Shown here piece after piece: positions 1-64,000 of a DNA stretch of 64,000 nucleotides. How positions within the stretch are numbered: position 1 is the first letter of the stretch; each line of letters starts with the position of its first letter. Origin of the DNA: Candidatus Woesearchaeota archaeon. GTDB lineage: Archaea; Nanobdellota; Nanobdellia; Woesearchaeales; JACPIF01. Below the pieces are notes generated by a model. The model had not been told where the DNA came from and made no database searches. It was given only the letters and a program-made list of their open reading frames with translations. The DNA is taken from NCBI GenBank assembly GCA_016188215.1, contig JACPIF010000001.1, forward strand, positions 69,923 through 133,922. The letters run 5' to 3'. The position numbers and the translations under genes were made by a program.

Positions 1-495
1 CCTGAAAAAAGGGCAGCCATCATCAACGCTTTTAGTGAGCTAATCAAGCGCAATAAATTGGGCTGTGATATCATTGCAGGGGTTGCTACATCAGGCATAC
101 CTTTTGCAGCGCTGCTTGCGGAGAAACTCGGAAAGCCAATGGTCTATGTGCGGCCTGACGCCAAGAAGCATGGAAAAGGGAACATGATTGAGGGCAGGGT
201 TGAGCAGGGAAAGAAAGCTTTGGTGGTTGAGGATTTGATATCTACGGGAGGCAGCTCTTTGGCTGTGGTTGAAGCGCTGCGGGAGGCTGGCGTCAGGGTT
301 GCCGAATGTTTAGCGATCTTTACATATACCTTCAAGAAGGCAGCGGATAATTTTGAGGAGCATAACTGCAAGCTTTATACGCTTGCGGATTTTCCAAATC
401 TAATAAAGGTTGCAGCCAAGCAAGGCTATATCAAGGAGTCTGAGCTGCAGCATGTACTATCATGGAGCAGGAATCCTGAACAATGGCAGCCCTGA
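1..495 (+). CDS. pyrE: Orotate phosphoribosyltransferase, 3' part (start lies before the window)
   Basis: Transfers the phosphoribosyl group of PRPP to orotate to form OMP in de novo pyrimidine synthesis; cytosolic. The frame is open from base 1, so the N-terminus is missing. Visible are the type I phosphoribosyltransferase features: GVATSGIPFA near the start and the PRPP loop VVEDLISTGGSS at about residues 75-87 of the visible part, plus RPDAKKHGKG, which fits the flexible catalytic loop. It overlaps pyrF by 13 bases, and the two enzymes catalyse the last two steps of UMP synthesis, so they are an operon. Family assignment is firm; only the start is unseen. Confidence 0.93.
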   Translation, partial: PEKRAAIINAFSELIKRNKLGCDIIAGVATSGIPFAALLAEKLGKPMVYVRPDAKKHGKGNMIEGRVEQGKKALVVEDLISTGGSSLAVVEALREAGVRVAECLAIFTYTFKKAADNFEEHNCKLYTLADFPNLIKVAAKQGYIKESELQHVLSWSRNPEQWQP

Positions 496-1328
496 ATTAT
501 CTGCAGAGGCTTGCAGAATCTGCTCAGAAAGAAAAGAGCGTATTATGCATGGGCCTGGATCCAGTTCTTGAAGATATTCCGATAAAGGAAAAAGATGCTG
601 AAAAGAAAATAGTGAAATTCTACAGCACTTTGCTGAAGGCAGCGAGATCATCTAAAGCAAAGATGAGTGCGGTAAAGCCGAACTATGCTTTCTTTGCACA
701 GTACGGGTTTCCGGGGCTGCGGGCGCTCAAAAAAGTTGTTGAGATGTACAAAAAACATTATATAGTTTTATTGGATGCCAAGCGGGGGGATATCGGGAAG
801 ACAAGCGAGGCTTATGCTAAAGAGGTCTTTGATTTTTGGCAAGCAGATGCTGTTACCATAAATCCATTTCTAGGATTTGATACTGTTTCCCCATATTTTG
901 AGCACTGCAAAAAAGGAAAAGGGGTATACATATTAGTTCGAACTTCTAATCCGGGAGCTGCTGAATTTCAAAATCTTACTCTACAGGGAAAGCCTTTATA
1001 CAAGCATGTCGCTGAAAGGTTACTTGCGCAAAATATAGAAGGAGCTGGAGCTGTGGTCGGGGCAACTGCACCGCAAGAGCTGGATAGCTTGATTGCGCTC
1101 TTCAACACAAGGAGGATACCACTGCTAATCCCTGGAATAGGAACACAGGGTGGATTTGCAACTGAAATAGGTAGAAATCTGCAAAATAGCAAGAATATAC
1201 AGCTTCATAGAGTCAGCGCCTCCTCATCCATTACTTATGCATACAAAAAAGAGAATACCAAGGATTATGCGGATGCTGCTGTGAAGGCTATTGAAAAGAT
1301 TAATAGGGAATTGAATTTGAGATTCTGA
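483..1328 (+). CDS. pyrF: Orotidine-5'-phosphate decarboxylase
   Basis: Decarboxylates OMP to UMP, the final step of pyrimidine synthesis. The 281-residue protein has the catalytic motif DAKRGDIGKTSEAYA at about residues 99-113, with the Asp-x-Lys-x-x-Asp array, and an early MGLDPVLEDIP strand with the substrate Asp. Length and the GDIGKTSEAYAKE wording fit the longer type 2 OMPDC family, usually seen in bacteria, rather than the roughly 215-residue archaeal type (family knowledge). The start ATG lies inside the pyrE end, so translation is probably coupled. No obvious damage. Confidence 0.92.
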   Translation: MAALNYLQRLAESAQKEKSVLCMGLDPVLEDIPIKEKDAEKKIVKFYSTLLKAARSSKAKMSAVKPNYAFFAQYGFPGLRALKKVVEMYKKHYIVLLDAKRGDIGKTSEAYAKEVFDFWQADAVTINPFLGFDTVSPYFEHCKKGKGVYILVRTSNPGAAEFQNLTLQGKPLYKHVAERLLAQNIEGAGAVVGATAPQELDSLIALFNTRRIPLLIPGIGTQGGFATEIGRNLQNSKNIQLHRVSASSSITYAYKKENTKDYADAAVKAIEKINRELNLRF

Positions 1329-1378
1329 TTCCAGAATTTCCAGCTATTTATGATTTGGAATTTCAGAAATCCCAAAAC

Positions 1379-1386
1379 TTTATAAA
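1379..1386 (+). promoter_or_regulatory. TATA box for the zinc-ribbon gene
   Basis: The sequence TTTATAAA lies 23-30 bases before the ATG at 1409, the spacing expected for a leaderless archaeal transcript. It decides the start of the next gene: an in-frame ATG at 1355 would be upstream of the box. Confidence 0.6.
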
Positions 1387-1408
1387 GGTACAAAACAGAT
1401 TCTACAGC

Positions 1409-1552
1409 ATGGCAAAGGAGTGGAAAGCCAAGTCAATGGAGGGTACCAAGATAGAGGATGCCGAGCGGAAGTGCCCGGAGTGCGGCGGCGATGATTTTGA
1501 GTTCCGCGGCGATGAGATGTACTGCAAGAAGTGCGGGCTTGTCATTGATTAG
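1409..1552 (+). CDS. Small TFIIB-type zinc-ribbon protein
   Basis: A 47-residue protein whose C-terminal half is a zinc ribbon with CPECGG and CKKCG knuckles, of the kind at the N-terminus of TFIIB and in many small archaeal proteins. The N-terminal half is basic (MAKEWKAKSMEG). The frame is open back to 1355, but the TATA box at 1379-1386 places transcription start near 1409, so the shorter form is chosen. Role unknown; it probably binds nucleic acid or a protein partner. No TFB core repeats follow, so it is not transcription factor B itself. Confidence 0.7.
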   Translation: MAKEWKAKSMEGTKIEDAERKCPECGGDDFEFRGDEMYCKKCGLVID

Positions 1553-1597
1553 AATTCTCGCTATGCTTTAAATATAGATAGCCATTTACTTCCCTGT

Positions 1598-3352
1598 ATG
1601 GGGGCGTCAGTGTCCAGCATATTGGTTGCGCTGCTTCTTGCACTGCCGCTTGTTTCTGCAGATATCATCATCAATGAGGTCATGGCAAAGCCGCAGGACG
1701 AGAGCTTAAATGAATGGGTAGAGTTCTATAATAACGGAGACAACGCTGTTGATGTCGCTGGCTGGAAGTTCGGCGATGCAAATGATAATGATACCATAGT
1801 GGGCGGCAAATACGGCAATACCGGGACTATTATCAATGGACATGGATATGCGATCCTGACTGATGATAATACAAGGGCGTATGACAATTTTAATGTGAGT
1901 TCTGATGCAATACATTTGTATGTGGATGATACTTCCCTTGGAAATGGCCTAATCAATTCAGGAGAAACACTGTACCTTTATGATGCTGCAGGAGCCCTGG
2001 TGCAGCAGGTGAGCTATGGCAGTACAGCGACTGATACGGCATGGGCGCTTATCGATGGAGGCTTCCAGCAGCAGGCTGCAACTGCAGGATACTCAAATAC
2101 AGGCAGCACGGGAAGCGGTCCCGTGCAGGCAGCCAGCTGCGACTGGTCACTTGAGATCATCCTGAACAAAACCGTGTTTACAACTGAAGAATTCTCATGG
2201 AAGATGCGCGCAACTAAGGTTGCTGGAGATGCGACGCAGCTCAGTTCAACCGCGACTATAGAAGATGCAGAGGGAAATGTCACAAAGAGCTATACGCCAT
2301 GGAATTCAGAAGATGCGACAAGCCAGAAGACATCAAGCAGCTATTCCCCTAATCTGCAGCCGGGAGTTTACCTACTTAACGCAAACCTTTCTGCCGCATG
2401 CACTGAATCTGATATGTCAAACAATAAGGCTGCGAAAATATTCACGATTAAGGGCGCTGCGGCAGAGAGCCCGGAATCTTCAATCACTATTGACGCAGCT
2501 GTTTCAGAGAAATCCTACAAGTTCGGGGATACTGTTATGCCAAAGGTTACCATCTATCGGGGTGACACGCAAAAATATGCAGTCACTGCGTCCATTACCA
2601 AAGACGGCAGGAAGGCAGGCGAGGAAATGACGCTACATGCACCCGATAAGTTTACCACAGTTACGCTTACCATGCCAATCAAGCTTTATGATAACTGCGA
2701 GAGGTCTTTGGTTGCGGGCGCATATGAATTAAGACTGGAAGGGCTGGATACGCAGGCAGCTGCTCCCATCACTATAGAGAACAATTGCTCAAAGAAGGGC
2801 GCGGAGACTAGGCATATAGAAAGCAGCACTATGCTTATCATCAGCGATGTGCCATCATCACTTGCAGAAGGCAGCATGTTCAATGTTTCAGCCCTCCTTT
2901 TCCACACAGGAGCCAGCAGGAATGTGTCACTGTGGAGCTATATCCAGAAAGGTAGCAAGGTATATGGAAAGCAGGAAGTAAAGGCTGAGATTGCTGAAAA
3001 GCCAATGAGTTTTGTGCTTAACCAGAGCCTGGCAGGGATTGAAGCAGGGGAGTACAAGCTTACAATAGCATTCCTTGATGCAGAAAGGCGCGAGATTGAT
3101 CTGCCATTCTCAGTGGCCAAGAAACTGGAGCAGGAGAAGCAAGAAAAGGCTGTTGAGGCTGTGCAAGCATCACCTGCGCCTGCTGAAATGCAGGAGGTCA
3201 GCGGTGCGGCAGTGAGCGAAGTGCGGGAAAAGGAAAAGCCTGCTATGCGGGAATATAATGCCAATGCAGGAACCAAAGACATTATCCAGTATGGGTTAAT
3301 CCTGGCGCTGGGGGCGCTTTCAATATACCTCTTATTCAGGCGGAAGAGCTAG
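1598..3352 (+). CDS. Secreted, membrane-anchored protein with lamin-tail (LTD) domain
   Basis: A 584-residue surface protein. It has an N-terminal signal peptide of about 21 residues ending at LVSA, then a lamin-tail-like domain at about residues 22-140 (IIINEVMAKP, NEWVEFYNNGD, AGWKFGD, HGYAILTDD), which in prokaryotes sits on secreted proteins. The middle holds beta-rich, Ig-like stretches. A Glu/Ala/Pro linker precedes a single C-terminal membrane segment (YGLILALGALSIYLLF) with a short RRKS tail inside. A TATA-like GCTTTAAATATA at 1565-1576 fits the ATG at 1598. Probably a cell-envelope protein; ligand unknown. Confidence 0.8.
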   Translation: MGASVSSILVALLLALPLVSADIIINEVMAKPQDESLNEWVEFYNNGDNAVDVAGWKFGDANDNDTIVGGKYGNTGTIINGHGYAILTDDNTRAYDNFNVSSDAIHLYVDDTSLGNGLINSGETLYLYDAAGALVQQVSYGSTATDTAWALIDGGFQQQAATAGYSNTGSTGSGPVQAASCDWSLEIILNKTVFTTEEFSWKMRATKVAGDATQLSSTATIEDAEGNVTKSYTPWNSEDATSQKTSSSYSPNLQPGVYLLNANLSAACTESDMSNNKAAKIFTIKGAAAESPESSITIDAAVSEKSYKFGDTVMPKVTIYRGDTQKYAVTASITKDGRKAGEEMTLHAPDKFTTVTLTMPIKLYDNCERSLVAGAYELRLEGLDTQAAAPITIENNCSKKGAETRHIESSTMLIISDVPSSLAEGSMFNVSALLFHTGASRNVSLWSYIQKGSKVYGKQEVKAEIAEKPMSFVLNQSLAGIEAGEYKLTIAFLDAERREIDLPFSVAKKLEQEKQEKAVEAVQASPAPAEMQEVSGAAVSEVREKEKPAMREYNANAGTKDIIQYGLILALGALSIYLLFRRKS

Positions 3353-3408
3353 TTTAGGCGCTGCTCACTACGCAATCTTTTTATAGTGCACGGATTCTTG
3401 AGACATGC

Positions 3409-3993
3409 ATGAAATCTGACTGGAGCGGCAAGCTTACAGTGCGGGCCACTATTGAGGTGGCGGGCACGCCGAAAGAGCATATTGAGAATGCCATGAAGAT
3501 ACTTATTGATAGCGTCAAGCAGCTTGAGGACATCAAATTGACTGCAAGCGAGGTCTTTGACGCGAAAAAGCTTACGGAGGAAGGGTCGCTATACACTATC
3601 TTTGCCGAGCTTGAGATTACGGCACGTGATTTTGTAGCATTGTGCAAGTTCTGCTTTGATTACACACCTTCTGCCATTGAAGTCCTGGAGCCTGCATCTG
3701 TAGAGCTGGATGCAGCCAGCGCAAACAATTTCCTGAATGACCTGCTCTCGCGCCTGCACGAGACTGACATGGTGCTGAAAAACCTGCGGGCTGAGCATAG
3801 GGTACTGGACACAAACGCGACTGGCCTGCTCAGGAATTTTATCATGCATCTTTTGCGCCAAAAAGAGAGGACACTGCAGGAGCTTTCTGATGCTATAGGA
3901 ATACCAGCAGAGCAACTAAAGCCGTTCGTGCAGGCGCTACTTGAAAGCAATATCGTTTCAGAAGTCCAGAATACGTATCACCTTGTAAAATAA
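3409..3993 (+). CDS. Uncharacterised protein with predicted C-terminal winged helix, beside scpB
   Basis: 194 residues, not recognised. The first 95 residues alternate strand and helix and could be two ferredoxin-like units. A helical linker follows (about 100-145), and the last 50 residues (QKERTLQELSDAIGIP onward) look like a winged helix. A TATA box at 3379-3386 lies 26 bases before the ATG. scpB starts 16 bases downstream, so the two are one transcript. The position is where many genomes have scpA, but it does not show the ScpA kleisin pattern, so I do not call it scpA. A chromosome-maintenance role is inference from context only. Confidence 0.7.
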   Translation: MKSDWSGKLTVRATIEVAGTPKEHIENAMKILIDSVKQLEDIKLTASEVFDAKKLTEEGSLYTIFAELEITARDFVALCKFCFDYTPSAIEVLEPASVELDAASANNFLNDLLSRLHETDMVLKNLRAEHRVLDTNATGLLRNFIMHLLRQKERTLQELSDAIGIPAEQLKPFVQALLESNIVSEVQNTYHLVK

Positions 3994-4009
3994 AGGAAGG
4001 CAAAAGCCT

Positions 4010-4996
4010 ATGCCGAAAGAGCAACCCAGCCACAAGCATAATGTTGAAGCAGTCCTGTTTTCTACCGGCAGGAAGATGAATGTGGAGGAGATCGCGAAGC
4101 TCTGCAGGATACTCAGGGAGGATGCGCTAAATGCCCTGCGGGAGCTGCAGGCTGACTATAATGCGCGCAATTCATCGCTTATGGTGATTGATGAGGGCGA
4201 CACCTGGAAGCTCACCATCAGGGAGCGGCATCTGCCTGTTGTCAAGAAGATAGTTGCAGAAACAGAGCTGCCCAAGTCAGTCATAGAAACGCTTGCGGTC
4301 ATTGCATGGAAAGCGCCTGTGCTGCAATCGGATATCATTAAAGTAAGGACTAATAAAGCGTACGAGCACCTGAAAGAGCTTGAAGAATCAGGCTACATCA
4401 CCAGGCAGCGCAAGGGGCGGACTAACCTGATAAAACTGACGCAGAAATTTTTCCAGTATTTTGACCTGCCGCCTGAGAAGCTGCAGCAGATGTTTAAGTC
4501 TATTACAGAGATGGAGCAGGCCATACTGCTGAAAGAGCAGCAACTGGAGCAGGCCAAGGAGCAGCACCATAAGCAGGAAGAGGAGCTAAAGCAGCAGCAG
4601 GAGACAGCAAAGAAGATGACAGAGACGCAAATCATTGACGATAGTGAGGTTGACCTTGTTGACAAGCAGGGAAATAAGACAAAACTTGAGGTGTATGATA
4701 AACAGAAGGAGCAGCAGAAAGAGCAGCCTGCTGCATCTTTGGAGACATATGAAGCTGAGCAATCCCAGCAAAGTGAGCAAACTGAAGAAGAACCTCAACA
4801 AATACCAGCCGCACAAACTCGGCAGGAAACAGCACTGCAGGCGCCAGATGAGCTGGTTGACAAGCGGGTGCAGGAATTGCTGCATCCCGAACAAGAGCAA
4901 AAGGAGGAACCAGAAGAAGCTCCTGAGCTTGAGCAAATTGATGAAGAGCAACTAGAAGGCAATGAAGAAGAGAAAGATGAGGAAGAGAAACAATGA
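4010..4996 (+). CDS. scpB: Segregation and condensation protein B with long acidic Gln/Glu-rich tail
   Basis: ScpB binds the kleisin ScpA and with SMC organises chromosomes. Residues 10-160 show the two winged helices: VEAVLFSTGRKM at the start, ELPKSVIETLAVIAWKAP in the middle, and YITRQRKGRTNLIKLT, where the family has its conserved GR. The usual protein ends near residue 180; here about 150 more residues form a low-complexity Gln/Glu/Lys tail, probably coiled-coil or disordered. The stop overlaps the start of the next small gene as ATGA. The family call is secure; the tail function is unknown. Confidence 0.88.
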   Translation: MPKEQPSHKHNVEAVLFSTGRKMNVEEIAKLCRILREDALNALRELQADYNARNSSLMVIDEGDTWKLTIRERHLPVVKKIVAETELPKSVIETLAVIAWKAPVLQSDIIKVRTNKAYEHLKELEESGYITRQRKGRTNLIKLTQKFFQYFDLPPEKLQQMFKSITEMEQAILLKEQQLEQAKEQHHKQEEELKQQQETAKKMTETQIIDDSEVDLVDKQGNKTKLEVYDKQKEQQKEQPAASLETYEAEQSQQSEQTEEEPQQIPAAQTRQETALQAPDELVDKRVQELLHPEQEQKEEPEEAPELEQIDEEQLEGNEEEKDEEEKQ

Positions 4997-5172
4997 TCCT
5001 GAGATGCCCGCAATGCAAACATGCCATGAAATACCAGGCAATGAATGGCAACCTGGAAGACAAGCGGAAGACATGCGTATACTGTAACAGGAGCTTTAGC
5101 GTAAAGAGTAATATTCTAGCTAAACAACCAAAATCTAATAATGCCTATAAAGGCTTTAAATCAGCCTTATAA
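4993..5172 (+). CDS. Small four-cysteine zinc-ribbon protein
   Basis: A 59-codon frame starting in an ATGA overlap with the scpB stop, so it is probably translated by coupling. It reads MILRCPQCKHAMKY and later KTCVYCNRSF: two CxxC pairs about 20 residues apart, a classical treble-clef or zinc-ribbon pattern. The C-terminal third is basic and Asn/Lys-rich without a known motif. Function unknown; it could bind nucleic acid or bridge proteins of the ScpB complex (inference from overlap only). Confidence 0.68.
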   Translation: MILRCPQCKHAMKYQAMNGNLEDKRKTCVYCNRSFSVKSNILAKQPKSNNAYKGFKSAL

Positions 5173-5202
5173 GGCCTATTAAAGCAGGCAGTGACCCAAA
5201 AC

Positions 5203-5210
5203 TTTATATA
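5203..5210 (+). promoter_or_regulatory. TATA box upstream of gyrA
   Basis: TTTATATA, a strong archaeal TATA. Transcription would start near 5230 and leave a leader of about 65 bases before the ATG at 5295. The leader holds an AT-rich hairpin at 5258-5278 (AAATTTTTG, loop, TAAAAATTT). Confidence 0.5.
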
Positions 5211-5294
5211 CTTTCCTAAGCTTATTTTTGACGAGAGTCTTCCAATATTTTTGTGGCAAATTTTTGTTGTAAAAATTTACTTGAGTCGGTATTC

Positions 5295-7811
5295 ATGGCA
5301 GAAGCAGCAAAACAGGAAAACACAGGAAAACAAAGTTTTCCTAGTGCCAGAAATGTGCGCATTTCTGAGCACGCAGAGCAGATACTTCCCCGCGAGATTG
5401 AGGATGAGATGCGGCAGAGCTATCTGGACTATGCGATGTCAGTTATAGTCGGAAGGGCGCTGCCTGATGCGCGGGATGGCCTGAAACCAGTGCATAGGAG
5501 AATTCTATACGGGATGTATGATTTAGGAATGTTCCACAACAAGCCATTTAAGAAGTCCGCAAGGATAGTTGGAGAAATCCTCGGTAAATACCATCCACAT
5601 GGCGATACTGCTGTCTATGATGCGCTTGTCAGGATGGCGCAGGATTTCTCTTTGCGCTATCCGTTGATTGACGGGCAGGGAAATTTTGGATCAGTTGACG
5701 GGGATAGTCCTGCTGCAATGAGGTATACAGAATGCAGGTTAACAAAGGCTGCAGAAGAGCTGCTGCAGGATATTGACAAGGAAACAGTTGCTTTCTCACC
5801 TAATTTTGACGGCAGCCTGGAAGAGCCTGTGGTGCTACCTGCGAAATTGCCTAACCTGCTCATTAACGGAAGTTCCGGCATTGCCGTAGGCATGGCAACC
5901 AATGTTCCGCCACATAATGTAGCTGAAATCTGCGAAGGTGTAATTGCATTGATTGACAAGCCTGAGCTGAATGTGCAGGAGCTCATGCAACTTGTAAAAG
6001 GCCCTGATTTCCCGACTGGAGCTACCATAGCAGGCAGGAATGGGATACAGGCAGCCTACACACATGGCCGCGGGAAAATCATTGTGAAGTCAAGGGTGAA
6101 GACTGAGAAGGTAAAGAACCGTGAGCAGCTTATTGTTGAAGAAATACCGTATATGGTAAACAAGGCACAACTCATTGAGCAGATAGCTGATCTTGTGAAC
6201 CATAAGGTGATTGCGGGCATAACTGACATACGCGATGAAAGCGACCGGGACGGAATGCGAATCGTGCTTGAGCTAAAGACAGGCGCGCATGCAGATGTCG
6301 TGCTAAACCAATTGTACAAGCATACCCGTATGGAAGAATCATTCGGCATAATCATGCTCGCGTTAGTTGACGGGCAGCCTAAGATCCTTGGGTTAAAGGC
6401 CCTGCTGCATGAATTTGTAAAGCACAGGCAAACTGTTGTAAGGAAACGCACTTCCTTTGACCTGGACAAGGCTGAAAAGCGCGCGCATCTGCTGGAAGGG
6501 CTGCTTATTGCGCTGAAGAATATTGACGAGGTCATAAAGCTCATCAAGAAAAGCAAAGCGGTTGAGGATGCGCGGAATACGCTTATAACAAGGTTCATGC
6601 TGAGCGTGGAGCAGTCAACCGCTATACTTGAGATGCGGCTGCAGCGCCTCACTTCGCTGGAGCAGGAGAAGATTCTTGAAGAGCACCGTGCGCTGCTGAA
6701 GACCATCGCAGAGCTGAAGGCTGTACTTGCATCTGAGCAGAAAATACTTGGAATCATCAAGCGGGAGATGAAGGAGGCCAAGGAAATCTATGGCGATAGC
6801 CGCAAGACAGTGATCAGCGGAGAAGAGATAGAGCTTGAGATGGAAGACCTGATAGCAAACGAGGAGAATGTCATAACAATAAGCAATGACGGCTATATCA
6901 AAAGGCTGCAGGTTGATGTCTATAAGAAGCAGAGGCGCGGCGGGAGAGGCGTGATTGCTGCAACCACAAAAGAAGAAGATACAATCAGGTATCTGCTGAC
7001 AACGAACACGCATAACTATCTGCTGTTCTTTACCAATACCGGAAGGGTGTACTGGCTCAAGGCATGGCAGGTACCTGAGGCTGGCAGGCAGGCGAAAGGC
7101 ACTGCCATTGTTAATTTGCTGCAGATGGGGAAGGATGAGAGAATAGCGACACTGCTTGCAATCAAGGATTTCAACAAGGGTTTCCTTGTTTTTGCAACCA
7201 AGAAAGGCGTTATCAAGAAGGCTGCGGTTGAGCTTTTTGCGAACCCGCGCAAGACTGGGATAGCGGCAATCAGCCTGGATGCTGATGATGCGCTAGTAAA
7301 TGTTGAATTGACTGATGGCAGCCAACAGCTGGTCATTGCGACGGCGCAGGGCCAAGCTATCAAATTCCAGGAGCAGGATGTAAGGTCCATGGGAAGGAGT
7401 GCAGCCGGAGTCATCGGAATTAAATTGAGGAAGAATGACTATGTGATAGGCATGGAGCCCGCGGATGACAGCAAGACGCTGCTGACAATAACTGAGCATG
7501 GATATGGAAAAAGGTCTGAAATATCAGACTACAGATTAATCAGCAGAGGCGGCTCAGGGGTCATCAATATCATCTGCTCAGAGCGGAACGGGAAGGTTGT
7601 GGAGATAAAAGCTGCTGATGATAACGATGAGATACTGCTGATCAGCAGGAAAGGCATTGCAATAAGAATCATGGCAAAAGACATCTCTGTCATCGGAAGA
7701 AACACGCAGGGCGTAAGGCTGATGAAACTTGAAGAAGGGGATACCCTTGTTGCGGCTACCAAGATTTTGAAGGAGCAGAACGGCTTATCTGTTCCTTTAA
7801 ATTTATCGTAA
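5295..7811 (+). CDS. gyrA: DNA gyrase subunit A
   Basis: The cleavage and DNA-wrapping subunit of type IIA topoisomerase; with GyrB it adds negative supercoils. The 838 residues contain the winged-helix region ([18 protein letters not shown]), the active Tyr in [10 protein letters not shown] at about residue 144, and a C-terminal beta-pinwheel with the gyrase-specific GyrA box QRRGGRG near 546-552, which separates it from topoisomerase IV. GyrA in archaea is of bacterial origin (family knowledge). gyrB is not adjacent in this window. The frame is open back to a GTG at 5253; I prefer the ATG at 5295 (MAEAAKQ). The end overlaps the convergent next gene by 9 bases. Confidence 0.95.
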
Positions 7812-8723
7812 TGCTAATTGAGCATTTCTAAAGCGTGGTTTTTGTTCTATTAAATATGTTGCTTCAAATAACGCGACACCTATATACCTAACTATTCTGT
7901 CTTGTACCCTATCACCGATGAGCTCTGTAAAAATCTCATATGGAGACCCATCTTGTGTAATTTGATCACCAGGTTGGCAATAAACTGCACTAGAATGTAA
8001 TATTGAAGGTACATCCGTCTTCTTAACTAAGACCCCTAATTTTTTGTTCCATATGGTCATATTAATTGAGCCGATTGCCCCTCCATTGGCCGGAACTGGA
8101 ATACCTTCACCAGGCCCATGAAATTTAGGTTTTTTATATGCCTTAAGTTTTAATCTAGGGACGCCATAATCTATTATTTCTTGCAGAGTAGGCTGCTTCC
8201 AATCATCAGGAGGGTGATACGTTACAGGATTAACTGGAACCCAGAGGAGACCATCTTTAATATAATATCCTGAATCAATTTCAATTTCATTTACATATCT
8301 ACCAGGCTCAATTTCAACTTTTCTTTCTAAATGAGAAACAATTCTTTCTTCAGATAATAGTCTAGCAGGGTCTTCAATATAAGGCTTTCCCAATCGCTGA
8401 CCAGGTCTGAATAAAAAAGACGCAAGCCAATCCCTTGGCTTATAAGTTTCATCAAAGCTCTTTACTCTTGTCTTTATCTGAAATAAGCCGTTCAACTTTG
8501 GAATGTCATCCATATCTTCAATATGTGTAGTGAATGCAACTCTTCCAATGCCACTTCTAAGACTGTAGCCAGGAAACAAGGGAATTGCTTGTATATATTC
8601 TCTTTTGGAAGGGTGAACAGAAGTCGCACTTACGACACTTAACCAATCATGCGCTAGTCTAGGCCGATGAGCAATCTCGGTGATATAAGAATCTGGCAAT
8701 TGCTGCATGACAGGCGGTTCCAT
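7803..8723 (-). CDS. Uncharacterised 306-residue protein, possible inactive trypsin-fold relative
   Basis: No confident family. It is AT-richer than its neighbours and its termini are hydrophilic, without a signal peptide. Residues 225-300 carry [11 protein letters not shown], then QPGD, then [16 protein letters not shown]. Spacing and wording faintly recall a chymotrypsin-like (Nal1-like) peptidase family that has GTLG, SNNHVL, QPG-DGG and DRVA motifs, but the catalytic His and Ser motifs are absent here. The start is set to the ATG at 8723 because a TATA-like run at about 8745-8755 on this strand sits 27 bases upstream; the longer frame would start with TTG at 8738. Possibly a recent arrival between gyrA and the methylase gene. 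Confidence 0.6.
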
Positions 8724-8776
8724 ATAATAAGATTTCAATATTTGTTATAAAAATTTATTGCTAAATCTTAGATAAT

Positions 8777-8786
8777 GTTTAAATAA
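8777..8786 (+). promoter_or_regulatory. TATA box for the THUMP methylase
   Basis: GTTTAAATAA, centred 27 bases before the ATG at 8808; implies a leaderless transcript. Confidence 0.55.
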
Positions 8787-8807
8787 CGCCCCTGATTCCG
8801 GGAACCC

Positions 8808-9923
8808 ATGCAAGGGCTTGCCGTAACGCATAAAGGAATGGAGGATATTGCTGCGCAGGAGATCAAGGAGCTTATCGGGGCAAATGCAGAGATCAGAGAG
8901 CAGGCTGTGCTATTTACTATCAAGAAACTGGAGGAGCTTGCCCTGCTATGCTACAAGGCCCAGTCCGTGATAAGGGTCATGCTGCTCCTTGCAGAAACTG
9001 CCTCAATCAATGAGCTTGGCACTGCACTTGAACATACAGACATAAAGGAATGGCTGCACAACAAGAGCTTTGCAGTACGGTGCCTGAAGCAGGAGCTTGA
9101 TGAGCCGACACCTGAGATTGAGGGCAGGATTGGTGAGATTGCCTTGAACGAGGTCAAGAAGCGGAAAATTAAGGCAAAGGTTTCGCTGAAGGAGCCTGAT
9201 GTCACGCTCTTCTGCTATATAACAAAGAATGCCTGCTTCTTGGGCATAGATTTTGCAGGGTTTGACCTGAGCAAGCGCTACTACAAGATATTCCAGCATC
9301 CTGACACCCTGAAAGGCACTATTGCCTATGGGCTAGTGAGGCTGTCCGGCTATAAGCCAGGAGAGATTCTTGTTGACCCATTTTCCGGATCAGGCATCAT
9401 ACCTATAGAAGCTGCCTGTTTTGCATACAAGTATCCAGTGCAATACTATAGCAAAGATAGGTTTGCCTTCCTCAAGTTCACGAGATTTGATTTTTCCAGG
9501 ATTGACAAAGAAATACAGAAGCCTGCCAAAGCAACTATCTTCGGCCTTGACCATAATGTGAGGTATGTGGAGGTTGCCAAGAAGAATGCTACGGTGGCGG
9601 GCATCAACAAGTATGTATCTTTTTCACGGGTTGCGGTTGAATGGCATGACACCAAGCTCAAGGAGCATTCTGTTGATGTACTTGTGGGGAACCCGCCGAG
9701 CAGCTCTAAATTGGTTGCGGTGAAGGATATAAAGAAGCTTTACGATGAATTATTTTACCAGGCTGATTTTGTCATTTCTGATAATGGAAGGATAGTGCTG
9801 GCTTCCCGGGATGCGGAGCTTGCCATAGCTTCTGCTGTGAAACATGGGTTTAAAGCAGTCTTGCAGCGAGATATATACATGGGACAGCAGATGCTTAAAG
9901 TAATTCTGTTTGAGCGGGCTTAA
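8808..9923 (+). CDS. THUMP-domain tRNA/rRNA guanine-N2 methyltransferase, Trm14/RlmL-like
   Basis: Predicted to methylate a guanine base of structured RNA from S-adenosylmethionine. The N-terminal 150 residues fit a THUMP RNA-binding region. The Rossmann methylase follows with motif I DPFSGSGIIPIEAA at about 184-197 and motif IV as DVLVGNPPSSS at about 288-298. NPPSS in place of the common NPPY/F is usual for the THUMP m2G group. Of archaeal members, Trm14 (m2G6 of tRNA) is the closest by length and layout, but Trm-G10 or another target cannot be excluded. Single-gene transcript from its own TATA. Confidence 0.82.
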   Translation: MQGLAVTHKGMEDIAAQEIKELIGANAEIREQAVLFTIKKLEELALLCYKAQSVIRVMLLLAETASINELGTALEHTDIKEWLHNKSFAVRCLKQELDEPTPEIEGRIGEIALNEVKKRKIKAKVSLKEPDVTLFCYITKNACFLGIDFAGFDLSKRYYKIFQHPDTLKGTIAYGLVRLSGYKPGEILVDPFSGSGIIPIEAACFAYKYPVQYYSKDRFAFLKFTRFDFSRIDKEIQKPAKATIFGLDHNVRYVEVAKKNATVAGINKYVSFSRVAVEWHDTKLKEHSVDVLVGNPPSSSKLVAVKDIKKLYDELFYQADFVISDNGRIVLASRDAELAIASAVKHGFKAVLQRDIYMGQQMLKVILFERA

Positions 9924-9954
9924 ATTTATATAGTAAAATTCAAATAAAGAGGAT

Positions 9955-10227
9955 ATGCCTGTATTCAGAAAGCCAAATGCTTTTGAAAGAGTTCTCCTGG
10001 TAGTGGGAATCCTGGTGATGCTTCTTGGCTATTATGTCATCAACAAGGTGTATGCTGCCAACAACTACGAGCTGAGCTGGGACTTCCTGCAGGCGGTGTT
10101 CCTGTGGCTGATAATTGTCATCTTCATTATTATAATAGCAATTTCAGAAGACATCAAGCAGACCATGATGGAGAACCATACCAAGCAGCTTGAATTGCTA
10201 AGGGAAGAATTGAGGAGGAGGCGTTAA
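9955..10227 (+). CDS. Small two-pass membrane protein
   Basis: 90 residues with two predicted membrane spans (VLLVVGILVMLLGYYVI and FLWLIIVIFIIIIAI) and a charged amphipathic C-terminal helix. A TATA box at about 9925-9933 and an AGAGG just before the ATG support the start. No family recognised. It ends in a 4-base convergent overlap with the reverse-strand gene that follows. Role unknown. Confidence 0.6.
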   Translation: MPVFRKPNAFERVLLVVGILVMLLGYYVINKVYAANNYELSWDFLQAVFLWLIIVIFIIIIAISEDIKQTMMENHTKQLELLREELRRRR

Positions 10228-10745
10228 ATTTTATTAGAAACAACATAAGCAAGTACACCATAGTCAGGATCAAAAAATTCAATCATTTCATAATCTGCTC
10301 GATTAATAAGTCTTAAATTATCAGGATGACTTGGAAGGTAATTCTTTTTGAATTCGATATAATCTTCAACTTCAAAATCGTTGCAGCCAACTTGCATTCG
10401 ATAAGGATCTGGCTTTCTGACACGGATGTGAGTAACGGTATTGCTGCCCAAGTTCAACGGTTTGTGGAGAGCAACTCTAGGGCCGTTGTTATCGCTATGT
10501 AATTTACCCAAATCTAATAATATTTTCTTGAGCTGCTCAAATTCGTCTTGGTAGTGGCTAAAAATAGTAATAGAGCTTATAGGAAGACTTTGCCCAATTA
10601 CTTTCTTACATAACTCGGAGGTTTTTGTAACAATGTATTCAGCTGCTTTTAGTAGCTGTTCTTTGTTTTGAATAGGACTGAAGCGGTAGAGTTGCATGAG
10701 ACGCTTATTTCCTTTGCTGCTTTTATTCTTTTTGCCAATTCTCAT
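10224..10745 (-). CDS. Uncharacterised 173-residue protein
   Basis: Not recognised. Mixed alpha/beta composition, no membrane segment, a basic start (MRIGKKNKSSKGNKR) and a C-terminal YEMIEFFDPDYGVLAYVV. AT-rich codon use. The frame runs up to a TTG at 10790, but a TATA-like GTAAATAC at 10770-10777 on this strand is 28 bases from the ATG at 10745, so that start is chosen; an ATG at 10760 is the alternative. It is divergent from the RNase P RNA gene with only a few dozen bases between. Confidence 0.55.
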   Translation of the reverse strand: MRIGKKNKSSKGNKRLMQLYRFSPIQNKEQLLKAAEYIVTKTSELCKKVIGQSLPISSITIFSHYQDEFEQLKKILLDLGKLHSDNNGPRVALHKPLNLGSNTVTHIRVRKPDPYRMQVGCNDFEVEDYIEFKKNYLPSHPDNLRLINRADYEMIEFFDPDYGVLAYVVSNKI

Positions 10746-10758
10746 GAAATCCACAACC

Positions 10759-10768
10759 ATTAAATACC
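10759..10768 (+). promoter_or_regulatory. TATA box for RNase P RNA
   Basis: ATTAAATACC, 23-32 bases before the first base of the P1 stem at 10791. It lies inside the 5' part of the divergent gene's longer frame, so the two promoters are interleaved. Confidence 0.5.
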
Positions 10769-10790
10769 CGTATTTACTCTCTATTCTCAA

Positions 10791-11163
10791 GTAGGGTATG
10801 TACTTAGCTGACGGTGCGATAGGATTCTGGGTTACACCCCTTAACCTTGAAGCGCTGAGGAAAGTCCGCCCACCATGAGGATCATTTGGGTTCTGAAAAG
10901 GGCCTGAGTGCTCTGGAAAATTGTTGCCGGGCTAGTAATCCGGATCCAGCGATGGATGGCAACCGCTCAGAAACGGTACTGCCTGCAAGATGCTATGAGG
11001 TTGTGACGGTTTTGGCAACAAAACTCAGATAACCAGCCGAGTTTGCTTGCAGGATAAGTTGAAACGGCGAGCCCCTTCAGGTGCAAGTCATTGACGCTCA
11101 GTAGAATGCTAAGATTGTTCAAGGCAACTTGAGCTAACAGAAGGCGGCTTATTCATACCCTAC
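10791..11163 (+). ncRNA. rnpB: RNase P RNA
   Basis: Catalytic RNA that removes 5' leaders of pre-tRNAs. The signature CR-I GAGGAAAGTCCGCC is at 10857-10870 and the partner CR-V ACAGAAGGCGG at 11137-11147, followed by the usual GCTTA. The ends form a perfect 10-bp P1 helix, GTAGGGTATG (10791-10800) with CATACCCTAC (11154-11163), which sets the boundaries. The length of about 373 is within the archaeal type A range. A T-run directly follows. No tRNA-like or coding alternative explains the conserved elements. Confidence 0.95.
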
Positions 11164-11169
11164 TTTTTT
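11164..11169 (+). terminator. T-run after RNase P RNA
   Basis: TTTTTT-rich stretch immediately after the P1 stem; archaeal RNA polymerase ends transcription on such U-runs. Confidence 0.45.
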
Positions 11170-11214
11170 ATATTCTGCCTGATTCCTGCTGTTATTTATC
11201 ATGGAGGCTTAATC

Positions 11215-11427
11215 ATGGGAGATAATGAGCAGGAGATAGGCAAGATTGAGAAGAACCAGCAGACTGATATTGTGGTGAAGATTTCTGAGTTTCAGGGGAG
11301 GGTAGGGGTTGATATACGGGAGTACCAGAAGGCAGGCGGATATATAGGGCCAACTTCAAAAGGCATCAGGATACCTGTCGAGAAATGGCAGGAGATAAAG
11401 GCTATTTTGGATAAAGTGCAGGTTTAG
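11215..11427 (+). CDS. PC4/SUB1-like single-strand DNA-binding coactivator
   Basis: A 70-residue protein with the PC4 C-terminal fold: KISEFQGRVGVDIREYQ, then GYIGPTSKGIRIPVEKWQEI, where the strand-loop-strand-helix pattern and the terminal basic/Trp helix are those of PC4/SUB1 and related archaeal proteins. Such proteins bind single-stranded DNA and may act in transcription or repair. The N-terminal 18 residues are acidic and probably flexible. GGAGG upstream at about 11201 could be a Shine-Dalgarno site. Confidence 0.75.
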   Translation: MGDNEQEIGKIEKNQQTDIVVKISEFQGRVGVDIREYQKAGGYIGPTSKGIRIPVEKWQEIKAILDKVQV

Positions 11428-11433
11428 GCAAAT

Positions 11434-11443
11434 CTTTTTATAC
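11434..11443 (+). promoter_or_regulatory. TATA box for Sec61 beta
   Basis: CTTTTTATAC, 22-31 bases upstream of the ATG at 11465. Confidence 0.5.
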
Positions 11444-11464
11444 CGCGCCATACTACACAACACC

Positions 11465-11641
11465 ATGGCAGACGACAGGATAAGGCTACCGAGCTCTGGA
11501 GCAGGACTTACGAGATACTTTGATGAGTACCACAGCAAGATATCCTTCAAGCCAGGGCATATCATAATATTTGTCATTGTCGTGATTGTAATCATTGCCT
11601 TATTGCACATGTTCGGATATTCTATGCTTGGATTGTCATAG
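11465..11641 (+). CDS. Preprotein translocase subunit Sec61 beta (SecG)
   Basis: A 58-residue tail-anchored subunit of the archaeal Sec61/SecY channel. It reads RLPSSGAGLTRYFDEY, the conserved Gly/Leu-rich cytosolic stretch with RYFDEY, then a KISFKPGH linker and one membrane helix (IIIFVIVVIVIIALLHMF). The length is typical for archaeal Sec61 beta. Its stop codon is directly followed by the NUDIX gene start, so the two probably share a message. Confidence 0.88.
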   Translation: MADDRIRLPSSGAGLTRYFDEYHSKISFKPGHIIIFVIVVIVIIALLHMFGYSMLGLS

Positions 11642-11644
11642 GTG

Positions 11645-12067
11645 ATGCGCATTACTGATTCGTTCCGGATAGCTGTCAAGGCCTTTATTGTACATGACGG
11701 AAAGCTGCTCATTCTGAAGAGGAGAAGCAAGGACACTCATAAGCCAAATGAGTGGGATATCCCCGGAGGCAGGCTTGAGCCAGGGGAAAATCCATTCTCG
11801 GGATTACAGCGGGAGGCCAAGGAAGAGACAAACCTTGACATAGAGATCATTGCGCCGTTGGGTGTGCAGCATTTTGTCAGGGATGATAAGCAGCAGATAA
11901 CCATGATAATATTCCTGTGCAAATCCTTTAATGACAGCGTGCAACTATCAGACGAGCATACTGGCTTTGCATGGAAAAGCGTCCATGATCCTGCATCAAC
12001 CTTTCCTGCATGGTTAGATGAGGTGTTGAGCAATTACCTTATGTACTACAGCGACAAAATAGGTTAA
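11645..12067 (+). CDS. NUDIX hydrolase
   Basis: Hydrolyses a nucleoside-diphosphate-linked compound; substrate unknown. The NUDIX box is complete: GGRLEPGENPFSGLQ followed by REAKEETNL, giving G-x5-E-x7-REUxEE. About 140 residues, a single domain. The ATG at 11645 is preceded in frame by a GTG at 11642, directly after the Sec61 beta stop; either may be used. Could be an MTH1-like or NDP-sugar hydrolase; no extra domain narrows it. Confidence 0.85.
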   Translation: MRITDSFRIAVKAFIVHDGKLLILKRRSKDTHKPNEWDIPGGRLEPGENPFSGLQREAKEETNLDIEIIAPLGVQHFVRDDKQQITMIIFLCKSFNDSVQLSDEHTGFAWKSVHDPASTFPAWLDEVLSNYLMYYSDKIG

Positions 12068-12083
12068 ATGCGCAGATTTATAA

Positions 12084-12173
12084 CGAAAGACATAAGATTT
12101 TAATAAAACATAGTTATGTCTTTCGAATATAATAGAGGAAAAACATATTAAAAATAATAGTCCTCTATTATAT
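12084..12173. repeat. Two consecutive perfect AT-rich hairpins
   Basis: CGAAAGACATAA (12084-12095) pairs with TTATGTCTTTCG (12114-12125), and ATATAATAGAGGA (12127-12139) pairs with TCCTCTATTATAT (12161-12173). They fill the gap between the NUDIX and NAC genes. The second overlaps the probable NAC promoter (TATATTATAATA, about 12170-12180). They could end transcription, regulate it, or be mobile remnants. Confidence 0.6.
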
Positions 12174-12200
12174 TATAATAAATCGCCTTTATGGTGCACT

Positions 12201-12536
12201 ATGCTTCCCGGAATGAATGAGAAACAGATGCGGCAGATGATGAGGCAAATGGGAATAAATCCTGTAGATATACCTGCGACCGAGGTGCTCATCAGGACAC
12301 CTGAGAAAGAGCTGGTAATAGAAAGGCCGCAGGTCAGCAAGGTCAACATGATGGGGCAGGAGACCTGGCAGGTTGTGGGGAAGGCTGTGGAGCGGCAGAG
12401 GCAGCCTGAGATTAATGAAGAGGATATTGCAACCGTAGCAGATCAAGCTGGAGTAAGTAGGGAACAAGCGGCCGCAGCCGTCAGAAAGCATAACGGCGAC
12501 CTGGCAGCGGCTATCCTGGAGCTACAGAATAGGTGA
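12201..12536 (+). CDS. Nascent polypeptide-associated complex protein (archaeal alpha-NAC)
   Basis: Ribosome-associated chaperone that contacts emerging chains. 111 residues: an N-terminal Met-rich helix (MRQMMRQMGI), the NAC beta-barrel (about 24-70, with KELVIERPQVSKVNMMG and ETWQVVG), and a C-terminal UBA domain (INEEDIATVADQAGVSREQA through NGDLAAAILEL). This is the full archaeal aNAC layout. AT-rich TATA-like sequence lies 20-30 bases upstream. Confidence 0.9.
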   Translation: MLPGMNEKQMRQMMRQMGINPVDIPATEVLIRTPEKELVIERPQVSKVNMMGQETWQVVGKAVERQRQPEINEEDIATVADQAGVSREQAAAAVRKHNGDLAAAILELQNR

Positions 12537-12620
12537 CTAAGCCAGTCAGGTAATTTCTTATTTGAGCATAATCTTTTTAAAGGTCCCTTCACTTCTATTT
12601 GCCAGCAGCAATCTACTAAA

Positions 12621-13085
12621 ATGAATGAGTTCTTAGATAATGCACGCGAAGAGCTGAAACGGGCAGACCACCTAGTCTACGTAAGCCTGAAGTATACCAG
12701 GACCGTTGACATGATCCGGCATATTGTAAAGCGGCTCATGAATTCCTATGAATTCCTCATGGAAGCGCTGCTTGACTCATTGAAGCAGCAAAAGAAGATT
12801 CTGGAAATCCCGGCCAATCCTATACAGAAGCATGACCTTGTGAGAGACCAATTCAGGGAAGACCAAGAAATCGCCAACAATATGAACTTCTACATGATGA
12901 TGCACCGCATCATGAAAGCAGAGTATTCAAAGACCAGGGAATTCAGGCGGCATGTTGCCATGGTCATCATCTTTGATGACAAGAATATCAGCATGAACAT
13001 CAATATTGACACCATGTACGATTTCTATAGAAAGGCAAAGAACTTTACAGATTATGTTGAACGGCTCTTATATCCGAAAGAATGA
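12621..13085 (+). CDS. Uncharacterised helical protein, first gene of the ParA operon
   Basis: 154 residues, mainly long amphipathic helices rich in Met and Lys, ending KNFTDYVERLLYPKE. Helical layout and size recall HEPN-like folds, but the Arg-x4-6-His motif is not convincing, so I leave it unnamed. TATA-like CTTTTTAAAG at about 12573-12582. The stop overlaps the ATG of the ParA/MinD-type gene (ATGA), implying coupled translation and a functional link. Confidence 0.65.
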   Translation: MNEFLDNAREELKRADHLVYVSLKYTRTVDMIRHIVKRLMNSYEFLMEALLDSLKQQKKILEIPANPIQKHDLVRDQFREDQEIANNMNFYMMMHRIMKAEYSKTREFRRHVAMVIIFDDKNISMNINIDTMYDFYRKAKNFTDYVERLLYPKE

Positions 13086-13786
13086 CAAAAATCATAGCGA
13101 TAGTATCCGGAAAAGGCGGGACAGGGAAGACTACAGTCGCGATAAATCTAGCCCTTGCTATGAATGAGTTTGGCCATAACGTGATCCTTCTCGATGCAGA
13201 CCTGCGCTCTGCGGATATCGGGCTGCTGCTTGGCGTGCCGCCTTCCATAAGCACACTACATGACGCATTAGCCGGGCAGAAGAATATTACTGAAGTAGTC
13301 TACCATCATCCTTCCGGCCTTAACTTTATACCAGGCTCTATTGCTGCGCGTAATATGGCAAGGGTTGACCTGCAGCCCATCTTATCAAGGCTTCGCGGCA
13401 CAGTAGAGATTATCATCATGGATCTGCCTGCAGGATTGCACCAAGAAGTGTTCTCTCTCCTTCGGATTGCGGACGAGGCGATTATCGTGACAAATCCAGA
13501 GCTGCCTGCTGTCACTGATGCGCTAAAGACCATAGCTTTGGTTGAGCAGGAATCAAAGGTAGTGAGAGGCGTCGTGGTGAACCGCTATGGCCCTGATTCA
13601 ATGCCTCTAGGAAGCATACAGGAGATGCTTGACCAGGAGATTCTTGGGGTTGTGCCTGAAGATGATTATGTCAAGAGGTCAGTACAGGTCAAGTATCCTG
13701 TGACTTATGCATACCCATTGGCGCCTGCATCAGCAAGCTTTAAAAATATAGCTGCTTCTTTACTTGGAAAGCGTGCTGTGCACTAA
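13082..13786 (+). CDS. ParA/MinD-family ATPase
   Basis: Deviant Walker A P-loop NTPase. SGKGGTGKTTVAINLA at residues 8-23 has the signature Lys of the MinD/ParA/NifH group; LLDADLRSADIG follows as the A' motif, and IIIMDLPAG at about 118-126 is Walker B. 234 residues, a minimal single domain with no clear C-terminal amphipathic membrane helix. These ATPases place complexes, DNA or surface machines. It sits between a helical protein and a membrane protein in an operon, which could be partner and anchor (inference). Confidence 0.87.
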   Translation: MTKIIAIVSGKGGTGKTTVAINLALAMNEFGHNVILLDADLRSADIGLLLGVPPSISTLHDALAGQKNITEVVYHHPSGLNFIPGSIAARNMARVDLQPILSRLRGTVEIIIMDLPAGLHQEVFSLLRIADEAIIVTNPELPAVTDALKTIALVEQESKVVRGVVVNRYGPDSMPLGSIQEMLDQEILGVVPEDDYVKRSVQVKYPVTYAYPLAPASASFKNIAASLLGKRAVH

Positions 13787-13789
13787 AAA

Positions 13790-14308
13790 ATGATGGACGA
13801 GCAGTTTGCTGCAAAACTGGAGCAGAGAGGGTGGAATACAGAAGAGATAGCACATGTTTCTCATATACTTCATGATGATGACAAGAAATCCAATAAAGTA
13901 AGATTCCTGGATGCTGTGATGTACTGGGCAGCATTAATGGTTGCAATCTTCGGCAATATGATCATATCTATAGTGCTAATTCCTTTCCTGCTTGCATTGC
14001 GGGATCTTCTGCTGTATACTATAATCGTGACGCTGGGGGTAGCTTTCGGCGTGCTGTTTGACCTCCTCATCAGGGATATGGACACTCTAGGAAGGCACCA
14101 TTATATCATCGCAGGGCTGTTTATCCCCAGCCTGGCAATAATCAATGTGGTTTACATGGCTAATTTTGCAAATTCACTGACGGTGAGCCTTGCGCTGAAG
14201 AACCTGCATTCACCGCTGCTGGTGGGGGCCGTCTATACGATTTCATTCATCATGCCTTACCTGTTCTCCCATATCATGGAAAGCAGGAAGCCTGTTGCTA
14301 GAATGTAA
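13790..14308 (+). CDS. Four-pass membrane protein, third gene of the ParA operon
   Basis: 172 residues. About 40 soluble residues (QRGWNTEEIAHVSHILHDD) precede four predicted membrane spans between residues 44 and 162, with a short basic tail. Not recognised as a named family. It starts 3 bases after the ParA-type gene, so it is co-transcribed. It may be the membrane site the ATPase works on; this is inference from order alone. Confidence 0.68.
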   Translation: MMDEQFAAKLEQRGWNTEEIAHVSHILHDDDKKSNKVRFLDAVMYWAALMVAIFGNMIISIVLIPFLLALRDLLLYTIIVTLGVAFGVLFDLLIRDMDTLGRHHYIIAGLFIPSLAIINVVYMANFANSLTVSLALKNLHSPLLVGAVYTISFIMPYLFSHIMESRKPVARM

Positions 14309-14340
14309 TCTTTCAATCTCTATTTCTTTGTCTGAAACTA

Positions 14341-14439
14341 TAGGAAATAACTTTAATTTTCGTATACATTTATTATTTCCTAATAAGCAAATCACAACGA
14401 AAAGATACGAATATTAGTGTGATTTGCTATAATTATTAG
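14341..14439. repeat. AT-rich hairpin block
   Basis: TAGGAAATAA (14341-14350) pairs with TTATTTCCTA (14373-14382), and AGCAAATCACA (14386-14396) pairs with TGTGATTTGCT (14418-14428), itself framed by CTAATAA and TTATTAG. This is the first part of the 375-base gene-free gap between the membrane protein and tRNA-His. Confidence 0.6.
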
Positions 14440-14445
14440 GACAGT

Positions 14446-14577
14446 AGTCGGCGAGCTTCAGCTCGCCTCCGTGGTGCGAGGGCCAGAGGAACTGAAGTTC
14501 CTTGGTCAAGAAATGCATGGCATTTCTTTGGAGTCCCCGAAATACCAGCATAATCCGTGGTTTCGGGGACATATATT
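14446..14577 (-). repeat. Multi-hairpin intergenic element, copy 1 (inverse orientation)
   Basis: Contains, in plus-strand order, GGCGAG-loop-CTCGCC (14450-14467), hairpins AGGAACT/AGTTCCT and AAGAAATG/CATTTCTT, and GTCCCCGAAA (14533-14542) with TTTCGGGGAC (14561-14570), then ATAT. Shares the CAATATGTCCCCGA..TCGGGGAC core and the AGTAGTCGGCGAG..CTCGCCTCCGTGG module with the copy at 18105, and the core with those at 27338 and 57029. No coding potential seen. Confidence 0.72.
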
Positions 14578-14684
14578 GACAGTGACTCGTTGCAAATTAT
14601 CTTAGTCACCTGTTTTAGCAGAATTACATGCTTGTATAATCAGTAAGTTTTATATTGGTTCTCCAGTTTTTCTAACTCTCCCAT

Positions 14685-14762
14685 GAAGGTAGTAGTATAA
14701 CCTGGCTAGTATGGGGGACTGTGGATCCCTTGGTCCGGGTTCAAATCCCGGCTACCTTCCCA
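14685..14762 (+). tRNA. tRNA-His (GTG)
   Basis: Complete cloverleaf. G-1 at 14685 faces C73; acceptor AAGGTAG (14686-14692) pairs with CTACCTT (14752-14758); anticodon loop CTGTGGA with GTG at 14721-14723; T loop GGTTCAAAT type. The extra 5' G opposite C73 is the His identity element. CCA is encoded at 14760-14762, unlike the other two tRNAs here. Confidence 0.93.
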
Positions 14763-14793
14763 TTTTTACAAAGAAACCAAGACAAGATGGAAA

Positions 14794-14803
14794 AGTTTAA
14801 ATA
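14794..14803 (+). promoter_or_regulatory. TATA box for the VapB-like gene
   Basis: GTTTAAATAG, 28 bases upstream of the ATG at 14826. Confidence 0.5.
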
Positions 14804-14825
14804 GTTAAACTTGTTATACCCTTCT

Positions 14826-15068
14826 ATGAATATCTCAATAAAGAATATCAGTGATGGCGACTGGAGGCTCTTGAAATCAGAGGCAGCCAGGCATAATTTA
14901 AAGATAGCTGAATTCTTAAATAAAATGCTGCGCGAGCACAAGAAAAAGGAGGAAGAGCAAAGCAATGTACACGAAATCCTTTATGGGAAAAAAATACTTG
15001 ATGAAAAGGATGCTATAAAAATAAAGGAAGTTATGTCAGAATTCAGGAAAGAGCTTGAATTTAGGTGA
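14826..15068 (+). CDS. VapB-like antitoxin
   Basis: An 80-residue protein with a short N-terminal strand and helices (MNISIKNISDGDWRLLKSEA, then LKIAEFLNKML), which fits a ribbon-helix-helix DNA-binding antitoxin, followed by a charged C-terminal tail that would wrap the toxin. The frame begins with a TTG at 14811, but the TATA box fixes the ATG at 14826. Its stop overlaps the PIN gene start. Expected to neutralise the toxin and repress the operon (family knowledge). Confidence 0.75.
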   Translation: MNISIKNISDGDWRLLKSEAARHNLKIAEFLNKMLREHKKKEEEQSNVHEILYGKKILDEKDAIKIKEVMSEFRKELEFR

Positions 15069-15463
15069 ATAAGGTGGAGATTGCGATAGATACAAATACA
15101 CTTATAGAGATAGAGAAAAACAACAAGGACGTCATTTCTAAAATTGATAAGCTTGAATTGAATGGTGCGGAAATTTGCATAACCTCCCCTACATACTCCG
15201 AGTATTATCTTGGCCTCATGAAGCTTTCTTTAGAAAAAAAAGAGAAGGGAAGACAGAGGCTGGATAAGTATAAAATCCTTAATACAACAAGAAATAGCTC
15301 AAAATTATTAGGGGAAATCAAATATACCTTATCAAAAGCAGGTACCCCAACCCCTGTATTTGACTTATTTATTGCCTCAATTGCCATGGATAATGGCGCA
15401 CCTTTAGTAACCCAGGACGGGCATTTTAAGAGCATACCAAATCTGAAGGTTATAATGATTTAG
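15065..15463 (+). CDS. VapC-like PIN-domain ribonuclease toxin
   Basis: A 132-residue PIN nuclease. Acidic residues are in place: IAIDTNTLIEIEK near the start (first Asp), SPTYSEYYLG (Glu), FDLFIASIAMDNG (Asp) and LVTQDGHFKSI (last Asp). VapC toxins cut tRNA or rRNA. The GTG start overlaps the antitoxin stop (GTGA), the usual coupling. Intact, so the pair may be active. Confidence 0.85.
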   Translation: MNKVEIAIDTNTLIEIEKNNKDVISKIDKLELNGAEICITSPTYSEYYLGLMKLSLEKKEKGRQRLDKYKILNTTRNSSKLLGEIKYTLSKAGTPTPVFDLFIASIAMDNGAPLVTQDGHFKSIPNLKVIMI

Positions 15464-15519
15464 GATTTTGGCGGATGTTGAAATTCAGAGATGGCTCAGG
15501 TGCGCAGATTTTCCGCAAT

Positions 15520-15528
15520 CTTTATAAA
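15520..15528 (+). promoter_or_regulatory. TATA box of the rps13 operon
   Basis: CTTTATAAA; transcription would start near 15548, about 90 bases before rps13. Confidence 0.6.
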
Positions 15529-15547
15529 GCCCCTAAAATTCCACAAT

Positions 15548-15637
15548 AAGAGTTATAGCCCGAGTTCATAATGAGCGGCCCGCATGGGTTTAGGGTGATT
15601 CGCATCACATAGCTCTGTTTCTCGGCTTAGATAAAAA
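15548..15637 (+). promoter_or_regulatory. Structured leader with short upstream ORF before rps13
   Basis: An unusually long leader for this genome. It contains AGCCCGAG (about 15557-15564) that can pair, with one bulge, with CTCGGCT (about 15621-15627), an internal hairpin GTGAT-TCGC-ATCAC, and a 13-codon ATG frame at 15571-15612 (MSGPHGFRVIRIT). Could be a cis-regulator for r-protein feedback. The role is inference. Confidence 0.4.
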
Positions 15638-16144
15638 ATGGCAGAACCAAAACCACAGAACTTAGGAAAACAGGCAGAAGAAATACGGCACTTAGTCAGG
15701 ATTGCAAATACTGACCTTGATGGCAGGAAGCCTGTGTACTATGCCCTGACAAAGATCAAGGGCGTGAATTACATGTTCTCAAATTTTGTAGCGACGGCTG
15801 CCAAAGTAGACAAGCACAAGAAAACTGGATTGCTGAGCGACGGGGAAGTTAAGCGGCTGGAGGAAGCTGTGAAAAACCCGATGATACATAACCCGCCGGC
15901 ATGGCTTCTGAACCGCAGGAAGGATGCAGAGACAGGGAAGGATGTTCACCTGACTGCTGCTGACCTTGATTTTGCAAAAGATACTGATATCAAGATAATG
16001 AAGAAGATAAAGTCATATCGCGGAGTGAGGCATATCCTTGGCTTGCCAGTCAGGGGGCAGCGCACCAAATCAAACTTCAGGAAGAATAAGGGGAAGGTCA
16101 TGGGAGTCAAAAGAAAGCCTGGCGCAAAGGCAGGCAGGACTTAA
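15638..16144 (+). CDS. rps13: 30S ribosomal protein S13 (uS13)
   Basis: Small-subunit head protein that contacts the P-site tRNA and the large subunit. 168 residues, with LVRIANTDLDGRKPVYYAL, the helix-turn region IKGV, and the archaeal C-terminal signature SYRGVRHILGLPVRGQRT before a basic tail. An N-terminal extension of about 12 residues is present. First gene of the S13-S4-S11-RpoD operon, 8 bases before rps4. Confidence 0.95.
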   Translation: MAEPKPQNLGKQAEEIRHLVRIANTDLDGRKPVYYALTKIKGVNYMFSNFVATAAKVDKHKKTGLLSDGEVKRLEEAVKNPMIHNPPAWLLNRRKDAETGKDVHLTAADLDFAKDTDIKIMKKIKSYRGVRHILGLPVRGQRTKSNFRKNKGKVMGVKRKPGAKAGRT

Positions 16145-16151
16145 TAGGAAT

Positions 16152-16754
16152 ATGGGAGATACAAAAAAACAGCGGAAGAAGTATAGGGGGCCAAGCCATC
16201 CGTGGCAGAAGCTGAGGATAGAAGAGGAGCAGCATGTCCTGAAAGCGTATGGGCTGAAGAACAAGACTGAGATATGGCGCATGGCTTCACAGCTCAAGAA
16301 TTTTGCGCACCAGGCGAAAAAGCTTAATCCATTAGCGACGAAGGAAGCTGAAAAGGAGCGGCAGCAATTATTGCAGAAGCTTATCAAACTGGGATTATTG
16401 CAGCACACGGCAAAGCTTGATGATGTGCTGAGCCTGAGCCTGAAAGATATCCTTGAAAGAAGGCTGCAGACACAGGTTGTCAGGCGAGGGCTTGCAAAAT
16501 CAATGCGGGAAGCGCGGCAGCTTATCACACACAAGCATATCATGGTAAAGGGGCAGAAAATAACAGCACCATCATACTTAGTAGCGATCCAGGAACAGGA
16601 GGCGCTCGCATTTGCGGGCAATTCGCCGTTCAGCAATCCTGAGCGTAGGAAATCTTCAGGATTTCCTAGCCCTGAAACTGAAGCTTCAGAGCACTCAAAA
16701 CGTGCTGCCCAGCCAAAACCTGAAATCAAGCGGGTTGAGGCGGCAGCTGAATAA
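16152..16754 (+). CDS. rps4: 30S ribosomal protein S4 (uS4) with palindrome-derived C-terminal tail
   Basis: Primary 16S rRNA binder. 200 residues: an archaeal N-terminus ([17 protein letters not shown]), core helices, and the S4 RNA-binding fold ([26 protein letters not shown]) at about 110-150. Archaeal S4 usually ends soon after that domain; here a Ser/Pro/Glu-rich tail (residue 162 on) is encoded by three back-to-back palindromes at 16646-16706 and more. The start is the ATG at 16152 (MGDTKKQ); an upstream open frame overlaps rps13 and is ignored. Two bases separate it from rps11. Confidence 0.94.
16646..16706 (+). repeat. Three tandem palindromes inside the rps4 coding region
   Basis: TAGGAAATC-TTCAG-GATTTCCTA (16646-16668), CTGAAGCTTCAG (16678-16689) and AGCAC-TCAAAAC-GTGCT (16690-16706), all in frame. 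The first matches the intergenic palindromes at 40553 and 54883. Confidence 0.65.
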
Positions 16755-16756
16755 CA

Positions 16757-17155
16757 ATGAGAGAAGATACCATGAGATGGGGAGTTGCGCACATTTACTC
16801 CAGTTACAACAATACGATTATCCATGTCACTGACATAACTGGCTCAGAGACCATAGCAAAGGCATCCGGCGGCATGGTGGTAAAGGCAGACAGGCTTGAA
16901 AGCAGCCCGACTGCAGCTATGATGGCTGCAAAAAAAGTAGCGGAGGCAGCCATTGATAAAGGCATAAGGGGAATCCATGTCAAGATAAAAGCCCCAGGCG
17001 GCCACAACGGGCCGGCAAACCCAGGACCAGGAGCGCAGGCTGCAATCAGGGCGCTTTCACGGATGGGGTTGCGCATAGGAATTATTGAGGATGTAACGCC
17101 CATACCGCATGATACATGCAGGAAGAAAGGCGGCAGGCGCGGCAGGAGGGTATAA
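16757..17155 (+). CDS. rps11: 30S ribosomal protein S11 (uS11)
   Basis: Platform protein near the mRNA exit. 132 residues with the full family pattern: [45 protein letters not shown] and the end [20 protein letters not shown]. Its stop TAA shares the A of the rpoD ATG, so the two are translationally coupled. Confidence 0.96.
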
Positions 17156-17940
17156 TGGAAATACAGCTCATAGAAAAGCATAAGGAGAAAGATACAGTTA
17201 CCTTTTCATTGAAAGATGCAACACCGGCATTTGCAAACATGCTGCGGCGCTATATCATGGAGGAAGTCCCGGTGATGAGCATTGAGGATGTTGAATTCCG
17301 CAAGAATTCATCAGTCCTGTATGATGAGATGCTTGCCCAGCGGCTCGGGCTCGTTCCTTTGAAGACAGACTTGAAGTCATATAACCTGCCTGAGAAATGC
17401 AAATGCGAAGGAAAGGGATGCGCATCATGCCAGCTGAAGCTGGTCCTGAGGGCGAAAGGGCCGGGCGTAATATACACTTCAGAAATCAAGAGCAAGGATC
17501 CTAAGGTAAAGCCGGTGCACCATAAAATGCCGATTGTGAAGCTGCTGAAAGGGCAGCTGCTTGAAGTTGAGGCTACCGCAACCCTCGGCAAGGGCAAGCA
17601 GCATGTGAAATGGAGCCCAGGGCATGTGTACTACCGCAACAAGCCGATCGTTGAGATGGCAGGCGAGCCGGATGCAGAGGCAGCTGCACGCTATCCATAT
17701 ATTTTTGATACAAAAGGGAGCAAAGTTGTGATCAATAAAGATATGATACTGAAATATGATGTACTGGAAGATGTCCAGGCAGCCACAAAAGGAAAAGTAA
17801 AGGTGGCTGAGAAAGAAGACGAGTTCATATTTACTGTAGAAAGCTTTGGACAGCTTGAGCATGCGGATATGGTAGCAGAGGCGCTGCGCATATTTGAGGA
17901 GCATGTTGAAGAGTTTTCCGAGAAAATCAAGAAAACATAA
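17155..17940 (+). CDS. rpoD: DNA-directed RNA polymerase subunit D
   Basis: The archaeal counterpart of Rpb3/alpha-NTD; with subunit L it nucleates polymerase assembly. 261 residues. FANMLRRYIMEEVPVMSIEDVE is the dimerisation motif; the zinc-type CKCEGKGCASC at about residues 80-90 corresponds to the Rpb3 CxC..CxxC site. The insert that carries the Fe-S cluster in some archaea has no cysteines here, so no cluster is expected. The start is the ATG at 17155 (MEIQLIEK), not the earlier frame opening inside rps11. tRNA-Leu follows at once. Confidence 0.95.
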   Translation: MEIQLIEKHKEKDTVTFSLKDATPAFANMLRRYIMEEVPVMSIEDVEFRKNSSVLYDEMLAQRLGLVPLKTDLKSYNLPEKCKCEGKGCASCQLKLVLRAKGPGVIYTSEIKSKDPKVKPVHHKMPIVKLLKGQLLEVEATATLGKGKQHVKWSPGHVYYRNKPIVEMAGEPDAEAAARYPYIFDTKGSKVVINKDMILKYDVLEDVQAATKGKVKVAEKEDEFIFTVESFGQLEHADMVAEALRIFEEHVEEFSEKIKKT

Positions 17941-17945
17941 CTTAT

Positions 17946-18060
17946 GCGGGGGTGGCAGAGCCTGGCCAAATGCGCTATTTCATTCCCAAATGGGGATGGA
18001 GCGTAAGCTTGAGGGGCTAGTCCCTTAGTGGGTGCGCGTGTTCGAATCACGTCCCCCGCA
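17946..18060 (+). tRNA. tRNA-Leu (GAG) with candidate intron at 29/30
   Basis: Acceptor GCGGGGG/CCCCCGC (17946-17952 with 18053-18059), A73 at 18060, T arm GCGTG-TTCGAAT-CACGT, and a variable arm with CCC-TTAGT-GGG. The anticodon arm closes only if 17978-18006 is removed: CTA + GC then pairs perfectly with GCTAG around the loop TTGAGGG (anticodon GAG, 18011-18013). The 29-base insert folds as CATTCCC-AAAT-GGGGATG. CCA is not encoded. A one-base shift of the intron borders gives the same product. Confidence 0.85.
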
Positions 18061-18104
18061 TTATTGTGAAAGATTGATGATAGGATAATAACGACTAGGA
18101 GTAA

Positions 18105-18203
18105 GTAGTCGGCGAGATGAATCTCGCCTCCGTGGCGCGAATGAGTCCCCCGAATCGCATTTACATAAAATCGGGGGACATATTGTGGCGCGCATTTCGC
18201 GCC
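18105..18203 (-). repeat. Multi-hairpin intergenic element, copy 2 (inverse orientation)
   Basis: GGCGAGATGAATCTCGCC (18111-18128), GTCCCCCGA (about 18144) with TCGGGGGAC (about 18171), and GGCGCGCATTTCGCGCC (18187-18203). Same module order and wording as the copy at 14446, lying inside the r-protein operon between tRNA-Leu and rpl18e. Confidence 0.72.
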
Positions 18204-18240
18204 AGTATCCAATTAAAATAAAAAACTTCAGAATTAGAAA

Positions 18241-18606
18241 ATGGCAATAAGAACAGGACCGACAAACCCAATCATGCAGAGCCTAATACAGGAACTCAGG
18301 AAAACAAGCAGCGAGCAGAAGATTCCATTATGGGACAGGATAGCTGATGACCTTGAGAAGCCGACAAGGCAGCGCAGGGCAGTCAACCTATCAAAGATAA
18401 ACAGGTTTACAGAAGAGAATGAGATGATCATTGTGCCGGGAAAAGTGCTTGGCTCCGGTGCGCTCAGCCACAAGCTCACAATTGCTGCATTCAGCTTTTC
18501 AGCAGGCGCGCTTGAGAAGATAAGCAAGGTGCAGGCCAAGGCAATCTCCATCAAAGAGCTGATGCAGCAGCCCATCAAGGACAAGCGGGTGAGGATTTTA
18601 GGATGA
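18241..18606 (+). CDS. rpl18e: 50S ribosomal protein L18e (eL18)
   Basis: Archaeal/eukaryal large-subunit protein. 121 residues with TGPTNPIMQSLIQELRK at the start, NLSKINRFTEENEMIIVPGK, GSGALSHKLTIAAFSFS and the end KDKRVRILG. This is the canonical position before rpl13 and rps9. An AT-rich possible promoter lies at 18212-18225, so the second half of the operon may be expressed apart from the first. Confidence 0.95.
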   Translation: MAIRTGPTNPIMQSLIQELRKTSSEQKIPLWDRIADDLEKPTRQRRAVNLSKINRFTEENEMIIVPGKVLGSGALSHKLTIAAFSFSAGALEKISKVQAKAISIKELMQQPIKDKRVRILG

Positions 18607-18607
18607 T

Positions 18608-18651
18608 GAAAATCTTTGATTTTCAAACTTTAAATTCCTGGAGGAATTTAA
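18608..18651 (+). promoter_or_regulatory. Two hairpins, the second masking the rpl13 ribosome-binding site
   Basis: GAAAATC-TTT-GATTTTC (18608-18624) and TTAAATTCC-TGGA-GGAATTTAA (18630-18651). The Shine-Dalgarno GGAGG lies in the loop and 3' arm of the second, 9-13 bases before the rpl13 ATG at 18653. Confidence 0.5.
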
Positions 18652-18652
18652 A

Positions 18653-19063
18653 ATGATAATAGACGCAAAGCAGACGGTTTTAGGAAGGTTGGCTGCAGTA
18701 GCGGCAAAGCAGGCATTGTTGGGAAATCCTGTTGAGATAGTCAACTGCGAGCAGGCCATAATCTCAGGCAGGCGGGAGAATGTGTTTGCCAAGTACAAGA
18801 GGAAGAGAAAACTGGGCGGACCGTTCCAGGGGCCATTCATACCGAGGAATCCCGACATGTTTGTGAAGCGGGTCATAAGGGGCATGCTGCCGTACAAGCA
18901 GTACAAGGGCAGGAAGGCGTTTGAGCGCATAAGGTGTTATGCAGGCATTCCTGCAAAATTGCAAGGGCAGCAGGCGGAACAGGTCGCTGACGGCATGTCA
19001 CTGGCAATGTCACGATACGTAACAGTGCAAGAGATTTGCAGGCAACTGGGGAGCAAAAGATGA
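18653..19063 (+). CDS. rpl13: 50S ribosomal protein L13 (uL13)
   Basis: 136-residue large-subunit assembly protein. IIDAKQTVLGRLAAVAAKQAL opens the fold and NPDMFVKRVIRGMLPYK is the conserved RNA-contact loop. The stop overlaps the rps9 start as ATGA. Family length is normal. Confidence 0.95.
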   Translation: MIIDAKQTVLGRLAAVAAKQALLGNPVEIVNCEQAIISGRRENVFAKYKRKRKLGGPFQGPFIPRNPDMFVKRVIRGMLPYKQYKGRKAFERIRCYAGIPAKLQGQQAEQVADGMSLAMSRYVTVQEICRQLGSKR

Positions 19064-19458
19064 AGCCACCAATCCACGTTTCAGGAAAGAGAAAGCGATC
19101 CATAGCACGGGCTACATTGAGGCCTGGCAAAGGCGTTGTCAGGGTTAACCACCTGAATCTGCAGGCTATGAACCATTACTTGCCTAAGATGAAGATACTT
19201 GAGCCACTGCTTATTGCAGGAAATGTCGCAGGCACTGTCAATATTGATGTTACTGTAAGAGGCGGTGGAATCATGTCGCAGGCAGAAGCCAGCAGGCTGG
19301 TAATAGCACGGGCACTTGCACAGTTTGACAAGAAGCTTGAGAAGCCTTTCCAGGAGTATGACCGGCATCTGCTTGTTGCGGATGTACGGCGCAAAGAAAC
19401 TAAAAAACCAAATCGTCACGGGAAGGCGAGAAGCAAGACGCAAAAAAGCTATCGATAA
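19060..19458 (+). CDS. rps9: 30S ribosomal protein S9 (uS9)
   Basis: 132 residues; the C-terminus (HGKARSKTQKSYR) reaches into the P site, and the KSYR end is diagnostic (SKR/YR in the family). SGKRKRSIARATLRPGKGVV and VRGGGIMSQAEASRLVIARAL are the core motifs. The start is the ATG at 19060 in the ATGA overlap with rpl13; an earlier in-frame opening at 19036 is ignored. Confidence 0.95.
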   Translation: MKPPIHVSGKRKRSIARATLRPGKGVVRVNHLNLQAMNHYLPKMKILEPLLIAGNVAGTVNIDVTVRGGGIMSQAEASRLVIARALAQFDKKLEKPFQEYDRHLLVADVRRKETKKPNRHGKARSKTQKSYR

Positions 19459-19469
19459 AGGGAGGAAAA

Positions 19470-19670
19470 ATGATTATTCCAATAAGATGTTTCAGCTGTG
19501 GCCGCCCCATTGGGCATCTCTACGAAGATTATTTGGAGAAATCCAAGGCTAACCCAGAAGATCGCAAAAAGATACTGGATGAGCTCGGGCTGCAGAGGTA
19601 TTGCTGCAGGGCAATGTTCCTGGGGCAGGTTGACCTCATTGATTTAGCTGCGCCGTTCAAGAAGTTTTAG
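19470..19670 (+). CDS. rpoN: DNA-directed RNA polymerase subunit N
   Basis: The archaeal Rpb10 homologue, a small zinc-bundle assembly factor contacting subunits D and B. 66 residues: MIIPIRCFSCGRPIGHLYED with the CxxC near the start, and RYCCRAMFLGQVDLIDL with the CC pair. GGGAGG at about 19460 is a good Shine-Dalgarno site. This is the standard last gene of the rpl18e-rpl13-rps9 group. Confidence 0.96.
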   Translation: MIIPIRCFSCGRPIGHLYEDYLEKSKANPEDRKKILDELGLQRYCCRAMFLGQVDLIDLAAPFKKF

Positions 19671-19707
19671 CAATAAGTTTAAAAAGCATCTTAGAATTTG
19701 CTCTTAT

Positions 19708-20355
19708 ATGGCACAGTGGCTTAATGTTGACTTTTTGAGAAATGCCCATCTCTTCTTTAATAGAGATTTAATGTTGCCGACAAGCGTATTTCCAGATATC
19801 TCTGGAATAGGTTGGGAAAATGTCCAGGCTTCAGGAATAAAAGGAATTATTTTTGATGCAGATCAAACTTTAGTTCCATACCACGGTGTTATGTTACATC
19901 CAGGCCTTGTTGAAACTTTTGATAAAGTCAAACGGGTTTATGGGGCTGATAAAATTGCTATTCTTTCTAATTACGCAGGCAACCAAATGGATGACAGAAG
20001 GACTAAAAGAAAACAGGCACTGGAGGCAAATTTAGGAGTAAGAGTTATCAGCGCTGCAAAGAAAAAACCTGCTCCTGAGCCATATCATGCTGCAATGGCA
20101 TATTTAGGAACTACTCCTGAAACAACATTAATGGTTGGTGATAGATTAGCAACAGATATCTTAGGTGCCCGGAGAGCAGGGATTCAGCGCACATTCCTTG
20201 TCCTAAATCCGATAGATGCTCACAATGACCCTTGGTATACATCTCTTACTAGAAATTTTGAAAGAAAGTGGTACGATAAGGAAATACAAATAAGATGGCT
20301 TGGCTATCTGAGTGGTAAATGGATGCAGTGGGGCTCTCATACAGGCGGTATATGA
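19708..20355 (+). CDS. HAD-superfamily phosphatase, YqeG/Gep4-like
   Basis: A 215-residue HAD class IIIA phosphatase. Motif I is IIFDADQTL, motif II ILSNYAG, the Lys is in KKKPAPEPY, and motif IV is MVGDRLATDILGARRAG. The preceding PTSVFPDI and GIKGIIFDAD wording is like YqeG/Gep4, which dephosphorylates phosphatidylglycerophosphate in bacteria and mitochondria; an archaeal lipid or other phosphate substrate is possible (inference). The codon use is more AT-rich than the r-protein genes before it. TATA GTTTAAAAAG at 19677-19686. Overlaps the next gene as ATGA. Confidence 0.82.
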   Translation: MAQWLNVDFLRNAHLFFNRDLMLPTSVFPDISGIGWENVQASGIKGIIFDADQTLVPYHGVMLHPGLVETFDKVKRVYGADKIAILSNYAGNQMDDRRTKRKQALEANLGVRVISAAKKKPAPEPYHAAMAYLGTTPETTLMVGDRLATDILGARRAGIQRTFLVLNPIDAHNDPWYTSLTRNFERKWYDKEIQIRWLGYLSGKWMQWGSHTGGI

Positions 20356-20915
20356 AATTCTTAATCGAGCATCTAGAGCCAAAATTATATAGATGGTGTC
20401 TGCTTGAGTACAAGCATATTTCTGAACGAGTTGGAAAGAAGAACGTCATTTTTACAAATGTAAATGCAAGGGACAAGGCTAAACTCAGTAAATTCGGAGA
20501 GGTTTACACTAAAAAGGTTGCTAAACTTGAATTGGAGAAAACCTGCATCCTTGACCCTTATGCCAAAGAAAAGCTAAAGCCCGCAGATGCACGGAAATCT
20601 GGCTATTTTATATTTGGTGGGATACTTGGCAATAATCCTGCTGAAGGCAGGACTAAAAAGCTGACAGAGCAGATGCCAAAGGCTGCGCGGCGGAATCTTG
20701 GAAAAAGGCAGCTTTCAACTGATACTGCTGTTATAGTTGCTAAACTTATTTTAACAGGAATTCCGTTTGAAAAAATTCAGTTCCAGGACGAGCTAGAGAT
20801 AGAAACTGGTGAAGACGAGTCTGTAGTATTGCCGTATCCGTATGTCGTCAAGGATGGGAAGGCCGTGGTGAGCAAGGAACTTGTTGCTTATCTAAAGAGG
20901 AAGAAAGGATTCTGA
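20352..20915 (+). CDS. SFM1-like SPOUT methyltransferase
   Basis: 187 residues. It opens [20 protein letters not shown], matching the start of the SFM1 family (yeast Sfm1 methylates an arginine of ribosomal protein S3), and has the knotted-fold signature [18 protein letters not shown] where SPOUT enzymes bind SAM. The C-terminus includes [18 protein letters not shown]. The start in an ATGA overlap with the phosphatase is preferred over the earlier frame opening at 20319. Archaeal members are not characterised; a protein or RNA target is possible. Confidence 0.75.
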
Positions 20916-20926
20916 TTTCCCAAAAC

Positions 20927-20936
20927 CTTATAAAAC
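20927..20936 (+). promoter_or_regulatory. TATA box for leuS
   Basis: CCTTATAAAA, 24-33 bases before the ATG at 20960. Confidence 0.55.
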
Positions 20937-20959
20937 CATTTCATACTTCCCTCTGCACT

Positions 20960-23608
20960 ATGGTTGATTTGAATGCAATAGCCAAGAAGTGGCAACAGAG
21001 ATGGGAAGAGGCCAAGCTGTTTGAAGTGAAAGAGAATACCAGAAAGAAAAAGTTCTACTGCTTAGAGATGTACCCGTATCCCTCTGAAAGGCTGCACATG
21101 GGGCATCTCAGGAATTATTCCATAGGTGATGCGCTTGCGCGCTATAAGAGGATGCGCGGCTTCAATGTGCTCTACCCTATGGGGTATGATGCATTTGGGT
21201 TGCCTGCTGAAAATGCCGCTATCAAGAACAATGCAGATCCAGCTGAATGGACCATCCGGAACATGAATGCTATCAGGCAGCAGCAGAAAAGCCTGGGATT
21301 TAGCTATGACTGGGGCAGGGAGATCGCAAGCCTGTGGCCGGATTACTATAAATGGAATCAATGGATATTCTTGAAATTGTATGAGAATGGGCTGGCATAC
21401 AAGAAACATGCTGCTGTAAACTGGTGCCCAAGCTGCAATACTGTTCTTGCGAATGAGCAGGTAGAGGCAGGATTATGCTGGCGCTGCAAGTCACCGGTGG
21501 AGCAGCGGGAACTGGAGCAGTGGTTCTTCAGGATAACGCAATATGCTGATGAGCTGCTTAAAGATATCAGGAAGCTGGAGCATTGGCCGGAGCGCGTCAA
21601 AGTAATGCAGGAGAATTGGATCGGGAAAAGCGAAGGCGCATCCGTATACTTTGACCTGGCTGCGCATGAGGAAACACTTGAGGTCTTTACGACACGAGCA
21701 GACACGCTGTTCGGCGCAACATTTATGGTGCTGGCTCCTGAGCACCCACTGGTACCCCAGATAACCACAATGGAGCATGAGGCTGAGGTCAAGAAATATA
21801 TTGAGGCAGCAAGGAGGGAGCGTGAGCTTGAGCGTGAAGAGAAAACTGAGAAGACAGGAGTCTTTACAGGAGCGTATGCAATCAACCCTGTGAATGGCAA
21901 GCAAATTCCTATCTGGATATCAGATTATGTTCTCATGGGCTATGGAACCGGAGCCATAATGGCAGTTCCTGCGCATGATGAGAGAGACATGGAATTCGCA
22001 CAGAAGTTCAAGTTGCCCATCGTTGAAGTGGTAAGGAAAGAGGGGCATGAAGAAATGCTCCACTGCTACACAGAAGGCGGCATACTAGTGAATTCTGAGG
22101 AATTCACAGGAATGGAGTCAAGTGATGCAATAAAAAAAATTGTAGAGAAACTGCACAAAAAAGGAAAGGCTAAGCACAGCGTTCAATATAAGCTGAGAGA
22201 CTGGCTGATTTCAAGGCAAAGATACTGGGGAACCCCTATACCTATCATTTACTGTGAGAAATGCGGCATAGTGGCAGTTCCTTATGAGCAGCTTCCTGTA
22301 CTGCTTCCTGCTTCTAATAAGGTCAAGTTTACAGGCCAGGGCAATCCGCTTGAGACAAACCATGAGTTTGTCAATATACGTTGCCCAAAATGCCATGGGA
22401 ACGCCAAGCGGGAAACTGATACTATGGATACTTTTGTTGATTCCTCATGGTATTTCCTGAGGTACTGCTCACCTAAATATGAGAAGTTGCCGTTTGACAA
22501 GAAAGCAGCAATGTACTGGATGCCGGTTGATCAGTACATCGGAGGGATTGAGCACGCCATCCTGCACCTGCTGTATGCACGGTTTTTTACCAAGGTGCTC
22601 CGGGATTTGGGATTGGTTGAGGCAGATGAGCCTTTCATGAGGCTCCTGACACAAGGAATGGTAATCAAAGACAGGGCAAAGATGTCAAAGAGCCTGGGGA
22701 ACGTGGTAGATCCAGAGGAGATAACCAGCAAGTACGGGCCTGATACTGCAAGATTATTCATACTGTTTGCTGCACTGCCTGAAAAAGAGCTGGACTGGAG
22801 CAACCAGGGCGTGCAGGGCAGCTATAGATTCCTGCAGAGATTGTACCGGCTTGCAGAGCTGGAGATAAAGGCAAAGGGTAATGATGATAAGAAGAAATAC
22901 GTCATTAGTATGCTGCAAAGGACTATACTTAAGGCAACTGAGCATGTAGATGAGATGCGGTTCAGCCTGGCTCTTGGCGCACTGATGGAGTATGCAAACA
23001 TACTTGCAAAGTATGCCGAGCATATTGACAGTAAAACATACAGGGAATCCCTGAAAAAGCTTGTTGTCATGATGGCACCATTCACGCCGCATATCTCAGA
23101 AGAGATGTGGGAGATGCTTGCAGGAAAAGGATTTGTTTCTGTACAGGAATGGCCGGAAGCAGACGATAAATTGCTTGATGAGGAGATTGAGGCGGCTGAA
23201 GAGCTTGTGGAAAGCACAATGGCTGATATCAATGAAGTGCTGCAGCTGGTCAAGAAGAAACCTGGCAAGATAACTTTGTTTATTGCAGAATCATGGAAAT
23301 ACCAGTACCTGCACAAGCTCAAGACAATACTTTCCAAGACCTACAACATGAAAGAGGTCATGGGGCATGTCATGGACAAGGAGCATGCTGCAGAAATAGG
23401 AAGCCTGACGCCAAAGCTTATGAAGGATACATCGCGGATACCCAAGACGCTGCTTTCACATGAGGCTGAACTGCGGGCGCTACAGAGCAACCGGGAAGCT
23501 GTCGCGCAGAGGTTTAATGCGGCAGTTGAAGTTGTGAGCGCAGCCAAGTCTAATGAGCAGAAGGCGAAGCAGGCAATGCCGGGGAAGCCTGCTATATTTG
23601 TGGAGTGA
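20960..23608 (+). CDS. leuS: Leucyl-tRNA synthetase, bacterial-type
   Basis: Charges tRNA-Leu. 882 residues. [17 protein letters not shown] is the HIGH region, a zinc-binding insert reads CPSC...CWRC near 155-175, a CP1 editing domain is present ([17 protein letters not shown]), and [10 protein letters not shown] is the KMSKS loop. The sentence [19 protein letters not shown] is characteristic of the bacterial form; archaeal LeuRS reads differently and is longer. The gene therefore looks horizontally acquired, as is common in DPANN. tRNA-Leu(GAG) is 2.9 kb upstream. Single-gene transcript. Confidence 0.95.
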
Positions 23609-23610
23609 TT

Positions 23611-23919
23611 TTATTTTCGTTTTTCTTTTATCTCTAAATCCAAAAGCTTAACTTCCCTTTCTAATTTCTGTTTTTCTAAATTTTTAATATCCTCAATTAA
23701 ATTCTCATTCTTGTGCCAACCAGTAAAACCATCTATCAGCATAGTGCCTCCTATCAAGAATATTGTAGCAGAAATAACAGTTCCTATCCACCATAATTTG
23801 TTTGATAACTGAGCAGGTTCTTTAGCAAAGAAAATAATAAATGGGACAAGTATTAATATAGTTCCAAGTATAATTTGTAAATGAAATCTCCTTAGCTTAA
23901 TTATCCCTGGAATATCCAT
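23611..23919 (-). CDS. Small two-pass membrane protein
   Basis: 102 residues with two predicted membrane segments (LGTILILVPFIIFFA and WWIGTVISATIFLIGGTML) and a C-terminal coiled-coil (NLEKQKLEREVKLLDLEIKE). Unknown family. The frame extends to an ATG at 23949, inside the 3' end of the SRP RNA, so the ATG at 23919 is preferred. The gene ends 2 bases after leuS, convergent. AT-rich. Confidence 0.5.
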   Translation of the reverse strand: MDIPGIIKLRRFHLQIILGTILILVPFIIFFAKEPAQLSNKLWWIGTVISATIFLIGGTMLIDGFTGWHKNENLIEDIKNLEKQKLEREVKLLDLEIKEKRK

Positions 23920-23940
23920 ACTAACGCCATTGTAATAAAG

Positions 23941-24211
23941 CGCAGGCATCCCGGGATGGATGCATACCGAAACTACAGGTTTATCTCAGCGTATTCTCGG
24001 CTCCGCTACCCTGCAAGCATCAATACAAACAGTTAGGTCTGCATCCGTCAGGATCTGAACCGGTTCCCATAAGCATCAATCCTACAGGACAGAGCGTCTA
24101 CGTTTACGCCAAGGCTTGCAGCTTGACATACACCGCTCCCAGGCATTCAGCCCAATCATGAGGCCCGTTTACTGTTACAGGGAAGGGCCAACTCCCCAGC
24201 CTAGCCTGCAT
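23941..24211 (-). ncRNA. Signal recognition particle RNA (7S)
   Basis: On the reverse strand the 5' part reads GGCTAGGCTGGGGAGTTGG, then CCCTGTAACAGTAAACGGG, matching the archaeal SRP Alu domain (CCTGTAAC motif). The S domain has the SRP54 site GTTCAG-ATCC-TGAC-GGAT-GCAG-ACC. Terminal GCAGGC/GCCTGC pair the ends. A TATA-like CTTTTTAAC (24231-24241) sets the 5' end near 24211. The apical loop reads UGAC rather than the common GGAA/GNRA. Boundaries are uncertain by a few bases. Confidence 0.9.
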
Positions 24212-24270
24212 AGAGGAGAAAATAAGAAGGGGTTAAAAAGATTGTGTATCTCAAGATATAGGGCGTATAA

Positions 24271-24669
24271 CTAATAATAAGATTTTGTGTACAGTTCCAT
24301 TAAATCAGGAGGAGCTTCATCAAGCCAACCATAGAATCCTTGCGGATAATTAGGGTGAAGTTGTCCTGCGGTTCCATCAGCTATATAGTATCTGCCACTT
24401 TTCTTGGCCATAAGCCAATGGTGTGAGCCTAAACCTCGCTCGCTCAAATATGGTAGGGCATGAGTTCCTTCAAAGTGGAATTGCCTGCGAATATTCCAAG
24501 GAAGCTTTATCTTGAGTAATTTCAGGGTTTTGTCAGTCCAAATCTTACATTGGTCAAACCCATTGTCCATTACTGATGTTTCAGGCCTCAGCGCTAGCCA
24601 AAAATTCTCTGTAAACGGATTTGGCCCCGATTTGTTTCCCCATAAAATACCTATAAGTGAACTTAACAT
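24271..24669 (-). CDS. Small papain/transglutaminase-fold-like protein
   Basis: 132 residues, no signal peptide. The order FDQCKIWTDKTLKLL (Cys at a helix start), SHHWLMAKK (His) and RYYIADGTAGQ (Asp) is the Cys-His-Asp order of papain-fold and transglutaminase-like enzymes, with Trp after the His and an aromatic pair before the Asp. The family is not identified and activity is unproven. TATA on this strand at about 24692-24700 places the leaderless start at the ATG 24669. AT-rich relative to its neighbours. Confidence 0.62.
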   Translation of the reverse strand: MLSSLIGILWGNKSGPNPFTENFWLALRPETSVMDNGFDQCKIWTDKTLKLLKIKLPWNIRRQFHFEGTHALPYLSERGLGSHHWLMAKKSGRYYIADGTAGQLHPNYPQGFYGWLDEAPPDLMELYTKSYY

Positions 24670-24728
24670 ACTTCAATTATCATATATTGAGTATTTAAAG
24701 TTTTCTATTTTTACCACTAATTAGTACT

Positions 24729-25670
24729 CTAAATTAAGGATTCTATTATCACGACAACCAGCCACCCAACCAAACACCCTATAGATAGGTATGGCATTGC
24801 GGGATAGAACTTGCCTTTCTCGCCTTTCCAGAATAGGTATGCAAGGGCTGCGGTTGAGCCTGCTACAACAAACATCGTTTCCAGGAATGCAATAGCAACT
24901 GAATGCTTCAGCATCAGGTCTTTCATGACGACGCCTGCAAATATAAGCGGGAAGCCGATGTCGCCGCCTCCAAGGATGGCATGCTTAACCCCTGCCTTTT
25001 CCGACTTTATTTCTTTGGCTGCAGCATAGTCCATTTTATGGTGTGCAACCGGCTTTTTACCCTTCTCGCGGTACTGCACCAGCATGCCGGCAAACACCTT
25101 CTCTTTTGCGGTAAACCTGGCCAGCTTAATCATGTGCTTGCTCTTCCAGACAGCATACATGTCATAGATAGAGATGAGCACCAAGAGTGCAATCACTGAA
25201 ATTATGTTGAGCAGAGGGACTACAATAGCGGCCAGGCCGCCATAAATGAAAACTTCAGTGAAGTTGTGGACATAAAAATTAGGCTTGAGCAGGCGCCAGG
25301 CTGCCAATGCAGCTGCAATTGATGCAGCTATATAATTGCCCTGGGGTATTTTAAGGAATACTGAGAATGAAACAGTCAAGACATATACCATGCTCAGGAA
25401 AAACCAGAATTTCCAGAACGTGCCCAGGTTTAGCCTGATGAAAAGAAGCAGGAGCAGGGTTCCCAGGATAATTGCTGCAAAGATATATGTGAAAGAAGTG
25501 GTAGTATTGACCTCGGGCCGCTCGACATTGAAAGGAAGCTTTTCAAAGCTTACCGTGCCTTCCTTCAGCTGTGCAGAATCAATGTACTGGTTTACAACCA
25601 ATAAGCCCATGAGCTGGGCGAGCACAAACAGGGAAAGCATGAGAAGCGTTACCCTTACATTATGTTTCAT
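24729..25670 (-). CDS. Presenilin/signal-peptide-peptidase-type intramembrane aspartyl protease
   Basis: 313 residues, about nine membrane segments. Catalytic motifs are present: ISIYDMYAVW (YD) and LGGGDIGFPL (GxGD), plus PAMPYL near the C-terminus, corresponding to the PAL motif. Archaeal homologues cleave within membranes. A roughly 55-residue hydrophilic loop sits between the two aspartates. A TATA palindrome (25691-25708) between this gene and the next favours the ATG at 25670 over that at 25685. Substrates unknown. Confidence 0.88.
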   Translation of the reverse strand: MKHNVRVTLLMLSLFVLAQLMGLLVVNQYIDSAQLKEGTVSFEKLPFNVERPEVNTTTSFTYIFAAIILGTLLLLLFIRLNLGTFWKFWFFLSMVYVLTVSFSVFLKIPQGNYIAASIAAALAAWRLLKPNFYVHNFTEVFIYGGLAAIVVPLLNIISVIALLVLISIYDMYAVWKSKHMIKLARFTAKEKVFAGMLVQYREKGKKPVAHHKMDYAAAKEIKSEKAGVKHAILGGGDIGFPLIFAGVVMKDLMLKHSVAIAFLETMFVVAGSTAALAYLFWKGEKGKFYPAMPYLSIGCLVGWLVVVIIESLI

Positions 25671-25690
25671 CAGCTCTTGGTACATACTAA

Positions 25691-25708
25691 CTTATATAAA
25701 TTTATATG
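25691..25708. promoter_or_regulatory. Shared bidirectional TATA region
   Basis: TTATATAAATTTATAT is near-palindromic and gives a TATA box for each strand, about 26-27 bases from the ATG at 25670 (minus) and at 25732 (plus). Confidence 0.5.
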
Positions 25709-25731
25709 AAAGGACAAATAACCGATTGAGC

Positions 25732-26190
25732 ATGAGGCTGGCTAATAACATAAGGATTTCAGTGTACTGCAGGGATGACTGCAGTGCAGTTAAGGATGCA
25801 CTCGTATCGCTTGTACCCTTCAAGCTGGAGCAGGAGAAAGTTTCAGTGCAGCAGACTGTCATGAAAGGAGAGCATATGGGGGAGCAGGACATAACTATCC
25901 TTGAGATTGTTTTGAACAAAGAGAGGCATATTGTGCAGTTTCTTGAGTCCCTTACTGAGAAACTGACTGATGAACAAAGGCAAATATTATTGCAGCAGCA
26001 TTTATCCAGGTTTGATGATGATTTCAATTTCTTCCTGCGGCTTGACAGGGCGGCATATCTTGAAGAGAAAAGGCTCAAGATTACTGATTCAGGAGACTGC
26101 TTCCATATAAGAATATCCATTGCTGCATATCCTAAGAGATATGATACTGCACTCGCTGTTCTTAAGCAAATCTTCTCAGGCAAAGTTTAA
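25732..26190 (+). CDS. RNA-binding protein, COG1325 (exosome-associated) type
   Basis: 152 residues. NIRISVYCRDDCSAVKDAL, then the central LLQQHLSRFDDDFNFFLRLDRAAYL and HIRISIAAYPKRYDTALAV at the end, fit the archaeal COG1325 family, two ferredoxin-like halves annotated as an RNA-binding or exosome-subunit-like protein. Biochemistry is not settled in the family. The frame is open far upstream (from 25336), antisense to the protease gene; the TATA region fixes the ATG at 25732. Confidence 0.72.
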   Translation: MRLANNIRISVYCRDDCSAVKDALVSLVPFKLEQEKVSVQQTVMKGEHMGEQDITILEIVLNKERHIVQFLESLTEKLTDEQRQILLQQHLSRFDDDFNFFLRLDRAAYLEEKRLKITDSGDCFHIRISIAAYPKRYDTALAVLKQIFSGKV

Positions 26191-26194
26191 ATAG
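26185..26194 (+). promoter_or_regulatory. TATA box for trpS
   Basis: GTTTAAATAG, 23-32 bases before the ATG at 26217; it overlaps the end of the preceding gene. Confidence 0.5.
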
Positions 26195-26216
26195 TATTGA
26201 GCAGGGCTTTCTACGC

Positions 26217-27299
26217 ATGCAACCTATCATAGACCCATGGGGAAGCCAGCTTCCTGAGGAATACAACAAACTCATCACTGACTTCCACCTGGAGCAGTTT
26301 GATGCAAAGCTATTTCCTGCTCCGAATAGATTGATGCGGCGCGGCATAGTATTTTCGGGCATAGGGCAGAGCATCATTGCAGATGCGATAAGGCACAGGA
26401 AGCCGTTCTACGTGCTCTCAGGGATAATGCCTACAGGAGATAAGATACATTTCGGCAACAAGCAGGTTGTGGAGAACATTGCGTATTTCCAACAGCATGG
26501 GGCAGACGCCTTTATCCTGGTTGCTGATTTGGAGGCTGCGGCCACCCGTGAGGTCTCCCTGGAGCAGGCAAAAAAAAGAGCACTGGAGTTTCACATACCC
26601 GCATGGATCGCACTTGGCCTGGATCCAAAGAAGACAACTGTATATTTCCAATCGGAAAATTATGAGGTCATGAAATCAACTGCCATGTTCTCAAGGAAAG
26701 TAACTATGAGCCAATTTAACGCCTTATACGGGGATGTGAACCCTGCAAAGATAGTCTCTGCGTTGACGCAGGTCGCAGATATATTATATCCACAGTTCAA
26801 GAAACGCAGGCCTGGTATAATTCCCGTTGGAATAGACCAGCTGCCGCATATCCTGCTGAGCAGGGATATTGTAAATAGGATGAAATCAGAGAAATTTGTC
26901 GCGCCGAGCGCCATCTTCCATAAGTACACCCCTTCCCTGGATGGAAGTCTGAAGATGTCAAAATCAAAGCCAGAAAGCAGCATAGACCTGCCTGAAGATC
27001 CAAAAATAGCGTGCAAGAAAATCAAGCGGGCATTGTCAGGAGGAAGAGATACACTAGAAGAGCATAGAAAACTTGGAGCGGAAATAGAGAGGGATATGCC
27101 TTTTGAATTGCTAAAGCAGCATCTCATTGAAGATGATGCTGAGCTTGCTGAGATATATAAGGATTATAAATCCGGAAAGCTGACATCAGGGGAAATAAAG
27201 GAGATTGCCTGCGAGAAAATAACTGAGTTCATGCACAACCTTGAAAAGGGCATCAAAGAGGCGAGAAGCAAGATAAGTGAGCTGAAGTTTGTGAAGTGA
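26217..27299 (+). CDS. trpS: Tryptophanyl-tRNA synthetase, archaeal type
   Basis: Charges tRNA-Trp; its tRNA, with introns, is at 40295-40428. 360 residues. LSGIMPTGDKIHFGNKQV is the HIGH-equivalent region of the eukaryal/archaeal form, and GSLKMSKSKPESSIDLPED carries KMSKS. The N-terminus IDPWGSQLPEEYNKLITDF is also archaeal. Residues 290-345 form the anticodon-binding helices. Intact. Confidence 0.94.
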   Translation: MQPIIDPWGSQLPEEYNKLITDFHLEQFDAKLFPAPNRLMRRGIVFSGIGQSIIADAIRHRKPFYVLSGIMPTGDKIHFGNKQVVENIAYFQQHGADAFILVADLEAAATREVSLEQAKKRALEFHIPAWIALGLDPKKTTVYFQSENYEVMKSTAMFSRKVTMSQFNALYGDVNPAKIVSALTQVADILYPQFKKRRPGIIPVGIDQLPHILLSRDIVNRMKSEKFVAPSAIFHKYTPSLDGSLKMSKSKPESSIDLPEDPKIACKKIKRALSGGRDTLEEHRKLGAEIERDMPFELLKQHLIEDDAELAEIYKDYKSGKLTSGEIKEIACEKITEFMHNLEKGIKEARSKISELKFVK

Positions 27300-27337
27300 G
27301 GCATCTACAATTACTTAACCTTTAACCTTGCAAAACT

Positions 27338-27429
27338 GCGCGAACTGCGCGCTCAATATGTCCCCGAACAGCAAGTTTATGGAAGAATCGGGGACAATTC
27401 ACAGTCCAGCTCAACTTTAGTTGAGCTGG
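27338..27429 (+). repeat. Multi-hairpin intergenic element, copy 3
   Basis: GCGCGAACTGCGCGC (27338-27352), CAATATGTCCCCGA (27354-27367) pairing with TCGGGGAC (27388-27395), then CCAGCTCAA (27406-27414) with TTGAGCTGG (27421-27429). The same order as the copy at 57029. It fills most of the 230-base gap after trpS. Confidence 0.72.
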
Positions 27430-27529
27430 TTACCTGCTCATTTTAGTATAAAAAGAAAAATTGCTTTGGTTTAACACATAACAAAATTTAAATAGCTAAC
27501 TGAACATCTTACTATTAAAGAGGTGCATC

Positions 27530-27769
27530 ATGGAAAAACTGCAGTTTGCTCCGCTGCCGAGCACATTCATGCTTACAGCAATAGTTGGGTTCCTTACTTC
27601 TGTGATACTTGTATACCCAAGCTCAGCCAGCTGGGGATTCGCATTTGCCCTTGTCTTTGTGTTCATGTTCGCAGCCTCACTTATATCAATGACGCATGCG
27701 CCTGTTGGGCCAGAGCTTGCCCTGCATCCCAGAAGACAGCATCTAAAGCACACTAAAAAGAAGAAATAA
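27530..27769 (+). CDS. Small two-pass membrane protein
   Basis: 79 residues with two membrane segments (FMLTAIVGFLTSVILVY and FAFALVFVFMFAASLISM) and a Lys-rich tail ending KHTKKKK. AGAGGTG 5-11 bases before the ATG is a good Shine-Dalgarno site, and AATTTAAATAG at about 27484 a TATA. It resembles short conserved archaeal membrane proteins, without a name I can assign. Confidence 0.65.
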   Translation: MEKLQFAPLPSTFMLTAIVGFLTSVILVYPSSASWGFAFALVFVFMFAASLISMTHAPVGPELALHPRRQHLKHTKKKK

Positions 27770-27934
27770 TTGGAAGAAGCTCAAAAAGCGTTCTAACCCC
27801 GGGCAAACCTGCCCTATTATCCCTATTATCTCTTCTGGCAGCAGTCTATATTTCTTATAAAAATATACATATAACCTTTTAAAAGCTGTTACTATAGTCA
27901 AAACAGAACTTCTATCCTATATGGTGAATTTTGA

Positions 27935-28969
27935 ATGAAAATAGCCCAGATTGCGCCCCTTGTTGAACGTATTCCTCCGAAGAAATACGGAGGGACAGAG
28001 CGGGTAGTCCATGCACTGACTGAAGAGCTCGTCAAAAGGGGGCATGACGTGACATTGTTTGCAAGCGGTGATTCAAAAACATCTGCAAAACTTGCTGCAG
28101 TCTACCCAAGAGCCTTACGGGAAGCCAATGTTGAGGATGTATATGGGTCAAATACCTGGACACTTCTCAATATAGGGAGCGCATACGCTCGGCAGGACGA
28201 GTTTGACATTATCCATGATCATAATGGCTTTCTAAGCTTACCAGTAGCCCATATGGCACACACCCCAGCGATACTGACATGCCATGGGCCTTTTACCAAG
28301 GAAACCAGAAAACTATTCCAGGCATTCAAAAGGCCTTATATTTCTACTATCTCGTACAGCCAGGCACAGCAACTGCCTGATGCCAACCACATCGGTACTG
28401 TCTACAACGGGATACATTTCAATGATTTTACATTCTCCCAAGAGCATGACGGATACCTTCTTTTTGTAGGCAGGATCTCAATGGAAAAAGGCACCCATAT
28501 CGCGATTGATATAGCGCAGTACCTTAACAAGCCGCTCATCATCGCAGCTAAACTTGATAGGCATGATATCCCATATTACAGGCAATACATAAGGCACAGG
28601 CTTACTGAAGATATACGGTGGATAGGGGAGGTTGACCAGCAAAAGCGTAATGAGCTCATGAGCAGGGCATTATGCCTGCTCCACCCTGCTACGTGGAAAG
28701 AGCCTTTTGGCCTGACCATGATTGAGGCTATGGCATGCGGATGCCCGGTAATAGCTTTCAACCGAGGCTCAGTCCCTGAATTGATAGCTGATAGAAAAAC
28801 AGGCTTTGTAGTTTCTGATGTTGATGATATGACAGATGCAGTGCTTTCCATGGATACTATAGATCGGAATGCGTGCAGAGAGCATGCCCTGCAGAATTTT
28901 AATGCCTTACGGATGGCAGATGGGTATGAGGCTCTCTATAAGAAGGTTCTCGGTAGGAACGGCCTATAG
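27935..28969 (+). CDS. GT4-family glycosyltransferase
   Basis: A 344-residue GT-B retaining glycosyltransferase. The N-terminal half has the acceptor-side PPKKYGGTERVVHALTEEL, FASGD and IIHDHNGFLSLP; the C-terminal half has FVGRISMEKGTHIAIDIAQ and the donor-site EPFGLTMIEAMACGCPVIAF (E-x7-E). Probably transfers a sugar to a lipid, protein or compatible solute; given the surface glycoproteins nearby, envelope glycan synthesis is plausible (inference). Converges with the reductase gene, overlapping 6 bases. Confidence 0.88.
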   Translation: MKIAQIAPLVERIPPKKYGGTERVVHALTEELVKRGHDVTLFASGDSKTSAKLAAVYPRALREANVEDVYGSNTWTLLNIGSAYARQDEFDIIHDHNGFLSLPVAHMAHTPAILTCHGPFTKETRKLFQAFKRPYISTISYSQAQQLPDANHIGTVYNGIHFNDFTFSQEHDGYLLFVGRISMEKGTHIAIDIAQYLNKPLIIAAKLDRHDIPYYRQYIRHRLTEDIRWIGEVDQQKRNELMSRALCLLHPATWKEPFGLTMIEAMACGCPVIAFNRGSVPELIADRKTGFVVSDVDDMTDAVLSMDTIDRNACREHALQNFNALRMADGYEALYKKVLGRNGL

Positions 28970-30046
28970 CAGCATTTTTGCAAAATATAGCAATCTCGGC
29001 TCCCTAATCAAGAGCTTGAGCATAAACTGCGAAGGATAATCGCGGTCATAGCTTTCCAGGATCTCACGGGTCCTGCGCCGGGTGAACAGCTTGACAAGGT
29101 AGTTGTAATCATCGTGCGAGAACTTATCCATGGCCTTGCGCATGAGCAGGGCGAGCCTTAAATCAGCTGCAAGCTTTTTGCGCCATGCCCTTTCATAATC
29201 TTTTCCGTAGATAATGGAATCATGACATGCCTCGGCAGCAAGCATTCCCTGGATAATGCCGCCAAGGGTGGTTGCCTTGACATGACCAGCAGCATCACCT
29301 ATCAGGTAGACATTATCCTTATGCGCCTTGACTTTCGGATTATATATTGGTATAAGGCCGCCCTGGCGATCAAGGATCTTTGCATTAGGTGCCTTTTCCT
29401 TGAGAAATTTGTTGAAGCAGTCTGCTGTATTGCTCTTCGCGCATATCCCTATCCTGACAATTTCCTCATTCTCTGGGCAGATCCAGCCAATTGTGCCTAC
29501 GTGCGGGAAAAACTCTATGGCATTATCATTTTTATACTTAATGGTGGCCTGGCTGCCAACCCAGAATTGCCTGTTGCTGAAAAGGCCAGTTGCCCTGGCA
29601 ACCTGAGAATTAGGGCCGTCTGCACCGACAAGTACATTTGTTTTTAGCTTCTTTACTATATTGCCCTTAGTATCCTTAATGTGCATCTCATTACCTTTAA
29701 AATCAAGGAACCTATGGTTAGTATAGAATTCAGCGCCTGCTTCCCGGGCAAGCTCCGCTATATATTGGTCAAATCTCCTGCGATTTAGAATGATATTCTC
29801 GTTGCCCAGCTTAACCTCAATAAAATTATTGTCAGGGGCATAGATCCTGGCTTTACTTATCCTGTTAACAATAAAATCACTCCTTATGGGAACCATCCTG
29901 GCAATGGAAGAAGTGACAATGCCGGTGCACTGTATCGGCTCGCCTATAATACTATTCTCCTCAAATACCTGCACCTGCTGCCCATCTTTTGCAAGAAGAT
30001 ATGCTGCATAATTGCCTGCTGGCCCTGCGCCTATTATAGATATCAT
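28964..30046 (-). CDS. Geranylgeranyl reductase-family flavoprotein
   Basis: Saturates the geranylgeranyl chains of archaeal ether lipids using FAD. 360 residues. IIGAGPAGNYAAYLLA is the dinucleotide fold, GEPIQCTGIV the family Cys motif, VGADGPNS the FAD contact, and VYLIGDAAGHVKATTLGGI the second FAD site. The start is the ATG at 30046, 27 bases after a TATA (TATAAG region 30069-30076 on the minus strand); the frame opening at 30085 starts with a non-ATG codon. Membrane-associated. Confidence 0.88.
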   Translation of the reverse strand: MISIIGAGPAGNYAAYLLAKDGQQVQVFEENSIIGEPIQCTGIVTSSIARMVPIRSDFIVNRISKARIYAPDNNFIEVKLGNENIILNRRRFDQYIAELAREAGAEFYTNHRFLDFKGNEMHIKDTKGNIVKKLKTNVLVGADGPNSQVARATGLFSNRQFWVGSQATIKYKNDNAIEFFPHVGTIGWICPENEEIVRIGICAKSNTADCFNKFLKEKAPNAKILDRQGGLIPIYNPKVKAHKDNVYLIGDAAGHVKATTLGGIIQGMLAAEACHDSIIYGKDYERAWRKKLAADLRLALLMRKAMDKFSHDDYNYLVKLFTRRRTREILESYDRDYPSQFMLKLLIREPRLLYFAKMLL

Positions 30047-30102
30047 GATTGTTGAGGTATAGCTATTGTTTATAAGACTTGTCAATCTATAGACTCAGTC
30101 CT

Positions 30103-30239
30103 AAACCTCGCTAAAGCTCGGGTTAGCAGCTTTTCGCTTCCACAGTATACCCCAGATGGCAGACATTCCCGTAAGAGACTTCCCCCTTGTCTGCTTTAAG
30201 CTGGAAACAAATAAAGCTCAACCTTATGCTGCTAACCTG
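30103..30239. repeat. Long imperfect hairpin in the 345-base intergenic gap
   Basis: AAACCTC (30103-30109) pairs with GAGGTTT (30233-30239); GGTTAGCAGC (30121-30130) with GCTGCTAACC (30219-30228); inside, TTCCA with TGGAA and GGCAGACA with TGTCTGC. No open frame of note. It may be a structured RNA on either strand, or a palindromic remnant. Confidence 0.5.
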
Positions 30240-30271
30240 CAGAGGTTTTCCGCAGAATTTATTAATGTCAA

Positions 30272-30335
30272 GGTATTAACATGTACAAACAGCAGTTTGC
30301 AGATGTTATTTATTCATTCTAAAGTAATAACATAG
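30272..30335. promoter_or_regulatory. Operator-like repeats before the surface-protein block
   Basis: TTAACATGTACAAAC and GTTTGCAGATGTTA form an inverted repeat, followed by AATAACATA; the AACAT/ATGTT units recur three times just upstream of a TATA (CTTTAAATATT, about 30343-30353). Confidence 0.4.
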
Positions 30336-30391
30336 TAGAAAACTTTAAATATTGTAGAGGCTTTCAAGAGCCTGTTTAATTCAGGAGAACC

Positions 30392-32386
30392 ATGAGCCAA
30401 AACTTAAATGTTGCGAGAAGACTTGACGAATATACAAATGCATTCTTTTCCGATATCAAAGGAGATTATGCAGCTTCAACGCTTCATACCTTTAAACAAA
30501 TATGCGACATTTACTCCGGAAAATGGGGAAAGTCTTATGAGAAAAGAGCAGAGCTTGCCAATAAGAAAATTTCTCTTTTAAAACCTTCACAGCTTGATGG
30601 CAGATTATTAGTTTACTTACATGGAATACAAACTATTGTTGGACAGCATGAACCTATCAAGGCAGGAAAGGTCAAGCATGCAGACAAAGTCAGGCATTCA
30701 GTAGAGAATCTTGCCACTAGTTTGTTTAGTGAATACAGCACCCGGAAGGCTAATCTTTATGAAAAAGCAATTTCAGATCAAACTGCACCAGATAATGAGG
30801 TGCTTGCTGCAGATGGAAGAAGCGTGCAAGTCAGAGAACAAGGTGGACGTCTGTACCTTTCTGATGTAAGTGAGGGTGATGGAGAACGTGTTCCTGCACA
30901 TGTTGCGCCTGTTAATTTAGGGATGGTATCTCTTGATGATAGAATTCTACAGGATGAAGGCAAAACAATATATAGAATTTCTGGAGGCAGTGGACCTGAT
31001 TTATCTGGACACAGACATCAAGGTTACTCTACTTATGGGCCTGTTGGAAAATTCTTCCGGGATAAAGTTAGGCCTCATTTTAGATGGCCGCCTTGGAAGA
31101 GATCTTGGACACCACCTATCGGTCCGCCAACAACTACTGTTCATTCAAGAACAACTGATACTGGAGGCAGTGAACCGCCTGAAGTGCCACCATCAGGACC
31201 TGGTAGAACAGGAGGGTCTGAAGGAGCTGGAGGGGGTTCAGTAAATTGGAGAAGAGTTGCCTTAGTAGGCGCAGTAGGATTACTTGCTTTAGGCGGAGCA
31301 TGGCTTTATGGCAAACGAGAAGGGGCAAAAACTCTAGGTTATGTCCGTGCCCAGCAATATCAGGAGCTAGCGAATTACAAACAAGCTGCTCAAACTGCGA
31401 CAGCAAAATGGCTCAGTACTCAGGGTGCCCTTGCAATAAAAGAAAATGACTATGGTTTGCTTTTAAGGCAGAATAAATCCCAAGAAAGAGAACTTGGTGA
31501 TAGCAAGCAAGAAATTGGCAAGCTGAGGAGGGAAAATGCAACTCTATTGTCAAGAATTGCGGAACTCAGCAAAGGAAGAGCAGTTGCAGCTGCCCAGCCT
31601 GTCAGGAAGGCAGATGCCAGAGGAGGTGCAGCATCTTATAGCGCACGAGCACCGGGTGCGAAAACAACTTCCTATAAAGGATGGGAGCAACTCGTAAAGG
31701 AGCATACAGAATATCTTCAGGGAAAGCGGGCAAGGGATACAAATGCCTCATGGTGGAGGCGATTCTCTTTGATCTTAAAATCTACCACAGACACAATAAC
31801 AGCAATCACTAGCTACACTGGCCAAGGCGCCCAAGACCTGCTTGCAAGAATTAAAATTGGTGGGGTATGGTATGATGGTCTAAAGCCTGGCAGTACTATC
31901 CAGAGAAAAGATGCAGTGCAGCAGGCAGGGCTCTATGTTAAGGATGGTAATAAAATACGATATGTAGCCTCTGTAAATTATGAGAAAAAGCCTGCAAAAA
32001 AGGCACCAGCGCCGGTTGCTAAAGATAAGAAGGCAGCAGCTCCGCCTGCGGCTCCAGTTCCTCCAGTGCCTATTCCACCGACACCTGTAGTTCCAGTGCC
32101 TCCACCTGCTCCAATTCCTCCCACTCCGGCAGTCCCATCACCTGCGCCTCCTCAAAGAGACAAACCTGATGAGCCTTCCCGTGCATTGCCTGACAAACCA
32201 GCAACGCAAAGGATTCCAGAGTACACTCCTGAAAGGCCAAAAGATCCTGCTATGCCCAATCTTTCTGGAGTTGTTGATTTAAGAGACACTGTCTTTGTAA
32301 GGACCATTAAAAAGGGAAACAATCCAGTTCTAGAGCTTTCTTCTGCAAGCGTATGGCCTAGTAGAGAAGTTGATCAAGCTCCTTAG
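30392..32386 (+). CDS. Membrane protein with coiled coil and Pro-rich region, first of the surface block
   Basis: 664 residues, not recognised. Residues 1-280 are soluble (helical start, then Gly/Pro-rich from 195) without a signal peptide. One membrane segment follows at about 289-306 (VALVGAVGLLALGGAWLYG). A coiled coil lies at about 345-395, a globular stretch near 430-545 (GGVWYDGLKPGSTIQ), a Pro/Ala/Val-rich linker at 550-620 and a short C-terminus. The layout suggests an inside domain and an outside stalk. AGGAGA lies 5-10 bases before the ATG. The next gene starts 8 bases later. AT-rich. Confidence 0.68.
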   Translation: MSQNLNVARRLDEYTNAFFSDIKGDYAASTLHTFKQICDIYSGKWGKSYEKRAELANKKISLLKPSQLDGRLLVYLHGIQTIVGQHEPIKAGKVKHADKVRHSVENLATSLFSEYSTRKANLYEKAISDQTAPDNEVLAADGRSVQVREQGGRLYLSDVSEGDGERVPAHVAPVNLGMVSLDDRILQDEGKTIYRISGGSGPDLSGHRHQGYSTYGPVGKFFRDKVRPHFRWPPWKRSWTPPIGPPTTTVHSRTTDTGGSEPPEVPPSGPGRTGGSEGAGGGSVNWRRVALVGAVGLLALGGAWLYGKREGAKTLGYVRAQQYQELANYKQAAQTATAKWLSTQGALAIKENDYGLLLRQNKSQERELGDSKQEIGKLRRENATLLSRIAELSKGRAVAAAQPVRKADARGGAASYSARAPGAKTTSYKGWEQLVKEHTEYLQGKRARDTNASWWRRFSLILKSTTDTITAITSYTGQGAQDLLARIKIGGVWYDGLKPGSTIQRKDAVQQAGLYVKDGNKIRYVASVNYEKKPAKKAPAPVAKDKKAAAPPAAPVPPVPIPPTPVVPVPPPAPIPPTPAVPSPAPPQRDKPDEPSRALPDKPATQRIPEYTPERPKDPAMPNLSGVVDLRDTVFVRTIKKGNNPVLELSSASVWPSREVDQAP

Positions 32387-32394
32387 GTGAAATA

Positions 32395-33648
32395 ATGGAT
32401 TATACCAGAAGAGAAATAGTAACGAGAGCGGGGCAGGGGTTTGGAATATTAGGCATTTCTGGGATTATTCAAGCATGCGCAGGACAGATAAGACCAGAAC
32501 AATTTCCAAATGCAGAAAGGGAAGATATTGTAATAGCTAATACTGCAGTAGCAACTATGTTGAGATATATTGCTGCAGATCCGAAATTAACGCAAGATGA
32601 AAGAGCAAGTTTAGAACAGCAAGTAAATGCCATTAGAGGCAGAAAAAAAATAATTGATGAAGAGATAAGTCATGCCTATGGCAGAGATATCCTACCAAGA
32701 TTCGGATTTCAAGGTACAAATCCACTAAAGCCCCTTGAAATGGTTGAGCGCTTTGATCAGCGACTCGCGAGGCTTGCTCTTGCAGGGAGCACTGATAAGT
32801 ATGATAGGGTTTCTTATGAGAAGGTTGGAGGATCTCTTGTAGTTAATGGGGCTGAAACAGTACTGGTTCCAAGGGGAAAAGGGCCCGGCATAAATGCTCA
32901 TAAAGAATATGCTCACCAACTAATTGCAGATACTTATCGCGATTTAACTTATAAAATGAAGATGGAATTTTCTGTTGTAAACAAAGGAGGAAAGGCAACA
33001 GGCTTGCAGATTACAACCTATGCTTTTGAAAATCAGGATGTGCTTGTAAATGTGGATCGTGATATAAATAGAATACGTGTCATAACTGAAACTCCAACAG
33101 AAGAACAATTGGAACAAAAACTTGGAAAGTCTGCATCTTCAAAAGAGCATCCTAACCTTTTAGCATACCAATCTGGCGGTAAAGAATGGCTTATTGCGCC
33201 GCTTGCAGCTATACCTTCATTTGCAATCCTTGGGCCATTTGGTATTATACCAACTGGCATTATTGCCTACGAGATTTATAGGCATCTGGATAAAGTTCCT
33301 GGAGGTTTGCATGTAGTAGGAAATCCTCTTCCACTAAGCAACAGGGATATATCATCAATGTTGAACCCTTACGAAGAAGAAGATAGAGTAATTATAATGC
33401 AACGCACACCAAGAGGAGGTGCACTTACAGTCTACAAAGTACCTTTCATAGATGCAAAATATAGGGTTATGCAGAATGGAATGACATTGCCAGAAAGTGT
33501 ATGGCCTTTATTGGGAGGGGCTGCCTTAATCCTGGGATTGGGAACTGGTGCTTTTACGATAGGCAAAGGCGTTGGCCGAGGTATTAGAGGTAGGGAAGGA
33601 GCGCCATCTGGCAATAATCTTGAACGTTCTGGCGGATCAGTCAAATAG
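32395..33648 (+). CDS. Possible Tat-exported lipoprotein with C-terminal membrane segment
   Basis: 417 residues. The N-terminus MDYTRREIVTRAGQGFGILG has twin arginine followed by Ile-Val, a hydrophobic stretch and IIQACAG, reading as a Tat signal with a lipobox-like Cys. The middle is mixed alpha/beta without a known motif. Two more hydrophobic stretches occur: at about 272-291 (WLIAPLAAIPSFAILGPFG) and 365-388 (WPLLGGAALILGLGTGAF). In the operon of the block: 8 bases from the gene before, 7 to the gene after. No function assigned. Confidence 0.65.
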   Translation: MDYTRREIVTRAGQGFGILGISGIIQACAGQIRPEQFPNAEREDIVIANTAVATMLRYIAADPKLTQDERASLEQQVNAIRGRKKIIDEEISHAYGRDILPRFGFQGTNPLKPLEMVERFDQRLARLALAGSTDKYDRVSYEKVGGSLVVNGAETVLVPRGKGPGINAHKEYAHQLIADTYRDLTYKMKMEFSVVNKGGKATGLQITTYAFENQDVLVNVDRDINRIRVITETPTEEQLEQKLGKSASSKEHPNLLAYQSGGKEWLIAPLAAIPSFAILGPFGIIPTGIIAYEIYRHLDKVPGGLHVVGNPLPLSNRDISSMLNPYEEEDRVIIMQRTPRGGALTVYKVPFIDAKYRVMQNGMTLPESVWPLLGGAALILGLGTGAFTIGKGVGRGIRGREGAPSGNNLERSGGSVK

Positions 33649-33655
33649 GTGTAAT

Positions 33656-35602
33656 ATGATAAAAACGCTTCCTTTTCTTTTTTTCCTTGTTTTGATAGCT
33701 TCTGTAATAGCATATCCGGTTACTGTGCAGATAACAGGAGACAGGAGCTTTACACAGGAAGTTTATAAGTGCCCTGACACATCTTGCTCAAGTTTCACAT
33801 TCATATCAAGCAGCACTGGAACTGCAAACAGCTATACTATGACCGGCTCAGGCAGCCAGGTTTTTGCGGAATTTGATTATACAGCAGGCTATTTACCGCA
33901 TGCTTATTTTTCGCTGCCAAATGATAATACTCAGAATTTCAACTCCTTTAATATCCAATTTTCAAAGAAAAGCGACTGCAAGGCAAATGTAAACTCTGTA
34001 TCCTTGTCTTCTTCAAGTGTTGCAGTTGGGCAATCTGTTACAATAACAGCAAATATACAAAGCGCTTCTCAATTCAATCCAGATGGGCCGCAAAAAGTGC
34101 CAGGCAGCCTTCAATCAACATATTCAGATAATGTTGATGTGCAATTTCTTGTTAACGGGGCGTTGCAGCAGTCAAGCAGCCAGCAAATAGGATTCAGCAG
34201 TTCAAAAGATGTAAGCTTTTCTTATGCGCCTTCAGCAGCGGGCACGCACACTATTCAAGTCCAGAGCTTGATGAGCAATGATGCAAAATGCAGCAGCTCA
34301 TTGACAAGCTCGGCAAGCACAAGCTTAACAGTTACAAGCGCTGGAGGGGGAGGAGCAGCTGCGCCAACTGCAGACCTTGATGTTGACGGTTCAGACGGGC
34401 CCTTGACTGTAAATGACGGCACAACACATACATTATCATGGACTTCAACAAATGCAGACAGCTGCACAGCCTCTGGCTCCTGGCTTACAACAGGCAGCAA
34501 ATCTACTTCAGGAAGTGAAAGCACAGGCGTTCTTAGCATTGGGAGCCCAAGCTATACTCTTACATGTACTGGAACAGGAGGGACAGCTTCTGATACTGTG
34601 GCTGTTAGTGTTGTAGCTGCAAATGGCACTACTCCAACTACCCCAACTACCCCAACAACCCCAACAACCACAGGGGTAAGTAAAAAGCTAATCATCAATG
34701 ATATAGATGCTAAAATAGGCTCAAGGACAGACAACAATCTTGAAGATGGGGATACTATCAGCAGGGATGCAAGGCCAGGCGATACCTTAGAGCTGGAAAT
34801 TGAAATATTGAATAATTTTACTGCTTCTGAAGATCTTGATATTGAAGATATCACTGTAACTGCCACAATAGAAGGCATTGATGATGGGGATGATTTGGAA
34901 GACGAGAGCTCTGAATTTGACCTTAGGCCAGGCAGAAAAAAGACAATCAAGTTTGACTTTAAAGTTCCTTTAAGGGTTGAGGAAGACAGCTTTGACATAG
35001 TTATTGAAGCAGAAGGAGAAGATGAAAACGGGACAGAGCATTCTGATGATGCGACTATTGAGCTTGATGTTGATAAGGAAAATAACCAAATAATCTTCAG
35101 CAGGGCATCTTTAAGCCCTTTAAGCGTTAAATGCTCAAGGGTCATAAGCATAGGGGCAGAGCTGCTTAATATAGGCTCTAATGAGCAGCATAATGTCGTA
35201 TATGAAGCAAAAAATAGCGAGCTGGGCATTAACATAAGGCAGGCAAACATAGAGATGAGCGAAGACATAGATGAGGATAATAACGAATTCATAAGGGCAG
35301 ATAAGGCACAAATCCCTGATACAGCAGTATCAGGCTCATACCCCCTTGAACTAACAATTTTCTATGATACTGACAAGAAGGCTGATTCCAAAACACTGCA
35401 GCTGGCTGTAGAAGACTGCCCGGAAGCCCAAGCCGCAACAAATAAAAGCATCATAAAACCAATAAAAAGGCTTTATCCTGTCAAGCAAGTATCCATCTTT
35501 GATAATCCGGTTTTTCTTACCTTAGCAATTCTCCTGCTTTTGATATTAATCCTAGTTACAATATATCTTATAGTAAAGGCTAATGAAAAGGCAGGAGAGT
35601 AA
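33656..35602 (+). CDS. Secreted, C-terminally anchored Ser/Thr-rich surface protein
   Basis: 648 residues from the ATG at 33656. Signal peptide LPFLFFLVLIASVIAYP, a Ser/Thr-rich extracellular half with an Ig-like unit (HTLSWTSTNADSCTASGSW), a PTTPTTPTT linker, an acidic half with many Asp/Glu (domain near IEDITVTATIEGIDD), and one C-terminal membrane span (FLTLAILLLLILILVTIYLIV). Surface-layer or stalk type. The stop shares bases with the next frame. The frame opening at 33572 is ignored because it lacks a signal and overlaps the gene before. Confidence 0.75.
   Translation: MIKTLPFLFFLVLIASVIAYPVTVQITGDRSFTQEVYKCPDTSCSSFTFISSSTGTANSYTMTGSGSQVFAEFDYTAGYLPHAYFSLPNDNTQNFNSFNIQFSKKSDCKANVNSVSLSSSSVAVGQSVTITANIQSASQFNPDGPQKVPGSLQSTYSDNVDVQFLVNGALQQSSSQQIGFSSSKDVSFSYAPSAAGTHTIQVQSLMSNDAKCSSSLTSSASTSLTVTSAGGGGAAAPTADLDVDGSDGPLTVNDGTTHTLSWTSTNADSCTASGSWLTTGSKSTSGSESTGVLSIGSPSYTLTCTGTGGTASDTVAVSVVAANGTTPTTPTTPTTPTTTGVSKKLIINDIDAKIGSRTDNNLEDGDTISRDARPGDTLELEIEILNNFTASEDLDIEDITVTATIEGIDDGDDLEDESSEFDLRPGRKKTIKFDFKVPLRVEEDSFDIVIEAEGEDENGTEHSDDATIELDVDKENNQIIFSRASLSPLSVKCSRVISIGAELLNIGSNEQHNVVYEAKNSELGINIRQANIEMSEDIDEDNNEFIRADKAQIPDTAVSGSYPLELTIFYDTDKKADSKTLQLAVEDCPEAQAATNKSIIKPIKRLYPVKQVSIFDNPVFLTLAILLLLILILVTIYLIVKANEKAGE
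34632..34672 (+). repeat. Nine-base tandem repeats encoding a Pro-Thr linker
   Basis: CCAACTACC and CCAACAACC units repeat four times and encode PTT triplets. Confidence 0.7.
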
Positions 35603-35685
35603 TGAGTAATTATTCTCCATTTAAAAGTAATAACAATGTAGAAAAGTTTAAAAATGGCCTTATATTGGGCATATTAGGTGAAGCT

Positions 35686-37314
35686 ATGAATGCAAAAAAG
35701 ATTGCTACAATTGGATATCTACTCTTATTTGGATGCATTATCAGCACTATTGCTGCCGCAACTGCCCAGGAATTTTCAATAGACAGGGTAAAGGTAAACA
35801 ATGTTGCGGTATCCACTACAGGCCCTAACCTTATTGAGGATGCAGACACATTCCTGGTAACAGTGGATTTTACAACTGTACTTGCTTTGGAGAGGGGGCA
35901 TGTAGAGGCTATACTTAAGGGCAAACAATCTGGAAATGTCGTGGCAGATTCCACAGCAACTTTTGACCTTGCAAAAGATAACAGTGCAACGGTCACCCTC
36001 AGCTTAGCGCTCATTGACAGCCTCAGGAGCGAGACGAGTTTTGACCTGACAATAAAGATAGTTGATGCAAGAAACAATTTTGACCAAAAGACCTTTACAT
36101 TGCAGACAAAGCGGACAGCTGCTGCAAGGGATCTTGACATATCCATTGACAGCGTTGAGATTGAAGGCGGGGCAGTCGCAGAAAATGAGAATAACTTCAT
36201 CTCATTTGACAATGGCAATGACCTTGATGTAAGAGTAAGGCTCACTGCCCTGGAAAGGGTTGAGGACGCCCATATTGACGCGATCCTCATGTTTGAGAAT
36301 GGTGATGTGATTGCAGACGCCACAACGACTTTTGACATGGCAAAAGATGAGAATTCAGTTAAAAAACTTAAGCTTCCTATCCCAAGATTTGACCTTGGGA
36401 ACCTTATGCTAAAAGTAAGGATCATTGATGCAGAAGGCGATTCAGAAGAGAAACTTTATGGGCTGAAAGTCAGCCAGGAAAAGCTTCCTATGATAATCAG
36501 CAGCTTATCGCTAAACCCTGAGAATAACATAGAAGCCGGTAAATCCCTTAGTGCAGCCTTGAATATAAAGAACAGCGGCGTTGTCCCGCTTGAAGGCATG
36601 CTGGCAAAGGTCAGCATACCAGAGTTAGGCGTATCAGCAGTAAGGTTTATTGATAGCATAGAAGCAAACGGAAAGCCGTTAACTGAGGAATTCTTATTAA
36701 GGATACCGCCTGAAGCGCCCTCTGGCACTTATAAGATAAGGCTGGAAATATCATCCCAGTTTAATGATGAAGGTATCGTGAAGGAGCTGCCTTTTTCTAT
36801 CGGGAAAAAGAGCGCATTAGCTATGCAAGAACTGACAGAGATAAATGCGCCTATTGATGGCCAAGTAATAGGGGACGGCAGAACCGCAGCATACCCTGTG
36901 GAAATCTCCAACAAAGGAGCCAATGCGAAATCCTACACAATACTGGTTAAAAACTTGGATTTTGGAACATATTTTGTTTCTCCAAGCAATAGCATATTGA
37001 TAAAGCCTTGGGAAACTAAGAGCGTCACTTTATTTGTGACTGCAGACAGGAAAGAATACGGCCAAAAGCATTTTACAGTCCTTGTAAAGTCGCGAAATAT
37101 GGAAAATGAGATCCTTCTTGAGGCTTTTGTGATGAAAAAAAGCTTATTTAATGCCAAAAACATGTTTTTGGGCTTTTTATTGCTTTCTGCCATTATTTTT
37201 GCAGGCGCAGCAGCATTTTTCGGCATGAGATTTTATATGGAGAAAAGCGGGAAAAGCAGTGAAAGGGGAGAAGACCAGAAAGAAAGCAGCGCAGCAGAAA
37301 CATACTATTTATAA
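35686..37314 (+). CDS. Secreted membrane-anchored protein with two tandem beta repeats
   Basis: 542 residues from the ATG at 35686, which follows TTAGGTGAAGC; the frame extends 28 codons upstream (ATG 35602, overlapping the gene before), but that would bury the signal peptide (IGYLLLFGCIISTIAAATAQ). Two copies of a repeat are visible: VEAILKGKQSGNVVADST.. and IDAILMFENGDVIADATT.., each with TFDLAKD or TFDMAKD. More Ig-like beta follows, one C-terminal membrane span (FLGFLLLSAIIFAGAAAFF), and the tail ends AAETYYL, shared with the next protein. Confidence 0.75.
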   Translation: MNAKKIATIGYLLLFGCIISTIAAATAQEFSIDRVKVNNVAVSTTGPNLIEDADTFLVTVDFTTVLALERGHVEAILKGKQSGNVVADSTATFDLAKDNSATVTLSLALIDSLRSETSFDLTIKIVDARNNFDQKTFTLQTKRTAAARDLDISIDSVEIEGGAVAENENNFISFDNGNDLDVRVRLTALERVEDAHIDAILMFENGDVIADATTTFDMAKDENSVKKLKLPIPRFDLGNLMLKVRIIDAEGDSEEKLYGLKVSQEKLPMIISSLSLNPENNIEAGKSLSAALNIKNSGVVPLEGMLAKVSIPELGVSAVRFIDSIEANGKPLTEEFLLRIPPEAPSGTYKIRLEISSQFNDEGIVKELPFSIGKKSALAMQELTEINAPIDGQVIGDGRTAAYPVEISNKGANAKSYTILVKNLDFGTYFVSPSNSILIKPWETKSVTLFVTADRKEYGQKHFTVLVKSRNMENEILLEAFVMKKSLFNAKNMFLGFLLLSAIIFAGAAAFFGMRFYMEKSGKSSERGEDQKESSAAETYYL

Positions 37315-37345
37315 AAATCAGAAAAACATCAGAAGGGAGTTGGTT

Positions 37346-38008
37346 ATGAATATTATCATAAAAGGAATACTTGGGCTTATTGTCCTAGTTTTATTTCTAC
37401 CTTTATTCCTATCTTCTGCTTCTGCCCAGGAGTTTGTCAATATTGAGTCTCATGTTTCTGCAATATATCAGAGACAATGCCAGTGCCAGTCTGCATATTA
37501 CAGATTCTATCTGCGCAATCCAGGTGACAGGGCTGAAATTTATGACTTTTTCATAAAAGGCAAAATGGCGCCGTACGCAAAGTCAAATGTTCCCTCACCT
37601 ATTGTCCTGATGCCTGGCCAGGATATCAGTTTTAAGCTTATCATTCAGGTGCCTTGTAAAGCGCTTGGCACTGAAAATCTAGATTTTGCCATAAAGACAG
37701 GGCATGGGCTGGAAGCTTTTTATCCATTAACATATGACATAATTTCCTGTCCTCCTTATGAATTTGGATACAGCATAATAGAAGCACAAAACATTAAAAA
37801 GGAAATTCCGGCGGGAATTCCTGCAAGAATTGAAGTTGAGGGCAAGCCAAATGCAAGAACCATACTTGAATGGTTCGCGGTGTTGCTTGTATTAGGAGCA
37901 ATAGGAATTGCATTATTTTACGCACTCACATCATACTATAGGCGAAATGGCGGCAAGGAAGACGGAAAAAATGAGGAGCCTGCTGCCACTGCAGAGACCT
38001 ACTACTAG
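37346..38008 (+). CDS. Cys-rich single-pass surface protein, paralogue of the next gene
   Basis: 220 residues from the ATG at 37346, preceded by GAAGGGAG. Signal peptide ending ASAQ, an extracellular domain with QCQCQSAYYRFYLRNPGD, APYAKSNVPSPIVLMPGQD and VPCKALGTENLDFAIK, and then one membrane span (WFAVLLVLGAIGIALFYAL). It aligns by eye to the first 110 residues of the following protein, including paired cysteines. It ends ATAETYY, like the preceding protein. Partner or regulator of the larger paralogue is inference. Confidence 0.7.
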   Translation: MNIIIKGILGLIVLVLFLPLFLSSASAQEFVNIESHVSAIYQRQCQCQSAYYRFYLRNPGDRAEIYDFFIKGKMAPYAKSNVPSPIVLMPGQDISFKLIIQVPCKALGTENLDFAIKTGHGLEAFYPLTYDIISCPPYEFGYSIIEAQNIKKEIPAGIPARIEVEGKPNARTILEWFAVLLVLGAIGIALFYALTSYYRRNGGKEDGKNEEPAATAETYY

Positions 38009-38023
38009 GGATTGGGGATAGAG

Positions 38024-40291
38024 ATGAGGCGTACAAAGAGCGTGTTGTTGATAATCTTCTTGCTTTTGCTATTTACGGGGCTTGCAAGTGCCCAGCCATT
38101 CACTTCATACGGCACAATAAGCAACCAGACAAGCTGCCCATGCGAGCCAGTCAGCTACCCATTTTACCTTAAAAATAATAATGTGTTCACTGAAACATAC
38201 AGGCTGGTGGTTGAGGGCGAGCTTGCGGCGTATGCCAAGGCAACAGTGCCTTCACAATTCCGGCTTGAGCCTGGGCAGGAAACTCAATTCTCGCTTATCA
38301 TACAAGCCCCCTGCGGGCTCTATGGAACCAAGAAATTCAATGCTGTCATCAAAGCTGAGCAGCAGAAGATCTCAGCTACATTTCCTTTAGCCTATGCAAT
38401 CAAGCGGTGCTATAATTACAGCATTGCAACAGGAGAGGCTGTATTGCAGCTGCCTGCATTCTATACTCCCCAGAGCTTTTCAGAGCAGCAGAATTATGCA
38501 ATATGTGAGAATGAGAGCAGGATTATACCGCTCAGGATAGAGAATGAGGCTGGCTTCAGCAACAGCTACCAAATTTCAATATCCAGTACAGCAAAAAATC
38601 TTGCAGCATTGCTTATCCGGCGCGCGACCCTGAATGCATCACAAGCTGCAGTTATACCATTACTCGTAACTATTCCACAATACAGCCAGGCAGAGTCAAA
38701 TATTACCCTTTCCCTTGTTTCAGAGCTGGGGAAAGTGCAGAAACAGAAAACCATAGCAATCCAGCCAGTTTACTGCGTTACACCAGTTATAACATTTTTA
38801 GGAAATGACAGCTTAACAGTAAACTATACCAAAACAACGTTCTCAGTGTTTGTCAGCAATCGCGGCACTTTACGGGGGACATATACTGTGCGGGTGACAG
38901 GCGCTGATTGGATAAAACCTTCCACTGCCAGCTTTGGGCTTGAGCCTGGGCAGGGGATTGAGCTGCAGCTTGTAAGCGAACCGGAGCAGAATACGGCGGC
39001 AAAGAAATATGAGCTGCAGATTGAGATTACTGCACAATCATCTGGCAATACCTATGCAAAGCCGTTTACTGTTACGCTTAACGGCACACCTTTCCTTGCC
39101 AAGGTGGCAAAAGCCTTGGAAAAGCCTCTTTCAATATTACTGAAGTATATATGGATTATAATTGGAAGCCTTGTTGCTCTTGCATTAATTATTTTTCTGG
39201 CGCAGCAATATCGCGAGTACAGGAGGCTTGAGCTGCAGCAGCCCAGAGTTGCAAGAAGAATCAGCAGGACTGTAAAAGTTGCAAAAGTTGCCGGGCCAAC
39301 GGGACTGACAAAACAGCCAAAAATTACTTTGACTATCCCAATTGTATCCCCATTCTTGGTATTCCTGGCACTGATTGTTGCGGTTGTCCTGGGAGTCGCG
39401 GGGATACTTTACTTAGGGTTGCTTCCTGAAGAAGCGGCATTAAACCAGACAAAACCTTTTACCGTACCCCTGCAGGGGCTTAACTTCTCACTCCCGGCTA
39501 ATTTTACAGTAAGTATTCCAAGTTATAATTTCACGGCAATAACAACGGACAATGAGTTCCTGCCTTTATTGCTGTATATCCTGGCTGTGCTGCTTGCTGC
39601 CATTGCCATATATATCTGGATGAGAAGGCAAAAGAAGCATGAATTAAAGAAAAGAAAGGAGGAAAAGAAAGAGATTGGTCAAAGGCTGGAAGCCCTAGAA
39701 GCCTTGAAGCCAGAAGCGCCCGAGGAGCTGAAAGAAGAGCGCCCTGGGAGGTATGGCTTATCCAAAGTTTTAATCATAGGAGGTATAGCTATTGTGCTGC
39801 TGCTCCTGCTTGCCCTGGCAGTGTTCAAATTCCCTGGAGCAATTACTACATTTGTACCCAACAGGTCAATTGAAGAATACAAGGAGCCAGTAATAGATGC
39901 AACAAAACCGGCTTTCTTCATTGAGCAGGATGAAGAGCTTGAAATTAACCTTTCCGCATACTTCTATGACCCAGATAATGACCCGTTATACTTCAATGCA
40001 ACTATTGGAGGCAATATGACTGTTGTCATTAAGAATACAACTGCCGTCCTCAAGCCAAGAAAAGGATTTTATGGCGCATCATATGTTGTATTCACTGCAA
40101 ACGACCGGAAAGGAGGCATGACAGAGACTGGTGCCATACCAATAGTGGTGCGCAGATCGCAGAAACCCGGGATTTTAGATGAGGCTATCGATTTTATAAG
40201 CCTCTACAGATACTTCTTTATTCTTGGACTCATACTTATGGCGCTACTGATTGCGGTCCTGTATTACAGGGAGAGGGGAAAGAAAGAATAA
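38024..40291 (+). CDS. Large multi-pass surface protein with Cys-rich N-terminal domain
   Basis: 755 residues from the ATG at 38024 (the frame opens with a TTG at 38012). Signal peptide IIFLLLLFTGLASAQ, a Cys-rich domain (SCPCEPVSYPFYLKNNN) paralogous to the preceding protein, Ig-like stretches with many Asn-x-Ser/Thr, then five membrane spans between about residue 365 and the end. A cadherin/Ig-like unit (YFYDPDNDPLYFNATIGG) sits before the last span. An acidic coiled stretch lies between spans 3 and 4. It closes the block. No enzyme motif seen, so it may be structural or a receptor. Confidence 0.72.
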   Translation: MRRTKSVLLIIFLLLLFTGLASAQPFTSYGTISNQTSCPCEPVSYPFYLKNNNVFTETYRLVVEGELAAYAKATVPSQFRLEPGQETQFSLIIQAPCGLYGTKKFNAVIKAEQQKISATFPLAYAIKRCYNYSIATGEAVLQLPAFYTPQSFSEQQNYAICENESRIIPLRIENEAGFSNSYQISISSTAKNLAALLIRRATLNASQAAVIPLLVTIPQYSQAESNITLSLVSELGKVQKQKTIAIQPVYCVTPVITFLGNDSLTVNYTKTTFSVFVSNRGTLRGTYTVRVTGADWIKPSTASFGLEPGQGIELQLVSEPEQNTAAKKYELQIEITAQSSGNTYAKPFTVTLNGTPFLAKVAKALEKPLSILLKYIWIIIGSLVALALIIFLAQQYREYRRLELQQPRVARRISRTVKVAKVAGPTGLTKQPKITLTIPIVSPFLVFLALIVAVVLGVAGILYLGLLPEEAALNQTKPFTVPLQGLNFSLPANFTVSIPSYNFTAITTDNEFLPLLLYILAVLLAAIAIYIWMRRQKKHELKKRKEEKKEIGQRLEALEALKPEAPEELKEERPGRYGLSKVLIIGGIAIVLLLLLALAVFKFPGAITTFVPNRSIEEYKEPVIDATKPAFFIEQDEELEINLSAYFYDPDNDPLYFNATIGGNMTVVIKNTTAVLKPRKGFYGASYVVFTANDRKGGMTETGAIPIVVRRSQKPGILDEAIDFISLYRYFFILGLILMALLIAVLYYRERGKKE

Positions 40292-40294
40292 AAG

Positions 40295-40428
40295 TGGGGA
40301 TGCAGCGATTTGAACGCTGATAAATCGGTTTCTTCATTTCATCGTCCTAAGACTCAATTTTCCAGAATGGATACTGGAGCCGATTGTAATGCCAGGGTGT
40401 ACGGATTACTCCTTTATACCACATCCCC
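40295..40428 (-). tRNA. tRNA-Trp (CCA) with two candidate introns
   Basis: On the reverse strand: acceptor GGGGATG (40428-40422) with CATCCCC (40302-40296), A73 at 40295, T arm CAGCG-TTCAAAT-CGCTG. The anticodon stem ATCGG/CCGAT closes around CTCCAG plus A only if 40373-40330 (44 bases, position 37/38) is removed; the anticodon CCA is at 40377-40375. The D arm (GTATAA..CCCTGGCATTAC) also needs about 16 bases near 40413-40398 removed; these include the hairpin GGA-GTAA-TCC. CCA is not encoded. No good alternative tRNA identity fits. Confidence 0.82.
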
Positions 40429-40552
40429 TTAATTTTCTAAAAAGGTAGCTAATCTTATTTAAATATTGCCCTTTGCGCGGGAGTGCTACTAGAAACTGTT
40501 AACTTGCAACTGGTCACACTGGCAATACATGTCCGCGAATATCAACTGTACA

Positions 40553-40640
40553 TAGGAAATCATAGATTTCCTAGTCTCAAAAATCTCTGATTTTTGAAAT
40601 ATTACGGTTCGCGGACCCCCGCCCAGGTTCGCGCAGCGAA
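40553..40640. repeat. Palindrome cluster downstream of tRNA-Trp
   Basis: TAGGAAATC-ATA-GATTTCCTA (40553-40573), TCAAAAATC-TCT-GATTTTTGA (40577-40597) and inverted GGTTCGCG/CGCGAAC-like arms to about 40640. The first matches palindromes in rps4 and at 54883. The 220-base gap holds no gene. Confidence 0.6.
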
Positions 40641-40648
40641 CTATGCCC

Positions 40649-40981
40649 CTATTTAATGTAAAGCTTTGCACCTTTCTTTATCCTAAACCTCTTTATACTT
40701 CCTCTGGGCAGTTCAAGGATGTATTGCGCTTTATGTTTTGGGCTGTATAAAGTAAAAGACCTGAAATCCTCCTTTAGTTCTACTACCCTTTTTGCCTTAT
40801 CCATGAATACTACATCAATCGGGAAGAAGACGAACCACATGTGCAATGGGTAGATGGCTTCTTTTTTAAATATGAATAGCAGCGGCTTTGGCTTGGGGGT
40901 AAACATCAGGCCAATGGCCCGGGAAAGGTATGAGGTGCATGGCTGAGCCTCTATACTATTTTTGCTGATTTTGACGCGCAT
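40649..40981 (-). CDS. DUF192 family protein
   Basis: 110 residues with the DUF192 pattern: YLSRAIGLMFTPKPKP, HMWFVFFPIDVVFMDKAKRVVE, and the C-terminal YILELPRGSIKRFRIKKGAK. DUF192 proteins fold as a small beta barrel and are often exported; this one lacks a signal peptide. Function not established. Divergent from the next gene; both promoters lie in the 43-base gap. Confidence 0.82.
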   Translation of the reverse strand: MRVKISKNSIEAQPCTSYLSRAIGLMFTPKPKPLLFIFKKEAIYPLHMWFVFFPIDVVFMDKAKRVVELKEDFRSFTLYSPKHKAQYILELPRGSIKRFRIKKGAKLYIK

Positions 40982-40990
40982 TTAGCATAA

Positions 40991-41001
40991 GATTTATATT
41001 T
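40991..41001 (+). promoter_or_regulatory. TATA box for the coiled-coil/winged-helix gene
   Basis: GATTTATATTT, 28 bases before the ATG at 41025. Confidence 0.5.
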
Positions 41002-41024
41002 GCCTATAAAATGTTAGCCTTTTC

Positions 41025-41825
41025 ATGGGGGCAAGAGATGTACAGGAAGAGATTGCAAGGGTCAAGGAAGGGCTGCGGCAAAGCTTCCAAAGAGTGAAGG
41101 ATGATGTTGCCTACCAAACATGGTATATAGGGCAAAGCTCTGCCAGGATGCAGCAGCTTGAATCACAGTTCTCTAAAGTCATTGAGGAGCTTAGCACCTT
41201 TAACCATGCATTGAAAGAGGCTTCAGTAACCAATGAAAATATTCTGAATGCATTTACAGAACTAAAAGGGCAGGCAGATGCGCTGAGCCAGTCTTTTGCT
41301 GAGCTCAAGCAGCGCGACCTTGGGGTTGTACAGGAAATAAGCGCAATCAAATCAGGCATTCAAAATGTGGTTATAGGGCTTTACGAGAAATTAAGCGGCG
41401 TTGAATCAGCTGTCAAGGAAGCGGAAAAGGCACAGGAGAAGCACCTGGCCGCAGTACTTGACCAGATCCAGGGTAAGCTCGGACAATTTGAAGAAAGGTC
41501 TGCGCATGACAGGGAACTGCTTAAAGCTGCGGTTAAGGAGGCGCTCAGGGATATGAAGCCAGAGCAGCCCAGGAAGGAATCAAAGCTGCAGGCGCAATTG
41601 ATGAAAAAAATAGACAAGAACAGGAAGAATCTTATCAAGCAGAAGATCAAAGATATTGTTTCTGTGCGGAGCATGAGCCTGCCTGAGCTCAAGGAAATCA
41701 TTGTGGACGAGAACGGCTACTGCTCAAAAGCTACCTTCTACCGGTACATTGATGAGATGCGGGACAAGAAAATACTTTCTGTAATTGAAATTGACAATAT
41801 AAAGACTATTTCACTGCAAGGGTAG
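41025..41825 (+). CDS. Coiled-coil protein with C-terminal winged helix
   Basis: 266 residues. Residues 1-190 are heptad-like and helical (ARVKEGLRQSFQRVKDDVAY onward), and the last 60 residues (MSLPELKEIIVDENGYCSKATF, then YRYIDEMRDKKILSV) form a winged helix typical of archaeal DNA-binding proteins. No enzyme motif. It may be a transcription or chromosome factor; its neighbour is the giant surface-protein gene, which it could regulate (context inference). Unrecognised family. Confidence 0.7.
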   Translation: MGARDVQEEIARVKEGLRQSFQRVKDDVAYQTWYIGQSSARMQQLESQFSKVIEELSTFNHALKEASVTNENILNAFTELKGQADALSQSFAELKQRDLGVVQEISAIKSGIQNVVIGLYEKLSGVESAVKEAEKAQEKHLAAVLDQIQGKLGQFEERSAHDRELLKAAVKEALRDMKPEQPRKESKLQAQLMKKIDKNRKNLIKQKIKDIVSVRSMSLPELKEIIVDENGYCSKATFYRYIDEMRDKKILSVIEIDNIKTISLQG

Positions 41826-41859
41826 GAAGTAAGGGGTTAGGAAGCATTCTAAGGGCTGT

Positions 41860-42170
41860 AATTACTATCCCGTATCATATCAATCAAGGCTCTTTATCAC
41901 TTTGATACCATTCAATCAAAGCCGTATCACTCAGTCTCACCTGAGTTTTTGCAAGTAGCAGAGACTTGTCAAGCCTTGTTTGAGACTGTTCCATAGGAAA
42001 CAAAGGGGTGGTTGAGACAGAGTTGATACTTGACTGAGAAAAATCTGCAAAATACTGTGAAACACTTGTTTTAGAAAGGCGGTTTCAAAACCTAAATTTC
42101 ATCTTATAAAGCTTGTGAAATTGAGATACAGATTTCAAAACATTTATATACTAGGTTCAATCTACCAATT
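41860..42170 (+). promoter_or_regulatory. Repeat-rich control region before the giant surface protein
   Basis: The 400-base gap holds no gene. Seen are direct repeats TCAATCAA(G/A)GC (about 41879 and 41911), a hairpin CTCAG-TCTCAC-CTGAG, two TTGAGAC units, two TTTCAAAAC units, an inverted AATTTCA..TGAAATT and a TATA CATTTATATAC at about 42141-42151. This is consistent with several operators upstream of an abundant surface protein (inference). Confidence 0.45.
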
Positions 42171-42228
42171 GTAATTTTTAAGTGCGCGCAAAACCTCGTG
42201 TACAATTTCATAGAAAAAGGTGTTTTGG

Positions 42229-45200
42229 TTGAGCAAAGAGGGAAAGACTAACATCAGGATTATTCTTGCATCAGTGCTATTACTGTCAGTCATGGCTTTC
42301 TTGGTTTCCGGCTTTACTGTAACAGTTCTCAGGCAGGCGCAAAACAGCAGCGGGAGTTTCCTGAACGTAACTCTCCAGAATTCTTTCCAAAACTCAACAT
42401 CAGTAAGCTTTAACATCACAATCTTAAACACAACTGCTGAATTCAATATCACCATAGTAAATGTCACTGTCCATTACAACGGTACAAATGTAAGCGGCGG
42501 CTATGAAACCAATGTATTATGTTTTGCAAGAAACAGAACCGGCGGCGGCAATAATTCAGTCAATGTTACTATAGGCGACATGGGCGGGTCAACTAACGAT
42601 TCCTTTAATTGCACAGGAACAGTTCCTGCTGGAAACTGGACGATCTATGCAATGATATATAATATAACTTCTTCTGATGGTATTAAGCCACTACCACAGA
42701 ATTTTACTGCCCACAGCTTTGTTGTTGATACTAAGCCGCCTGCAGTAATGCCTATACAGCCTTTCAGCACCAATGATCCAACTACTGTAAATTTCACTTC
42801 ATTCCCAGTACTATTCTATGTCAATGTAAGCAGGAATGTAACTGCGACAGACCAGGCGAATGCAAATATCTCCGATGTATGGTATATATTATACTCAGCT
42901 ATAAATGGAGGCGGAACCGCAGAGACTTATAACGGCTCTCAATTGATGAACCTAAGCAACAAGGTTACTGATGAGGCAGTATTAAATTATACAATCCCAT
43001 CTAACGGCTCGCATGGAGGCCTTGTCTTAAAATTCCTAAGCCTTCAAAGGTCGCCAGGAGCACATTCTGTCCAGTTCTGCGCCAATGACAGTGCTGGCAA
43101 TATTAATTGTACAACGCCTGTCAATTACATCGTTAAAGGCGGAAATCTTACTGATTTGCAACAGGTTGTTGGAGGCGCTGCAAACACCACTACGGCATGG
43201 GGTTCTTTAACATTCTTCTACGAGAATTATACGGCACTTACTGGTTTCAACCCTTCAGATCCACCGCACTTCTTTGCACCAACCTTATATAATTACACAA
43301 TGAGGATCAATATCACAGCTAATGGTACAGCAGTAGCTCTTGATATTGTAGGTATGCAAATTAATGAAAGCTTAATGGCAGACATGAATAAAGTTAATAC
43401 TACAGCTGCTACACCTGCAAATTTAAGAAATGCAACAGGCGGCCAAGGCTTCTCCCAAGCAGTTGGCTGGCTGGAAGTTGGAAGCTTCCTCCCAAGCTTT
43501 GCATTCTATAAGTATGGAGCCATCACATATTGGAACAAAGCTCCAGAGCAGATGTTCAGATGCAACGGAAGCTTTGGCGATCCAAGCTGCTGGCGCATTA
43601 ATGCATGCCCAAGCGCGCCTTACATAACAGGGCATAATAATTCAAACTATTCCTTTATTGCAACTCAAACTGGTTATAATTCAACAGCCAATTTGACAGT
43701 AGGCTCATGCTACGTATTAGGCAGCCCAAATACAACCATCTATGTATCACAATTTTCAGGCGCAAGCGCATCAGATGATGCAACTGGACCGACTGTAACC
43801 TTAAATACACCTACTAACGCATCAAATATCTCAGATACCACTCCTTTTATCAACATAACCTTAAATGATACTGGAGTTGGCCTGCCAAACGGGAGTTTTG
43901 TTAACATAACAATTGCAAGCACAACCTATACTTATCCGGATAATGTTAGCTGTACTCCTGTTACTATAAATGCAACAGGTAAGATTTGCACGATAACTGC
44001 AACCCACCCATTGCCAAACAATGCCTCAACAAATTTTACAGTTATAGTAGATGATGCAGTGGGTAACAGGCGGAATATTTCAGTTATATTCAAAGTTGAT
44101 AGCCTAGCCCCTAGATATATAGTATTTAATATAACAAACCAGTCTTCAGGAAATACCAGTCTTAACTTGACTGGCTGTACTGGAGGTGATGGTTGTACTG
44201 GAGGAGTTACTGTCAAAGCACTTGGCTCAGACTTATCTGCGTCAATAAAGCAAGGGCAAAATGTCAGTGTCTGGGTACAGTGGAACGATACTATTCCAGG
44301 AGATGGCATTGACCTGCTTGGCATTAATAATATGGAAGGAAGAACAGCATACTTAGAAGTATTGAACCTTACTGATAATAATTGGTATGTGGTAAATTCA
44401 ACTCTTGTAGCTGGAAACTGGACTAATCTAACATGGTTAATACCTGCGGAGCACAGCTTTGCTGAGGGAGCAAATATTACTCTAAGAGTTAACCTTACTG
44501 ATTTCCCAGGAGGAAACCTTAATTCAACTAATACAAGTAATGTATCAAGTAACCTTTCTGAGGGCGGACTTTCTAGGACCAATAATATGAGATTCTTAGT
44601 AAATGATACTCAAGCTCCTAACATAACAATAAGAATCGGCGCCTCAGGAGCATTGCTTGTGAATGGGAGCACATATAACTTAAGCGGAACATCTGTCATA
44701 GTAAACTGGTCAACCAATGATCTTGGTGGTGTAAAGACTATTAATGTGAGCTTTGATAATGCAAATCAAAGCAGCGATTCAGAAACTGGCTGTGGAGTCT
44801 ATTATACAGTACCTGGCTCAATAAGCACTAATAGAGACAGGCAAGTACAGTATCCAGCAGCAGGATGTGCAGCATCTGTAGGTACTGCAATAGTTTCAGG
44901 ATCTCTGGCAAATGGCAGCCATACGGCTAACATAACTGTTGTTGATGCATGGAATAATGTTGCAAGCAAGCAAGTAACCTTCAACATTGATAACCAGCCG
45001 CCAGGAATACAGCTTAATCTTACGGATTTGGGGGTAGATAATGCCAATCTTAGCTCCATTGCCAATATAACCTCTTCCAGAGCCATACAGATTAATGTGT
45101 CAGAGGTCGGAACAGCAGGTTTCGGAAATGTAACCTATAATTCCACCTGCAATACTACAACCGTAGTACTTACTTCAAGCAGCGACAATAATAGCATATT

Positions 45201-47595
45201 CCAGGCATTCCAGCCTTTCAATACTGCAGGATGTAAAAGCGTTGCGGGCCAGCACAATGTAACTGTCAGAGTAACAGATACTGCAGGAAATACTAATACA
45301 ACCAGATATTTCTTTAATCTTGATGAGGTAGCTCCAACTGCTAATATTACAACTCCAAGCGCGAACCAACTCATAAGCGGAGCTGAGGCTGTGCAGATAA
45401 ATTGGACAGCAAGCGACGCTTTCGGTAATATAAGCAATATTGTTTACTACCTGGATAATACTTCCACTGCACGTTCGCTGAGGGATGGCTCAGAGGATCC
45501 TGATAGCAGGGATAATGGAGGCACTAACCTAAGTTTCAGGCTAGAAGCAGGAACCCATACGTTCAAGCTAAGCGTTAATGACAGCTCTGGAAATGTAGTT
45601 AACCAATCGGTTACATTCACTATACTTGGAGTTGTAAATATGTCTGTAGTCAGGGTCAATATCAATAACTCTGTTTCCTCTACAAGCATGGAGAATTTAG
45701 ATGTAGAAATACAAAGGCACAATGGAGCGGCATATGTCACTGCTACAGATAACCAGACAATTAACACCACACATCTCTTTAATGTTGTTGTAAGATTGAA
45801 CAATACTATAACCCTGATAGATGAGGTTACTACAATTAATGTAACTATAGCAGACATAAATGGCAGCAAGGCAAACTGGAATAATTCAGCAATGCCTGCA
45901 TTCGTAAATGATTCAACTGTATGGAATCTTACATCAAGCGTTTATACGCTAGAGCCGAAAGTTCTGGTATTCGCAAATGGAAGCATGGATAGATTTGTAT
46001 CTAATGACGACGATTACTTTGGCATTGTCAGGCTGCCTGGCAATAAGACAGAGAATTACCACAAGATATACTGGTTTGCTGATGAGAACGTATACAATAC
46101 AACTACAGCCTTCACTGAACTGAGTGCCTGCTCAGCAGGAAGCACGTTCACGGCAAAGACATCGACCCCATGCTACACTGAAAATGTAACCTTCACTTTG
46201 GTGTATGTGCCGCACTTCAGCATTGTCCTGGCTGCAAATGATACAACTGCCCCACGCATAAATCCGAACTTTAATACATCCACTAAGGGAAGTATTAGCA
46301 ACAGCTCGTTTGTGGTGGCATTCACAACAAGCCTGGATGCAGTAAGCTGCCATTACACTGTAAACTCGTCTACTTTGGTAAATCAAAGCATGACCATATC
46401 AGGAACTTCTGGCAACAAGACATGCACCGGAGGATTAACGAATATAAGCAATGGGACATCAATCAACACAACAATCAACTTTACTGTTTCAGATGGCAAT
46501 AATAGCAGGCAGGAGCTATTTACAATTAATGTTAGCGATATGCTTTACCCAGGCTTTAATGCATCGCATGTTAAGAATACCAGCATTGGGAATGATAGTG
46601 CAGTCATTACATGGAACACCACTGAATTTACAAATTCAACAGTAACTGTACAAGCTGTTACATCAAGCAGCCCGACAAATTTCACTAGTGTGCAATTAGT
46701 GATGAACCATTCAATCACATTAACAGGCTTATCAGCAAGTACCAAATACAACTTTACTATAAGGCACTGTGACTTTTCAGGAAATTGTAATACAAGCGCC
46801 GGTAACTCAAGTGGTGAATCATTTAACTTCACTACAAGCGCCTCTGCAGCTTCAGCAGCGAGCAGCACAACATCAAGCAGCAGCGGAGGCGGTGGAGGAG
46901 GCGCAGCAACGCCAGCCACAACTAATGTTGAGGCTTCCAAGGCACAGGTATTTTCAGCAGTGGCTGCTGGCGCATCTGCAACTGTCAATGTTAATAATGC
47001 TAAGATAGCTGTGACACAGGTGGCAGTTACAGTAGCAAAAGATGTTGCAAATGTGGAGGTCAAGGTCTCAAGCCTCAAGGATAAGCCGACATCCTCAGCT
47101 CCAGCTGAGAAGGTCTACCAATATCTTGATATTGCTCCAACTAATTTAGGAGCTAGTGATGTAAGCAAGGTTAACATAGCCTTTAAGGTAACAAAGGCAT
47201 GGCTGGCAAGCAGTGGTGTCAGCGCTTCAGATGTTGCATTAGCACGATACTCAGCAGGAAGCTGGAATACCTTGGCTACGACAAAGGTCAGCGAGGACGA
47301 CACTTCAGTCAGCTATAGCGCAGAAAGCCCAGGATTCAGCTATTATGCTGTTATATCCAAAGCAGCTGAGACTCCAGAACCTGAAGTAAAGCCAGAGGAG
47401 AAGCCTGTGCAGCCTGTAGAGAAACCCAGGGAGGGTGTTGTAGAGAAAGTCAAGGAAGGAATTGGGGAGGTTGCTGGACAGGTAGCTGAGAAGGCCCAGG
47501 GACTGAGCAAGACAGCCTGGACATGGATCATTGTCCTTGCGCTGGCAGCAGCTGGCCTGGTAGCATACTTTGTATATGCCAGAAAGCAGCAGTAA
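42229..47595 (+). CDS. Giant secreted surface glycoprotein with PGF-pre-PGF-like C-terminal domain
   Basis: About 1788 residues. Signal or anchor segment RIILASVLLLSVMAFLVSG, then a very long Asn/Thr/Ser-rich ectodomain with dozens of N-x-S/T sequons, many in repeated Ig-like units (motifs such as DTTAPRINP, NVTVRVTDTAGN). Near the end a Ser/Gly linker leads to a domain reading DVANVEVKVSSLKD, VYQYLDIAPTNL and SPGFSYYAVIS, like the PGF-pre-PGF domain of archaeal S-layer-type proteins; a Pro/Glu linker and one membrane span (WTWIIVLALAAAGLVAYFVY) follow. Start: a TTG at 42229 after AAAGGTG is preferred; a GTG at 42220 is possible. Likely the main S-layer or adhesin protein. Confidence 0.8.
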   Translation: MSKEGKTNIRIILASVLLLSVMAFLVSGFTVTVLRQAQNSSGSFLNVTLQNSFQNSTSVSFNITILNTTAEFNITIVNVTVHYNGTNVSGGYETNVLCFARNRTGGGNNSVNVTIGDMGGSTNDSFNCTGTVPAGNWTIYAMIYNITSSDGIKPLPQNFTAHSFVVDTKPPAVMPIQPFSTNDPTTVNFTSFPVLFYVNVSRNVTATDQANANISDVWYILYSAINGGGTAETYNGSQLMNLSNKVTDEAVLNYTIPSNGSHGGLVLKFLSLQRSPGAHSVQFCANDSAGNINCTTPVNYIVKGGNLTDLQQVVGGAANTTTAWGSLTFFYENYTALTGFNPSDPPHFFAPTLYNYTMRINITANGTAVALDIVGMQINESLMADMNKVNTTAATPANLRNATGGQGFSQAVGWLEVGSFLPSFAFYKYGAITYWNKAPEQMFRCNGSFGDPSCWRINACPSAPYITGHNNSNYSFIATQTGYNSTANLTVGSCYVLGSPNTTIYVSQFSGASASDDATGPTVTLNTPTNASNISDTTPFINITLNDTGVGLPNGSFVNITIASTTYTYPDNVSCTPVTINATGKICTITATHPLPNNASTNFTVIVDDAVGNRRNISVIFKVDSLAPRYIVFNITNQSSGNTSLNLTGCTGGDGCTGGVTVKALGSDLSASIKQGQNVSVWVQWNDTIPGDGIDLLGINNMEGRTAYLEVLNLTDNNWYVVNSTLVAGNWTNLTWLIPAEHSFAEGANITLRVNLTDFPGGNLNSTNTSNVSSNLSEGGLSRTNNMRFLVNDTQAPNITIRIGASGALLVNGSTYNLSGTSVIVNWSTNDLGGVKTINVSFDNANQSSDSETGCGVYYTVPGSISTNRDRQVQYPAAGCAASVGTAIVSGSLANGSHTANITVVDAWNNVASKQVTFNIDNQPPGIQLNLTDLGVDNANLSSIANITSSRAIQINVSEVGTAGFGNVTYNSTCNTTTVVLTSSSDNNSIFQAFQPFNTAGCKSVAGQHNVTVRVTDTAGNTNTTRYFFNLDEVAPTANITTPSANQLISGAEAVQINWTASDAFGNISNIVYYLDNTSTARSLRDGSEDPDSRDNGGTNLSFRLEAGTHTFKLSVNDSSGNVVNQSVTFTILGVVNMSVVRVNINNSVSSTSMENLDVEIQRHNGAAYVTATDNQTINTTHLFNVVVRLNNTITLIDEVTTINVTIADINGSKANWNNSAMPAFVNDSTVWNLTSSVYTLEPKVLVFANGSMDRFVSNDDDYFGIVRLPGNKTENYHKIYWFADENVYNTTTAFTELSACSAGSTFTAKTSTPCYTENVTFTLVYVPHFSIVLAANDTTAPRINPNFNTSTKGSISNSSFVVAFTTSLDAVSCHYTVNSSTLVNQSMTISGTSGNKTCTGGLTNISNGTSINTTINFTVSDGNNSRQELFTINVSDMLYPGFNASHVKNTSIGNDSAVITWNTTEFTNSTVTVQAVTSSSPTNFTSVQLVMNHSITLTGLSASTKYNFTIRHCDFSGNCNTSAGNSSGESFNFTTSASAASAASSTTSSSSGGGGGGAATPATTNVEASKAQVFSAVAAGASATVNVNNAKIAVTQVAVTVAKDVANVEVKVSSLKDKPTSSAPAEKVYQYLDIAPTNLGASDVSKVNIAFKVTKAWLASSGVSASDVALARYSAGSWNTLATTKVSEDDTSVSYSAESPGFSYYAVISKAAETPEPEVKPEEKPVQPVEKPREGVVEKVKEGIGEVAGQVAEKAQGLSKTAWTWIIVLALAAAGLVAYFVYARKQQ

Positions 47596-47712
47596 AATTT
47601 CTTTTTTAATCTTTATCCTAATGTTGCTGAGTTATTTTTGCCACCTGGAACTATGATTTCCGTGATTCAGTTGCCTAACCTTCATTTTAGACAGAGCCGC
47701 ACTATGAGAAAC

Positions 47713-47721
47713 CTTTATATA
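47713..47721 (+). promoter_or_regulatory. TATA box for the pilin gene
   Basis: CTTTATATA. It leaves about 45-50 bases of leader, containing GAGGTG at 47775-47780, so this message is SD-led rather than leaderless. Confidence 0.55.
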
Positions 47722-47788
47722 GTAGTTAATGCGTAAATTTGATTAGTATACTTTTTCAAACAATTAAAAAAAGTTGAGGTGAATGTGC

Positions 47789-48241
47789 ATGTATAAGAAG
47801 GCTCAAGCAGCTATGGAATTCTTGATGACGTATGGCTGGGCAATCTTAGTTGTGCTGGTTGCCATCGGCGCGTTGGCTTATTTTGGTGTGTTGAATCCAA
47901 GCAAGTTCCTGCCTTCCAGTTGTGTCGTAACTCCTGGAATCTCATGCGATGATCATAGGGTAGTGGCAGATGGAAGCGCTACCATTGTACTGAGAAATGG
48001 CGTCGGACAGGATTTAAGCAGCGTTGTAATCAAGGTAGGAGGCTGTGGTGGAGATGCAACTGGACCTACAACCATTGCAGACGGGTCACAGGGAACGTAC
48101 ACCTATGCTCTTGCTGCATGCACTGTTGGCGCTGGCGGCAGCAAGTTTAAAGCAGATTTAAACGTAAGCTATGCTGCAGGCGGCAGTTCAGTTACCCATA
48201 AGAAAGTCGGCCAGCTGGTAACAAATGTAGAATCCTCATAA
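47789..48241 (+). CDS. Type IV pilin, probable major subunit
   Basis: 150 residues. Class III signal peptide KKAQAAMEFLMTYGWAILVV: a short basic leader cut before the Gln, Glu at mature position +5, then the hydrophobic assembly helix. The mature protein is short, with four cysteines and Gly/Ser/Thr-rich beta. The start is the ATG at 47789, since GAGGTG lies 8 bases upstream; the frame also opens at 47783. The largest predicted output of the locus, with its own strong promoter and terminator, suggests the major subunit (inference). Confidence 0.85.
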   Translation: MYKKAQAAMEFLMTYGWAILVVLVAIGALAYFGVLNPSKFLPSSCVVTPGISCDDHRVVADGSATIVLRNGVGQDLSSVVIKVGGCGGDATGPTTIADGSQGTYTYALAACTVGAGGSKFKADLNVSYAAGGSSVTHKKVGQLVTNVESS

Positions 48242-48249
48242 AGCTAAGG

Positions 48250-48300
48250 ATTCCTTATTTCTTTTCCTTTTATTTTCCCTTATTTCTTTTCCTTTATAAA
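48250..48300 (+). terminator. T-rich terminator after the pilin gene
   Basis: About 50 bases made of TTTCTTTTCC-like runs directly after the pilin stop; archaeal polymerases terminate on such U-runs. It would keep the pilin message short and abundant. Confidence 0.6.
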
Positions 48301-48340
48301 AATAGAAAAGTATATTAATAAAGTTAAGCAGGTCTGGTGT

Positions 48341-49924
48341 ATGGGAAAAAGAGGTCAAGTTAGCTTTGAGTATATTGTTATTGCGGGTATTCTGCTCGTT
48401 ATAACACTCCCATTCTTTTATTATGCCTTTAGCGAGTCAAATACTGCCATTAAGCTGAATCAGGCTGATGATGCAGTAAAGAGCATTGCACGGGCAGCTG
48501 ATACGGTTTATTCACTAGGTCCGGGAAGCAAGCTGTTTGTTGTTGTCAGCATTCCTGATGGGGTGCAGAACACTTCTATTACCTCTAAGACCGTACAGCT
48601 GCAATTGAGCATTTACGGAGGCGTTTCAGACATTTATGCGAATACAAAGGCAAACCTAACAGGGAGCATACCAACTGCCAGGGGAACCTACAAGCTTTCG
48701 CTGGAGATGCTTAATAGCGGTCTGGTGGCAATTGGGGCATTTAATGATACAACAGTCCCGTCTGTTATCTGGACCTCGCCTTCCGGCACACAGGTAAGCA
48801 ATGATACTACTCTGCAAGCTAATACGAATAAAGCAGGCTATTGTAAATTTGCCAGTTCTGACATGGCTTTCAGCAGTATGACTAATATCATGAGCGGGTA
48901 TAGCCTGAGCCATAGCTATTATCTGGGGCAGCTTGCAGAAGGAGACTATATATACTATGTCAGATGCAATGACACATCTGGCAATGTCATGGACAGCTCA
49001 GCGATAATAGATTTCTCAATTAATGTAACCAGCGATACCATTGCACCTAATGTAAGTAATACAAAGATTGAGAACAGCTCTGTAAAGCTGAACGATTACG
49101 TATGCGTCAATGCAACCATAACAGATAACGGGGCTATATCTGCTGCGAAGGTCATGTTTACCACGCCGCTTGAAGATCCTTTCCAAAAGGTCCAGAATTA
49201 TACTATGTCAGACACTGGAAATTGTTCAGGGGCATCAGGCGATAATATATATGGAGTAAAGGTAAAAATGCAAGTAGTTGGCTTATGGTACCTTAATATT
49301 ACGTACGGCATTGATGACGACGGCAATGTCGGCCAGGAGATTGTTTCTGCAACCAGCAACATCACTATCAGAGTTAATGAAAGCTCTACTATAAACGGAA
49401 CAAATACTTCAATAACTTACAATGCTTTAAATTATAGCGCAGTTGATATTGGATTGTATTTCAGCTCCAGCCCCAATGCCACCAAAAACCAAAGCTCGGT
49501 AAGCACAACTGATGTTACAGAAGACCTGATAGATGACAGCAGGACAACTCCATCCTCAAGCTATAAGTTTAAAGTCAACCAAGTCAACTATGAAGGGTTT
49601 ATACTCCAGATTAACAAATCCCCTTCACCTTATAGCAAAGTAGTGGTAAGGATCAAGTTTGACAGCGCAGATATTCTGCCTTATAACTTAACTGCATGGG
49701 GCTATCTTCCAGATGGGGACAGGCTTCAGATGAATTTTAGCCAGAACTTCTCTGTTACGCATGTAAGAAACATCAACTTAAGGGACAGGGGGGATAATGA
49801 GTTTGATGTAACAAACCTGATGAAAAATGCAGGATATAACAAAATTAAAATCAGGTTGGCTCCAACGGTACAGATGGACGGGAAAAGGGCCGATATAACA
49901 GAAGCTGATATAGGAATAAGCTAA
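48341..49924 (+). CDS. Large pilin-like protein with Ig-like ectodomain
   Basis: 527 residues. MGKRGQVSFEYIVIAGILLVI is a class III pilin signal and assembly helix (GQVSFEY). The long extracellular part has Ig-like repeats (DTTVPSVIWTSPSGTQ, DTIAPNVSNTKIEN), sequons and a C-terminal beta region. It may be a tip or adhesive minor pilin (inference). It follows the T-rich terminator with its own AT-rich promoter and begins a tight run of five genes. Confidence 0.78.
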   Translation: MGKRGQVSFEYIVIAGILLVITLPFFYYAFSESNTAIKLNQADDAVKSIARAADTVYSLGPGSKLFVVVSIPDGVQNTSITSKTVQLQLSIYGGVSDIYANTKANLTGSIPTARGTYKLSLEMLNSGLVAIGAFNDTTVPSVIWTSPSGTQVSNDTTLQANTNKAGYCKFASSDMAFSSMTNIMSGYSLSHSYYLGQLAEGDYIYYVRCNDTSGNVMDSSAIIDFSINVTSDTIAPNVSNTKIENSSVKLNDYVCVNATITDNGAISAAKVMFTTPLEDPFQKVQNYTMSDTGNCSGASGDNIYGVKVKMQVVGLWYLNITYGIDDDGNVGQEIVSATSNITIRVNESSTINGTNTSITYNALNYSAVDIGLYFSSSPNATKNQSSVSTTDVTEDLIDDSRTTPSSSYKFKVNQVNYEGFILQINKSPSPYSKVVVRIKFDSADILPYNLTAWGYLPDGDRLQMNFSQNFSVTHVRNINLRDRGDNEFDVTNLMKNAGYNKIKIRLAPTVQMDGKRADITEADIGIS

Positions 49925-49936
49925 AGAATAACTACT

Positions 49937-50338
49937 ATGTCTAAGTCTAAAGCCCAGGTAAGCATAGAATTCATGTTTGCAATTGGAGTTATACTGTTTA
50001 TCTTTGTCTTATTGTCTATAGTTACCTTAGAAAGAAAAGGCGAGATAGCCTTTGCAAGCAATCTTCATGAAGCGCAGGCCGATTGCAGCATGCTTGCCAA
50101 TCTGATTGATGCGGTATACACAAGCCGCGATGCCAATGTTTCAGTGAAGCTCAGGAATAATGCAACTGTGATAGCAGGAAACAGGTTTATAGAGGTTGAA
50201 AAAAACAGCCAAACCATTGCTTTCTGCACTTTTACATCCACTGCAGTTTCAAATGGCTCAGACAGTACCTTTAAGCTAGTCAGGGGAAATGTATCAATAA
50301 GAAATGAAAACAACTCAATTACCTTGCAGAATGCATAG
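49937..50338 (+). CDS. Minor pilin-like protein
   Basis: 133 residues with a class III signal (KSKAQVSIEFMFAIGVILFIF), then a helix and a small beta domain with conserved-looking CSMLANLIDAVYTSRDAN. 12 bases after the preceding gene; the end overlaps the next start. Confidence 0.75.
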   Translation: MSKSKAQVSIEFMFAIGVILFIFVLLSIVTLERKGEIAFASNLHEAQADCSMLANLIDAVYTSRDANVSVKLRNNATVIAGNRFIEVEKNSQTIAFCTFTSTAVSNGSDSTFKLVRGNVSIRNENNSITLQNA

Positions 50339-50816
50339 GCATAGAAAGGCCCAAATTGCAATCACTGACCTTTTTATAGCTATCTTTATCTTTACGGGGC
50401 TCATCATTGCCATATTTGCAGCGTGGAACACTTATCTAAATAGGCTGGAGGAGCGAATAACCTACAGCGCCATGCTGGCACAGGCTGTCAGGATAAGCGA
50501 TGTACTGGTTAAAAGCCAAGGAAGGCCGGTAAACTGGGAGGCAAATAATGCAAGCGCGGAGATCATTGGCCTGGCTTCAAGCGATAGGAACATCTCTGTG
50601 GAGAAGGTCACTGCCTTCACTACCATGGATTACAATACTACTAAAGAGCTCCTTAATATCAAAGGCTATAATTATAAACTGCTCCTGATGAATATCAATA
50701 ACTCTGCCCTTATTGATTATGGCAACAATGCGACAGGCAACCTGACAGTAGCAATACGCAGGATTGTGTGGTATGGAAATGGAAGCGCATATATGGATTT
50801 AATAATATGGAAATAA
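50331..50816 (+). CDS. Minor pilin-like protein
   Basis: 161 residues from the ATG at 50331 (MHRHRKAQIAITDLFIAIFIF): a basic leader, Gln-Ile-Ala-Ile and a hydrophobic helix of the pilin kind, with Asp where pilins commonly have Glu. A short extracellular domain carries sequons. The start overlaps the gene before; the frame opening at 50304 is upstream of the true leader. Confidence 0.7.
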   Translation: MHRHRKAQIAITDLFIAIFIFTGLIIAIFAAWNTYLNRLEERITYSAMLAQAVRISDVLVKSQGRPVNWEANNASAEIIGLASSDRNISVEKVTAFTTMDYNTTKELLNIKGYNYKLLLMNINNSALIDYGNNATGNLTVAIRRIVWYGNGSAYMDLIIWK

Positions 50817-50831
50817 GATGAGGATATACTG

Positions 50832-51260
50832 ATGCTGAAATCAGGGAGATCAGGAAAATCAAAAAAAGGCTTTATTTTCTCGCTTGAGATGGCCATAGCA
50901 GTCTTCATAGTCAGCAGTATCCTGCTTTTCGCAAGCTTCTATGCAACCAAGCAGACTGAAGACCCATACCTGCGCCTCCAGGCATTCCGCACAGCTGAAG
51001 ATATAGTGGCAGTACTGGATTATAATAACATACTTACTACTTTTAATGCACAATCAATCCAGGACCAGCTCACCCAGCTGCTGCCTCCTAATTATGATAT
51101 GAAATTAACAATAAATGGGACGTTTTCAGAGAATGGGGGTTACCTGGAGACAAACCAGAGTTTGCCGACAGGTACGTTTATTGCAAGCGGCAGCAGGATC
51201 ATTGTCAGCAGCGATGGCAACCAGTTTGGTGTAGTTACTTATTATGTATGGCTAAAATGA
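50832..51260 (+). CDS. Pilin-like protein with Gly-Phe leader
   Basis: 142 residues. SKKGFIFSLEMAIAVFIVSSI fits a prepilin cleaved after Gly with Glu five residues on, more like the bacterial type. A small ectodomain follows. 15 bases after the gene before. Unrecognised subfamily. Confidence 0.65.
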   Translation: MLKSGRSGKSKKGFIFSLEMAIAVFIVSSILLFASFYATKQTEDPYLRLQAFRTAEDIVAVLDYNNILTTFNAQSIQDQLTQLLPPNYDMKLTINGTFSENGGYLETNQSLPTGTFIASGSRIIVSSDGNQFGVVTYYVWLK

Positions 51261-51270
51261 GTATGCTAAA

Positions 51271-52092
51271 ATGAGGTTTCACCTAAGAAGAAAAGGGATA
51301 TTTCTTGCATTAGGGTTAACGCTATTGGCACTTACGGTGCTGTCCCTTGGCGTGCTCTTGCTTAATTACAGTTCCCGGGACGAGGAAAGCATTACCATAC
51401 TTAATACACTTGACAGGATGCATGAGCTGAAAAGCTCAATTGACAGGGGATTCTTCAAGATTTTTATTGCCAAGAGCGGAATTGAGGTAAATATCAGCAA
51501 CCAGACTATAGAATTTAAGGAGAACATGCCAAATGCCAACAATGGCAGCCTGGGCAATGCACTGGCAAGCTTTGAAAACTTTATTGAAAATAATTACCCA
51601 CAGGCAAGCCTTGACTTGAGCACCATCATCAATGAAGTCCCTCTAATTATAATGCCATACAACGTAACCTATACTCATAAAAGCTTTGGAGGCAAAGAGT
51701 TACAGATAGAGGGAAAAGGAATCAGCGGATATACAATCTCAATAACAATACAGGAGAATGTGACAGGCTGCGAAATAGAAGATTTTGATGCGGGGTCAAC
51801 CAATCTTACTATCAATGCGTACGGAACCTTTGATACCAGCTGCACAGTTTCGCAGCAGGTTGATCCAAGCAGGGATACAGAAATAGAGATTGACGGAATC
51901 TCAGATGAGAATATATCTGTTGAGCTGAACAACTACCGCATGAGGATACGGGCAGAAGGTGAGACTAAGGTAAGCAGTGTACTGAAATTTAACGGGACAG
52001 AGCCGCTGCATATTGAATTCCCGGATTCAACCCTCAGCATCAGCTATCCTGATTTTAATGTCAATATGAAAACAGGGGTTAGGGTTATCTAG
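51271..52092 (+). CDS. Membrane-anchored protein of the pilin locus
   Basis: 273 residues with an N-terminal basic segment and a single membrane helix (KGIFLALGLTLLALTVLSLGVL); the long ectodomain is beta-rich with sequons and the motif FDAGSTNLTINAYGTFDTSC. It lacks the Gln/Glu pilin signature, so it may be an anchor or assembly accessory. 10 bases after the gene before; TatD follows 2 bases after its stop. Confidence 0.65.
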   Translation: MRFHLRRKGIFLALGLTLLALTVLSLGVLLLNYSSRDEESITILNTLDRMHELKSSIDRGFFKIFIAKSGIEVNISNQTIEFKENMPNANNGSLGNALASFENFIENNYPQASLDLSTIINEVPLIIMPYNVTYTHKSFGGKELQIEGKGISGYTISITIQENVTGCEIEDFDAGSTNLTINAYGTFDTSCTVSQQVDPSRDTEIEIDGISDENISVELNNYRMRIRAEGETKVSSVLKFNGTEPLHIEFPDSTLSISYPDFNVNMKTGVRVI

Positions 52093-52094
52093 AT

Positions 52095-52892
52095 ATGGAC
52101 CAGAACAAGCTCATTGACCTGCATGCGCACCTGGACCATCCTGCGTTTAAAGATGATCAGGATGAGGTCATTGCCAGGGCCAAGGAGGCTGGGGTTTCGA
52201 TCATCCTCATATCAGGAGTTAACCCAAAGAGCAACAGGGCTGTGCTGGACTTATGCAGTAAGTATCCAGACATCCTCAAAGCATCACTTGGCATATATCC
52301 TATAGACGCTCTTCAGCGGGAGATAGAGACAGGGGAATACCCTTTGAAATCTGAGCCATTTGATATTGATGAGGAGATTGCATTCATTGAGAAGCAGAGA
52401 AAGCATATACATGCGGTTGGGGAATGCGGGCTTGACTACCATTGGATAAAAGATAAAAAGGAAGCGCAGAAGAAGCTTTTTGCAAAGATTATTGCGCTCT
52501 GCGAGCGGATAGACAAGCCTCTGATTGTGCACTCACGGAAGGCAGAGGACGACTGCATTGCCATGCTGAAATCATCCAAACTAAGAAAAGTGAATTTCCA
52601 TTGCTTTACTGGAAACAAGAAGCTGGTGAAGCAAATTGCAGAGCAGGGATGGTATTTTTCTGTCCCGGCCAATATTGTGAGAAGCCAGCAGTTCCAGGAA
52701 CTGGTAAAAGAAGTGCCGCTGTCGCACCTGTTCTGCGAGACTGACAGCCCGTACCTGAGCCCATTTAAAGAAAAGCGAAACGAGCCTGCCTTCATAATGG
52801 AGGGCTACAAGAAGATAGCTGAGCTCAAGCGTATGGAACTGGCAGAGGTTGCGCATAATATCTATATGAACTGGCAGCGTGTATTCACGTGA
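52095..52892 (+). CDS. TatD-family metal-dependent hydrolase (DNase)
   Basis: 265 residues. LIDLHAHLDHPAF is the His-x-His metal site, VGECGLDYH the central Glu motif, LIVHSRKAEDD and VNFHCFTGN further His ligands, and CETDSPYL the last Asp. TatD proteins are 3' exonucleases or D-tRNA-like deacylase relatives with roles in DNA quality. Probably transcribed through from the pilin genes, but this may be chance. Confidence 0.9.
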   Translation: MDQNKLIDLHAHLDHPAFKDDQDEVIARAKEAGVSIILISGVNPKSNRAVLDLCSKYPDILKASLGIYPIDALQREIETGEYPLKSEPFDIDEEIAFIEKQRKHIHAVGECGLDYHWIKDKKEAQKKLFAKIIALCERIDKPLIVHSRKAEDDCIAMLKSSKLRKVNFHCFTGNKKLVKQIAEQGWYFSVPANIVRSQQFQELVKEVPLSHLFCETDSPYLSPFKEKRNEPAFIMEGYKKIAELKRMELAEVAHNIYMNWQRVFT

Positions 52893-52937
52893 CAATAGTC
52901 ATGCAAGTTTAATAAGTCTGAAACAGGGACTAGCTAC

Positions 52938-53429
52938 ATGCGCCGCAAACAAGCAGGAAAGGCTTTACTGAAGCAGATCCATGCGGATACGAAACAGCTG
53001 AAGCAACGCATGCTTGAGCGGGTGCCGGGGCATTTCTCAAAAAAGGATATCATTAATGCATTCCTGGGCTCTATGTTTATAGGGCTGACATTCATCCTGA
53101 GGACAGATATAGTTGATATCGCGCTTCGCCTTGACTCTCTAAGGATAATACTTATTGTGCTTTCTACATTTCTTATACTCACGGCTGAGATATATTTTAT
53201 AGGGTACAGCAGGGTTCCCAACAAGAAAACACGCGGCTTCGGACAGTTCTGGGCAAAGAGGTTCGTATCACTATACCTTGTGACTGTGCTTGTAGACCTG
53301 TTTCTGGTTTATATCTTCGGCATCAATACATTTGTCAGCAGTGGAGAGGAAGTATTCAAGATTGTCGTGCTTGTAGCGATGCCATGCGCAGTCGGAGCTG
53401 CTGTGCCGAGCATATTGACCAAGTATTAG
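52938..53429 (+). CDS. Integral membrane protein, DUF2391-like
   Basis: 163 residues. An N-terminal basic helix (QIHADTKQLKQRMLERVPG) is followed by about four membrane segments. The layout and the FLGSMFIGLTF and VGAAVPSILTKY ends resemble DUF2391 (TIGR02587-type) proteins; function unknown. Overlaps the convergent gene by 4 bases. Confidence 0.65.
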   Translation: MRRKQAGKALLKQIHADTKQLKQRMLERVPGHFSKKDIINAFLGSMFIGLTFILRTDIVDIALRLDSLRIILIVLSTFLILTAEIYFIGYSRVPNKKTRGFGQFWAKRFVSLYLVTVLVDLFLVYIFGINTFVSSGEEVFKIVVLVAMPCAVGAAVPSILTKY

Positions 53430-53746
53430 AGAAGCCTATCAACAGTTGATACCATCCTATTTATTTCTATAACATTACTAATGTATTCTGGCGTATCTGG
53501 CGCATTATTTTCAACAGATTCTATCATGGGATGAAATATTGTTACGTAAACTGTGGATGCACCAATCGCACCTAAAACCATATTGAAAAGTCCAGGATCG
53601 TATTGACGTAAGAAAAAACCACCGATTGCAATTCCTGCAGCATATAGACTAGATTCACCTGGATTTTCCCTTACAAAATCCTTTATTTCAGTAAATGCAG
53701 ATACCAAAGATTCAATATTCATAAAGCAGCTAATTTGATATTTCAT
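53426..53746 (-). CDS. Small membrane protein, unknown
   Basis: 106 residues; hydrophobic stretches at about 33-48 (SLYAAGIAIGGFFL) and 55-72 (MVLGAIGASTVYVTIFHPM). Not recognised. AT-rich. The start could also be Met9 at 53722. Confidence 0.45.
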   Translation of the reverse strand: MKYQISCFMNIESLVSAFTEIKDFVRENPGESSLYAAGIAIGGFFLRQYDPGLFNMVLGAIGASTVYVTIFHPMIESVENNAPDTPEYISNVIEINRMVSTVDRLL

Positions 53747-53780
53747 TTAAAAACCTTGTGCTGTTTCTGTTTACTGTCTT

Positions 53781-54356
53781 TTACCGCGCTATAATCCTTG
53801 CTTTTTTTCCTGTCAAATCCACGAGCTTTGAAGGCCTAGCCTTCTTTTCCCCTTCATAGATGATGAGATCAACGTGCTGCTTCACACCCCCATCAAGATT
53901 CTCAAGGCTGGTCATGAACTGCTGCGTGGTGAGGTTTGCTGACGTGGAGACAATCGGCTTTCCTAATGTTGCTGCAATCTGCGCTGACCAGTTTCCAGGA
54001 ATGCGTACGCCAAGCGTGCCGCTGCCCTGCGTCACATTTTCGGCTACACACCTGCTTTCCTGTAGGTTAAGGATCAATGTATATGGACCTGGAAGCCTGG
54101 CAAGCCATTTCCTGGCTTCTGCTGTTACCTTGCAATTCTTTGCAATCCACGATTTAGAAGGCGCAATGACAGAGAAAGGCTTTGCATCCCTTTGCTTTGC
54201 TTTTCTAATGCGAGCGACCGCATCCTTATTTGTCGCGTCACAGCCTATGCCATAAATTGTGTCAGTAGGGTATATGAAGACCAAACCCTGTTTAATCTGC
54301 TTTAGAATCCTTGACTTCTGCTTGTGGTATTCACTTGCTGATATTACTGCTGCCAT
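53781..54356 (-). CDS. Sua5/YrdC/YciO-family protein, threonylcarbamoyl-AMP synthase
   Basis: Makes threonylcarbamoyl-AMP for the t6A37 modification of tRNA. 191 residues: the YrdC fold with FIYPTDTIYGIGCDATN (nucleotide-site), KPFSVIAP, LPGPYTLIL, LGVRIPG and PIVSTSANLTT. The Sua5 C-terminal domain is absent, as in YrdC. TATA on this strand at about 54379-54387 gives a leaderless start at 54356. Confidence 0.88.
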   Translation of the reverse strand: MAAVISASEYHKQKSRILKQIKQGLVFIYPTDTIYGIGCDATNKDAVARIRKAKQRDAKPFSVIAPSKSWIAKNCKVTAEARKWLARLPGPYTLILNLQESRCVAENVTQGSGTLGVRIPGNWSAQIAATLGKPIVSTSANLTTQQFMTSLENLDGGVKQHVDLIIYEGEKKARPSKLVDLTGKKARIIAR

Positions 54357-54425
54357 GGCAACAATAATTTTGATTACCTATAAAAATGTTATAGCAGAAA
54401 GTAACCACCCCCTAAGAAAATGAGT

Positions 54426-54471
54426 CAGTAGCCTGCGTGCCTCTTATTCAGAGGTATGAGCAGGACTACTG
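54426..54471. repeat. Hairpin, gene-free gap
   Basis: CAGTAGCCTG (54426-54435) pairs, one bulge aside, with CAGGACTACTG (54461-54471) around CCTCT-TATTC-AGAGG. Near it (54402-54416) is TAACCACCCCCTAAG, a G-rich run on the minus strand. Confidence 0.5.
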
Positions 54472-54562
54472 ATGTAAACAGCAATTGCCTACGTGTCAGG
54501 AAAAGCTCTGCATTACTAAGCGTCAAAATATGATTTTGAGGCTAGAAAATGTGGAACATTTT

Positions 54563-54667
54563 CTAAGCATCCAGATAGCCGCGCATGAAGGCTTCCTCAA
54601 AGTCAGTTATGGCATCATCATCCATGGATTCTTCAAGGAATTCCTGATCGTAAAAGTCTTTTTCCAT
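54563..54667 (-). CDS. Tiny acidic protein (34 residues)
   Basis: Frame with a strong Shine-Dalgarno site: GAAGAGGTGATTGCT directly before the ATG at 54667. It reads MEKDFYDQEFLEESMDDDAI, ending EEAFMRGYLDA. The acidic helix plus FMRGY ending resembles short unnamed proteins of DPANN genomes. Just after the stop, AGAAAATG-TTC-CATTTTCT forms a hairpin. Co-transcribed with the ORF upstream. Function unknown. Confidence 0.55.
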   Translation of the reverse strand: MEKDFYDQEFLEESMDDDAITDFEEAFMRGYLDA

Positions 54668-54682
54668 AGCAATCACCTCTTC

Positions 54683-54787
54683 CTATGCTGCACTGGAGAG
54701 CAGGCCATGCCTGCTGGCTTTCCTGGTCATCTGCATCATCCGCTCATAGTATATTTGCTCAATTGTCTCTTTTCTTAAGTCTACCAT
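54683..54787 (-). CDS. Tiny protein (34 residues), first of the pair
   Basis: ATG at 54787 preceded by GACAGAGGTGACTGC, a good Shine-Dalgarno site. It reads MVDLRKETIEQIYYERMMQM, ending RHGLLSSAA. Stop at 54683, 15 bases before the next start. The arrangement (two equal-sized SD-led frames under one TATA) argues for real genes. An 11-codon frame upstream (54848-54813) lacks such a site. Confidence 0.5.
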   Translation of the reverse strand: MVDLRKETIEQIYYERMMQMTRKASRHGLLSSAA

Positions 54788-54858
54788 TGCAGTCACCTCT
54801 GTCTTTTTGCTCTTAAAGACGAGCTGCTGGCCAGCTTCTTTTGCCCATCTTATTTGCT

Positions 54859-54902
54859 AAGAAACCATTGGTTTCTTTTGCTAGGAAATCTTTAGATTTC
54901 CT
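54859..54902. repeat. Two short palindromes in the leader of the tiny-gene pair
   Basis: AAGAAACCATTGGTTTCTT (54859-54877) and AGGAAATC-TTTA-GATTTCCT (54883-54902); the second matches those at 16646 and 40553. Confidence 0.6.
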
Positions 54903-54933
54903 TTGTTTCAATAAGAAATAATGAGCCTGTCGC

Positions 54934-54941
54934 TTTATATA
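54934..54941 (-). promoter_or_regulatory. TATA box for the tiny-gene pair
   Basis: TATATAAA on the minus strand; predicted start near 54910, leader about 120 bases to the first tiny gene. Confidence 0.5.
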
Positions 54942-54956
54942 CCTCACGCGAGCGCC

Positions 54957-54982
54957 TGACCAGTGACCAGTGGTGGGGGTGG
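54957..54982. promoter_or_regulatory. Possible origin-recognition (ORB-like) element
   Basis: TGACCAGTGACCAGTGG followed by a GGTGGGGGTGG tract, a CCAGTGG plus G-run order that loosely matches archaeal ORB elements, lying in the 700-base gap next to orc1/cdc6. A matching G-run lies inverted at 54402-54416. Low certainty. Confidence 0.3.
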
Positions 54983-55056
54983 AAGCGTTATATTAATGGT
55001 TTAAGGGGGAAATACGTTGCAATGGCACTGGACATGGTTCCTGTCTTATGCCTGCT

Positions 55057-56136
55057 CTATGAGAAGTCTGTGAGCTTCTTGCTCTGGCCTGAATTATACT
55101 TAATGATGGAAGTGTTGCCCTCTGAACCGCCATCTGTCCGGGCCACTATGATAAAGCGGTTCTGCTCAAGCTTCTTGATTTTGCGCTGGAATGTCTTGTA
55201 GCTTGAGATGCCGCCAGAGTCCTGGTAGGACTTGAACAGCTCGCCTATTTTCTTGCCTGAATTGCTCTTCGCAATAGCAAGGATAAAGCGCTCATCCTCC
55301 CCCAGGTCAAGGCTGCTCTTGATATTGAACTCGTCAATCTTGCTGATGGCATGCTCAGCATCCTGCTCATCTATTGAGCGCGAGCTGCGGCTTTCAGCAT
55401 GCTGCGCTGCCTCTTTCATCAGATGAAGGCCGGTGCGGATGTCTTCCATGGCTACTGTCTTCTGCACTATCATGTTGAACGCTTCAGGCTTCATGGCATT
55501 CGGCACGAATGCAAAGTCGACACGCTGCCGCAGGATGCCTTCTGTCTCTTTTGCAGAGTATGGCCTGAACTCCATCATGTCCGGCATCAGCCTTGATTTG
55601 ATGCGCTGCTCCAAGGTTGCAACCCATTCCTTGTGATTAGTAATTAGAATGATGCTCTTCTTGTGTATATCCTCCAGAATGGCGTAGAGGAAATCATAGT
55701 CCTCTGCCTTGTCAATCTCGTCAAAGATGAAGACCACTGCGCGCTTGTTGAGGATTTTCCTGGCAACGTCAAACAATTCATCGGTTTTCTTGTTATGCGT
55801 CAATCGGTAGCCGAGCTTTTCACACAACTCTAGAGAGATTTTGAAGGATGTATTTTTCTGCCAGCAGTTTACGTAGATAGGGATTACTTCATCTGTCTTC
55901 TCTTCAATCTCTTCAGTCACCTTGAGGCAGGCCAGCGTCTTACCTATGCCTGGCTTGCCGTATATGAGCAGGTTTTTTCCATTCCTGTTATTGAAGAGGG
56001 GAGCAATGCAGGAAGCTATGTAGCGCTGCTGCTGCTCACGGTAGAGCACGAGCTTAGGCATGTAGCTGAAGTCCAGAGCAAACTCATTCTTGAAAATAGA
56101 TTCATCTGCCCCCAGCATATTCCCGAACATACCCAT
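55057..56136 (-). CDS. Orc1/Cdc6 replication initiator
   Basis: 359 residues. AAA+ ATPase that recognises the origin and loads MCM. Walker A IYGKPGIGKTLACLKV at about 57-73, Walker B VFIFDEIDKAEDYD at about 134-147, sensor 1 ILITNHKEW, an Arg in RIKSRLMPD, and a C-terminal winged helix (about 285-350). The lid and sensor 2 region is normal. In archaea the origin usually lies beside this gene, here best in the 700-base gap at its 3' side. An ATG at 56136 and one at 56130 are alternatives. Confidence 0.9.
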   Translation of the reverse strand: MGMFGNMLGADESIFKNEFALDFSYMPKLVLYREQQQRYIASCIAPLFNNRNGKNLLIYGKPGIGKTLACLKVTEEIEEKTDEVIPIYVNCWQKNTSFKISLELCEKLGYRLTHNKKTDELFDVARKILNKRAVVFIFDEIDKAEDYDFLYAILEDIHKKSIILITNHKEWVATLEQRIKSRLMPDMMEFRPYSAKETEGILRQRVDFAFVPNAMKPEAFNMIVQKTVAMEDIRTGLHLMKEAAQHAESRSSRSIDEQDAEHAISKIDEFNIKSSLDLGEDERFILAIAKSNSGKKIGELFKSYQDSGGISSYKTFQRKIKKLEQNRFIIVARTDGGSEGNTSIIKYNSGQSKKLTDFS

Positions 56137-56246
56137 GGTGATTCCCGTTTATAGTAGGTCTAGGAATGTTTATAAGGGTTTCTATGAAACTATCTTTCTT
56201 ATCTTCTGCGAAAGGTATATATGCACTTACGCATCATATTCGTTTT

Positions 56247-56657
56247 ATGAAAGACTGGATTATATTTTCTCTGGTTGCCATGGTATTGTGGGGACTATGG
56301 GCCTTTTTGCCGAAACTTGCATCTGCGTACATAGACCCGAGAAGTATCCTGGTTTATGATGTAATAGGCACATTCATTGTTGGAGTTGTTGTATTCTTTA
56401 TAGTTCAATTTAAACCAGCATTTCACATGCAGGGAACAACTCTTGGCATATTGACCGGTATTGCAGGTACGTTAGGCCTGCTTTTTTTCCTTTTTGCATT
56501 GCAGCGCGGGGCAACATCCCTCGTTGTCACCACTACTGCTCTTTATCCGGTAGTCACCATTCTCCTGGCTTCAATATTGCTGAAAGAACCTGTAACACTA
56601 AAGCAAGGATTAGGTGTTTTACTCGCAATTGTAGCGATAATTCTTATGTCAAGTTAA
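56247..56657 (+). CDS. EamA/DMT-type half transporter
   Basis: 136 residues, about five membrane segments, one EamA unit: WIIFSLVAMVLWGLWAFLPK, FALQRGATSLVVTTTALYPV and KEPVTLKQGLGVLLAIVAII. Normal DMT transporters have two units; a single unit would work as a dimer, or this is a diverged SMR/DMT. The frame opens at 56166, but the TATA (GGTATATATGC at about 56212) supports the ATG at 56247. Substrate unknown. Confidence 0.72.
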   Translation: MKDWIIFSLVAMVLWGLWAFLPKLASAYIDPRSILVYDVIGTFIVGVVVFFIVQFKPAFHMQGTTLGILTGIAGTLGLLFFLFALQRGATSLVVTTTALYPVVTILLASILLKEPVTLKQGLGVLLAIVAIILMSS

Positions 56658-56981
56658 CTAACGCAGCTGCGCGCCGCAGTTATGGCAGAAGTTCTGGGCC
56701 CTGTTCACTAATGCCCGGCAGCGCCAGCAGTACTTGTGCTGATTGGAGCCTATGGCAAGCCTGCCCTGAGGCTCTTGTTTTGCCTTAAACCTTTTTTCAG
56801 GCTCCTGCTGCTCGTATTTAGGCTCCCTAACCTTGTCTATGAGTAGCTTGAGCAAGCCGAACGTGATGAATGCCCCGCCCACGATGTAGAACAGAAGCTG
56901 CTGGTTGCCCTTAAATACGAAGAAGCTTGTAGCTGCTACAAATATGCCTACAATCGCATAGACCAAGCCATTGATGCGCAC
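56658..56981 (-). CDS. Membrane protein with C-terminal zinc ribbon
   Basis: 107 residues, GTG start after AGAGGTG. Two membrane segments (VYAIVGIFVAATSFFVF and LLFYIVGGAFITFGLL), a basic linker and a C-terminal ribbon YCWRCRALV..FCHNCGAQL with two CxxC pairs. A common archaeal architecture; function unknown. Overlaps nothing; the neighbour repeat is upstream. Confidence 0.68.
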   Translation of the reverse strand: MRINGLVYAIVGIFVAATSFFVFKGNQQLLFYIVGGAFITFGLLKLLIDKVREPKYEQQEPEKRFKAKQEPQGRLAIGSNQHKYCWRCRALVNRAQNFCHNCGAQLR

Positions 56982-57028
56982 TTTTCACCTCTTTATTTGA
57001 TATATTTAAAATAATATAACAATCTGCA

Positions 57029-57146
57029 CCGCGCTGCGCGCGGAAGCGCTCGCTCTGCTCGCGCACTATGCCAAAAGTCCCCGAGTAATTGCTGGCAGCT
57101 CGCGGTTCGGGGACTAATACAGTCCAGCTCAGCAAGCTGAGCTGGT
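57029..57146 (+). repeat. Multi-hairpin intergenic element, copy 4
   Basis: CCGCGCTGCGCGCGG (57029-57043), GTCCCCGA (57077-57084) with TCGGGGAC (57107-57114), ACAGTCCAGCTCA and TGAGCTGG (to 57146). The same module order as the copy at 27338. It lies between the zinc-ribbon gene and serS. Confidence 0.72.
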
Positions 57147-57156
57147 TCCCGCTTGT

Positions 57157-58492
57157 TTATAGTTTCTTTTTCTTGATTGATCTCTTAGCTTTACTTTTCT
57201 TCCTTGTAATCTTGATTGGCTTCTTTTTAACTATTATTTGCTTGGCCAAACTTCCCCTTAACTCCTTGACACCGTTCATATACTTATGCAAGATTTTTGG
57301 AATATGTACAGAGCCGTCTGCCTGCTGGAAATTCTCAAGGATGGCGACCAAAGCACGGTCTGCGATGAGAGTGCTGTTGAGCGTGTGAACTAAGCCGCGC
57401 TCGCCTTTATGCTCGTAACGGATATTTAACCTCCGCGCCTGGTAATCGGTGCAGTTTGAGCATGAAACAAGTTCGCGATAGGTGCCCTGGTGCGGCATCC
57501 AGACCTCAATGTCATACTTCTTTGCAGCAACTGTGCCGATGTCTGCGGTGCAGATGTTCACGACGCGGTATGGAAGCTCAAGGCTTTTTATGAATTCCTC
57601 TGCGTTTTTCAGCAATTGTTCATGCCATCTCCATGAGTCCTGCGGATGGCAGATAATGATCTGCTCAGTCTTGTTGAACTGATGCACCCTAAATATGCCC
57701 TTCGTATCCTTGCCATGCGCACCTGCCTCTTTCCTGAAATTTGTAGAGAAGCCGGTGAGCTTGAGCGGCAATTCTTTTGCCTGCAATATCTCGTCCATGT
57801 ACTGTGCGGTGAGCGGGTGCTCTGATGTCGCTATCATGTATAAATCTTCATTTTCAATTTTATACAACACATTCTCAAAATCAGCAAGGTCAACAACACC
57901 TTGATAAGCAGATTTGCGCATCATGAATGGCGGAATCATAACGATAAAGCCCTTCTTGGCCATGAAATCAAGCGCGTAATGGTGCAGGGCAACGTTGAGC
58001 AGGGCAAGCTCCTTCTTCAGGAAGTAGAACCGGCTGCCTGCTATCTTGGCTGCGCGCTCAAGGTCAACCATACCCAGGCCGAGGGCAACATCAATATGAT
58101 CTTTCAAGGGAAACCTGTACTTCTGGAGCTTGCCGATTTTCCTGACTACAATATTATCATTCTCATCCTTGCCTTCAGGGACGCTGTCATGCAGAATGTT
58201 GGGAAGCTGCATCAGGATATCGCTGATGCGCTGCTTCAATGCACTCGGGGAGAATCTTTGCCTGCTGCACAATCTCGCTGATATCCTTACCTTCTTTCTT
58301 GGCCTGGTTGATCTGCAAAGAAATTTGATTGCGGGAGTGGCGCAGCTTCTCAATCTCCATGTTCAGATGCCGCCATTCCTTGTCTGCCTCAATGACCTCA
58401 TGCAATAGGTTCAACTTTTCCTGGTCATTGCGCTTCTCCAAATCCCGGCGTATCAAGGCAGGATGCTCACGGATCAGTTTTATGTCTTGCAT
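57157..58492 (-). CDS. serS: Seryl-tRNA synthetase, interrupted by a one-base frameshift
   Basis: Charges tRNA-Ser. The N-terminal tRNA-binding coiled coil (MQDIKLIREHPALIRRDLEK, about 90 residues) is in one frame from 58492, and the catalytic class II domain (motifs in NILHDSVPEG, TNFRKEAGAHGKDTKGIFRV) in another to 57157. Removing one C from the CCCC run (GGGG, 58247-58250 on plus) restores ILPSALKQRISDILMQLP. SerRS is essential, so a sequencing or assembly error, or a programmed shift, is more likely than a pseudogene. The C-terminus ends in Lys-rich residues. Confidence 0.85.
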
Positions 58493-58508
58493 GGTGCTTT
58501 CCCAAATA

Positions 58509-58994
58509 TTATCCTATATTTTTTAATATTTCCATTATAAGTTCCTCACGTATCCTATACCCTTCTTTTATCAATCTTTGGATTAAATCCTTAAGCTCCT
58601 TTTTGTTTATTTTATTGTTCTTATAAGCTTCACATAATATACCTATCGTTCCCCTTGGTCTTAGCTTGTAAAATTTAGCCAGCCTTCTTGCTTTCCTCTC
58701 ATTCAGAAATATCAGGCTTATTTTTTTATCAATAGCTAGGCTTATTGCAGCTTTTTCACCGTTTCCTATATTTTGGCTTTTAAGTTCTTTGATTACAGGT
58801 ATCTCTTCCACTTTTATTATACCTTTGTTAATTAATTCTTGGATCTTATGCACGTCTTCTCTGCCAGATTCAGCTCCTTTCATTATCTCTTCATAAACCT
58901 GTTTTGGCATAATTACCTCATAGTCTTCTATCACATCTAATTTGTTTATTTTCCCTAGAAATATTAAGGGGGATGCATTGCTTATTACTTTCAT
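58509..58994 (-). CDS. PIN-like toxin, DUF3368 type
   Basis: 161 residues. NASPLIFLGKINKLDVI at the N-terminus (SNxSPL opener of DUF3368/VapC relatives), GNGEKAAISLAI with conserved Glu, and FLNERKARRLAKFYKLRPRGTIGIL. Expected ribonuclease toxin. The start is the ATG at 58994; the frame opens with a TTG at 59000. It lies 11 bases after the antitoxin gene end. Confidence 0.78.
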   Translation of the reverse strand: MKVISNASPLIFLGKINKLDVIEDYEVIMPKQVYEEIMKGAESGREDVHKIQELINKGIIKVEEIPVIKELKSQNIGNGEKAAISLAIDKKISLIFLNERKARRLAKFYKLRPRGTIGILCEAYKNNKINKKELKDLIQRLIKEGYRIREELIMEILKNIG

Positions 58995-59005
58995 TCCCAA
59001 AACTC

Positions 59006-59314
59006 CTATTCAGCTCTCTTCAAACCTTGCATATCTTCAAGCAATTCTTCCTCAGAATAATCCAAATAAAGATTTTCCTTCCGTATAAGATCAATCATCT
59101 GCCATATATCAATTTCCAGCATTTCCGCAGCCCTTGCAAGGCTTATTTTACGCTCCTTGTACATATGCAATACCTTATTTTTCTTTTCAAGCGCCAACCC
59201 CTCAACAATGAGATTTCTAAGCAGTGATGCCCTATCCATATGCCTTTCCTTAGACAGCTCGTCAATCTCCGCTAAGACATGCTCTTCTATCCGTGTGCTT
59301 ATTGTTGCTGTCAT
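59006..59314 (-). CDS. RHH-UPF0175 antitoxin
   Basis: 102 residues: an N-terminal ribbon-helix-helix (ATISTRIEEHVLAEIDELSK) followed by a UPF0175-like half (HMYKERKISLARAAEMLEID, WQMIDLI). The UPF0175 part usually stands alone as an antitoxin; here it is preceded by its own RHH-like DNA-binding part. Pairs with the PIN-like toxin. A natural self-repressing operon is expected. Confidence 0.75.
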   Translation of the reverse strand: MTATISTRIEEHVLAEIDELSKERHMDRASLLRNLIVEGLALEKKNKVLHMYKERKISLARAAEMLEIDIWQMIDLIRKENLYLDYSEEELLEDMQGLKRAE

Positions 59315-59458
59315 CTTTATGCTTGTATCGATACAGTGCTAAAAGATACATTTATATTTAAGTATTTATATACTGGAGTATACTGATAGATTCCTTTAGA
59401 AAAAGCTATGCAGTTCTTCAGAAGGATAGGAGTGAAGTTTAAAAAGGTTTCTGGCTCT

Positions 59459-60016
59459 TTACAGATTAAAGAACTGGCCAATTCCTAATATGATAAATAT
59501 TAAAGCTGCAATAATATCTATAGTTCGCTTTTTACTAATTAATCCAGCAACTAATTTACCTATAAAGATAGATACTAATGAAAACAGAGCCAAGGCTATA
59601 ATAATCCCGATAAACACAAAAAATGGATTAAATTGTGCAGCAAACAACCCTGTGGCTATCTGGCTTTTATCACCCCACTCTGTGATAAATACAAGAAAAA
59701 ACCCTGCTAAAAAGGGATTAACCAGCTCAGTCTTATTTCTTTCTTCTTTTTTCAGATGCAACAGCATAAATACCCCTAAAGTGATAAATATAATTCCAGC
59801 CAGGATCTTAACATAAATTACAGGAATTATATTCTTTAAAACATTCCCCAGAATAACTGCTATACCATCAACTATAACAAATGCCAGCATTAAACCCAGG
59901 AATAATTGCAAGTGATTCTTGCTTTTTGAGCCTAGACTGATAATAGCAAGTTGGGTCTTATCACCTATCTCTGCAATGCTAATAGCTATAAATGGCACAA
60001 GAATATCTTGTATCAT
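59459..60016 (-). CDS. Gdt1/TMEM165 (UPF0016) cation transporter
   Basis: 185 residues, six membrane segments in two copies of the E-x-G-D-K-[ST]-Q motif: IAEIGDKTQLAIISLG (about 13-28) and TEWGDKSQIATGLFA (about 110-124). Family members move Mn or Ca with protons. Intact two-motif form. It follows the PIN-ATPase gene by 3 bases on the same strand, so it may be co-transcribed. Confidence 0.85.
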   Translation of the reverse strand: MIQDILVPFIAISIAEIGDKTQLAIISLGSKSKNHLQLFLGLMLAFVIVDGIAVILGNVLKNIIPVIYVKILAGIIFITLGVFMLLHLKKEERNKTELVNPFLAGFFLVFITEWGDKSQIATGLFAAQFNPFFVFIGIIIALALFSLVSIFIGKLVAGLISKKRTIDIIAALIFIILGIGQFFNL

Positions 60017-60019
60017 AAA

Positions 60020-61867
60020 CTAAACCCTCAGCTCAACCTGCTCTCCCCTTTTCAGGGCGCCTGCGAGCATGTTTCCTATCTTGTTCTTCTTCTTGATTTT
60101 TACAGTGCCTGAGGAGCCTGCCTTGACAGTCAATAAATACTCGCCGCCAACGTATACATGGATATCCTTGCCCTGCATGTTGTGGCCCAGGCTGAATTCC
60201 ATGCTCTTGTTGCTCTGCTGCATGTTGAACTTCACAGGCTGGCTTCCTTTCTCACCTGGCTGCCGGGGGGCATCCTCCAATGCACGGATATCAATTGACA
60301 TGCCGATGCTCTTCTCTATCTCACCGATGGTCTTGCCCTGCTTCCCTATAATCCGGGAGATGTCTTCCTCTGGAACATACACTATGCATTTATGATCACT
60401 AACAACTTCTACCTTTGTATCTCTCACCATTTTCCTGAACACGTCTTCAATAGCTCTTGATGCAAGCTGCCTGCTTGGAGTCAGGCTTGCATGAGCTGCT
60501 TTGACAGGTATAACAACTGTCTCTTCTCCATATGAATAGAGCTCGTATTCAATCTTTCCAGTCTCAAAATCAGTCACTACGACCACTGGCCTTGCAAGAT
60601 CTGCTTCAGTCATTCCAGTTGGAACTTTAACAGTCATCTCAAGGCTGAGAACCTTTCCTATAGCGCCTTTATTGATGAAAATGACTGTATCTATAACTTG
60701 AGGAATAACACCAAGCTCTATCCTACCGACAAAACGCTGAATAGCATCTATGGGATTAGTTGCGTGCACGACACCTGCAAGACCTATACCGGAAAGCCGC
60801 AAATCAGCAAAGAGCTTGAAGTCTGCTGTATTCCTCATTTCATCAAAAATAGTATAGTCTGGCCGTGATAACAGCAGTATGTCATGTATCTCCTGAGCAT
60901 CTCCATGAGATATTGCGTACTGCGTTATATTATCAGGCAGGATAAGGTCACGAGGGGCTTCTACTGTCTTAACTATTTTGCCAAGGCTTGCGTAGTGCTC
61001 AGCTAATGCCTGCGCCATCGTACTTTTGCCCATCCCCGGAGCCCCCGCTATCAGTATACCTTCTGCCTGCTGTTCTATTCTGGACCTCAGCTTCTCTGAA
61101 AGCTGGTAATCTTCCATTGAAAGCTTCTTTACCGGCCTTACCGCGGTAATCTCCCAACCGTCCGAAAATGGCGGTTTTGTGATAACAATCCTGTAAGGCC
61201 CGAGCTGCACGATGGTTGAGCCTGGCCTTTCTATCTCAATAAAGCCATCCTTGCGGATGCCTGCCTCTTCAATGATTTCAGTGCTGATTTCCTGGATTAA
61301 ATCTCTATCGAGTTCCTTATTGCCAACTGCTGTAAACTGCCAGTTTCCAGGGGTGCCTTTCTTGGCGTATGGCAGCACATTCTCGCGCAAATGGACTGAC
61401 ATTGTTGTCTCGTCAAAGTATTCTTCCAGCTTGAGGCGCTTGTGGAGCTGCTCTACTTTGAAGAATATGAAATCCATTCCCTTGGCTTCTGCTATCTTTG
61501 CCTGGATCTTGTCTGCTGTGAATAATGTGGCGCCTTCCTCAAATGCAAGGTCGCGTATTAATGCGTCTATCTCGCCTAGATTAGCATACTTGATTTCCCC
61601 TGCAGTAGGTTTCCTGCCCTTGAACTCAATCTTAATGTCATGCTTGTCAGCAACATGCCTGATTTTCCTTATCTCTTCCAGGCCGAGGTAGCCGATTGCC
61701 TTGTCCAGGTTTGCCTGGTGCTCAAGCTCCGAGATGACTGCCTCATGGATAATTATGGTTTCAGGCAAGAATTCCTGCTCTTCTATCTTCTGAGAGACAA
61801 GCCCTTCTATTATCACGGAAGTGTCCGGAACTAATTTCTCCATCTGTCTTGCTGTTTTCCTATTCAT
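60020..61867 (-). CDS. PIN-domain ATPase (PINA-type: PIN, VirB11/GspE-like ATPase, KH)
   Basis: 615 residues. An N-terminal PIN nuclease region (VPDTSVIIEGL, EIDALIRD, LFTADKIQAKIAE), a middle secretion-ATPase-like core with IAGAPGMGKSTMAQALAE (Walker A) and TIFDEMRNTADF (Walker B, Asp box), and a C-terminal KH-like region (DISRIIGKQGKTIGEIEKSI). This is the archaeal PINA layout, which can unwind Holliday junctions and bind RNA (family knowledge). The start is the ATG at 61867 with TATATTTATAA-like sequence about 30 bases upstream; the frame opening at 62002 overlaps the next gene. Confidence 0.88.
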   Translation of the reverse strand: MNRKTARQMEKLVPDTSVIIEGLVSQKIEEQEFLPETIIIHEAVISELEHQANLDKAIGYLGLEEIRKIRHVADKHDIKIEFKGRKPTAGEIKYANLGEIDALIRDLAFEEGATLFTADKIQAKIAEAKGMDFIFFKVEQLHKRLKLEEYFDETTMSVHLRENVLPYAKKGTPGNWQFTAVGNKELDRDLIQEISTEIIEEAGIRKDGFIEIERPGSTIVQLGPYRIVITKPPFSDGWEITAVRPVKKLSMEDYQLSEKLRSRIEQQAEGILIAGAPGMGKSTMAQALAEHYASLGKIVKTVEAPRDLILPDNITQYAISHGDAQEIHDILLLSRPDYTIFDEMRNTADFKLFADLRLSGIGLAGVVHATNPIDAIQRFVGRIELGVIPQVIDTVIFINKGAIGKVLSLEMTVKVPTGMTEADLARPVVVVTDFETGKIEYELYSYGEETVVIPVKAAHASLTPSRQLASRAIEDVFRKMVRDTKVEVVSDHKCIVYVPEEDISRIIGKQGKTIGEIEKSIGMSIDIRALEDAPRQPGEKGSQPVKFNMQQSNKSMEFSLGHNMQGKDIHVYVGGEYLLTVKAGSSGTVKIKKKNKIGNMLAGALKRGEQVELRV

Positions 61868-61925
61868 GCCATTATAGAACCCTGTTTCTTTTATAAATAT
61901 TGTTCTTGATAAAGTTATATCCTTT

Positions 61926-63899
61926 CTATAAGGAGTTGAAGCTGAGCAGTCTATTAAAGAACAGCAGTATCTTCTGCATAAAAGTGACATCAACCAGCTC
62001 AATGGCAGCGCTCTCTGAAGTGCTGTATTCCTTACCGCGAGAATCCTGGTAACCTATGCTTAGAGTGATTGTATTATTTCCCTCTTTCAAGTCCCTGCCC
62101 CTAACATTTATCCTGTATTGGACGGATCTGTCAAGGGGGCCAAGCTCTACTTTGCGGTGCATAGGGCCGTCTATGAGCAATTCTGCATTCTTTGGGTTGG
62201 ATGCAGAGCTCTTGTCAATGACAAAGACAAGCTCAAACTCATCTGCATAGCGCACTTGTTCAGGATATCTTAGATCCTTTATATCTATTCTTGGGAGATC
62301 AAGGACATTTACGGGAATAAGCACTGATTCAGAGCCGCCATTATAGGACAAGGTTACAGGGATCTGTTTGTTGCCAGGCGCAGCCTTGAAAGGGAATGCA
62401 ACATCCTGCTGCTGATTGATAGACAAGGCAACAGGCCTGCAATCCTGCTGCAGGCATGCCTTTGCATTTACGCTTGAGGTTCCCTTATTCCTGATGCTGC
62501 ACGCAACTTGAGCCTGCTCATCACTGTAAAATTCAGCTTTCTGGATTGAGCACTTGAAATCAAACTTTGTGGCATATACCTTAGCATCCTGCTGCTGCCG
62601 CGCCTGGATTATTGCCTCCATCTCCTCCCTGCTGTTGTATTGCCCTCTTCCAGAAGCCTCAAACATGCTTTTGCCACTCTCATTTTTTACAGTAGATACC
62701 CTGAAGGGAAATGTGTATATGTATTTCTCATCAAGTCCCGGAACCTGGACCAGCCAGAACAATGCACGCGTCTCCTTGGGCTTTAATACAACCTGCTGCC
62801 GCTGCTCTCCTATGGCCTTAACTTCAGCCGGCTTATCAAAGGCAAGCTCAGTTGAGATATAGTAATCCTCAAGATTCTGCACTTCAGCTATGATGATGTT
62901 GTAGCCATTAAAAGCAACATGATCTGTGAAAGGGTATGCCTTGATTGCAAGCTCTTCTGCAAATTCACTGCCTGCAGCTTTTGGAATCACCTTGAAGCTT
63001 ATCTTTTCAGTCTGGACATCAACATTAAAGCTGCGCCACTCATATTTTGAGGAAGTTGTTGAGGCATCTACGCTCTCCTTGAGCTTGATGTGCGAGCCGT
63101 CTACAAAACCTATTTCGCCATAAGTGACATCATATGGAACCCAGCCGTAGCCTGGGAAATAAAGCTCTGCCCATGCGTGCGGGCCCCAGTCATTAATATT
63201 GTTGTAGTTAGTGTATGCCTCCCCTGAGATGTACTTTGCAGGTATCCCTAAAGAGCGGGCCATGGCTATGAACAATGCTGTTAATTCATCGCATACGCCT
63301 TCTCTATTGGTTAACACCCAGGATGCTTTCTGGCTTACGTTTTCAGTTAATGTGTCAAGGGTGTAGTTTACATTGGTCTTTGTCCATGTTGCAAGCTTAT
63401 GCGCAACGCTGAACAGGTCATCATCTCCTTCAGCAAGCTGCGAAGCTAGTTTGATGATAGCCCTGTTGCCTGAGTCTATTATCTCACTCGGCTCAAGATA
63501 GGGCTTAATCTCTCCTGGCAAATCATCTGCGTCAATCGGAAAATAAACCTTGGACTTTACCTTCACCGGAATATTATCAATCCTGATTGTTGCGTCCACG
63601 CTGAAAGGCAATGTGCTTGTGCCTGGAGCATGCCATTCAAATGTTATGGCTTCACCGGTTATTGGTGCATTCGGTGTCGCCTTTATTGATTCAATATGCT
63701 GCTTATCACCTTCCTTTGGAAAGTAAAATAAGGTGGCCTTGACATAGTCTATCTCGCTCCTGGATGAAGAGCTTATCAGGCTGATGTTGGAGCTGGTCTG
63801 CACATCATAGGTTATTTCCTCGTTCTTGTAATAGAAGTTGTCTTCTGCTAATGCTATTGGGAGGATGAGCAATACTGCTAAAATCAAGCTAAAGCGCAT
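61926..63899 (-). CDS. Secreted transglutaminase-like protein
   Basis: 657 residues with a signal peptide (LILAVLLILPIALA). The transglutaminase core at about residues 190-260 has GVCDELTALFIAMARSLGIP (Cys), WGPHAWAELYFPGYGWVPYD (His, then Asp), the full Cys-His-Asp triad. Two or three Ig-like regions follow to the C-terminus, which is hydrophobic. Acts outside the cell, perhaps as a protease or crosslinker. TATA GCTTATATAG at about 63919-63929 on this strand, 26 bases from the ATG. Confidence 0.85.
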   Translation of the reverse strand: MRFSLILAVLLILPIALAEDNFYYKNEEITYDVQTSSNISLISSSSRSEIDYVKATLFYFPKEGDKQHIESIKATPNAPITGEAITFEWHAPGTSTLPFSVDATIRIDNIPVKVKSKVYFPIDADDLPGEIKPYLEPSEIIDSGNRAIIKLASQLAEGDDDLFSVAHKLATWTKTNVNYTLDTLTENVSQKASWVLTNREGVCDELTALFIAMARSLGIPAKYISGEAYTNYNNINDWGPHAWAELYFPGYGWVPYDVTYGEIGFVDGSHIKLKESVDASTTSSKYEWRSFNVDVQTEKISFKVIPKAAGSEFAEELAIKAYPFTDHVAFNGYNIIIAEVQNLEDYYISTELAFDKPAEVKAIGEQRQQVVLKPKETRALFWLVQVPGLDEKYIYTFPFRVSTVKNESGKSMFEASGRGQYNSREEMEAIIQARQQQDAKVYATKFDFKCSIQKAEFYSDEQAQVACSIRNKGTSSVNAKACLQQDCRPVALSINQQQDVAFPFKAAPGNKQIPVTLSYNGGSESVLIPVNVLDLPRIDIKDLRYPEQVRYADEFELVFVIDKSSASNPKNAELLIDGPMHRKVELGPLDRSVQYRINVRGRDLKEGNNTITLSIGYQDSRGKEYSTSESAAIELVDVTFMQKILLFFNRLLSFNSL

Positions 63900-63936
63900 A
63901 CTTTATGATTGACTAAGAGGCTATATAAGCCTTTTC

Positions 63937-64000
63937 TTACCTTAATTCTTTTTCTATTCTTCTAAAATATCTTTCCAAATCCTTATAGCCTCTTGACCTG
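63937..64000 (-). CDS. 3' end of an unknown gene running into the window edge
   Basis: The frame reads in from 64000 and stops with TAA at 63937-63939. The 20 visible residues are RSRGYKDLERYFRRIEKELR, basic and helical. It cannot be identified, and a chance frame is possible. Confidence 0.3.
   Translation of the reverse strand, partial: RSRGYKDLERYFRRIEKELR

Follow-up and report, generated by a model that had tools for sequence, protein, structure and literature searches.

Dispersed palindromic repeats comparable to the family described here have been reported from several prokaryotic and organellar genomes. The ERIC or intergenic repeat units of enterobacteria (127 bp, MITE-like) have a similar size, an imperfect palindromic structure and tens of dispersed intergenic copies, some of which additionally contain coding sequence or lie within it (PMC2759123, PMC10969869). 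Our family is set apart from them by its description, namely three hairpins around a stem that changes yet stays paired, modular arms and an archaeal host, and additionally by a strong orientation bias in promoterless spacers. Prokaryotic MITEs such as Correia of Neisseria and SM1-SM4 of Sulfolobus are likewise short, non-coding and intergenic, with inverted termini and tens of copies (PMC10969869), whereas here neither a target-site duplication nor a parent transposase (searched as Y1 and TnpB) was found, and the copies are divergent. REP, BIME and REPIN sequences, together with TnpA-REP (RAYT), represent another type of dispersed extragenic hairpin in mosaic arrangement (PMC2817692, PMC3733652, PMC3116915), and some hairpins at the leading (Y) end of our unit also follow a GTAG. 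However, this GTAG is restricted to one arm type, no Y1 transposase was detected, and the hairpins form a fixed-order block of three between inverted termini. Finally, mitochondrial double-hairpin elements and the GC clusters of yeast mtDNA are palindromic hairpin repeats for which mobility within small genomes has been described (PMC4478555, PMC5910586). The nested double hairpins reported below are similar in form, but those systems are organellar, unlike the archaeal family studied here. To our knowledge, no three-hairpin unit occurs among them, and palindromic repeats of small archaeal genomes have been little described. What is unusual in the present case is the three-hairpin modular body of a lineage-specific MITE/REP-like family.

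In sense order, the unit consists of a terminus, the Y hairpin, a linker, the central hairpin, a second linker, the X hairpin and an inverted terminus. Its length from terminus to terminus has a median of 132 bp (range 108-217 bp); plain units form the shortest class (108-118 bp, about 115 bp), and longer ones contain extra hairpins. The central hairpin, composed of an 8-9 bp stem and a conserved loop of ~21 nt, occupies 35-40 bp in every copy except an insert-bearing one, and in many copies its loop displays ACAGCnAG twice, ~11 bp apart. On the sense strand, the Y loop reads TAAA in 19 and TGAA in 8 copies, and this strand is kept. The first linker falls into few types (GTGAACA, GYGCGAG, GACGTTG, TTACG), and the second occurs as ATRTTG, TTTGGCACAG or CATGGTGG. 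The termini are of ACTAATTTGCA-type, reading ..ACTAA..TGAGCA or ..ATTTGCA on the Y side, with the inverted form TGCAAATTAGT on the X side. Separate motif searches on the two flanks returned related motifs in inverted orientation (..AATAATGAGCA at the Y end, ..TTAATTTGCA at the reversed X end), with log-likelihoods of 121-125 compared to 42-45 for shuffled flanks. As in MITEs, the unit is thus bounded by terminal inverted repeats, imperfect and ~10-12 bp long, and it is short, non-coding, multicopy and intergenic. No clear target-site duplication was detected, the best z reaching 3.2 over about 600 offset/length tests, with no peak.

The window, i.e. the whole 64,000-nt stretch of DNA that was analysed, had been proposed to harbor four intergenic multi-hairpin elements with a shared modular order, and we found all of them in place. 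Their module order, their two orientations and their common AGTAGTCGGCGAG..CTCGCCTCCGTGG module are borne out as well. The original prediction was correct in location, but the real ends lie further outward, at GCA/TGC-type termini, and the total in the window is five, owing to an extra copy at ~40504-40652. The relaxed palindrome GTCCCN{16,46}GGGAC was seen five times in the window versus 0.35 expected from dinucleotide shuffles, four of these matches being the predicted elements. Three of those four fold far better than shuffled sequence (z -5.9, -4.6 and -3.9), and the fold of the one at 57029 is not distinct from shuffles (z -1.8).

Two copies are in sense orientation on the plus strand. 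The first (14441-14594, ends approximate) has its Y end on the left and its X end towards a tRNA-His at 14686. Its Y hairpin (14450-14467, GGCGAGCTTCAGCTCGCC) has a loop inverted with respect to most copies, and a nested double-hairpin insert (14487-14528) lies between it and the central hairpin (14533-14570, GTCCCCGA..TCGGGGAC), in a linker that is uninterrupted at another locus (L032). The second copy (18098-18211, ends approximate) comprises a Y hairpin (18111-18128, GGCGAGATGAATCTCGCC), a central hairpin (18145-18179) with the 9-bp stem GTCCCCCGA..TCGGGGGAC, and an X hairpin (18186-18204, TGGCGCGCATTTCGCGCCA), its X end being ~30 nt ahead of the ATG at 18241 of an L18e/L15-like ribosomal protein gene. 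The remaining three copies, again with approximate ends, have their sense orientation on the minus strand. The copy at 27328-27438 opposes its flanking genes, and the gene downstream of it, at 27530, possesses its own TATA-like box; its central hairpin (27360-27395) has a loop inverted relative to most copies, followed by the Y hairpin at 27406-27429. At 57025-57153, the X end is directed towards a minus-strand gene (56658-56981), with the central hairpin at 57077-57114 and the Y hairpin at 57124-57145 (CCAGCTCAGCAAGCTGAGCTGG). The additional copy (40504-40652) has its X end towards a tRNA-like sequence (40290-40426), and its central hairpin (40531-40616, GTCCGCGA..TCGCGGAC) accommodates two extra hairpins, a double-hairpin insert (40553-40597), within the loop. 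Such double hairpins constitute a second family, in which two short perfect hairpins are spaced 2-12 nt apart: 41 were counted in the 310 kb examined (approximately, as a few pair the element's own hairpin with a neighbor), compared to 0.2 in every 64 kb once the sequence is shuffled. Eighteen of the 41 lie at most 150 bp from a central hairpin, and some sit in loops or linkers of three-hairpin elements, such as the two inserts just mentioned.

The further copies that the original prediction called for do exist throughout the host genome (1.11 Mb, 91 % complete, 13 contigs). RNase P and SRP RNAs of archaeal type identify the host as an archaeon, and the large number of families in its order hints at a DPANN lineage. 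Two covariance models and a relaxed form of the pattern brought the total to ~65 copies, 60 of them catalogued and 5 read by eye, of which 2 are degenerate. The exact stem GTCCCCGA..TCGGGGAC alone occurs 15 times in the genome, and the reversed control pattern never. Outside this genome, 59 relatives, 352 other genomes from the order and a class-wide sample yielded no convincing copy, although the large scans scored only ~15 candidates per genome, so that weak or rare copies could escape. The relatives compared include no second genome of the same family in which empty sites could be sought. A lone match elsewhere in the order (genome G050) was discarded, as it is without arms and consistent with chance over 353 genomes; three matches to the central pattern in viral contigs were discarded too, all being in contigs of 63-72 % GC without flanking modules. 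The Y-module pattern gave only chance-like matches in genome contigs among the matches listed, and 16 in viral contigs. In Rfam, no family matched the element in the window and 17 loci, the only matches at gathering score being RNase P, SRP and tRNA; the earlier statement that no named family shows this pattern thus holds for Rfam and for the literature searched. Integron attC sites and CRISPR were also set aside, as neither arrays nor typical attC ends are present. Since the copies are divergent and not near-identical, recent spread is not demonstrated.

All 60 catalogued copies fall outside genes. In spacers between co-directional genes, 36 are in sense (Y to X along transcription) and only 6 in antisense orientation (binomial p 2.8e-6). 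Twelve are found between divergent genes, with TATA-like boxes ~30 nt ahead of the ATG on both sides, and at most three were called convergent, two of these automatic calls (window 40531, L100) being probably tandem on reading, which leaves one clear convergent spacer. Many genes of this archaeon look leaderless, because a TATA-like box precedes the start codon by ~30 nt. Such a box is missing ahead of the gene downstream of 25 out of 36 sense tandem copies; for antisense tandem copies, the downstream gene has its own promoter in 5 out of 6 (Fisher p 0.023). Expressed as a sense to antisense ratio, this amounts to 25:1 where a downstream TATA box is missing and 11:5 where it is present, based on gene calls made in this analysis and on a simple consensus match for TATA. 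In spacers of the former kind, expression of the next gene requires transcription through the element. The X end lies some tens of bases from the ATG and is followed by an A-rich leader, and DNA beyond the Y end is often T-rich on the antisense strand. Upstream of the Y end, TATA-like boxes show no excess over shuffles (9 seen, 7.6 expected), for which reason a 5'-leader with its own upstream promoter was rejected.

Paired changes in the arms of a hairpin are commonly accepted as proving that an RNA structure exists, and wobble pairs are usual in RNA helices. In the 60 catalogued copies, the fifth pair of the central stem is C-G in 29, G-C in 29 and a wobble in 2. Fully paired stems fall into at least seven types (GTCCGCGA in 22 copies, GTCCCCGA in 15, GTCCCCCGA in 9, GTCCCCGT in 4, GTCCGCCA in 3, and single cases including GTCCGCTC/GAGCGGAC), and several paired changes are thus needed; the linkers are common to both main stem classes. 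In an alignment of 43 sequences, 99.7 % of the cells are paired, so that arm changes do preserve pairing, and the covariation score, which counts sequences and not events, is 0.244, whereas shuffling gives 0.047 and sliding no more than 0.020. The helices hence show covariation as expected of a structured RNA, though the changes may have occurred at the DNA level. Wobble accounts for only 2 of 240 cells at central stem pairs 5-8, and the Y and X stems include 3 G.T and 3 A.C among the 893 pairs found by a hairpin search that favors perfect stems; wobble asymmetry thus singles out neither strand as the RNA. As a rough yardstick, G-U pairs make up 25 % and 17 % of the MFE folds of the window's own SRP RNA and RNase P RNA, respectively. 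Furthermore, five copies have central loops inverted relative to their arms. Template switching from one inverted repeat to the other is known to yield homogenized arms along with an inverted spacer (PMC8604942), and it has been suggested that RNA hairpins arise and persist through template switching (PMC8794818). The near absence of wobble and the inverted loops suggest that the arms were homogenized at the DNA level by this process. Compensatory changes had been put forward as an argument for a selected structure: the pairing is indeed kept, but the argument is weakened, since template switching in replication yields both signs without selection (PMC8604942, PMC8794818). We infer that copying at the DNA level is responsible for at least part of the paired changes, which by themselves are not proof of selection on RNA. 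Conserved loops and the orientation bias, on the other hand, argue that one strand only is recognized or tolerated by something.

Overall, we lean towards regarding the family as a lineage-specific, dispersed, non-autonomous palindromic repeat of MITE/REP-like kind, with sense copies that tolerate or aid transcriptional read-through. Among the interpretations offered before, a non-autonomous element fits best, given that the ~65 copies are dispersed between genes, end in inverted termini, have modular arms and contain no gene, whereas the proposed small RNA-like units fare poorly as stand-alone RNAs, given that divergent copies sit between two outward-facing promoters. The transposon genes searched for were the Y1 transposase (IS200/IS605, REP-type) and TnpB, neither of which is present in the 91 %-complete genome, and PF01797 had no match in it compared to matches in 5 of 14 control genomes. 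With no target duplication and no IS200/IS605 or TnpB gene, strict membership among MITEs or REPs is not established. According to our model, the unit would have spread through intergenic DNA as recombining modules, taking up the second, double-hairpin repeat on its way, and its arms would probably be kept near-perfectly complementary by template-switch copying between them plus selection. If a spacer is transcribed but has no promoter to serve the next gene, the copies surviving in it would nearly all be in sense; there they may act as a structured spacer that allows transcription and translation of that gene, while an antisense copy would probably block or end transcription.

A different account, which we regard as possible and clearly less probable, holds that the sense element is a cis-acting structured RNA, an intercistronic leader or processing site that is cut or protein-bound such that the promoterless next gene is expressed or stabilized. 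The 25:1 ratio would fit, as would the position of the X end before an A-rich leader, the strand-specific URAA loops of Y, the conserved central loop and the leaderless look of genes elsewhere. However, most of the 12 divergent copies have promoters between element and gene and would be excluded from the adjacent mRNAs, the anchored stems nearly lack the wobble seen in SRP and RNase P RNA, and Rfam offers no relative. Divergent and probably untranscribed spacers would be accommodated by a site for a DNA-binding or chromosome-organizing protein, contacting the dyad GTCCSCGA and the ACAGC half-sites of the loop in duplex form, with the flanking hairpins incidental. The near-constant length of the central unit and, in many copies, the two ACAGCnAG of its loop are in line with this, but a protein reading bases would hardly accept a stem that varies freely in sequence while pairing, and neither the fixed order of the flanking hairpins nor the orientation bias is explained; we thus consider such a site unlikely. 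A point against our preferred reading is that the Y loop keeps its strand and that the central loop is constant in both sequence and length; this points to sequence-specific recognition, for which a passive repeat has no need.

Transcription termination of the preceding gene is more doubtful still. Strong hairpins do follow stop codons, and the antisense copies, with their promoter-bearing downstream genes and the T-rich DNA beyond Y, make a predicted terminator role in the antisense direction possible; as a general function, it conflicts with the many sense copies that precede promoterless genes and with the copies in divergent spacers, where a terminator has no use; a copy lies in just one clear convergent spacer. 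Stand-alone small RNA genes, to which size, structure and intergenic position would be suited, appear very improbable, because TATA-like boxes before the Y end remain at shuffle level, and 65 copies with modular, mixed arms have no Rfam relative.

Returning to the non-autonomous repeat as our preferred reading, a single genome offers ~65 natural copies that differ in orientation and in distance from promoters, and these can show the effects of hairpins in archaeal transcription units. They also serve as a warning that paired arm changes can arise by DNA template switching, the signs of which are wobble-poor stems and inverted loops. More speculatively, and with a low probability in our own estimate, a lineage-specific mobile hairpin repeat may have been turned into a widespread intercistronic leader in an archaeon that otherwise seems to have leaderless genes, the sense RNA of the repeat allowing processing or ribosome loading for promoterless genes. 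Such a candidate leader RNA would feature a URAA-loop hairpin, a conserved 21-nt loop and an A-rich tail, and, if this were true, a selfish palindrome would have rewired operon expression.

Double-hairpin repeats numbered 41 in the 310 kb fetched from the archaeon's own genome, as against 0.2 per 64 kb of shuffled sequence. Three unrelated genes of this genome carry such a repeat in frame (window 5324-5367, L030:3530-3572 and L036:3676-3718, the L handles denoting other stretches fetched around element copies), namely in a GyrA-like N-terminus, an EamA-like C-terminus and the C-terminal part of ribosomal S19e. The encoded peptide, approximately KQSFPGARNARISE, is almost identical among the three, reminiscent of the Rickettsia palindromic elements, and a genome search allowing up to 3 mismatches returned no locus beyond these three. 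Spacers, too, hold double-hairpin repeats standing alone, among them those at window 54523-54565, 54859-54902 and 18607-18652, and at L026:5972-6015.

Elsewhere in the window, 17946-18060 (+) and 40290-40426 (-) look like intron-containing tRNA genes, and neither was reported by ARAGORN or by Rfam at gathering threshold.

Furthermore, in divergent-gene spacers of this genome TATA-like boxes lie ~30 nt upstream of the ATG, which suggests that the mRNAs of this archaeon are mainly leaderless.

Follow-up and report, generated by a model that had tools for sequence, protein, structure and literature searches.

Rickettsia palindromic elements (RPEs) are dispersed palindromic repeats that lie between genes and also in frame within unrelated genes, where they are translated without breaking them (PMC10969869). 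They are about 150 bp long, encode a conserved peptide and carry a CGTC tag (PMC3733652). REPs of the GTAG/CGTC families are smaller, with stems of 6-9 bp, loops of 2-4 nt, a tendency to occur as dimers and alternative complementary residues in their stems; some lie within ORFs and some supply a TAG stop codon (PMC3733652). A third group, the double-hairpin or repetitive hairpin-forming elements of fungal and sponge mitochondria, consists of paired short hairpins, conserved in the stem and variable in the loop, that are intergenic and sometimes in genes (PMC2800124). In-frame palindromic elements have so far been documented mainly in Rickettsia and in some bacterial REP families, and for palindromic repeats of Woesearchaeota or other DPANN archaea we found no description in the open-access literature, which is weak evidence of novelty. 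Here, we describe a palindrome inside the rps4 gene of a Candidatus Woesearchaeota archaeon and read it, with a probability of about 0.68, as a copy of a dispersed double-hairpin repeat that lies in frame in the uS4 tail and that probably spread selfishly.

The palindrome in rps4 and the uS4 tail

The window, meaning the whole 64,000-nt stretch of DNA that was analysed, contains rps4 and, as an earlier note on this DNA had claimed, a palindrome in frame within it that is followed by two weaker ones:

16152..16754, plus strand: rps4 (uS4, 200 aa), from its translation and its NCBIfam PRK04051 and uS4_arch matches
16646..16668, plus strand: hairpin 1, TAGGAAATC-TTCAG-GATTTCCTA, a perfect 9-bp stem with a 5-nt loop, in frame (RKSSGFPS)
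16672..16689, plus strand: hairpin 2, CTGAAAC-TGAA-GCTTCAG, 7 bp with one A.C mismatch
16690..16706, plus strand: third small palindrome, AGCAC-TCAAAAC-GTGCT, a DNA fold that is not a feature of the family

Folded as single-stranded DNA, positions 16640-16710 give exactly three hairpins in succession. Hairpin 2, for which CTGAA/TTCAG is an alternative fold, begins 26 nt beyond the start of hairpin 1, and the spacing in the family described below is 22-28 nt; because 3.7% of random coding anchors are followed by such a hairpin at such a spacing, it is supportive rather than decisive. The exact rps4 hairpin was found in no viral contig, and there was no plasmid match.

The conserved domain of uS4 is covered by PRK04051 at residues 1-167 and by uS4_arch at residues 1-160 (NCBIfam), with a variable tail after it. 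Since the models stop at residues 160-167, the element, which encodes about residues 165-179 and is followed by 22 more in-frame codons, sits just past the conserved domain. The earlier note had held that the palindromes encode a tail beyond the usual end of the protein. The segment does extend beyond the conserved domain, but it is not peculiar: the tail is 35 aa here and 13-119 aa in the 29/29 same-order uS4s compared, the closest uS4 among GTDB genomes being 52% identical, and a tail unique to the source protein was accordingly rejected. In the comparison proposed as a check on insertion, every protein has a tail of variable length and only the source rps4 has the palindrome; none of the 29 tails holds a hairpin of the double-hairpin family. 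Judged from these sequences, the tail, which is presumably disordered, is an ordinary variable one, and the element sits inside it and does not create it.

Repetition and structure of the double-hairpin element

The stem of hairpin 1 is repeated across the genome. The pattern GGAAATC N2-9 GATTTCC has 10 sites and its reversed control none in the 1.1-Mb genome; with the TA end included, TAGGAAATC N2-8 GATTTCC has 7 sites, again with none for the reversed control. Nine of the 10 GGAAATC-hairpin sites are intergenic or at a gene end, and only the rps4 copy is wholly within a gene, which agrees with the earlier view of the palindrome as a member of a dispersed, mostly intergenic repeat. The recurrences claimed at 40553 and 54883 were found at 40553-40573 (9-bp stem, intergenic between convergent genes) and 54882-54903 (8 perfect bp). 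The description of the latter as a leader is unsupported because the genes on either side of it (53781-54356 and 55057-56136) are both on the minus strand. Perfect hairpins of at least 9 bp in general number 97 per 100 kb in spacers versus 3.9 in genes, approximately 25-fold more (260 kb).

The rps4 palindrome makes up one half of a longer unit of about 40-50 nt, a double-hairpin element with two AT-rich stems of 7-10 bp, loops of 3-5 nt (mostly 3-4) and hairpin starts 22-28 nt apart, in which the stem reads C-(T/G)-A-A-A-(G/A) from the loop outward. In 260 kb, about 23% of the genome, 25 intergenic double hairpins score 14 or more and five dinucleotide shuffles of the same DNA give none, at a density that is biased upward because the scanned stretches were mostly chosen for holding GGAAATC hairpins. 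The detector placed these elements in the window:

14487..14528 (C4:84409-84450), plus strand: intergenic double-hairpin element
18607..18652, plus strand: double hairpin filling a ribosomal protein gene spacer (one gene ends at 18606, the next starts at 18653)
40553..40597, plus strand: intergenic double-hairpin element between convergent genes, with the stem of rps4 hairpin 1
54859..54902, plus strand: intergenic double-hairpin element with AAGAAACC and AGGAAATC stems

Stems differ between copies (GGAAATC, AAAAATC, GAAATGC, GAAACC and others), a variation that alone is no proof of compensatory change because the detector itself requires paired stems. At C1:77170, C4:110475 and C1:119872, three dispersed copies are identical in 44/46 non-loop columns and vary in 4/6 loop columns, one loop also differing in length, which fits the expectation for copied elements; perfect stems with unstable loops are a testable signature of repeat copying. 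In the MAFFT alignment of the elements, the second hairpins are not in register. An outer stem of at least 6 bp surrounds about 29% of the elements versus 5% of random positions, and CCA is enriched at their ends (36% versus 9%). Tandem, divergent and convergent spacers are occupied alike and there is no bias to gene 3' ends; terminator hairpins were rejected as a general explanation, given that elements are also found in divergent spacers.

Further palindromes are present in the same genome. A second class of intergenic hairpins has stems richer in GC (CAGCC.../CCAGC...), and its loops are mostly TTTA or TAAA (window 27406-27429 and 57124-57145; C1:80686, C1:84440, C10:21860 and C11:30954). 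Two larger palindromes that are nested and related to each other (TAGGAAATAAC...GTTATTTCCTAATAAGCAAATC...GATTTGCTATA) lie at window 14340-14432 and at G000:C4:134814-134960 (L010), the second with a double-hairpin element inside a loop, and the spacer G000:C10:28505-28750 (L050) holds at least seven successive hairpins with outer stems such as CCACCAGTC/GACTGGTGG. Rfam also places archaeal RNase P RNA and SRP RNA genes in the window (10794-11160, plus strand, and 23940-24211, minus strand), and a tRNA-His gene lies at 14686.

Among relatives, the GGAAATC hairpin is present in 41/145 genomes (the source and others of the same order), and the control in almost none; in a sample of the phylum it is concentrated in the source's order, the rest of the class having it only rarely. 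Double hairpins resembling those of the source genome are also present in other families of the order, and at least 13 of 29 relatives' loci picked by their GGAAATC hairpin have a second hairpin at a similar spacing. Loci of relatives picked irrespective of hairpins hold few, 8 in 242 kb, of which only a part belongs to the double-hairpin type, so the occurrence of the elements is patchy and the source genome has unusually many of them.

Direct repeats of 8-30 bp often surround the GGAAATC hairpin in other families (L069, L070, L073, L078 and L059), separated from it on one side by a gap that is always 4 nt; the arrangement is mirrored in L062 and L064. In several cases the flanking repeat copies the end of a tRNA (in L069 the 3' end of tRNA-Arg), and the arrangement has the look of an insertion with target duplication at tRNA genes.

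Copies in protein genes and how they may have arisen

Besides rps4, the window holds another in-frame copy:

5324..5367, plus strand: in-frame double-hairpin element of gyrA, at about residues 10-25 of the N-terminal extension (score 16 versus 0 in shuffles)

The GyrA model begins at residue 30, and relatives have a different variable sequence in this extension. In a nucleotidyltransferase gene on another contig, the element covers about residues 17-31, downstream of GGAGG and ATG, with the domain starting at residue 48. Outside the window, the end of an A24 prepilin peptidase gene, stop codon included, falls within a double-hairpin element. These copies, together with that in rps4, bear out the likeness to RPEs that was first suggested for rps4. 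All in-frame or gene-end copies are outside the Pfam/NCBIfam conserved domain, and the segments that they encode differ, with no common peptide. The N-terminal cases hinge on the choice of start codon; the rps4 copy does not. A copy at the N terminus of pyrI was set aside, given that a TTG start after GGAGG sits downstream of the element, and it is probably intergenic. In another family (L065), a lone GGAAATC hairpin sits in frame in the gene for RNA polymerase A', where it falls in the low-complexity N-terminal tail. As a separate observation on gyrase, GyrA matches in G005, G006, G042, G052 and G057 are split within one long open frame, which suggests that several related genomes have inteins in gyrase A.

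The uninterrupted frame and the compact operon suggest that the rps4 element is transcribed and translated with its gene, and it may be tolerated because the stretch that it adds is hydrophilic and lies outside the folded domain. The element is probably a selfish palindromic repeat that spreads; a trans-acting mobiliser would presumably copy it via an intermediate of hairpin DNA, and copies that landed in frame at protein ends would be the ones to survive selection. Target-site duplication around the copies in the source genome is not above chance. A PF01797 search for a Y1 transposase found none in the source genome, which is 91% complete, and was positive in 5/14 control genomes. Two same-genus comparisons in other families gave no usable orthologous site in a search for empty sites. 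The nearest genomes compared with the source genome are from the same order, and insertion is accordingly one candidate origin among others. It is more speculative, and we would put it at rather worse than even odds, that DPANN archaea harbour an undescribed class of mobile double-hairpin DNA that is RAYT-free and is spread by an unknown hairpin-processing mechanism, one that leaves stems perfect while loops are scrambled. If so, uS4, GyrA and other essential proteins would repeatedly have gained translated segments at their ends from the element.

Intergenic elements could instead have been overrun by neighbouring genes, through loss of a stop codon or use of an upstream start, with no insertion into a gene. 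The location of all coding copies at protein ends, the prepilin peptidase stop codon within an element and the pyrI copy, best read as intergenic, are in line with such capture, which is possible for the terminal cases. However, a tail is present at the site in all the uS4s compared, so the rps4 site had probably been coding before, and the frame continues for 22 codons past the element; we regard capture by read-through as unlikely.

Somewhat less probable again is a functional RNA or DNA signal that is selected everywhere, such as a terminator, a processing site or a protein-binding site, for example in autogenous control by uS4. Stems that stay paired while loops vary would suit a signal, as would the strongly structured message for the rps4 tail (16620-16754, folding z = -5.05, better than all shuffles). 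Against this, divergent and convergent spacers and coding ends are all occupied with no positional rule, Rfam has no match at the rps4 site and no other uS4 gene compared has the element.

That the palindrome arose by chance in a low-complexity tail is very improbable: although shuffled sequence gives approximately 2 stems of at least 9 bp per 64 kb and a hairpin like hairpin 2 is not rare by itself, the rps4 stem equals the repeated genome stem letter for letter, against 0 reversed controls in 1.1 Mb, and is followed by a second hairpin at the family spacing.

Comparison with known palindromic elements

A copy of a dispersed double-hairpin repeat, our preferred reading of the rps4 palindrome, has parallels in each of the described systems. 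Like the mitochondrial double-hairpin elements, the archaeal element has tandem hairpins with a short spacer and variable loops, a likeness of architecture only, given that the sequences are too short for homology. Unlike those elements, which are organellar and have other stem sequences, it belongs to an archaeal chromosome and has AT-rich stems with a shared GAAA core.

With REPs it shares short stem-loops that are dispersed, mostly extragenic and often paired, as well as copies within ORFs and a stop codon supplied by the repeat. It differs in its host, a DPANN archaeon, in having no bias to gene 3' ends, and in that no Y1/RAYT transposase was found and the GTAG/CGTC tag is absent: GTAG is at 0/56 element ends and CGTC at 1/56, which is background level.

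Like RPEs, the archaeal element is dispersed, intergenic and also in frame in unrelated protein genes. Whereas RPEs are about 100-150 bp long with a conserved peptide, it measures about 40-50 nt, its stems vary and it encodes no common peptide. It thus departs from RPEs in size, the tags are missing and no transposase was found, but it works like an RPE or a REP. As the archaeal equivalent of such elements in reduced DPANN genomes, present in core machinery including uS4 and GyrA, it would show short repeats feeding protein tails outside bacteria.

Follow-up and report, generated by a model that had tools for sequence, protein, structure and literature searches.

A relaxed bulge-helix-bulge intron at position 29/30 of a tRNA-Leu(GAG) gene in a woesearchaeal genome with one alpha-type splicing endonuclease gene

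Archaeal tRNA splicing has been described as a co-evolution in which homomeric endonucleases accompany strict introns at position 37/38, while heteromeric or loop-bearing endonucleases accompany scattered, relaxed introns. In the published accounts, the alpha4 and alpha2 types of the endonuclease EndA act on canonical motifs only (PMC4033280), relaxed motifs are cut efficiently by the (alpha-beta)2 and epsilon2 enzymes only (PMC6379350), and intron diversity is tied to the crenarchaea-specific loop (CSL) and the ARMAN loop (ASL) (PMC12397907). Position 29/30 is listed among the known non-canonical sites of archaeal tRNA introns in PMC4090602. Introns of this kind, from Crenarchaeota and Nanoarchaeota, share their insertion position, their bulge-helix-bulge (BHB) or HBh' architecture and their short length with the intron reported here. 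Reviews place them in (alpha-beta)2 or epsilon2 lineages, whereas the order to which our genome belongs has a single alpha-type EndA.

The best sequence match of this EndA is the alpha chain of Nanoarchaeum equitans (PDB 3iey_A; 4.6e-37), which forms a heteromer with NEQ261 (3iey_B); such a partner was not found in our genome. The alpha4 enzyme of Methanocaldococcus jannaschii (PDB 1a79) resembles it in single-subunit size, its two domains and a short loop before the LSL-EA helix, but according to reviews cuts the canonical BHB only, whereas the lineage studied here has recurrent relaxed motifs. The ARMAN epsilon2 enzyme (Micrarchaeum, PDB 4fz2/9w2k) likewise comes from the DPANN, with introns at several tRNA positions and the same catalytic domain. 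The ARMAN-2 protein, however, is a three-unit chain of 395 aa bearing the ASL (Y160, K161), whereas our EndA has about 200 aa and an alignment gap at both ASL residues. A search of titles and abstract openings that covered few subscription papers yielded nothing on point for tRNA introns of DPANN or Woesearchaeota.

The tRNA-Leu(GAG) gene and its intron

We analysed a stretch of 64,000 nucleotides (the window) from a Candidatus Woesearchaeota genome of 1.11 Mb in 13 contigs that is 91% complete. Direct reading of positions 17946-18060 revealed a type II tRNA-Leu with a 7-bp acceptor stem, a D arm, a long variable arm (TCCC-TTAGT-GGG), a T arm and discriminator A (Table 1). The anticodon loop reads TTGAGGG, and direct reading confirmed what an earlier note on this DNA had claimed, that the two sides of the 5-bp anticodon stem (CTAGC/GCTAG) can pair only once 17978-18006 is removed. 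Excision restores the cloverleaf, as expected of an archaeal BHB tRNA intron at 29/30. When the spliced 86-mer was submitted to ARAGORN, it was called as tRNA-Leu(gag); the unspliced gene received no call and, with the intron option, was misread as Gly(ccc). Over the whole window both ARAGORN and Rfam reported the same tRNA-His alone and missed the Leu gene. The genome, at 91% completeness, yielded no second GAG gene.

Table 1. Positions of the interrupted tRNA-Leu(GAG) gene, its splice motif and its neighbours in the window, followed by interrupted tRNAs resolved elsewhere in the genome
Feature	Position	Strand	Details
RpoD (archaeal RNA polymerase subunit D)	17158..17940	+	PF01000, PF01193
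Exon 1 of tRNA-Leu(GAG), positions 1-29	17946..17977	+	sequence reading, alignment to relatives, ARAGORN
5' strand of 4-bp BHB core (GCGC)	17972..17975	+	motif scoring; paired in centroid fold too
5' splice-site bulge TA/T (slash, cut)	17976..17978	+	3 nt
29-nt BHB (HBh') intron between tRNA positions 29 and 30	17978..18006	+	motif scoring, spliced product
Intron helix h'	17979..18000	+	17979-17987 paired with 17992-18000 (9 bp), loop AAAT
3' strand of 4-bp BHB core (GCGT)	18001..18004	+	motif scoring; paired in centroid fold too
3' splice-site bulge AA/G (slash, cut)	18005..18007	+	3 nt
Exon 2 of tRNA-Leu(GAG), positions 30-73	18007..18060	+	anticodon GAG 18011-18013; no encoded CCA
Ribosomal protein L18e, conserved downstream neighbour of this tRNA	18241..18606	+	PF00828
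Leu(UAA), L017			D-loop intron; joint scoring
Leu(CAA), L028			D-loop intron; joint scoring
Leu(CAG), L139	G000:C2:73442-73584	-	one D-loop and one T-loop intron; missed by Rfam genome search
L029			T-loop intron; joint scoring
Gln(UUG), L026			D-stem intron; joint scoring
Thr(CGU), L025			introns at 30/31 and 37/38; joint scoring

Both exon-intron joints lie in 3-nt bulges separated by a core in which four of four pairs form, the geometry that defines a BHB motif. The hairpin of the insert, which had been read as 7 bp, extends to 9 bp and continues into this core. When the 29-nt insert was shuffled 200,000 times, a 4-bp core together with an intron helix of at least 8 bp was reached once. The outer exon helix has an uninterrupted run of 0 and 2/4 pairs, which is short of the strict hBHBh' form; since this helix is absent, the site falls into the relaxed HBh' class. 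In the centroid fold of the precursor both the BHB core and the intron helix are present, and the minimum-free-energy (MFE) fold has the intron hairpin without the core. The boundaries are fixed by two independent tests, namely the BHB geometry and a gene of the relative G005 that occupies the same operon place, naturally lacks the intron and matches the spliced window tRNA at 85/86 positions. The intron is thus genuine and of a known class, and the tRNA-Leu(GAG) with a 29/30 intron proposed in the earlier note is borne out. Two other registers were considered and rejected. Register (31,62), displaced by one and excising 31 nt with a core of 4, an h' of 10 and an outer helix of 2 bp, pairs slightly better and breaks the anticodon stem; register (31,60) gives an identical mature tRNA and pairs at only 3/4 core positions.

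The gene order around the tRNA is S13-S4-S11-RpoD-tRNA-L18e-L13-S9, and these neighbours uphold the earlier placement of the gene inside a ribosomal-protein operon. Since the tRNA begins only 5 nt past the rpoD stop, it is likely processed out of a longer transcript of this operon, as had also been suggested. We found no report of a tRNA-L18e operon in the literature search; in haloarchaea a tRNA-Leu precedes the L18e gene. Two perfect hairpins lie between the tRNA and L18e, within 18145-18203: GTCCCCCGA/TCGGGGGAC at 18145-18153 / 18171-18179, and GGCGCG/CGCGCC at 18187-18192 / 18198-18203. Close to this archaeal tRNA-Leu gene, at 20960-23608 of the window, lies a gene for leucyl-tRNA synthetase whose editing domain, PF13603, is typical of bacterial LeuRS.

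Further non-canonical tRNA introns of the genome were resolved by jointly scoring splice motif and cloverleaf (Table 1). An exhaustive search of whole pre-tRNAs for BHB motifs had no mature-tRNA constraint and produced mostly chance matches, for which reason joint scoring took its place. Even so, some genes with a canonical intron or with two introns (L016, L018, L023, L031 and L032) had implausible solutions ranked first, and these were left out of the solved set. Lys(CUU) (L030, read by eye only) and Phe (L031) appear multiply interrupted and gave no clean solution.

The same locus across the order

We then compared this locus in 60 genomes, all of the same order as the window genome and none of its genus or family. 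L18e was found in 59 of the 60 genomes, our own included (G026 gave no L18e match), and the stretch upstream of it was read in each. A tRNA-Leu could be aligned at 50 of the 59 loci; L047, L059, L107, L111, L115, L119, L130, L131 and L132 were excluded for want of a credible alignment. Among the 50 aligned tRNA-Leu(GAG) genes beside L18e, 27 are intron-free, 14 have a 37/38 intron only, 7 have non-canonical introns only and 2 (L037 and L127) combine both kinds, so that non-canonical introns occur in 9/50. The seven genes with non-canonical introns only are interrupted at 29/30 (the window gene and L053), in the D loop (L034, L058, L117) or in the T loop (L044, L126). The T-loop introns, with a 5-bp outer helix and 3/4 core pairs, are close to strict, and the introns at 29/30 and most of those in the D loop are HBh'. 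Motif scoring found no good splice motif for the D-loop intron of L034. In one genome (G053, L040) the tRNA-Leu beside L18e carries the anticodon AAG instead of GAG; AAG is unusual for archaea.

The second 29/30 intron (L053, genome G046) is a diverged 31-nt insert with a 4-bp core (GCGC/GTGT) and a 10-bp h'. When it was compared with the window gene, residues 31 and 45 of the 86-mer, which are tRNA positions 28 and 42, were found to co-vary, keeping the anticodon stem across the intron, and the intron helix remains paired where one or both of its strands have changed. In a small L18e-L13-S9 tree with weak backbone support, to which RpoD adds 40 columns from one row and gaps elsewhere, G046 and the window genome are not sisters, which implies either two separate uses of the 29/30 site or frequent loss. 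In the same tree the MAGs L007 (Nanoarchaeota) and L008 (Woesearchaeota) nest among order members, so that the window genome probably belongs to a DPANN archaeon of this kind.

The splicing endonuclease and the ligase gene

According to the earlier note, an intron at this site needs a heteromeric endonuclease of broad specificity. A search of the genome with PF01974 gave one match at E<=10, a single alpha-type gene (L001) whose product (200-204 aa) carries both PF02778 and PF01974, and neither a beta subunit nor a second EndA copy was found at that threshold; the expectation of a broad-specificity EndA is therefore not supported. In a control, the same search recovered alpha and beta genes in 3/3 crenarchaeal genomes, the betas at E 2e-11 to 7e-6 even though they are very diverged. 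Across the order, 58 of the 60 genomes gave an EndA match, 57 of them above the cut-off, and in nearly all cases there was one strong match; the exceptions are G035, with two matches, and G037, with two fragments. Near-complete relatives that combine a non-canonical Leu intron with one EndA gene include G004 (99%), G003 (97%), G009 (95%) and G025 (94%).

We also examined the known specificity loops. The spacing from YG to LSL-EA is 9 aa in our EndA, 8-10 in those of the order and 18 in crenarchaeal alphas, and by alignment the CSL (15-18 aa with a Lys) is absent from our protein. This survey covered 59 EndA loci, with no match at L207, four loci unparsed (L185, L192, L199, L204) and 54 parsed, of which 53 have a loop of 8-10 aa; the remaining one, L065, was misparsed by the pattern and reads 9 in the alignment. 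The control loops L093, L096 and L098 were misparsed as well, and L093 reads 18 in the alignment. PMC6379350 describes a heteromeric EndA in M. kandleri that also lacks the CSL, so that absence of this loop alone is not decisive against a heteromer. The catalytic Tyr, His and Lys are kept in our EndA, as is an acidic loop close to the C terminus, which according to the same source alpha4 enzymes use for assembly. The genome thus offers neither the separate beta gene of an (alpha-beta)2 enzyme nor the fused three-unit chain of about 390 aa with an ASL of an epsilon2 enzyme, and its single gene encodes the N and C domains, the catalytic Y/H/K and the acidic loop of an alpha4 enzyme. Judged by sequence the protein is of alpha4 type, and it would presumably assemble as a homotetramer. 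An ORF that by eye resembles tRNase Z (L001, 213-1103, minus strand) lies divergently next to endA.

Genes for RtcB and Archease are present in the genome. The rtcB gene, which lies outside the window, is split across three reading frames by two 31-nt BHB inserts (L142, 1574-1604 and 1682-1712; G000:C11, about 8722-8860), both of which have a complete 4-bp core, with intron helices of 10 or 9 bp; shuffles nearly as good numbered 0 and 1 of 100,000. Excision of both yields a 488-aa RtcB that matches the whole Pfam model. In the relative G037 a BHB insert of 32 nt interrupts rtcB at exactly the same codon position, and in G046 a weaker insert sits two codons farther upstream; rtcB is uninterrupted in most of the remaining relatives. 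Because the unspliced message is predicted to give only a 77-aa fragment, the ligase would need its own product in order to be made. In G026 (C87:17951-20749, L176) a single 987-aa frame contains the rtcB pieces together with a large insert that may be an intein. Titles and abstract openings, from a search in which subscription papers were mostly out of scope, held nothing on point for rtcB introns. According to PMC7714728, cbf5 is the sole protein-coding BHB intron reported by 2020, apart from the mRNA substrate of that paper itself. If spliced, the rtcB introns would extend the protein-coding BHB class beyond cbf5.

Maturation of the tRNA and competing explanations

We propose that this tRNA-Leu, the only GAG gene found in a DPANN (Woesearchaeota/Nanoarchaeota-like) genome, is transcribed within the ribosomal-protein operon and that its precursor would fold into a relaxed BHB, with core and intron helix present and the outer exon helix absent. 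EndA would cut each bulge behind its second base, RtcB would ligate the resulting exons, and the ends would be trimmed by RNase P and tRNase Z; EndA would act on the relaxed motif without a beta subunit and without a CSL or ASL. To the gene, intron boundaries, BHB geometry, conserved operon place and single alpha-type EndA gene described above, this account adds transcription, splicing, the alpha4 state and cutting of a relaxed motif as steps that would follow, and as a whole we consider it highly probable.

The intron could be real and the classical rule still hold, if a heteromeric or accessory partner of EndA escaped the sequence search. Such a partner is what the published rule predicts, since, according to PMC6379350 and PMC4033280, relaxed motifs are cut efficiently by (alpha-beta)2 and epsilon2 enzymes only, and because the genome is 91% complete in 13 contigs a beta gene could be missing, or could be too diverged. 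The one-EndA pattern, however, recurs in relatives more complete than the window genome and nearly throughout the order, and the search that returned one gene at E<=10 detects even very diverged crenarchaeal betas. Moreover, our own EndA matches the Nanoarchaeum beta chain 3iey_B at 3.2e-15, and it keeps the acidic loop of alpha4 assembly. We therefore regard a hidden partner as unlikely.

Two further explanations dispense with splicing. A decayed copy, in which the insert is a mutation and CUU/CUC are read by another tRNA, would fit the failure of standard tRNA finders to detect the gene, but decay would hardly leave every stem of the spliced form intact, a near-perfect match to an intron-free relative, BHB geometry in the insert and a conserved place beside L18e in a genome where no other GAG gene was found; we consider it very improbable. 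The reading in which the insert stays in the mature tRNA and enlarges its anticodon stem draws on the low free energy of the unspliced form (MFE -52.3 kcal/mol, z -2.68). It would nevertheless leave the anticodon stem broken and the loop displaced, and G046 conserves the BHB rather than the insert sequence, which makes retention scarcely credible. Excision of a relaxed BHB intron by the alpha-type EndA is our preferred explanation.

As far as our searches reach, the novelty lies in the combination: scattered relaxed introns occur in an order for which a plain alpha-type protein is the only splicing endonuclease in sight, and the failed expectation of a heteromeric enzyme is of more interest than the intron itself. 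A wider proposition, for and against which we find ourselves evenly divided, is that relaxed non-canonical introns are spliced throughout this DPANN order by a homomeric alpha-type EndA with neither of the known specificity loops. Broad specificity would then have arisen once more by another route, perhaps through the conserved GVKPGEDH loop, which lies between the catalytic Tyr and His, and some members would contain a feedback in which rtcB mRNA needs the same splicing before the ligase is made. In practical terms, the tRNA sets of such genomes look incomplete when standard finders are used. The rule that EndA type and intron class evolve together seems to be broken by this order in many genomes, and the order would therefore offer a direct test of what sets EndA specificity.
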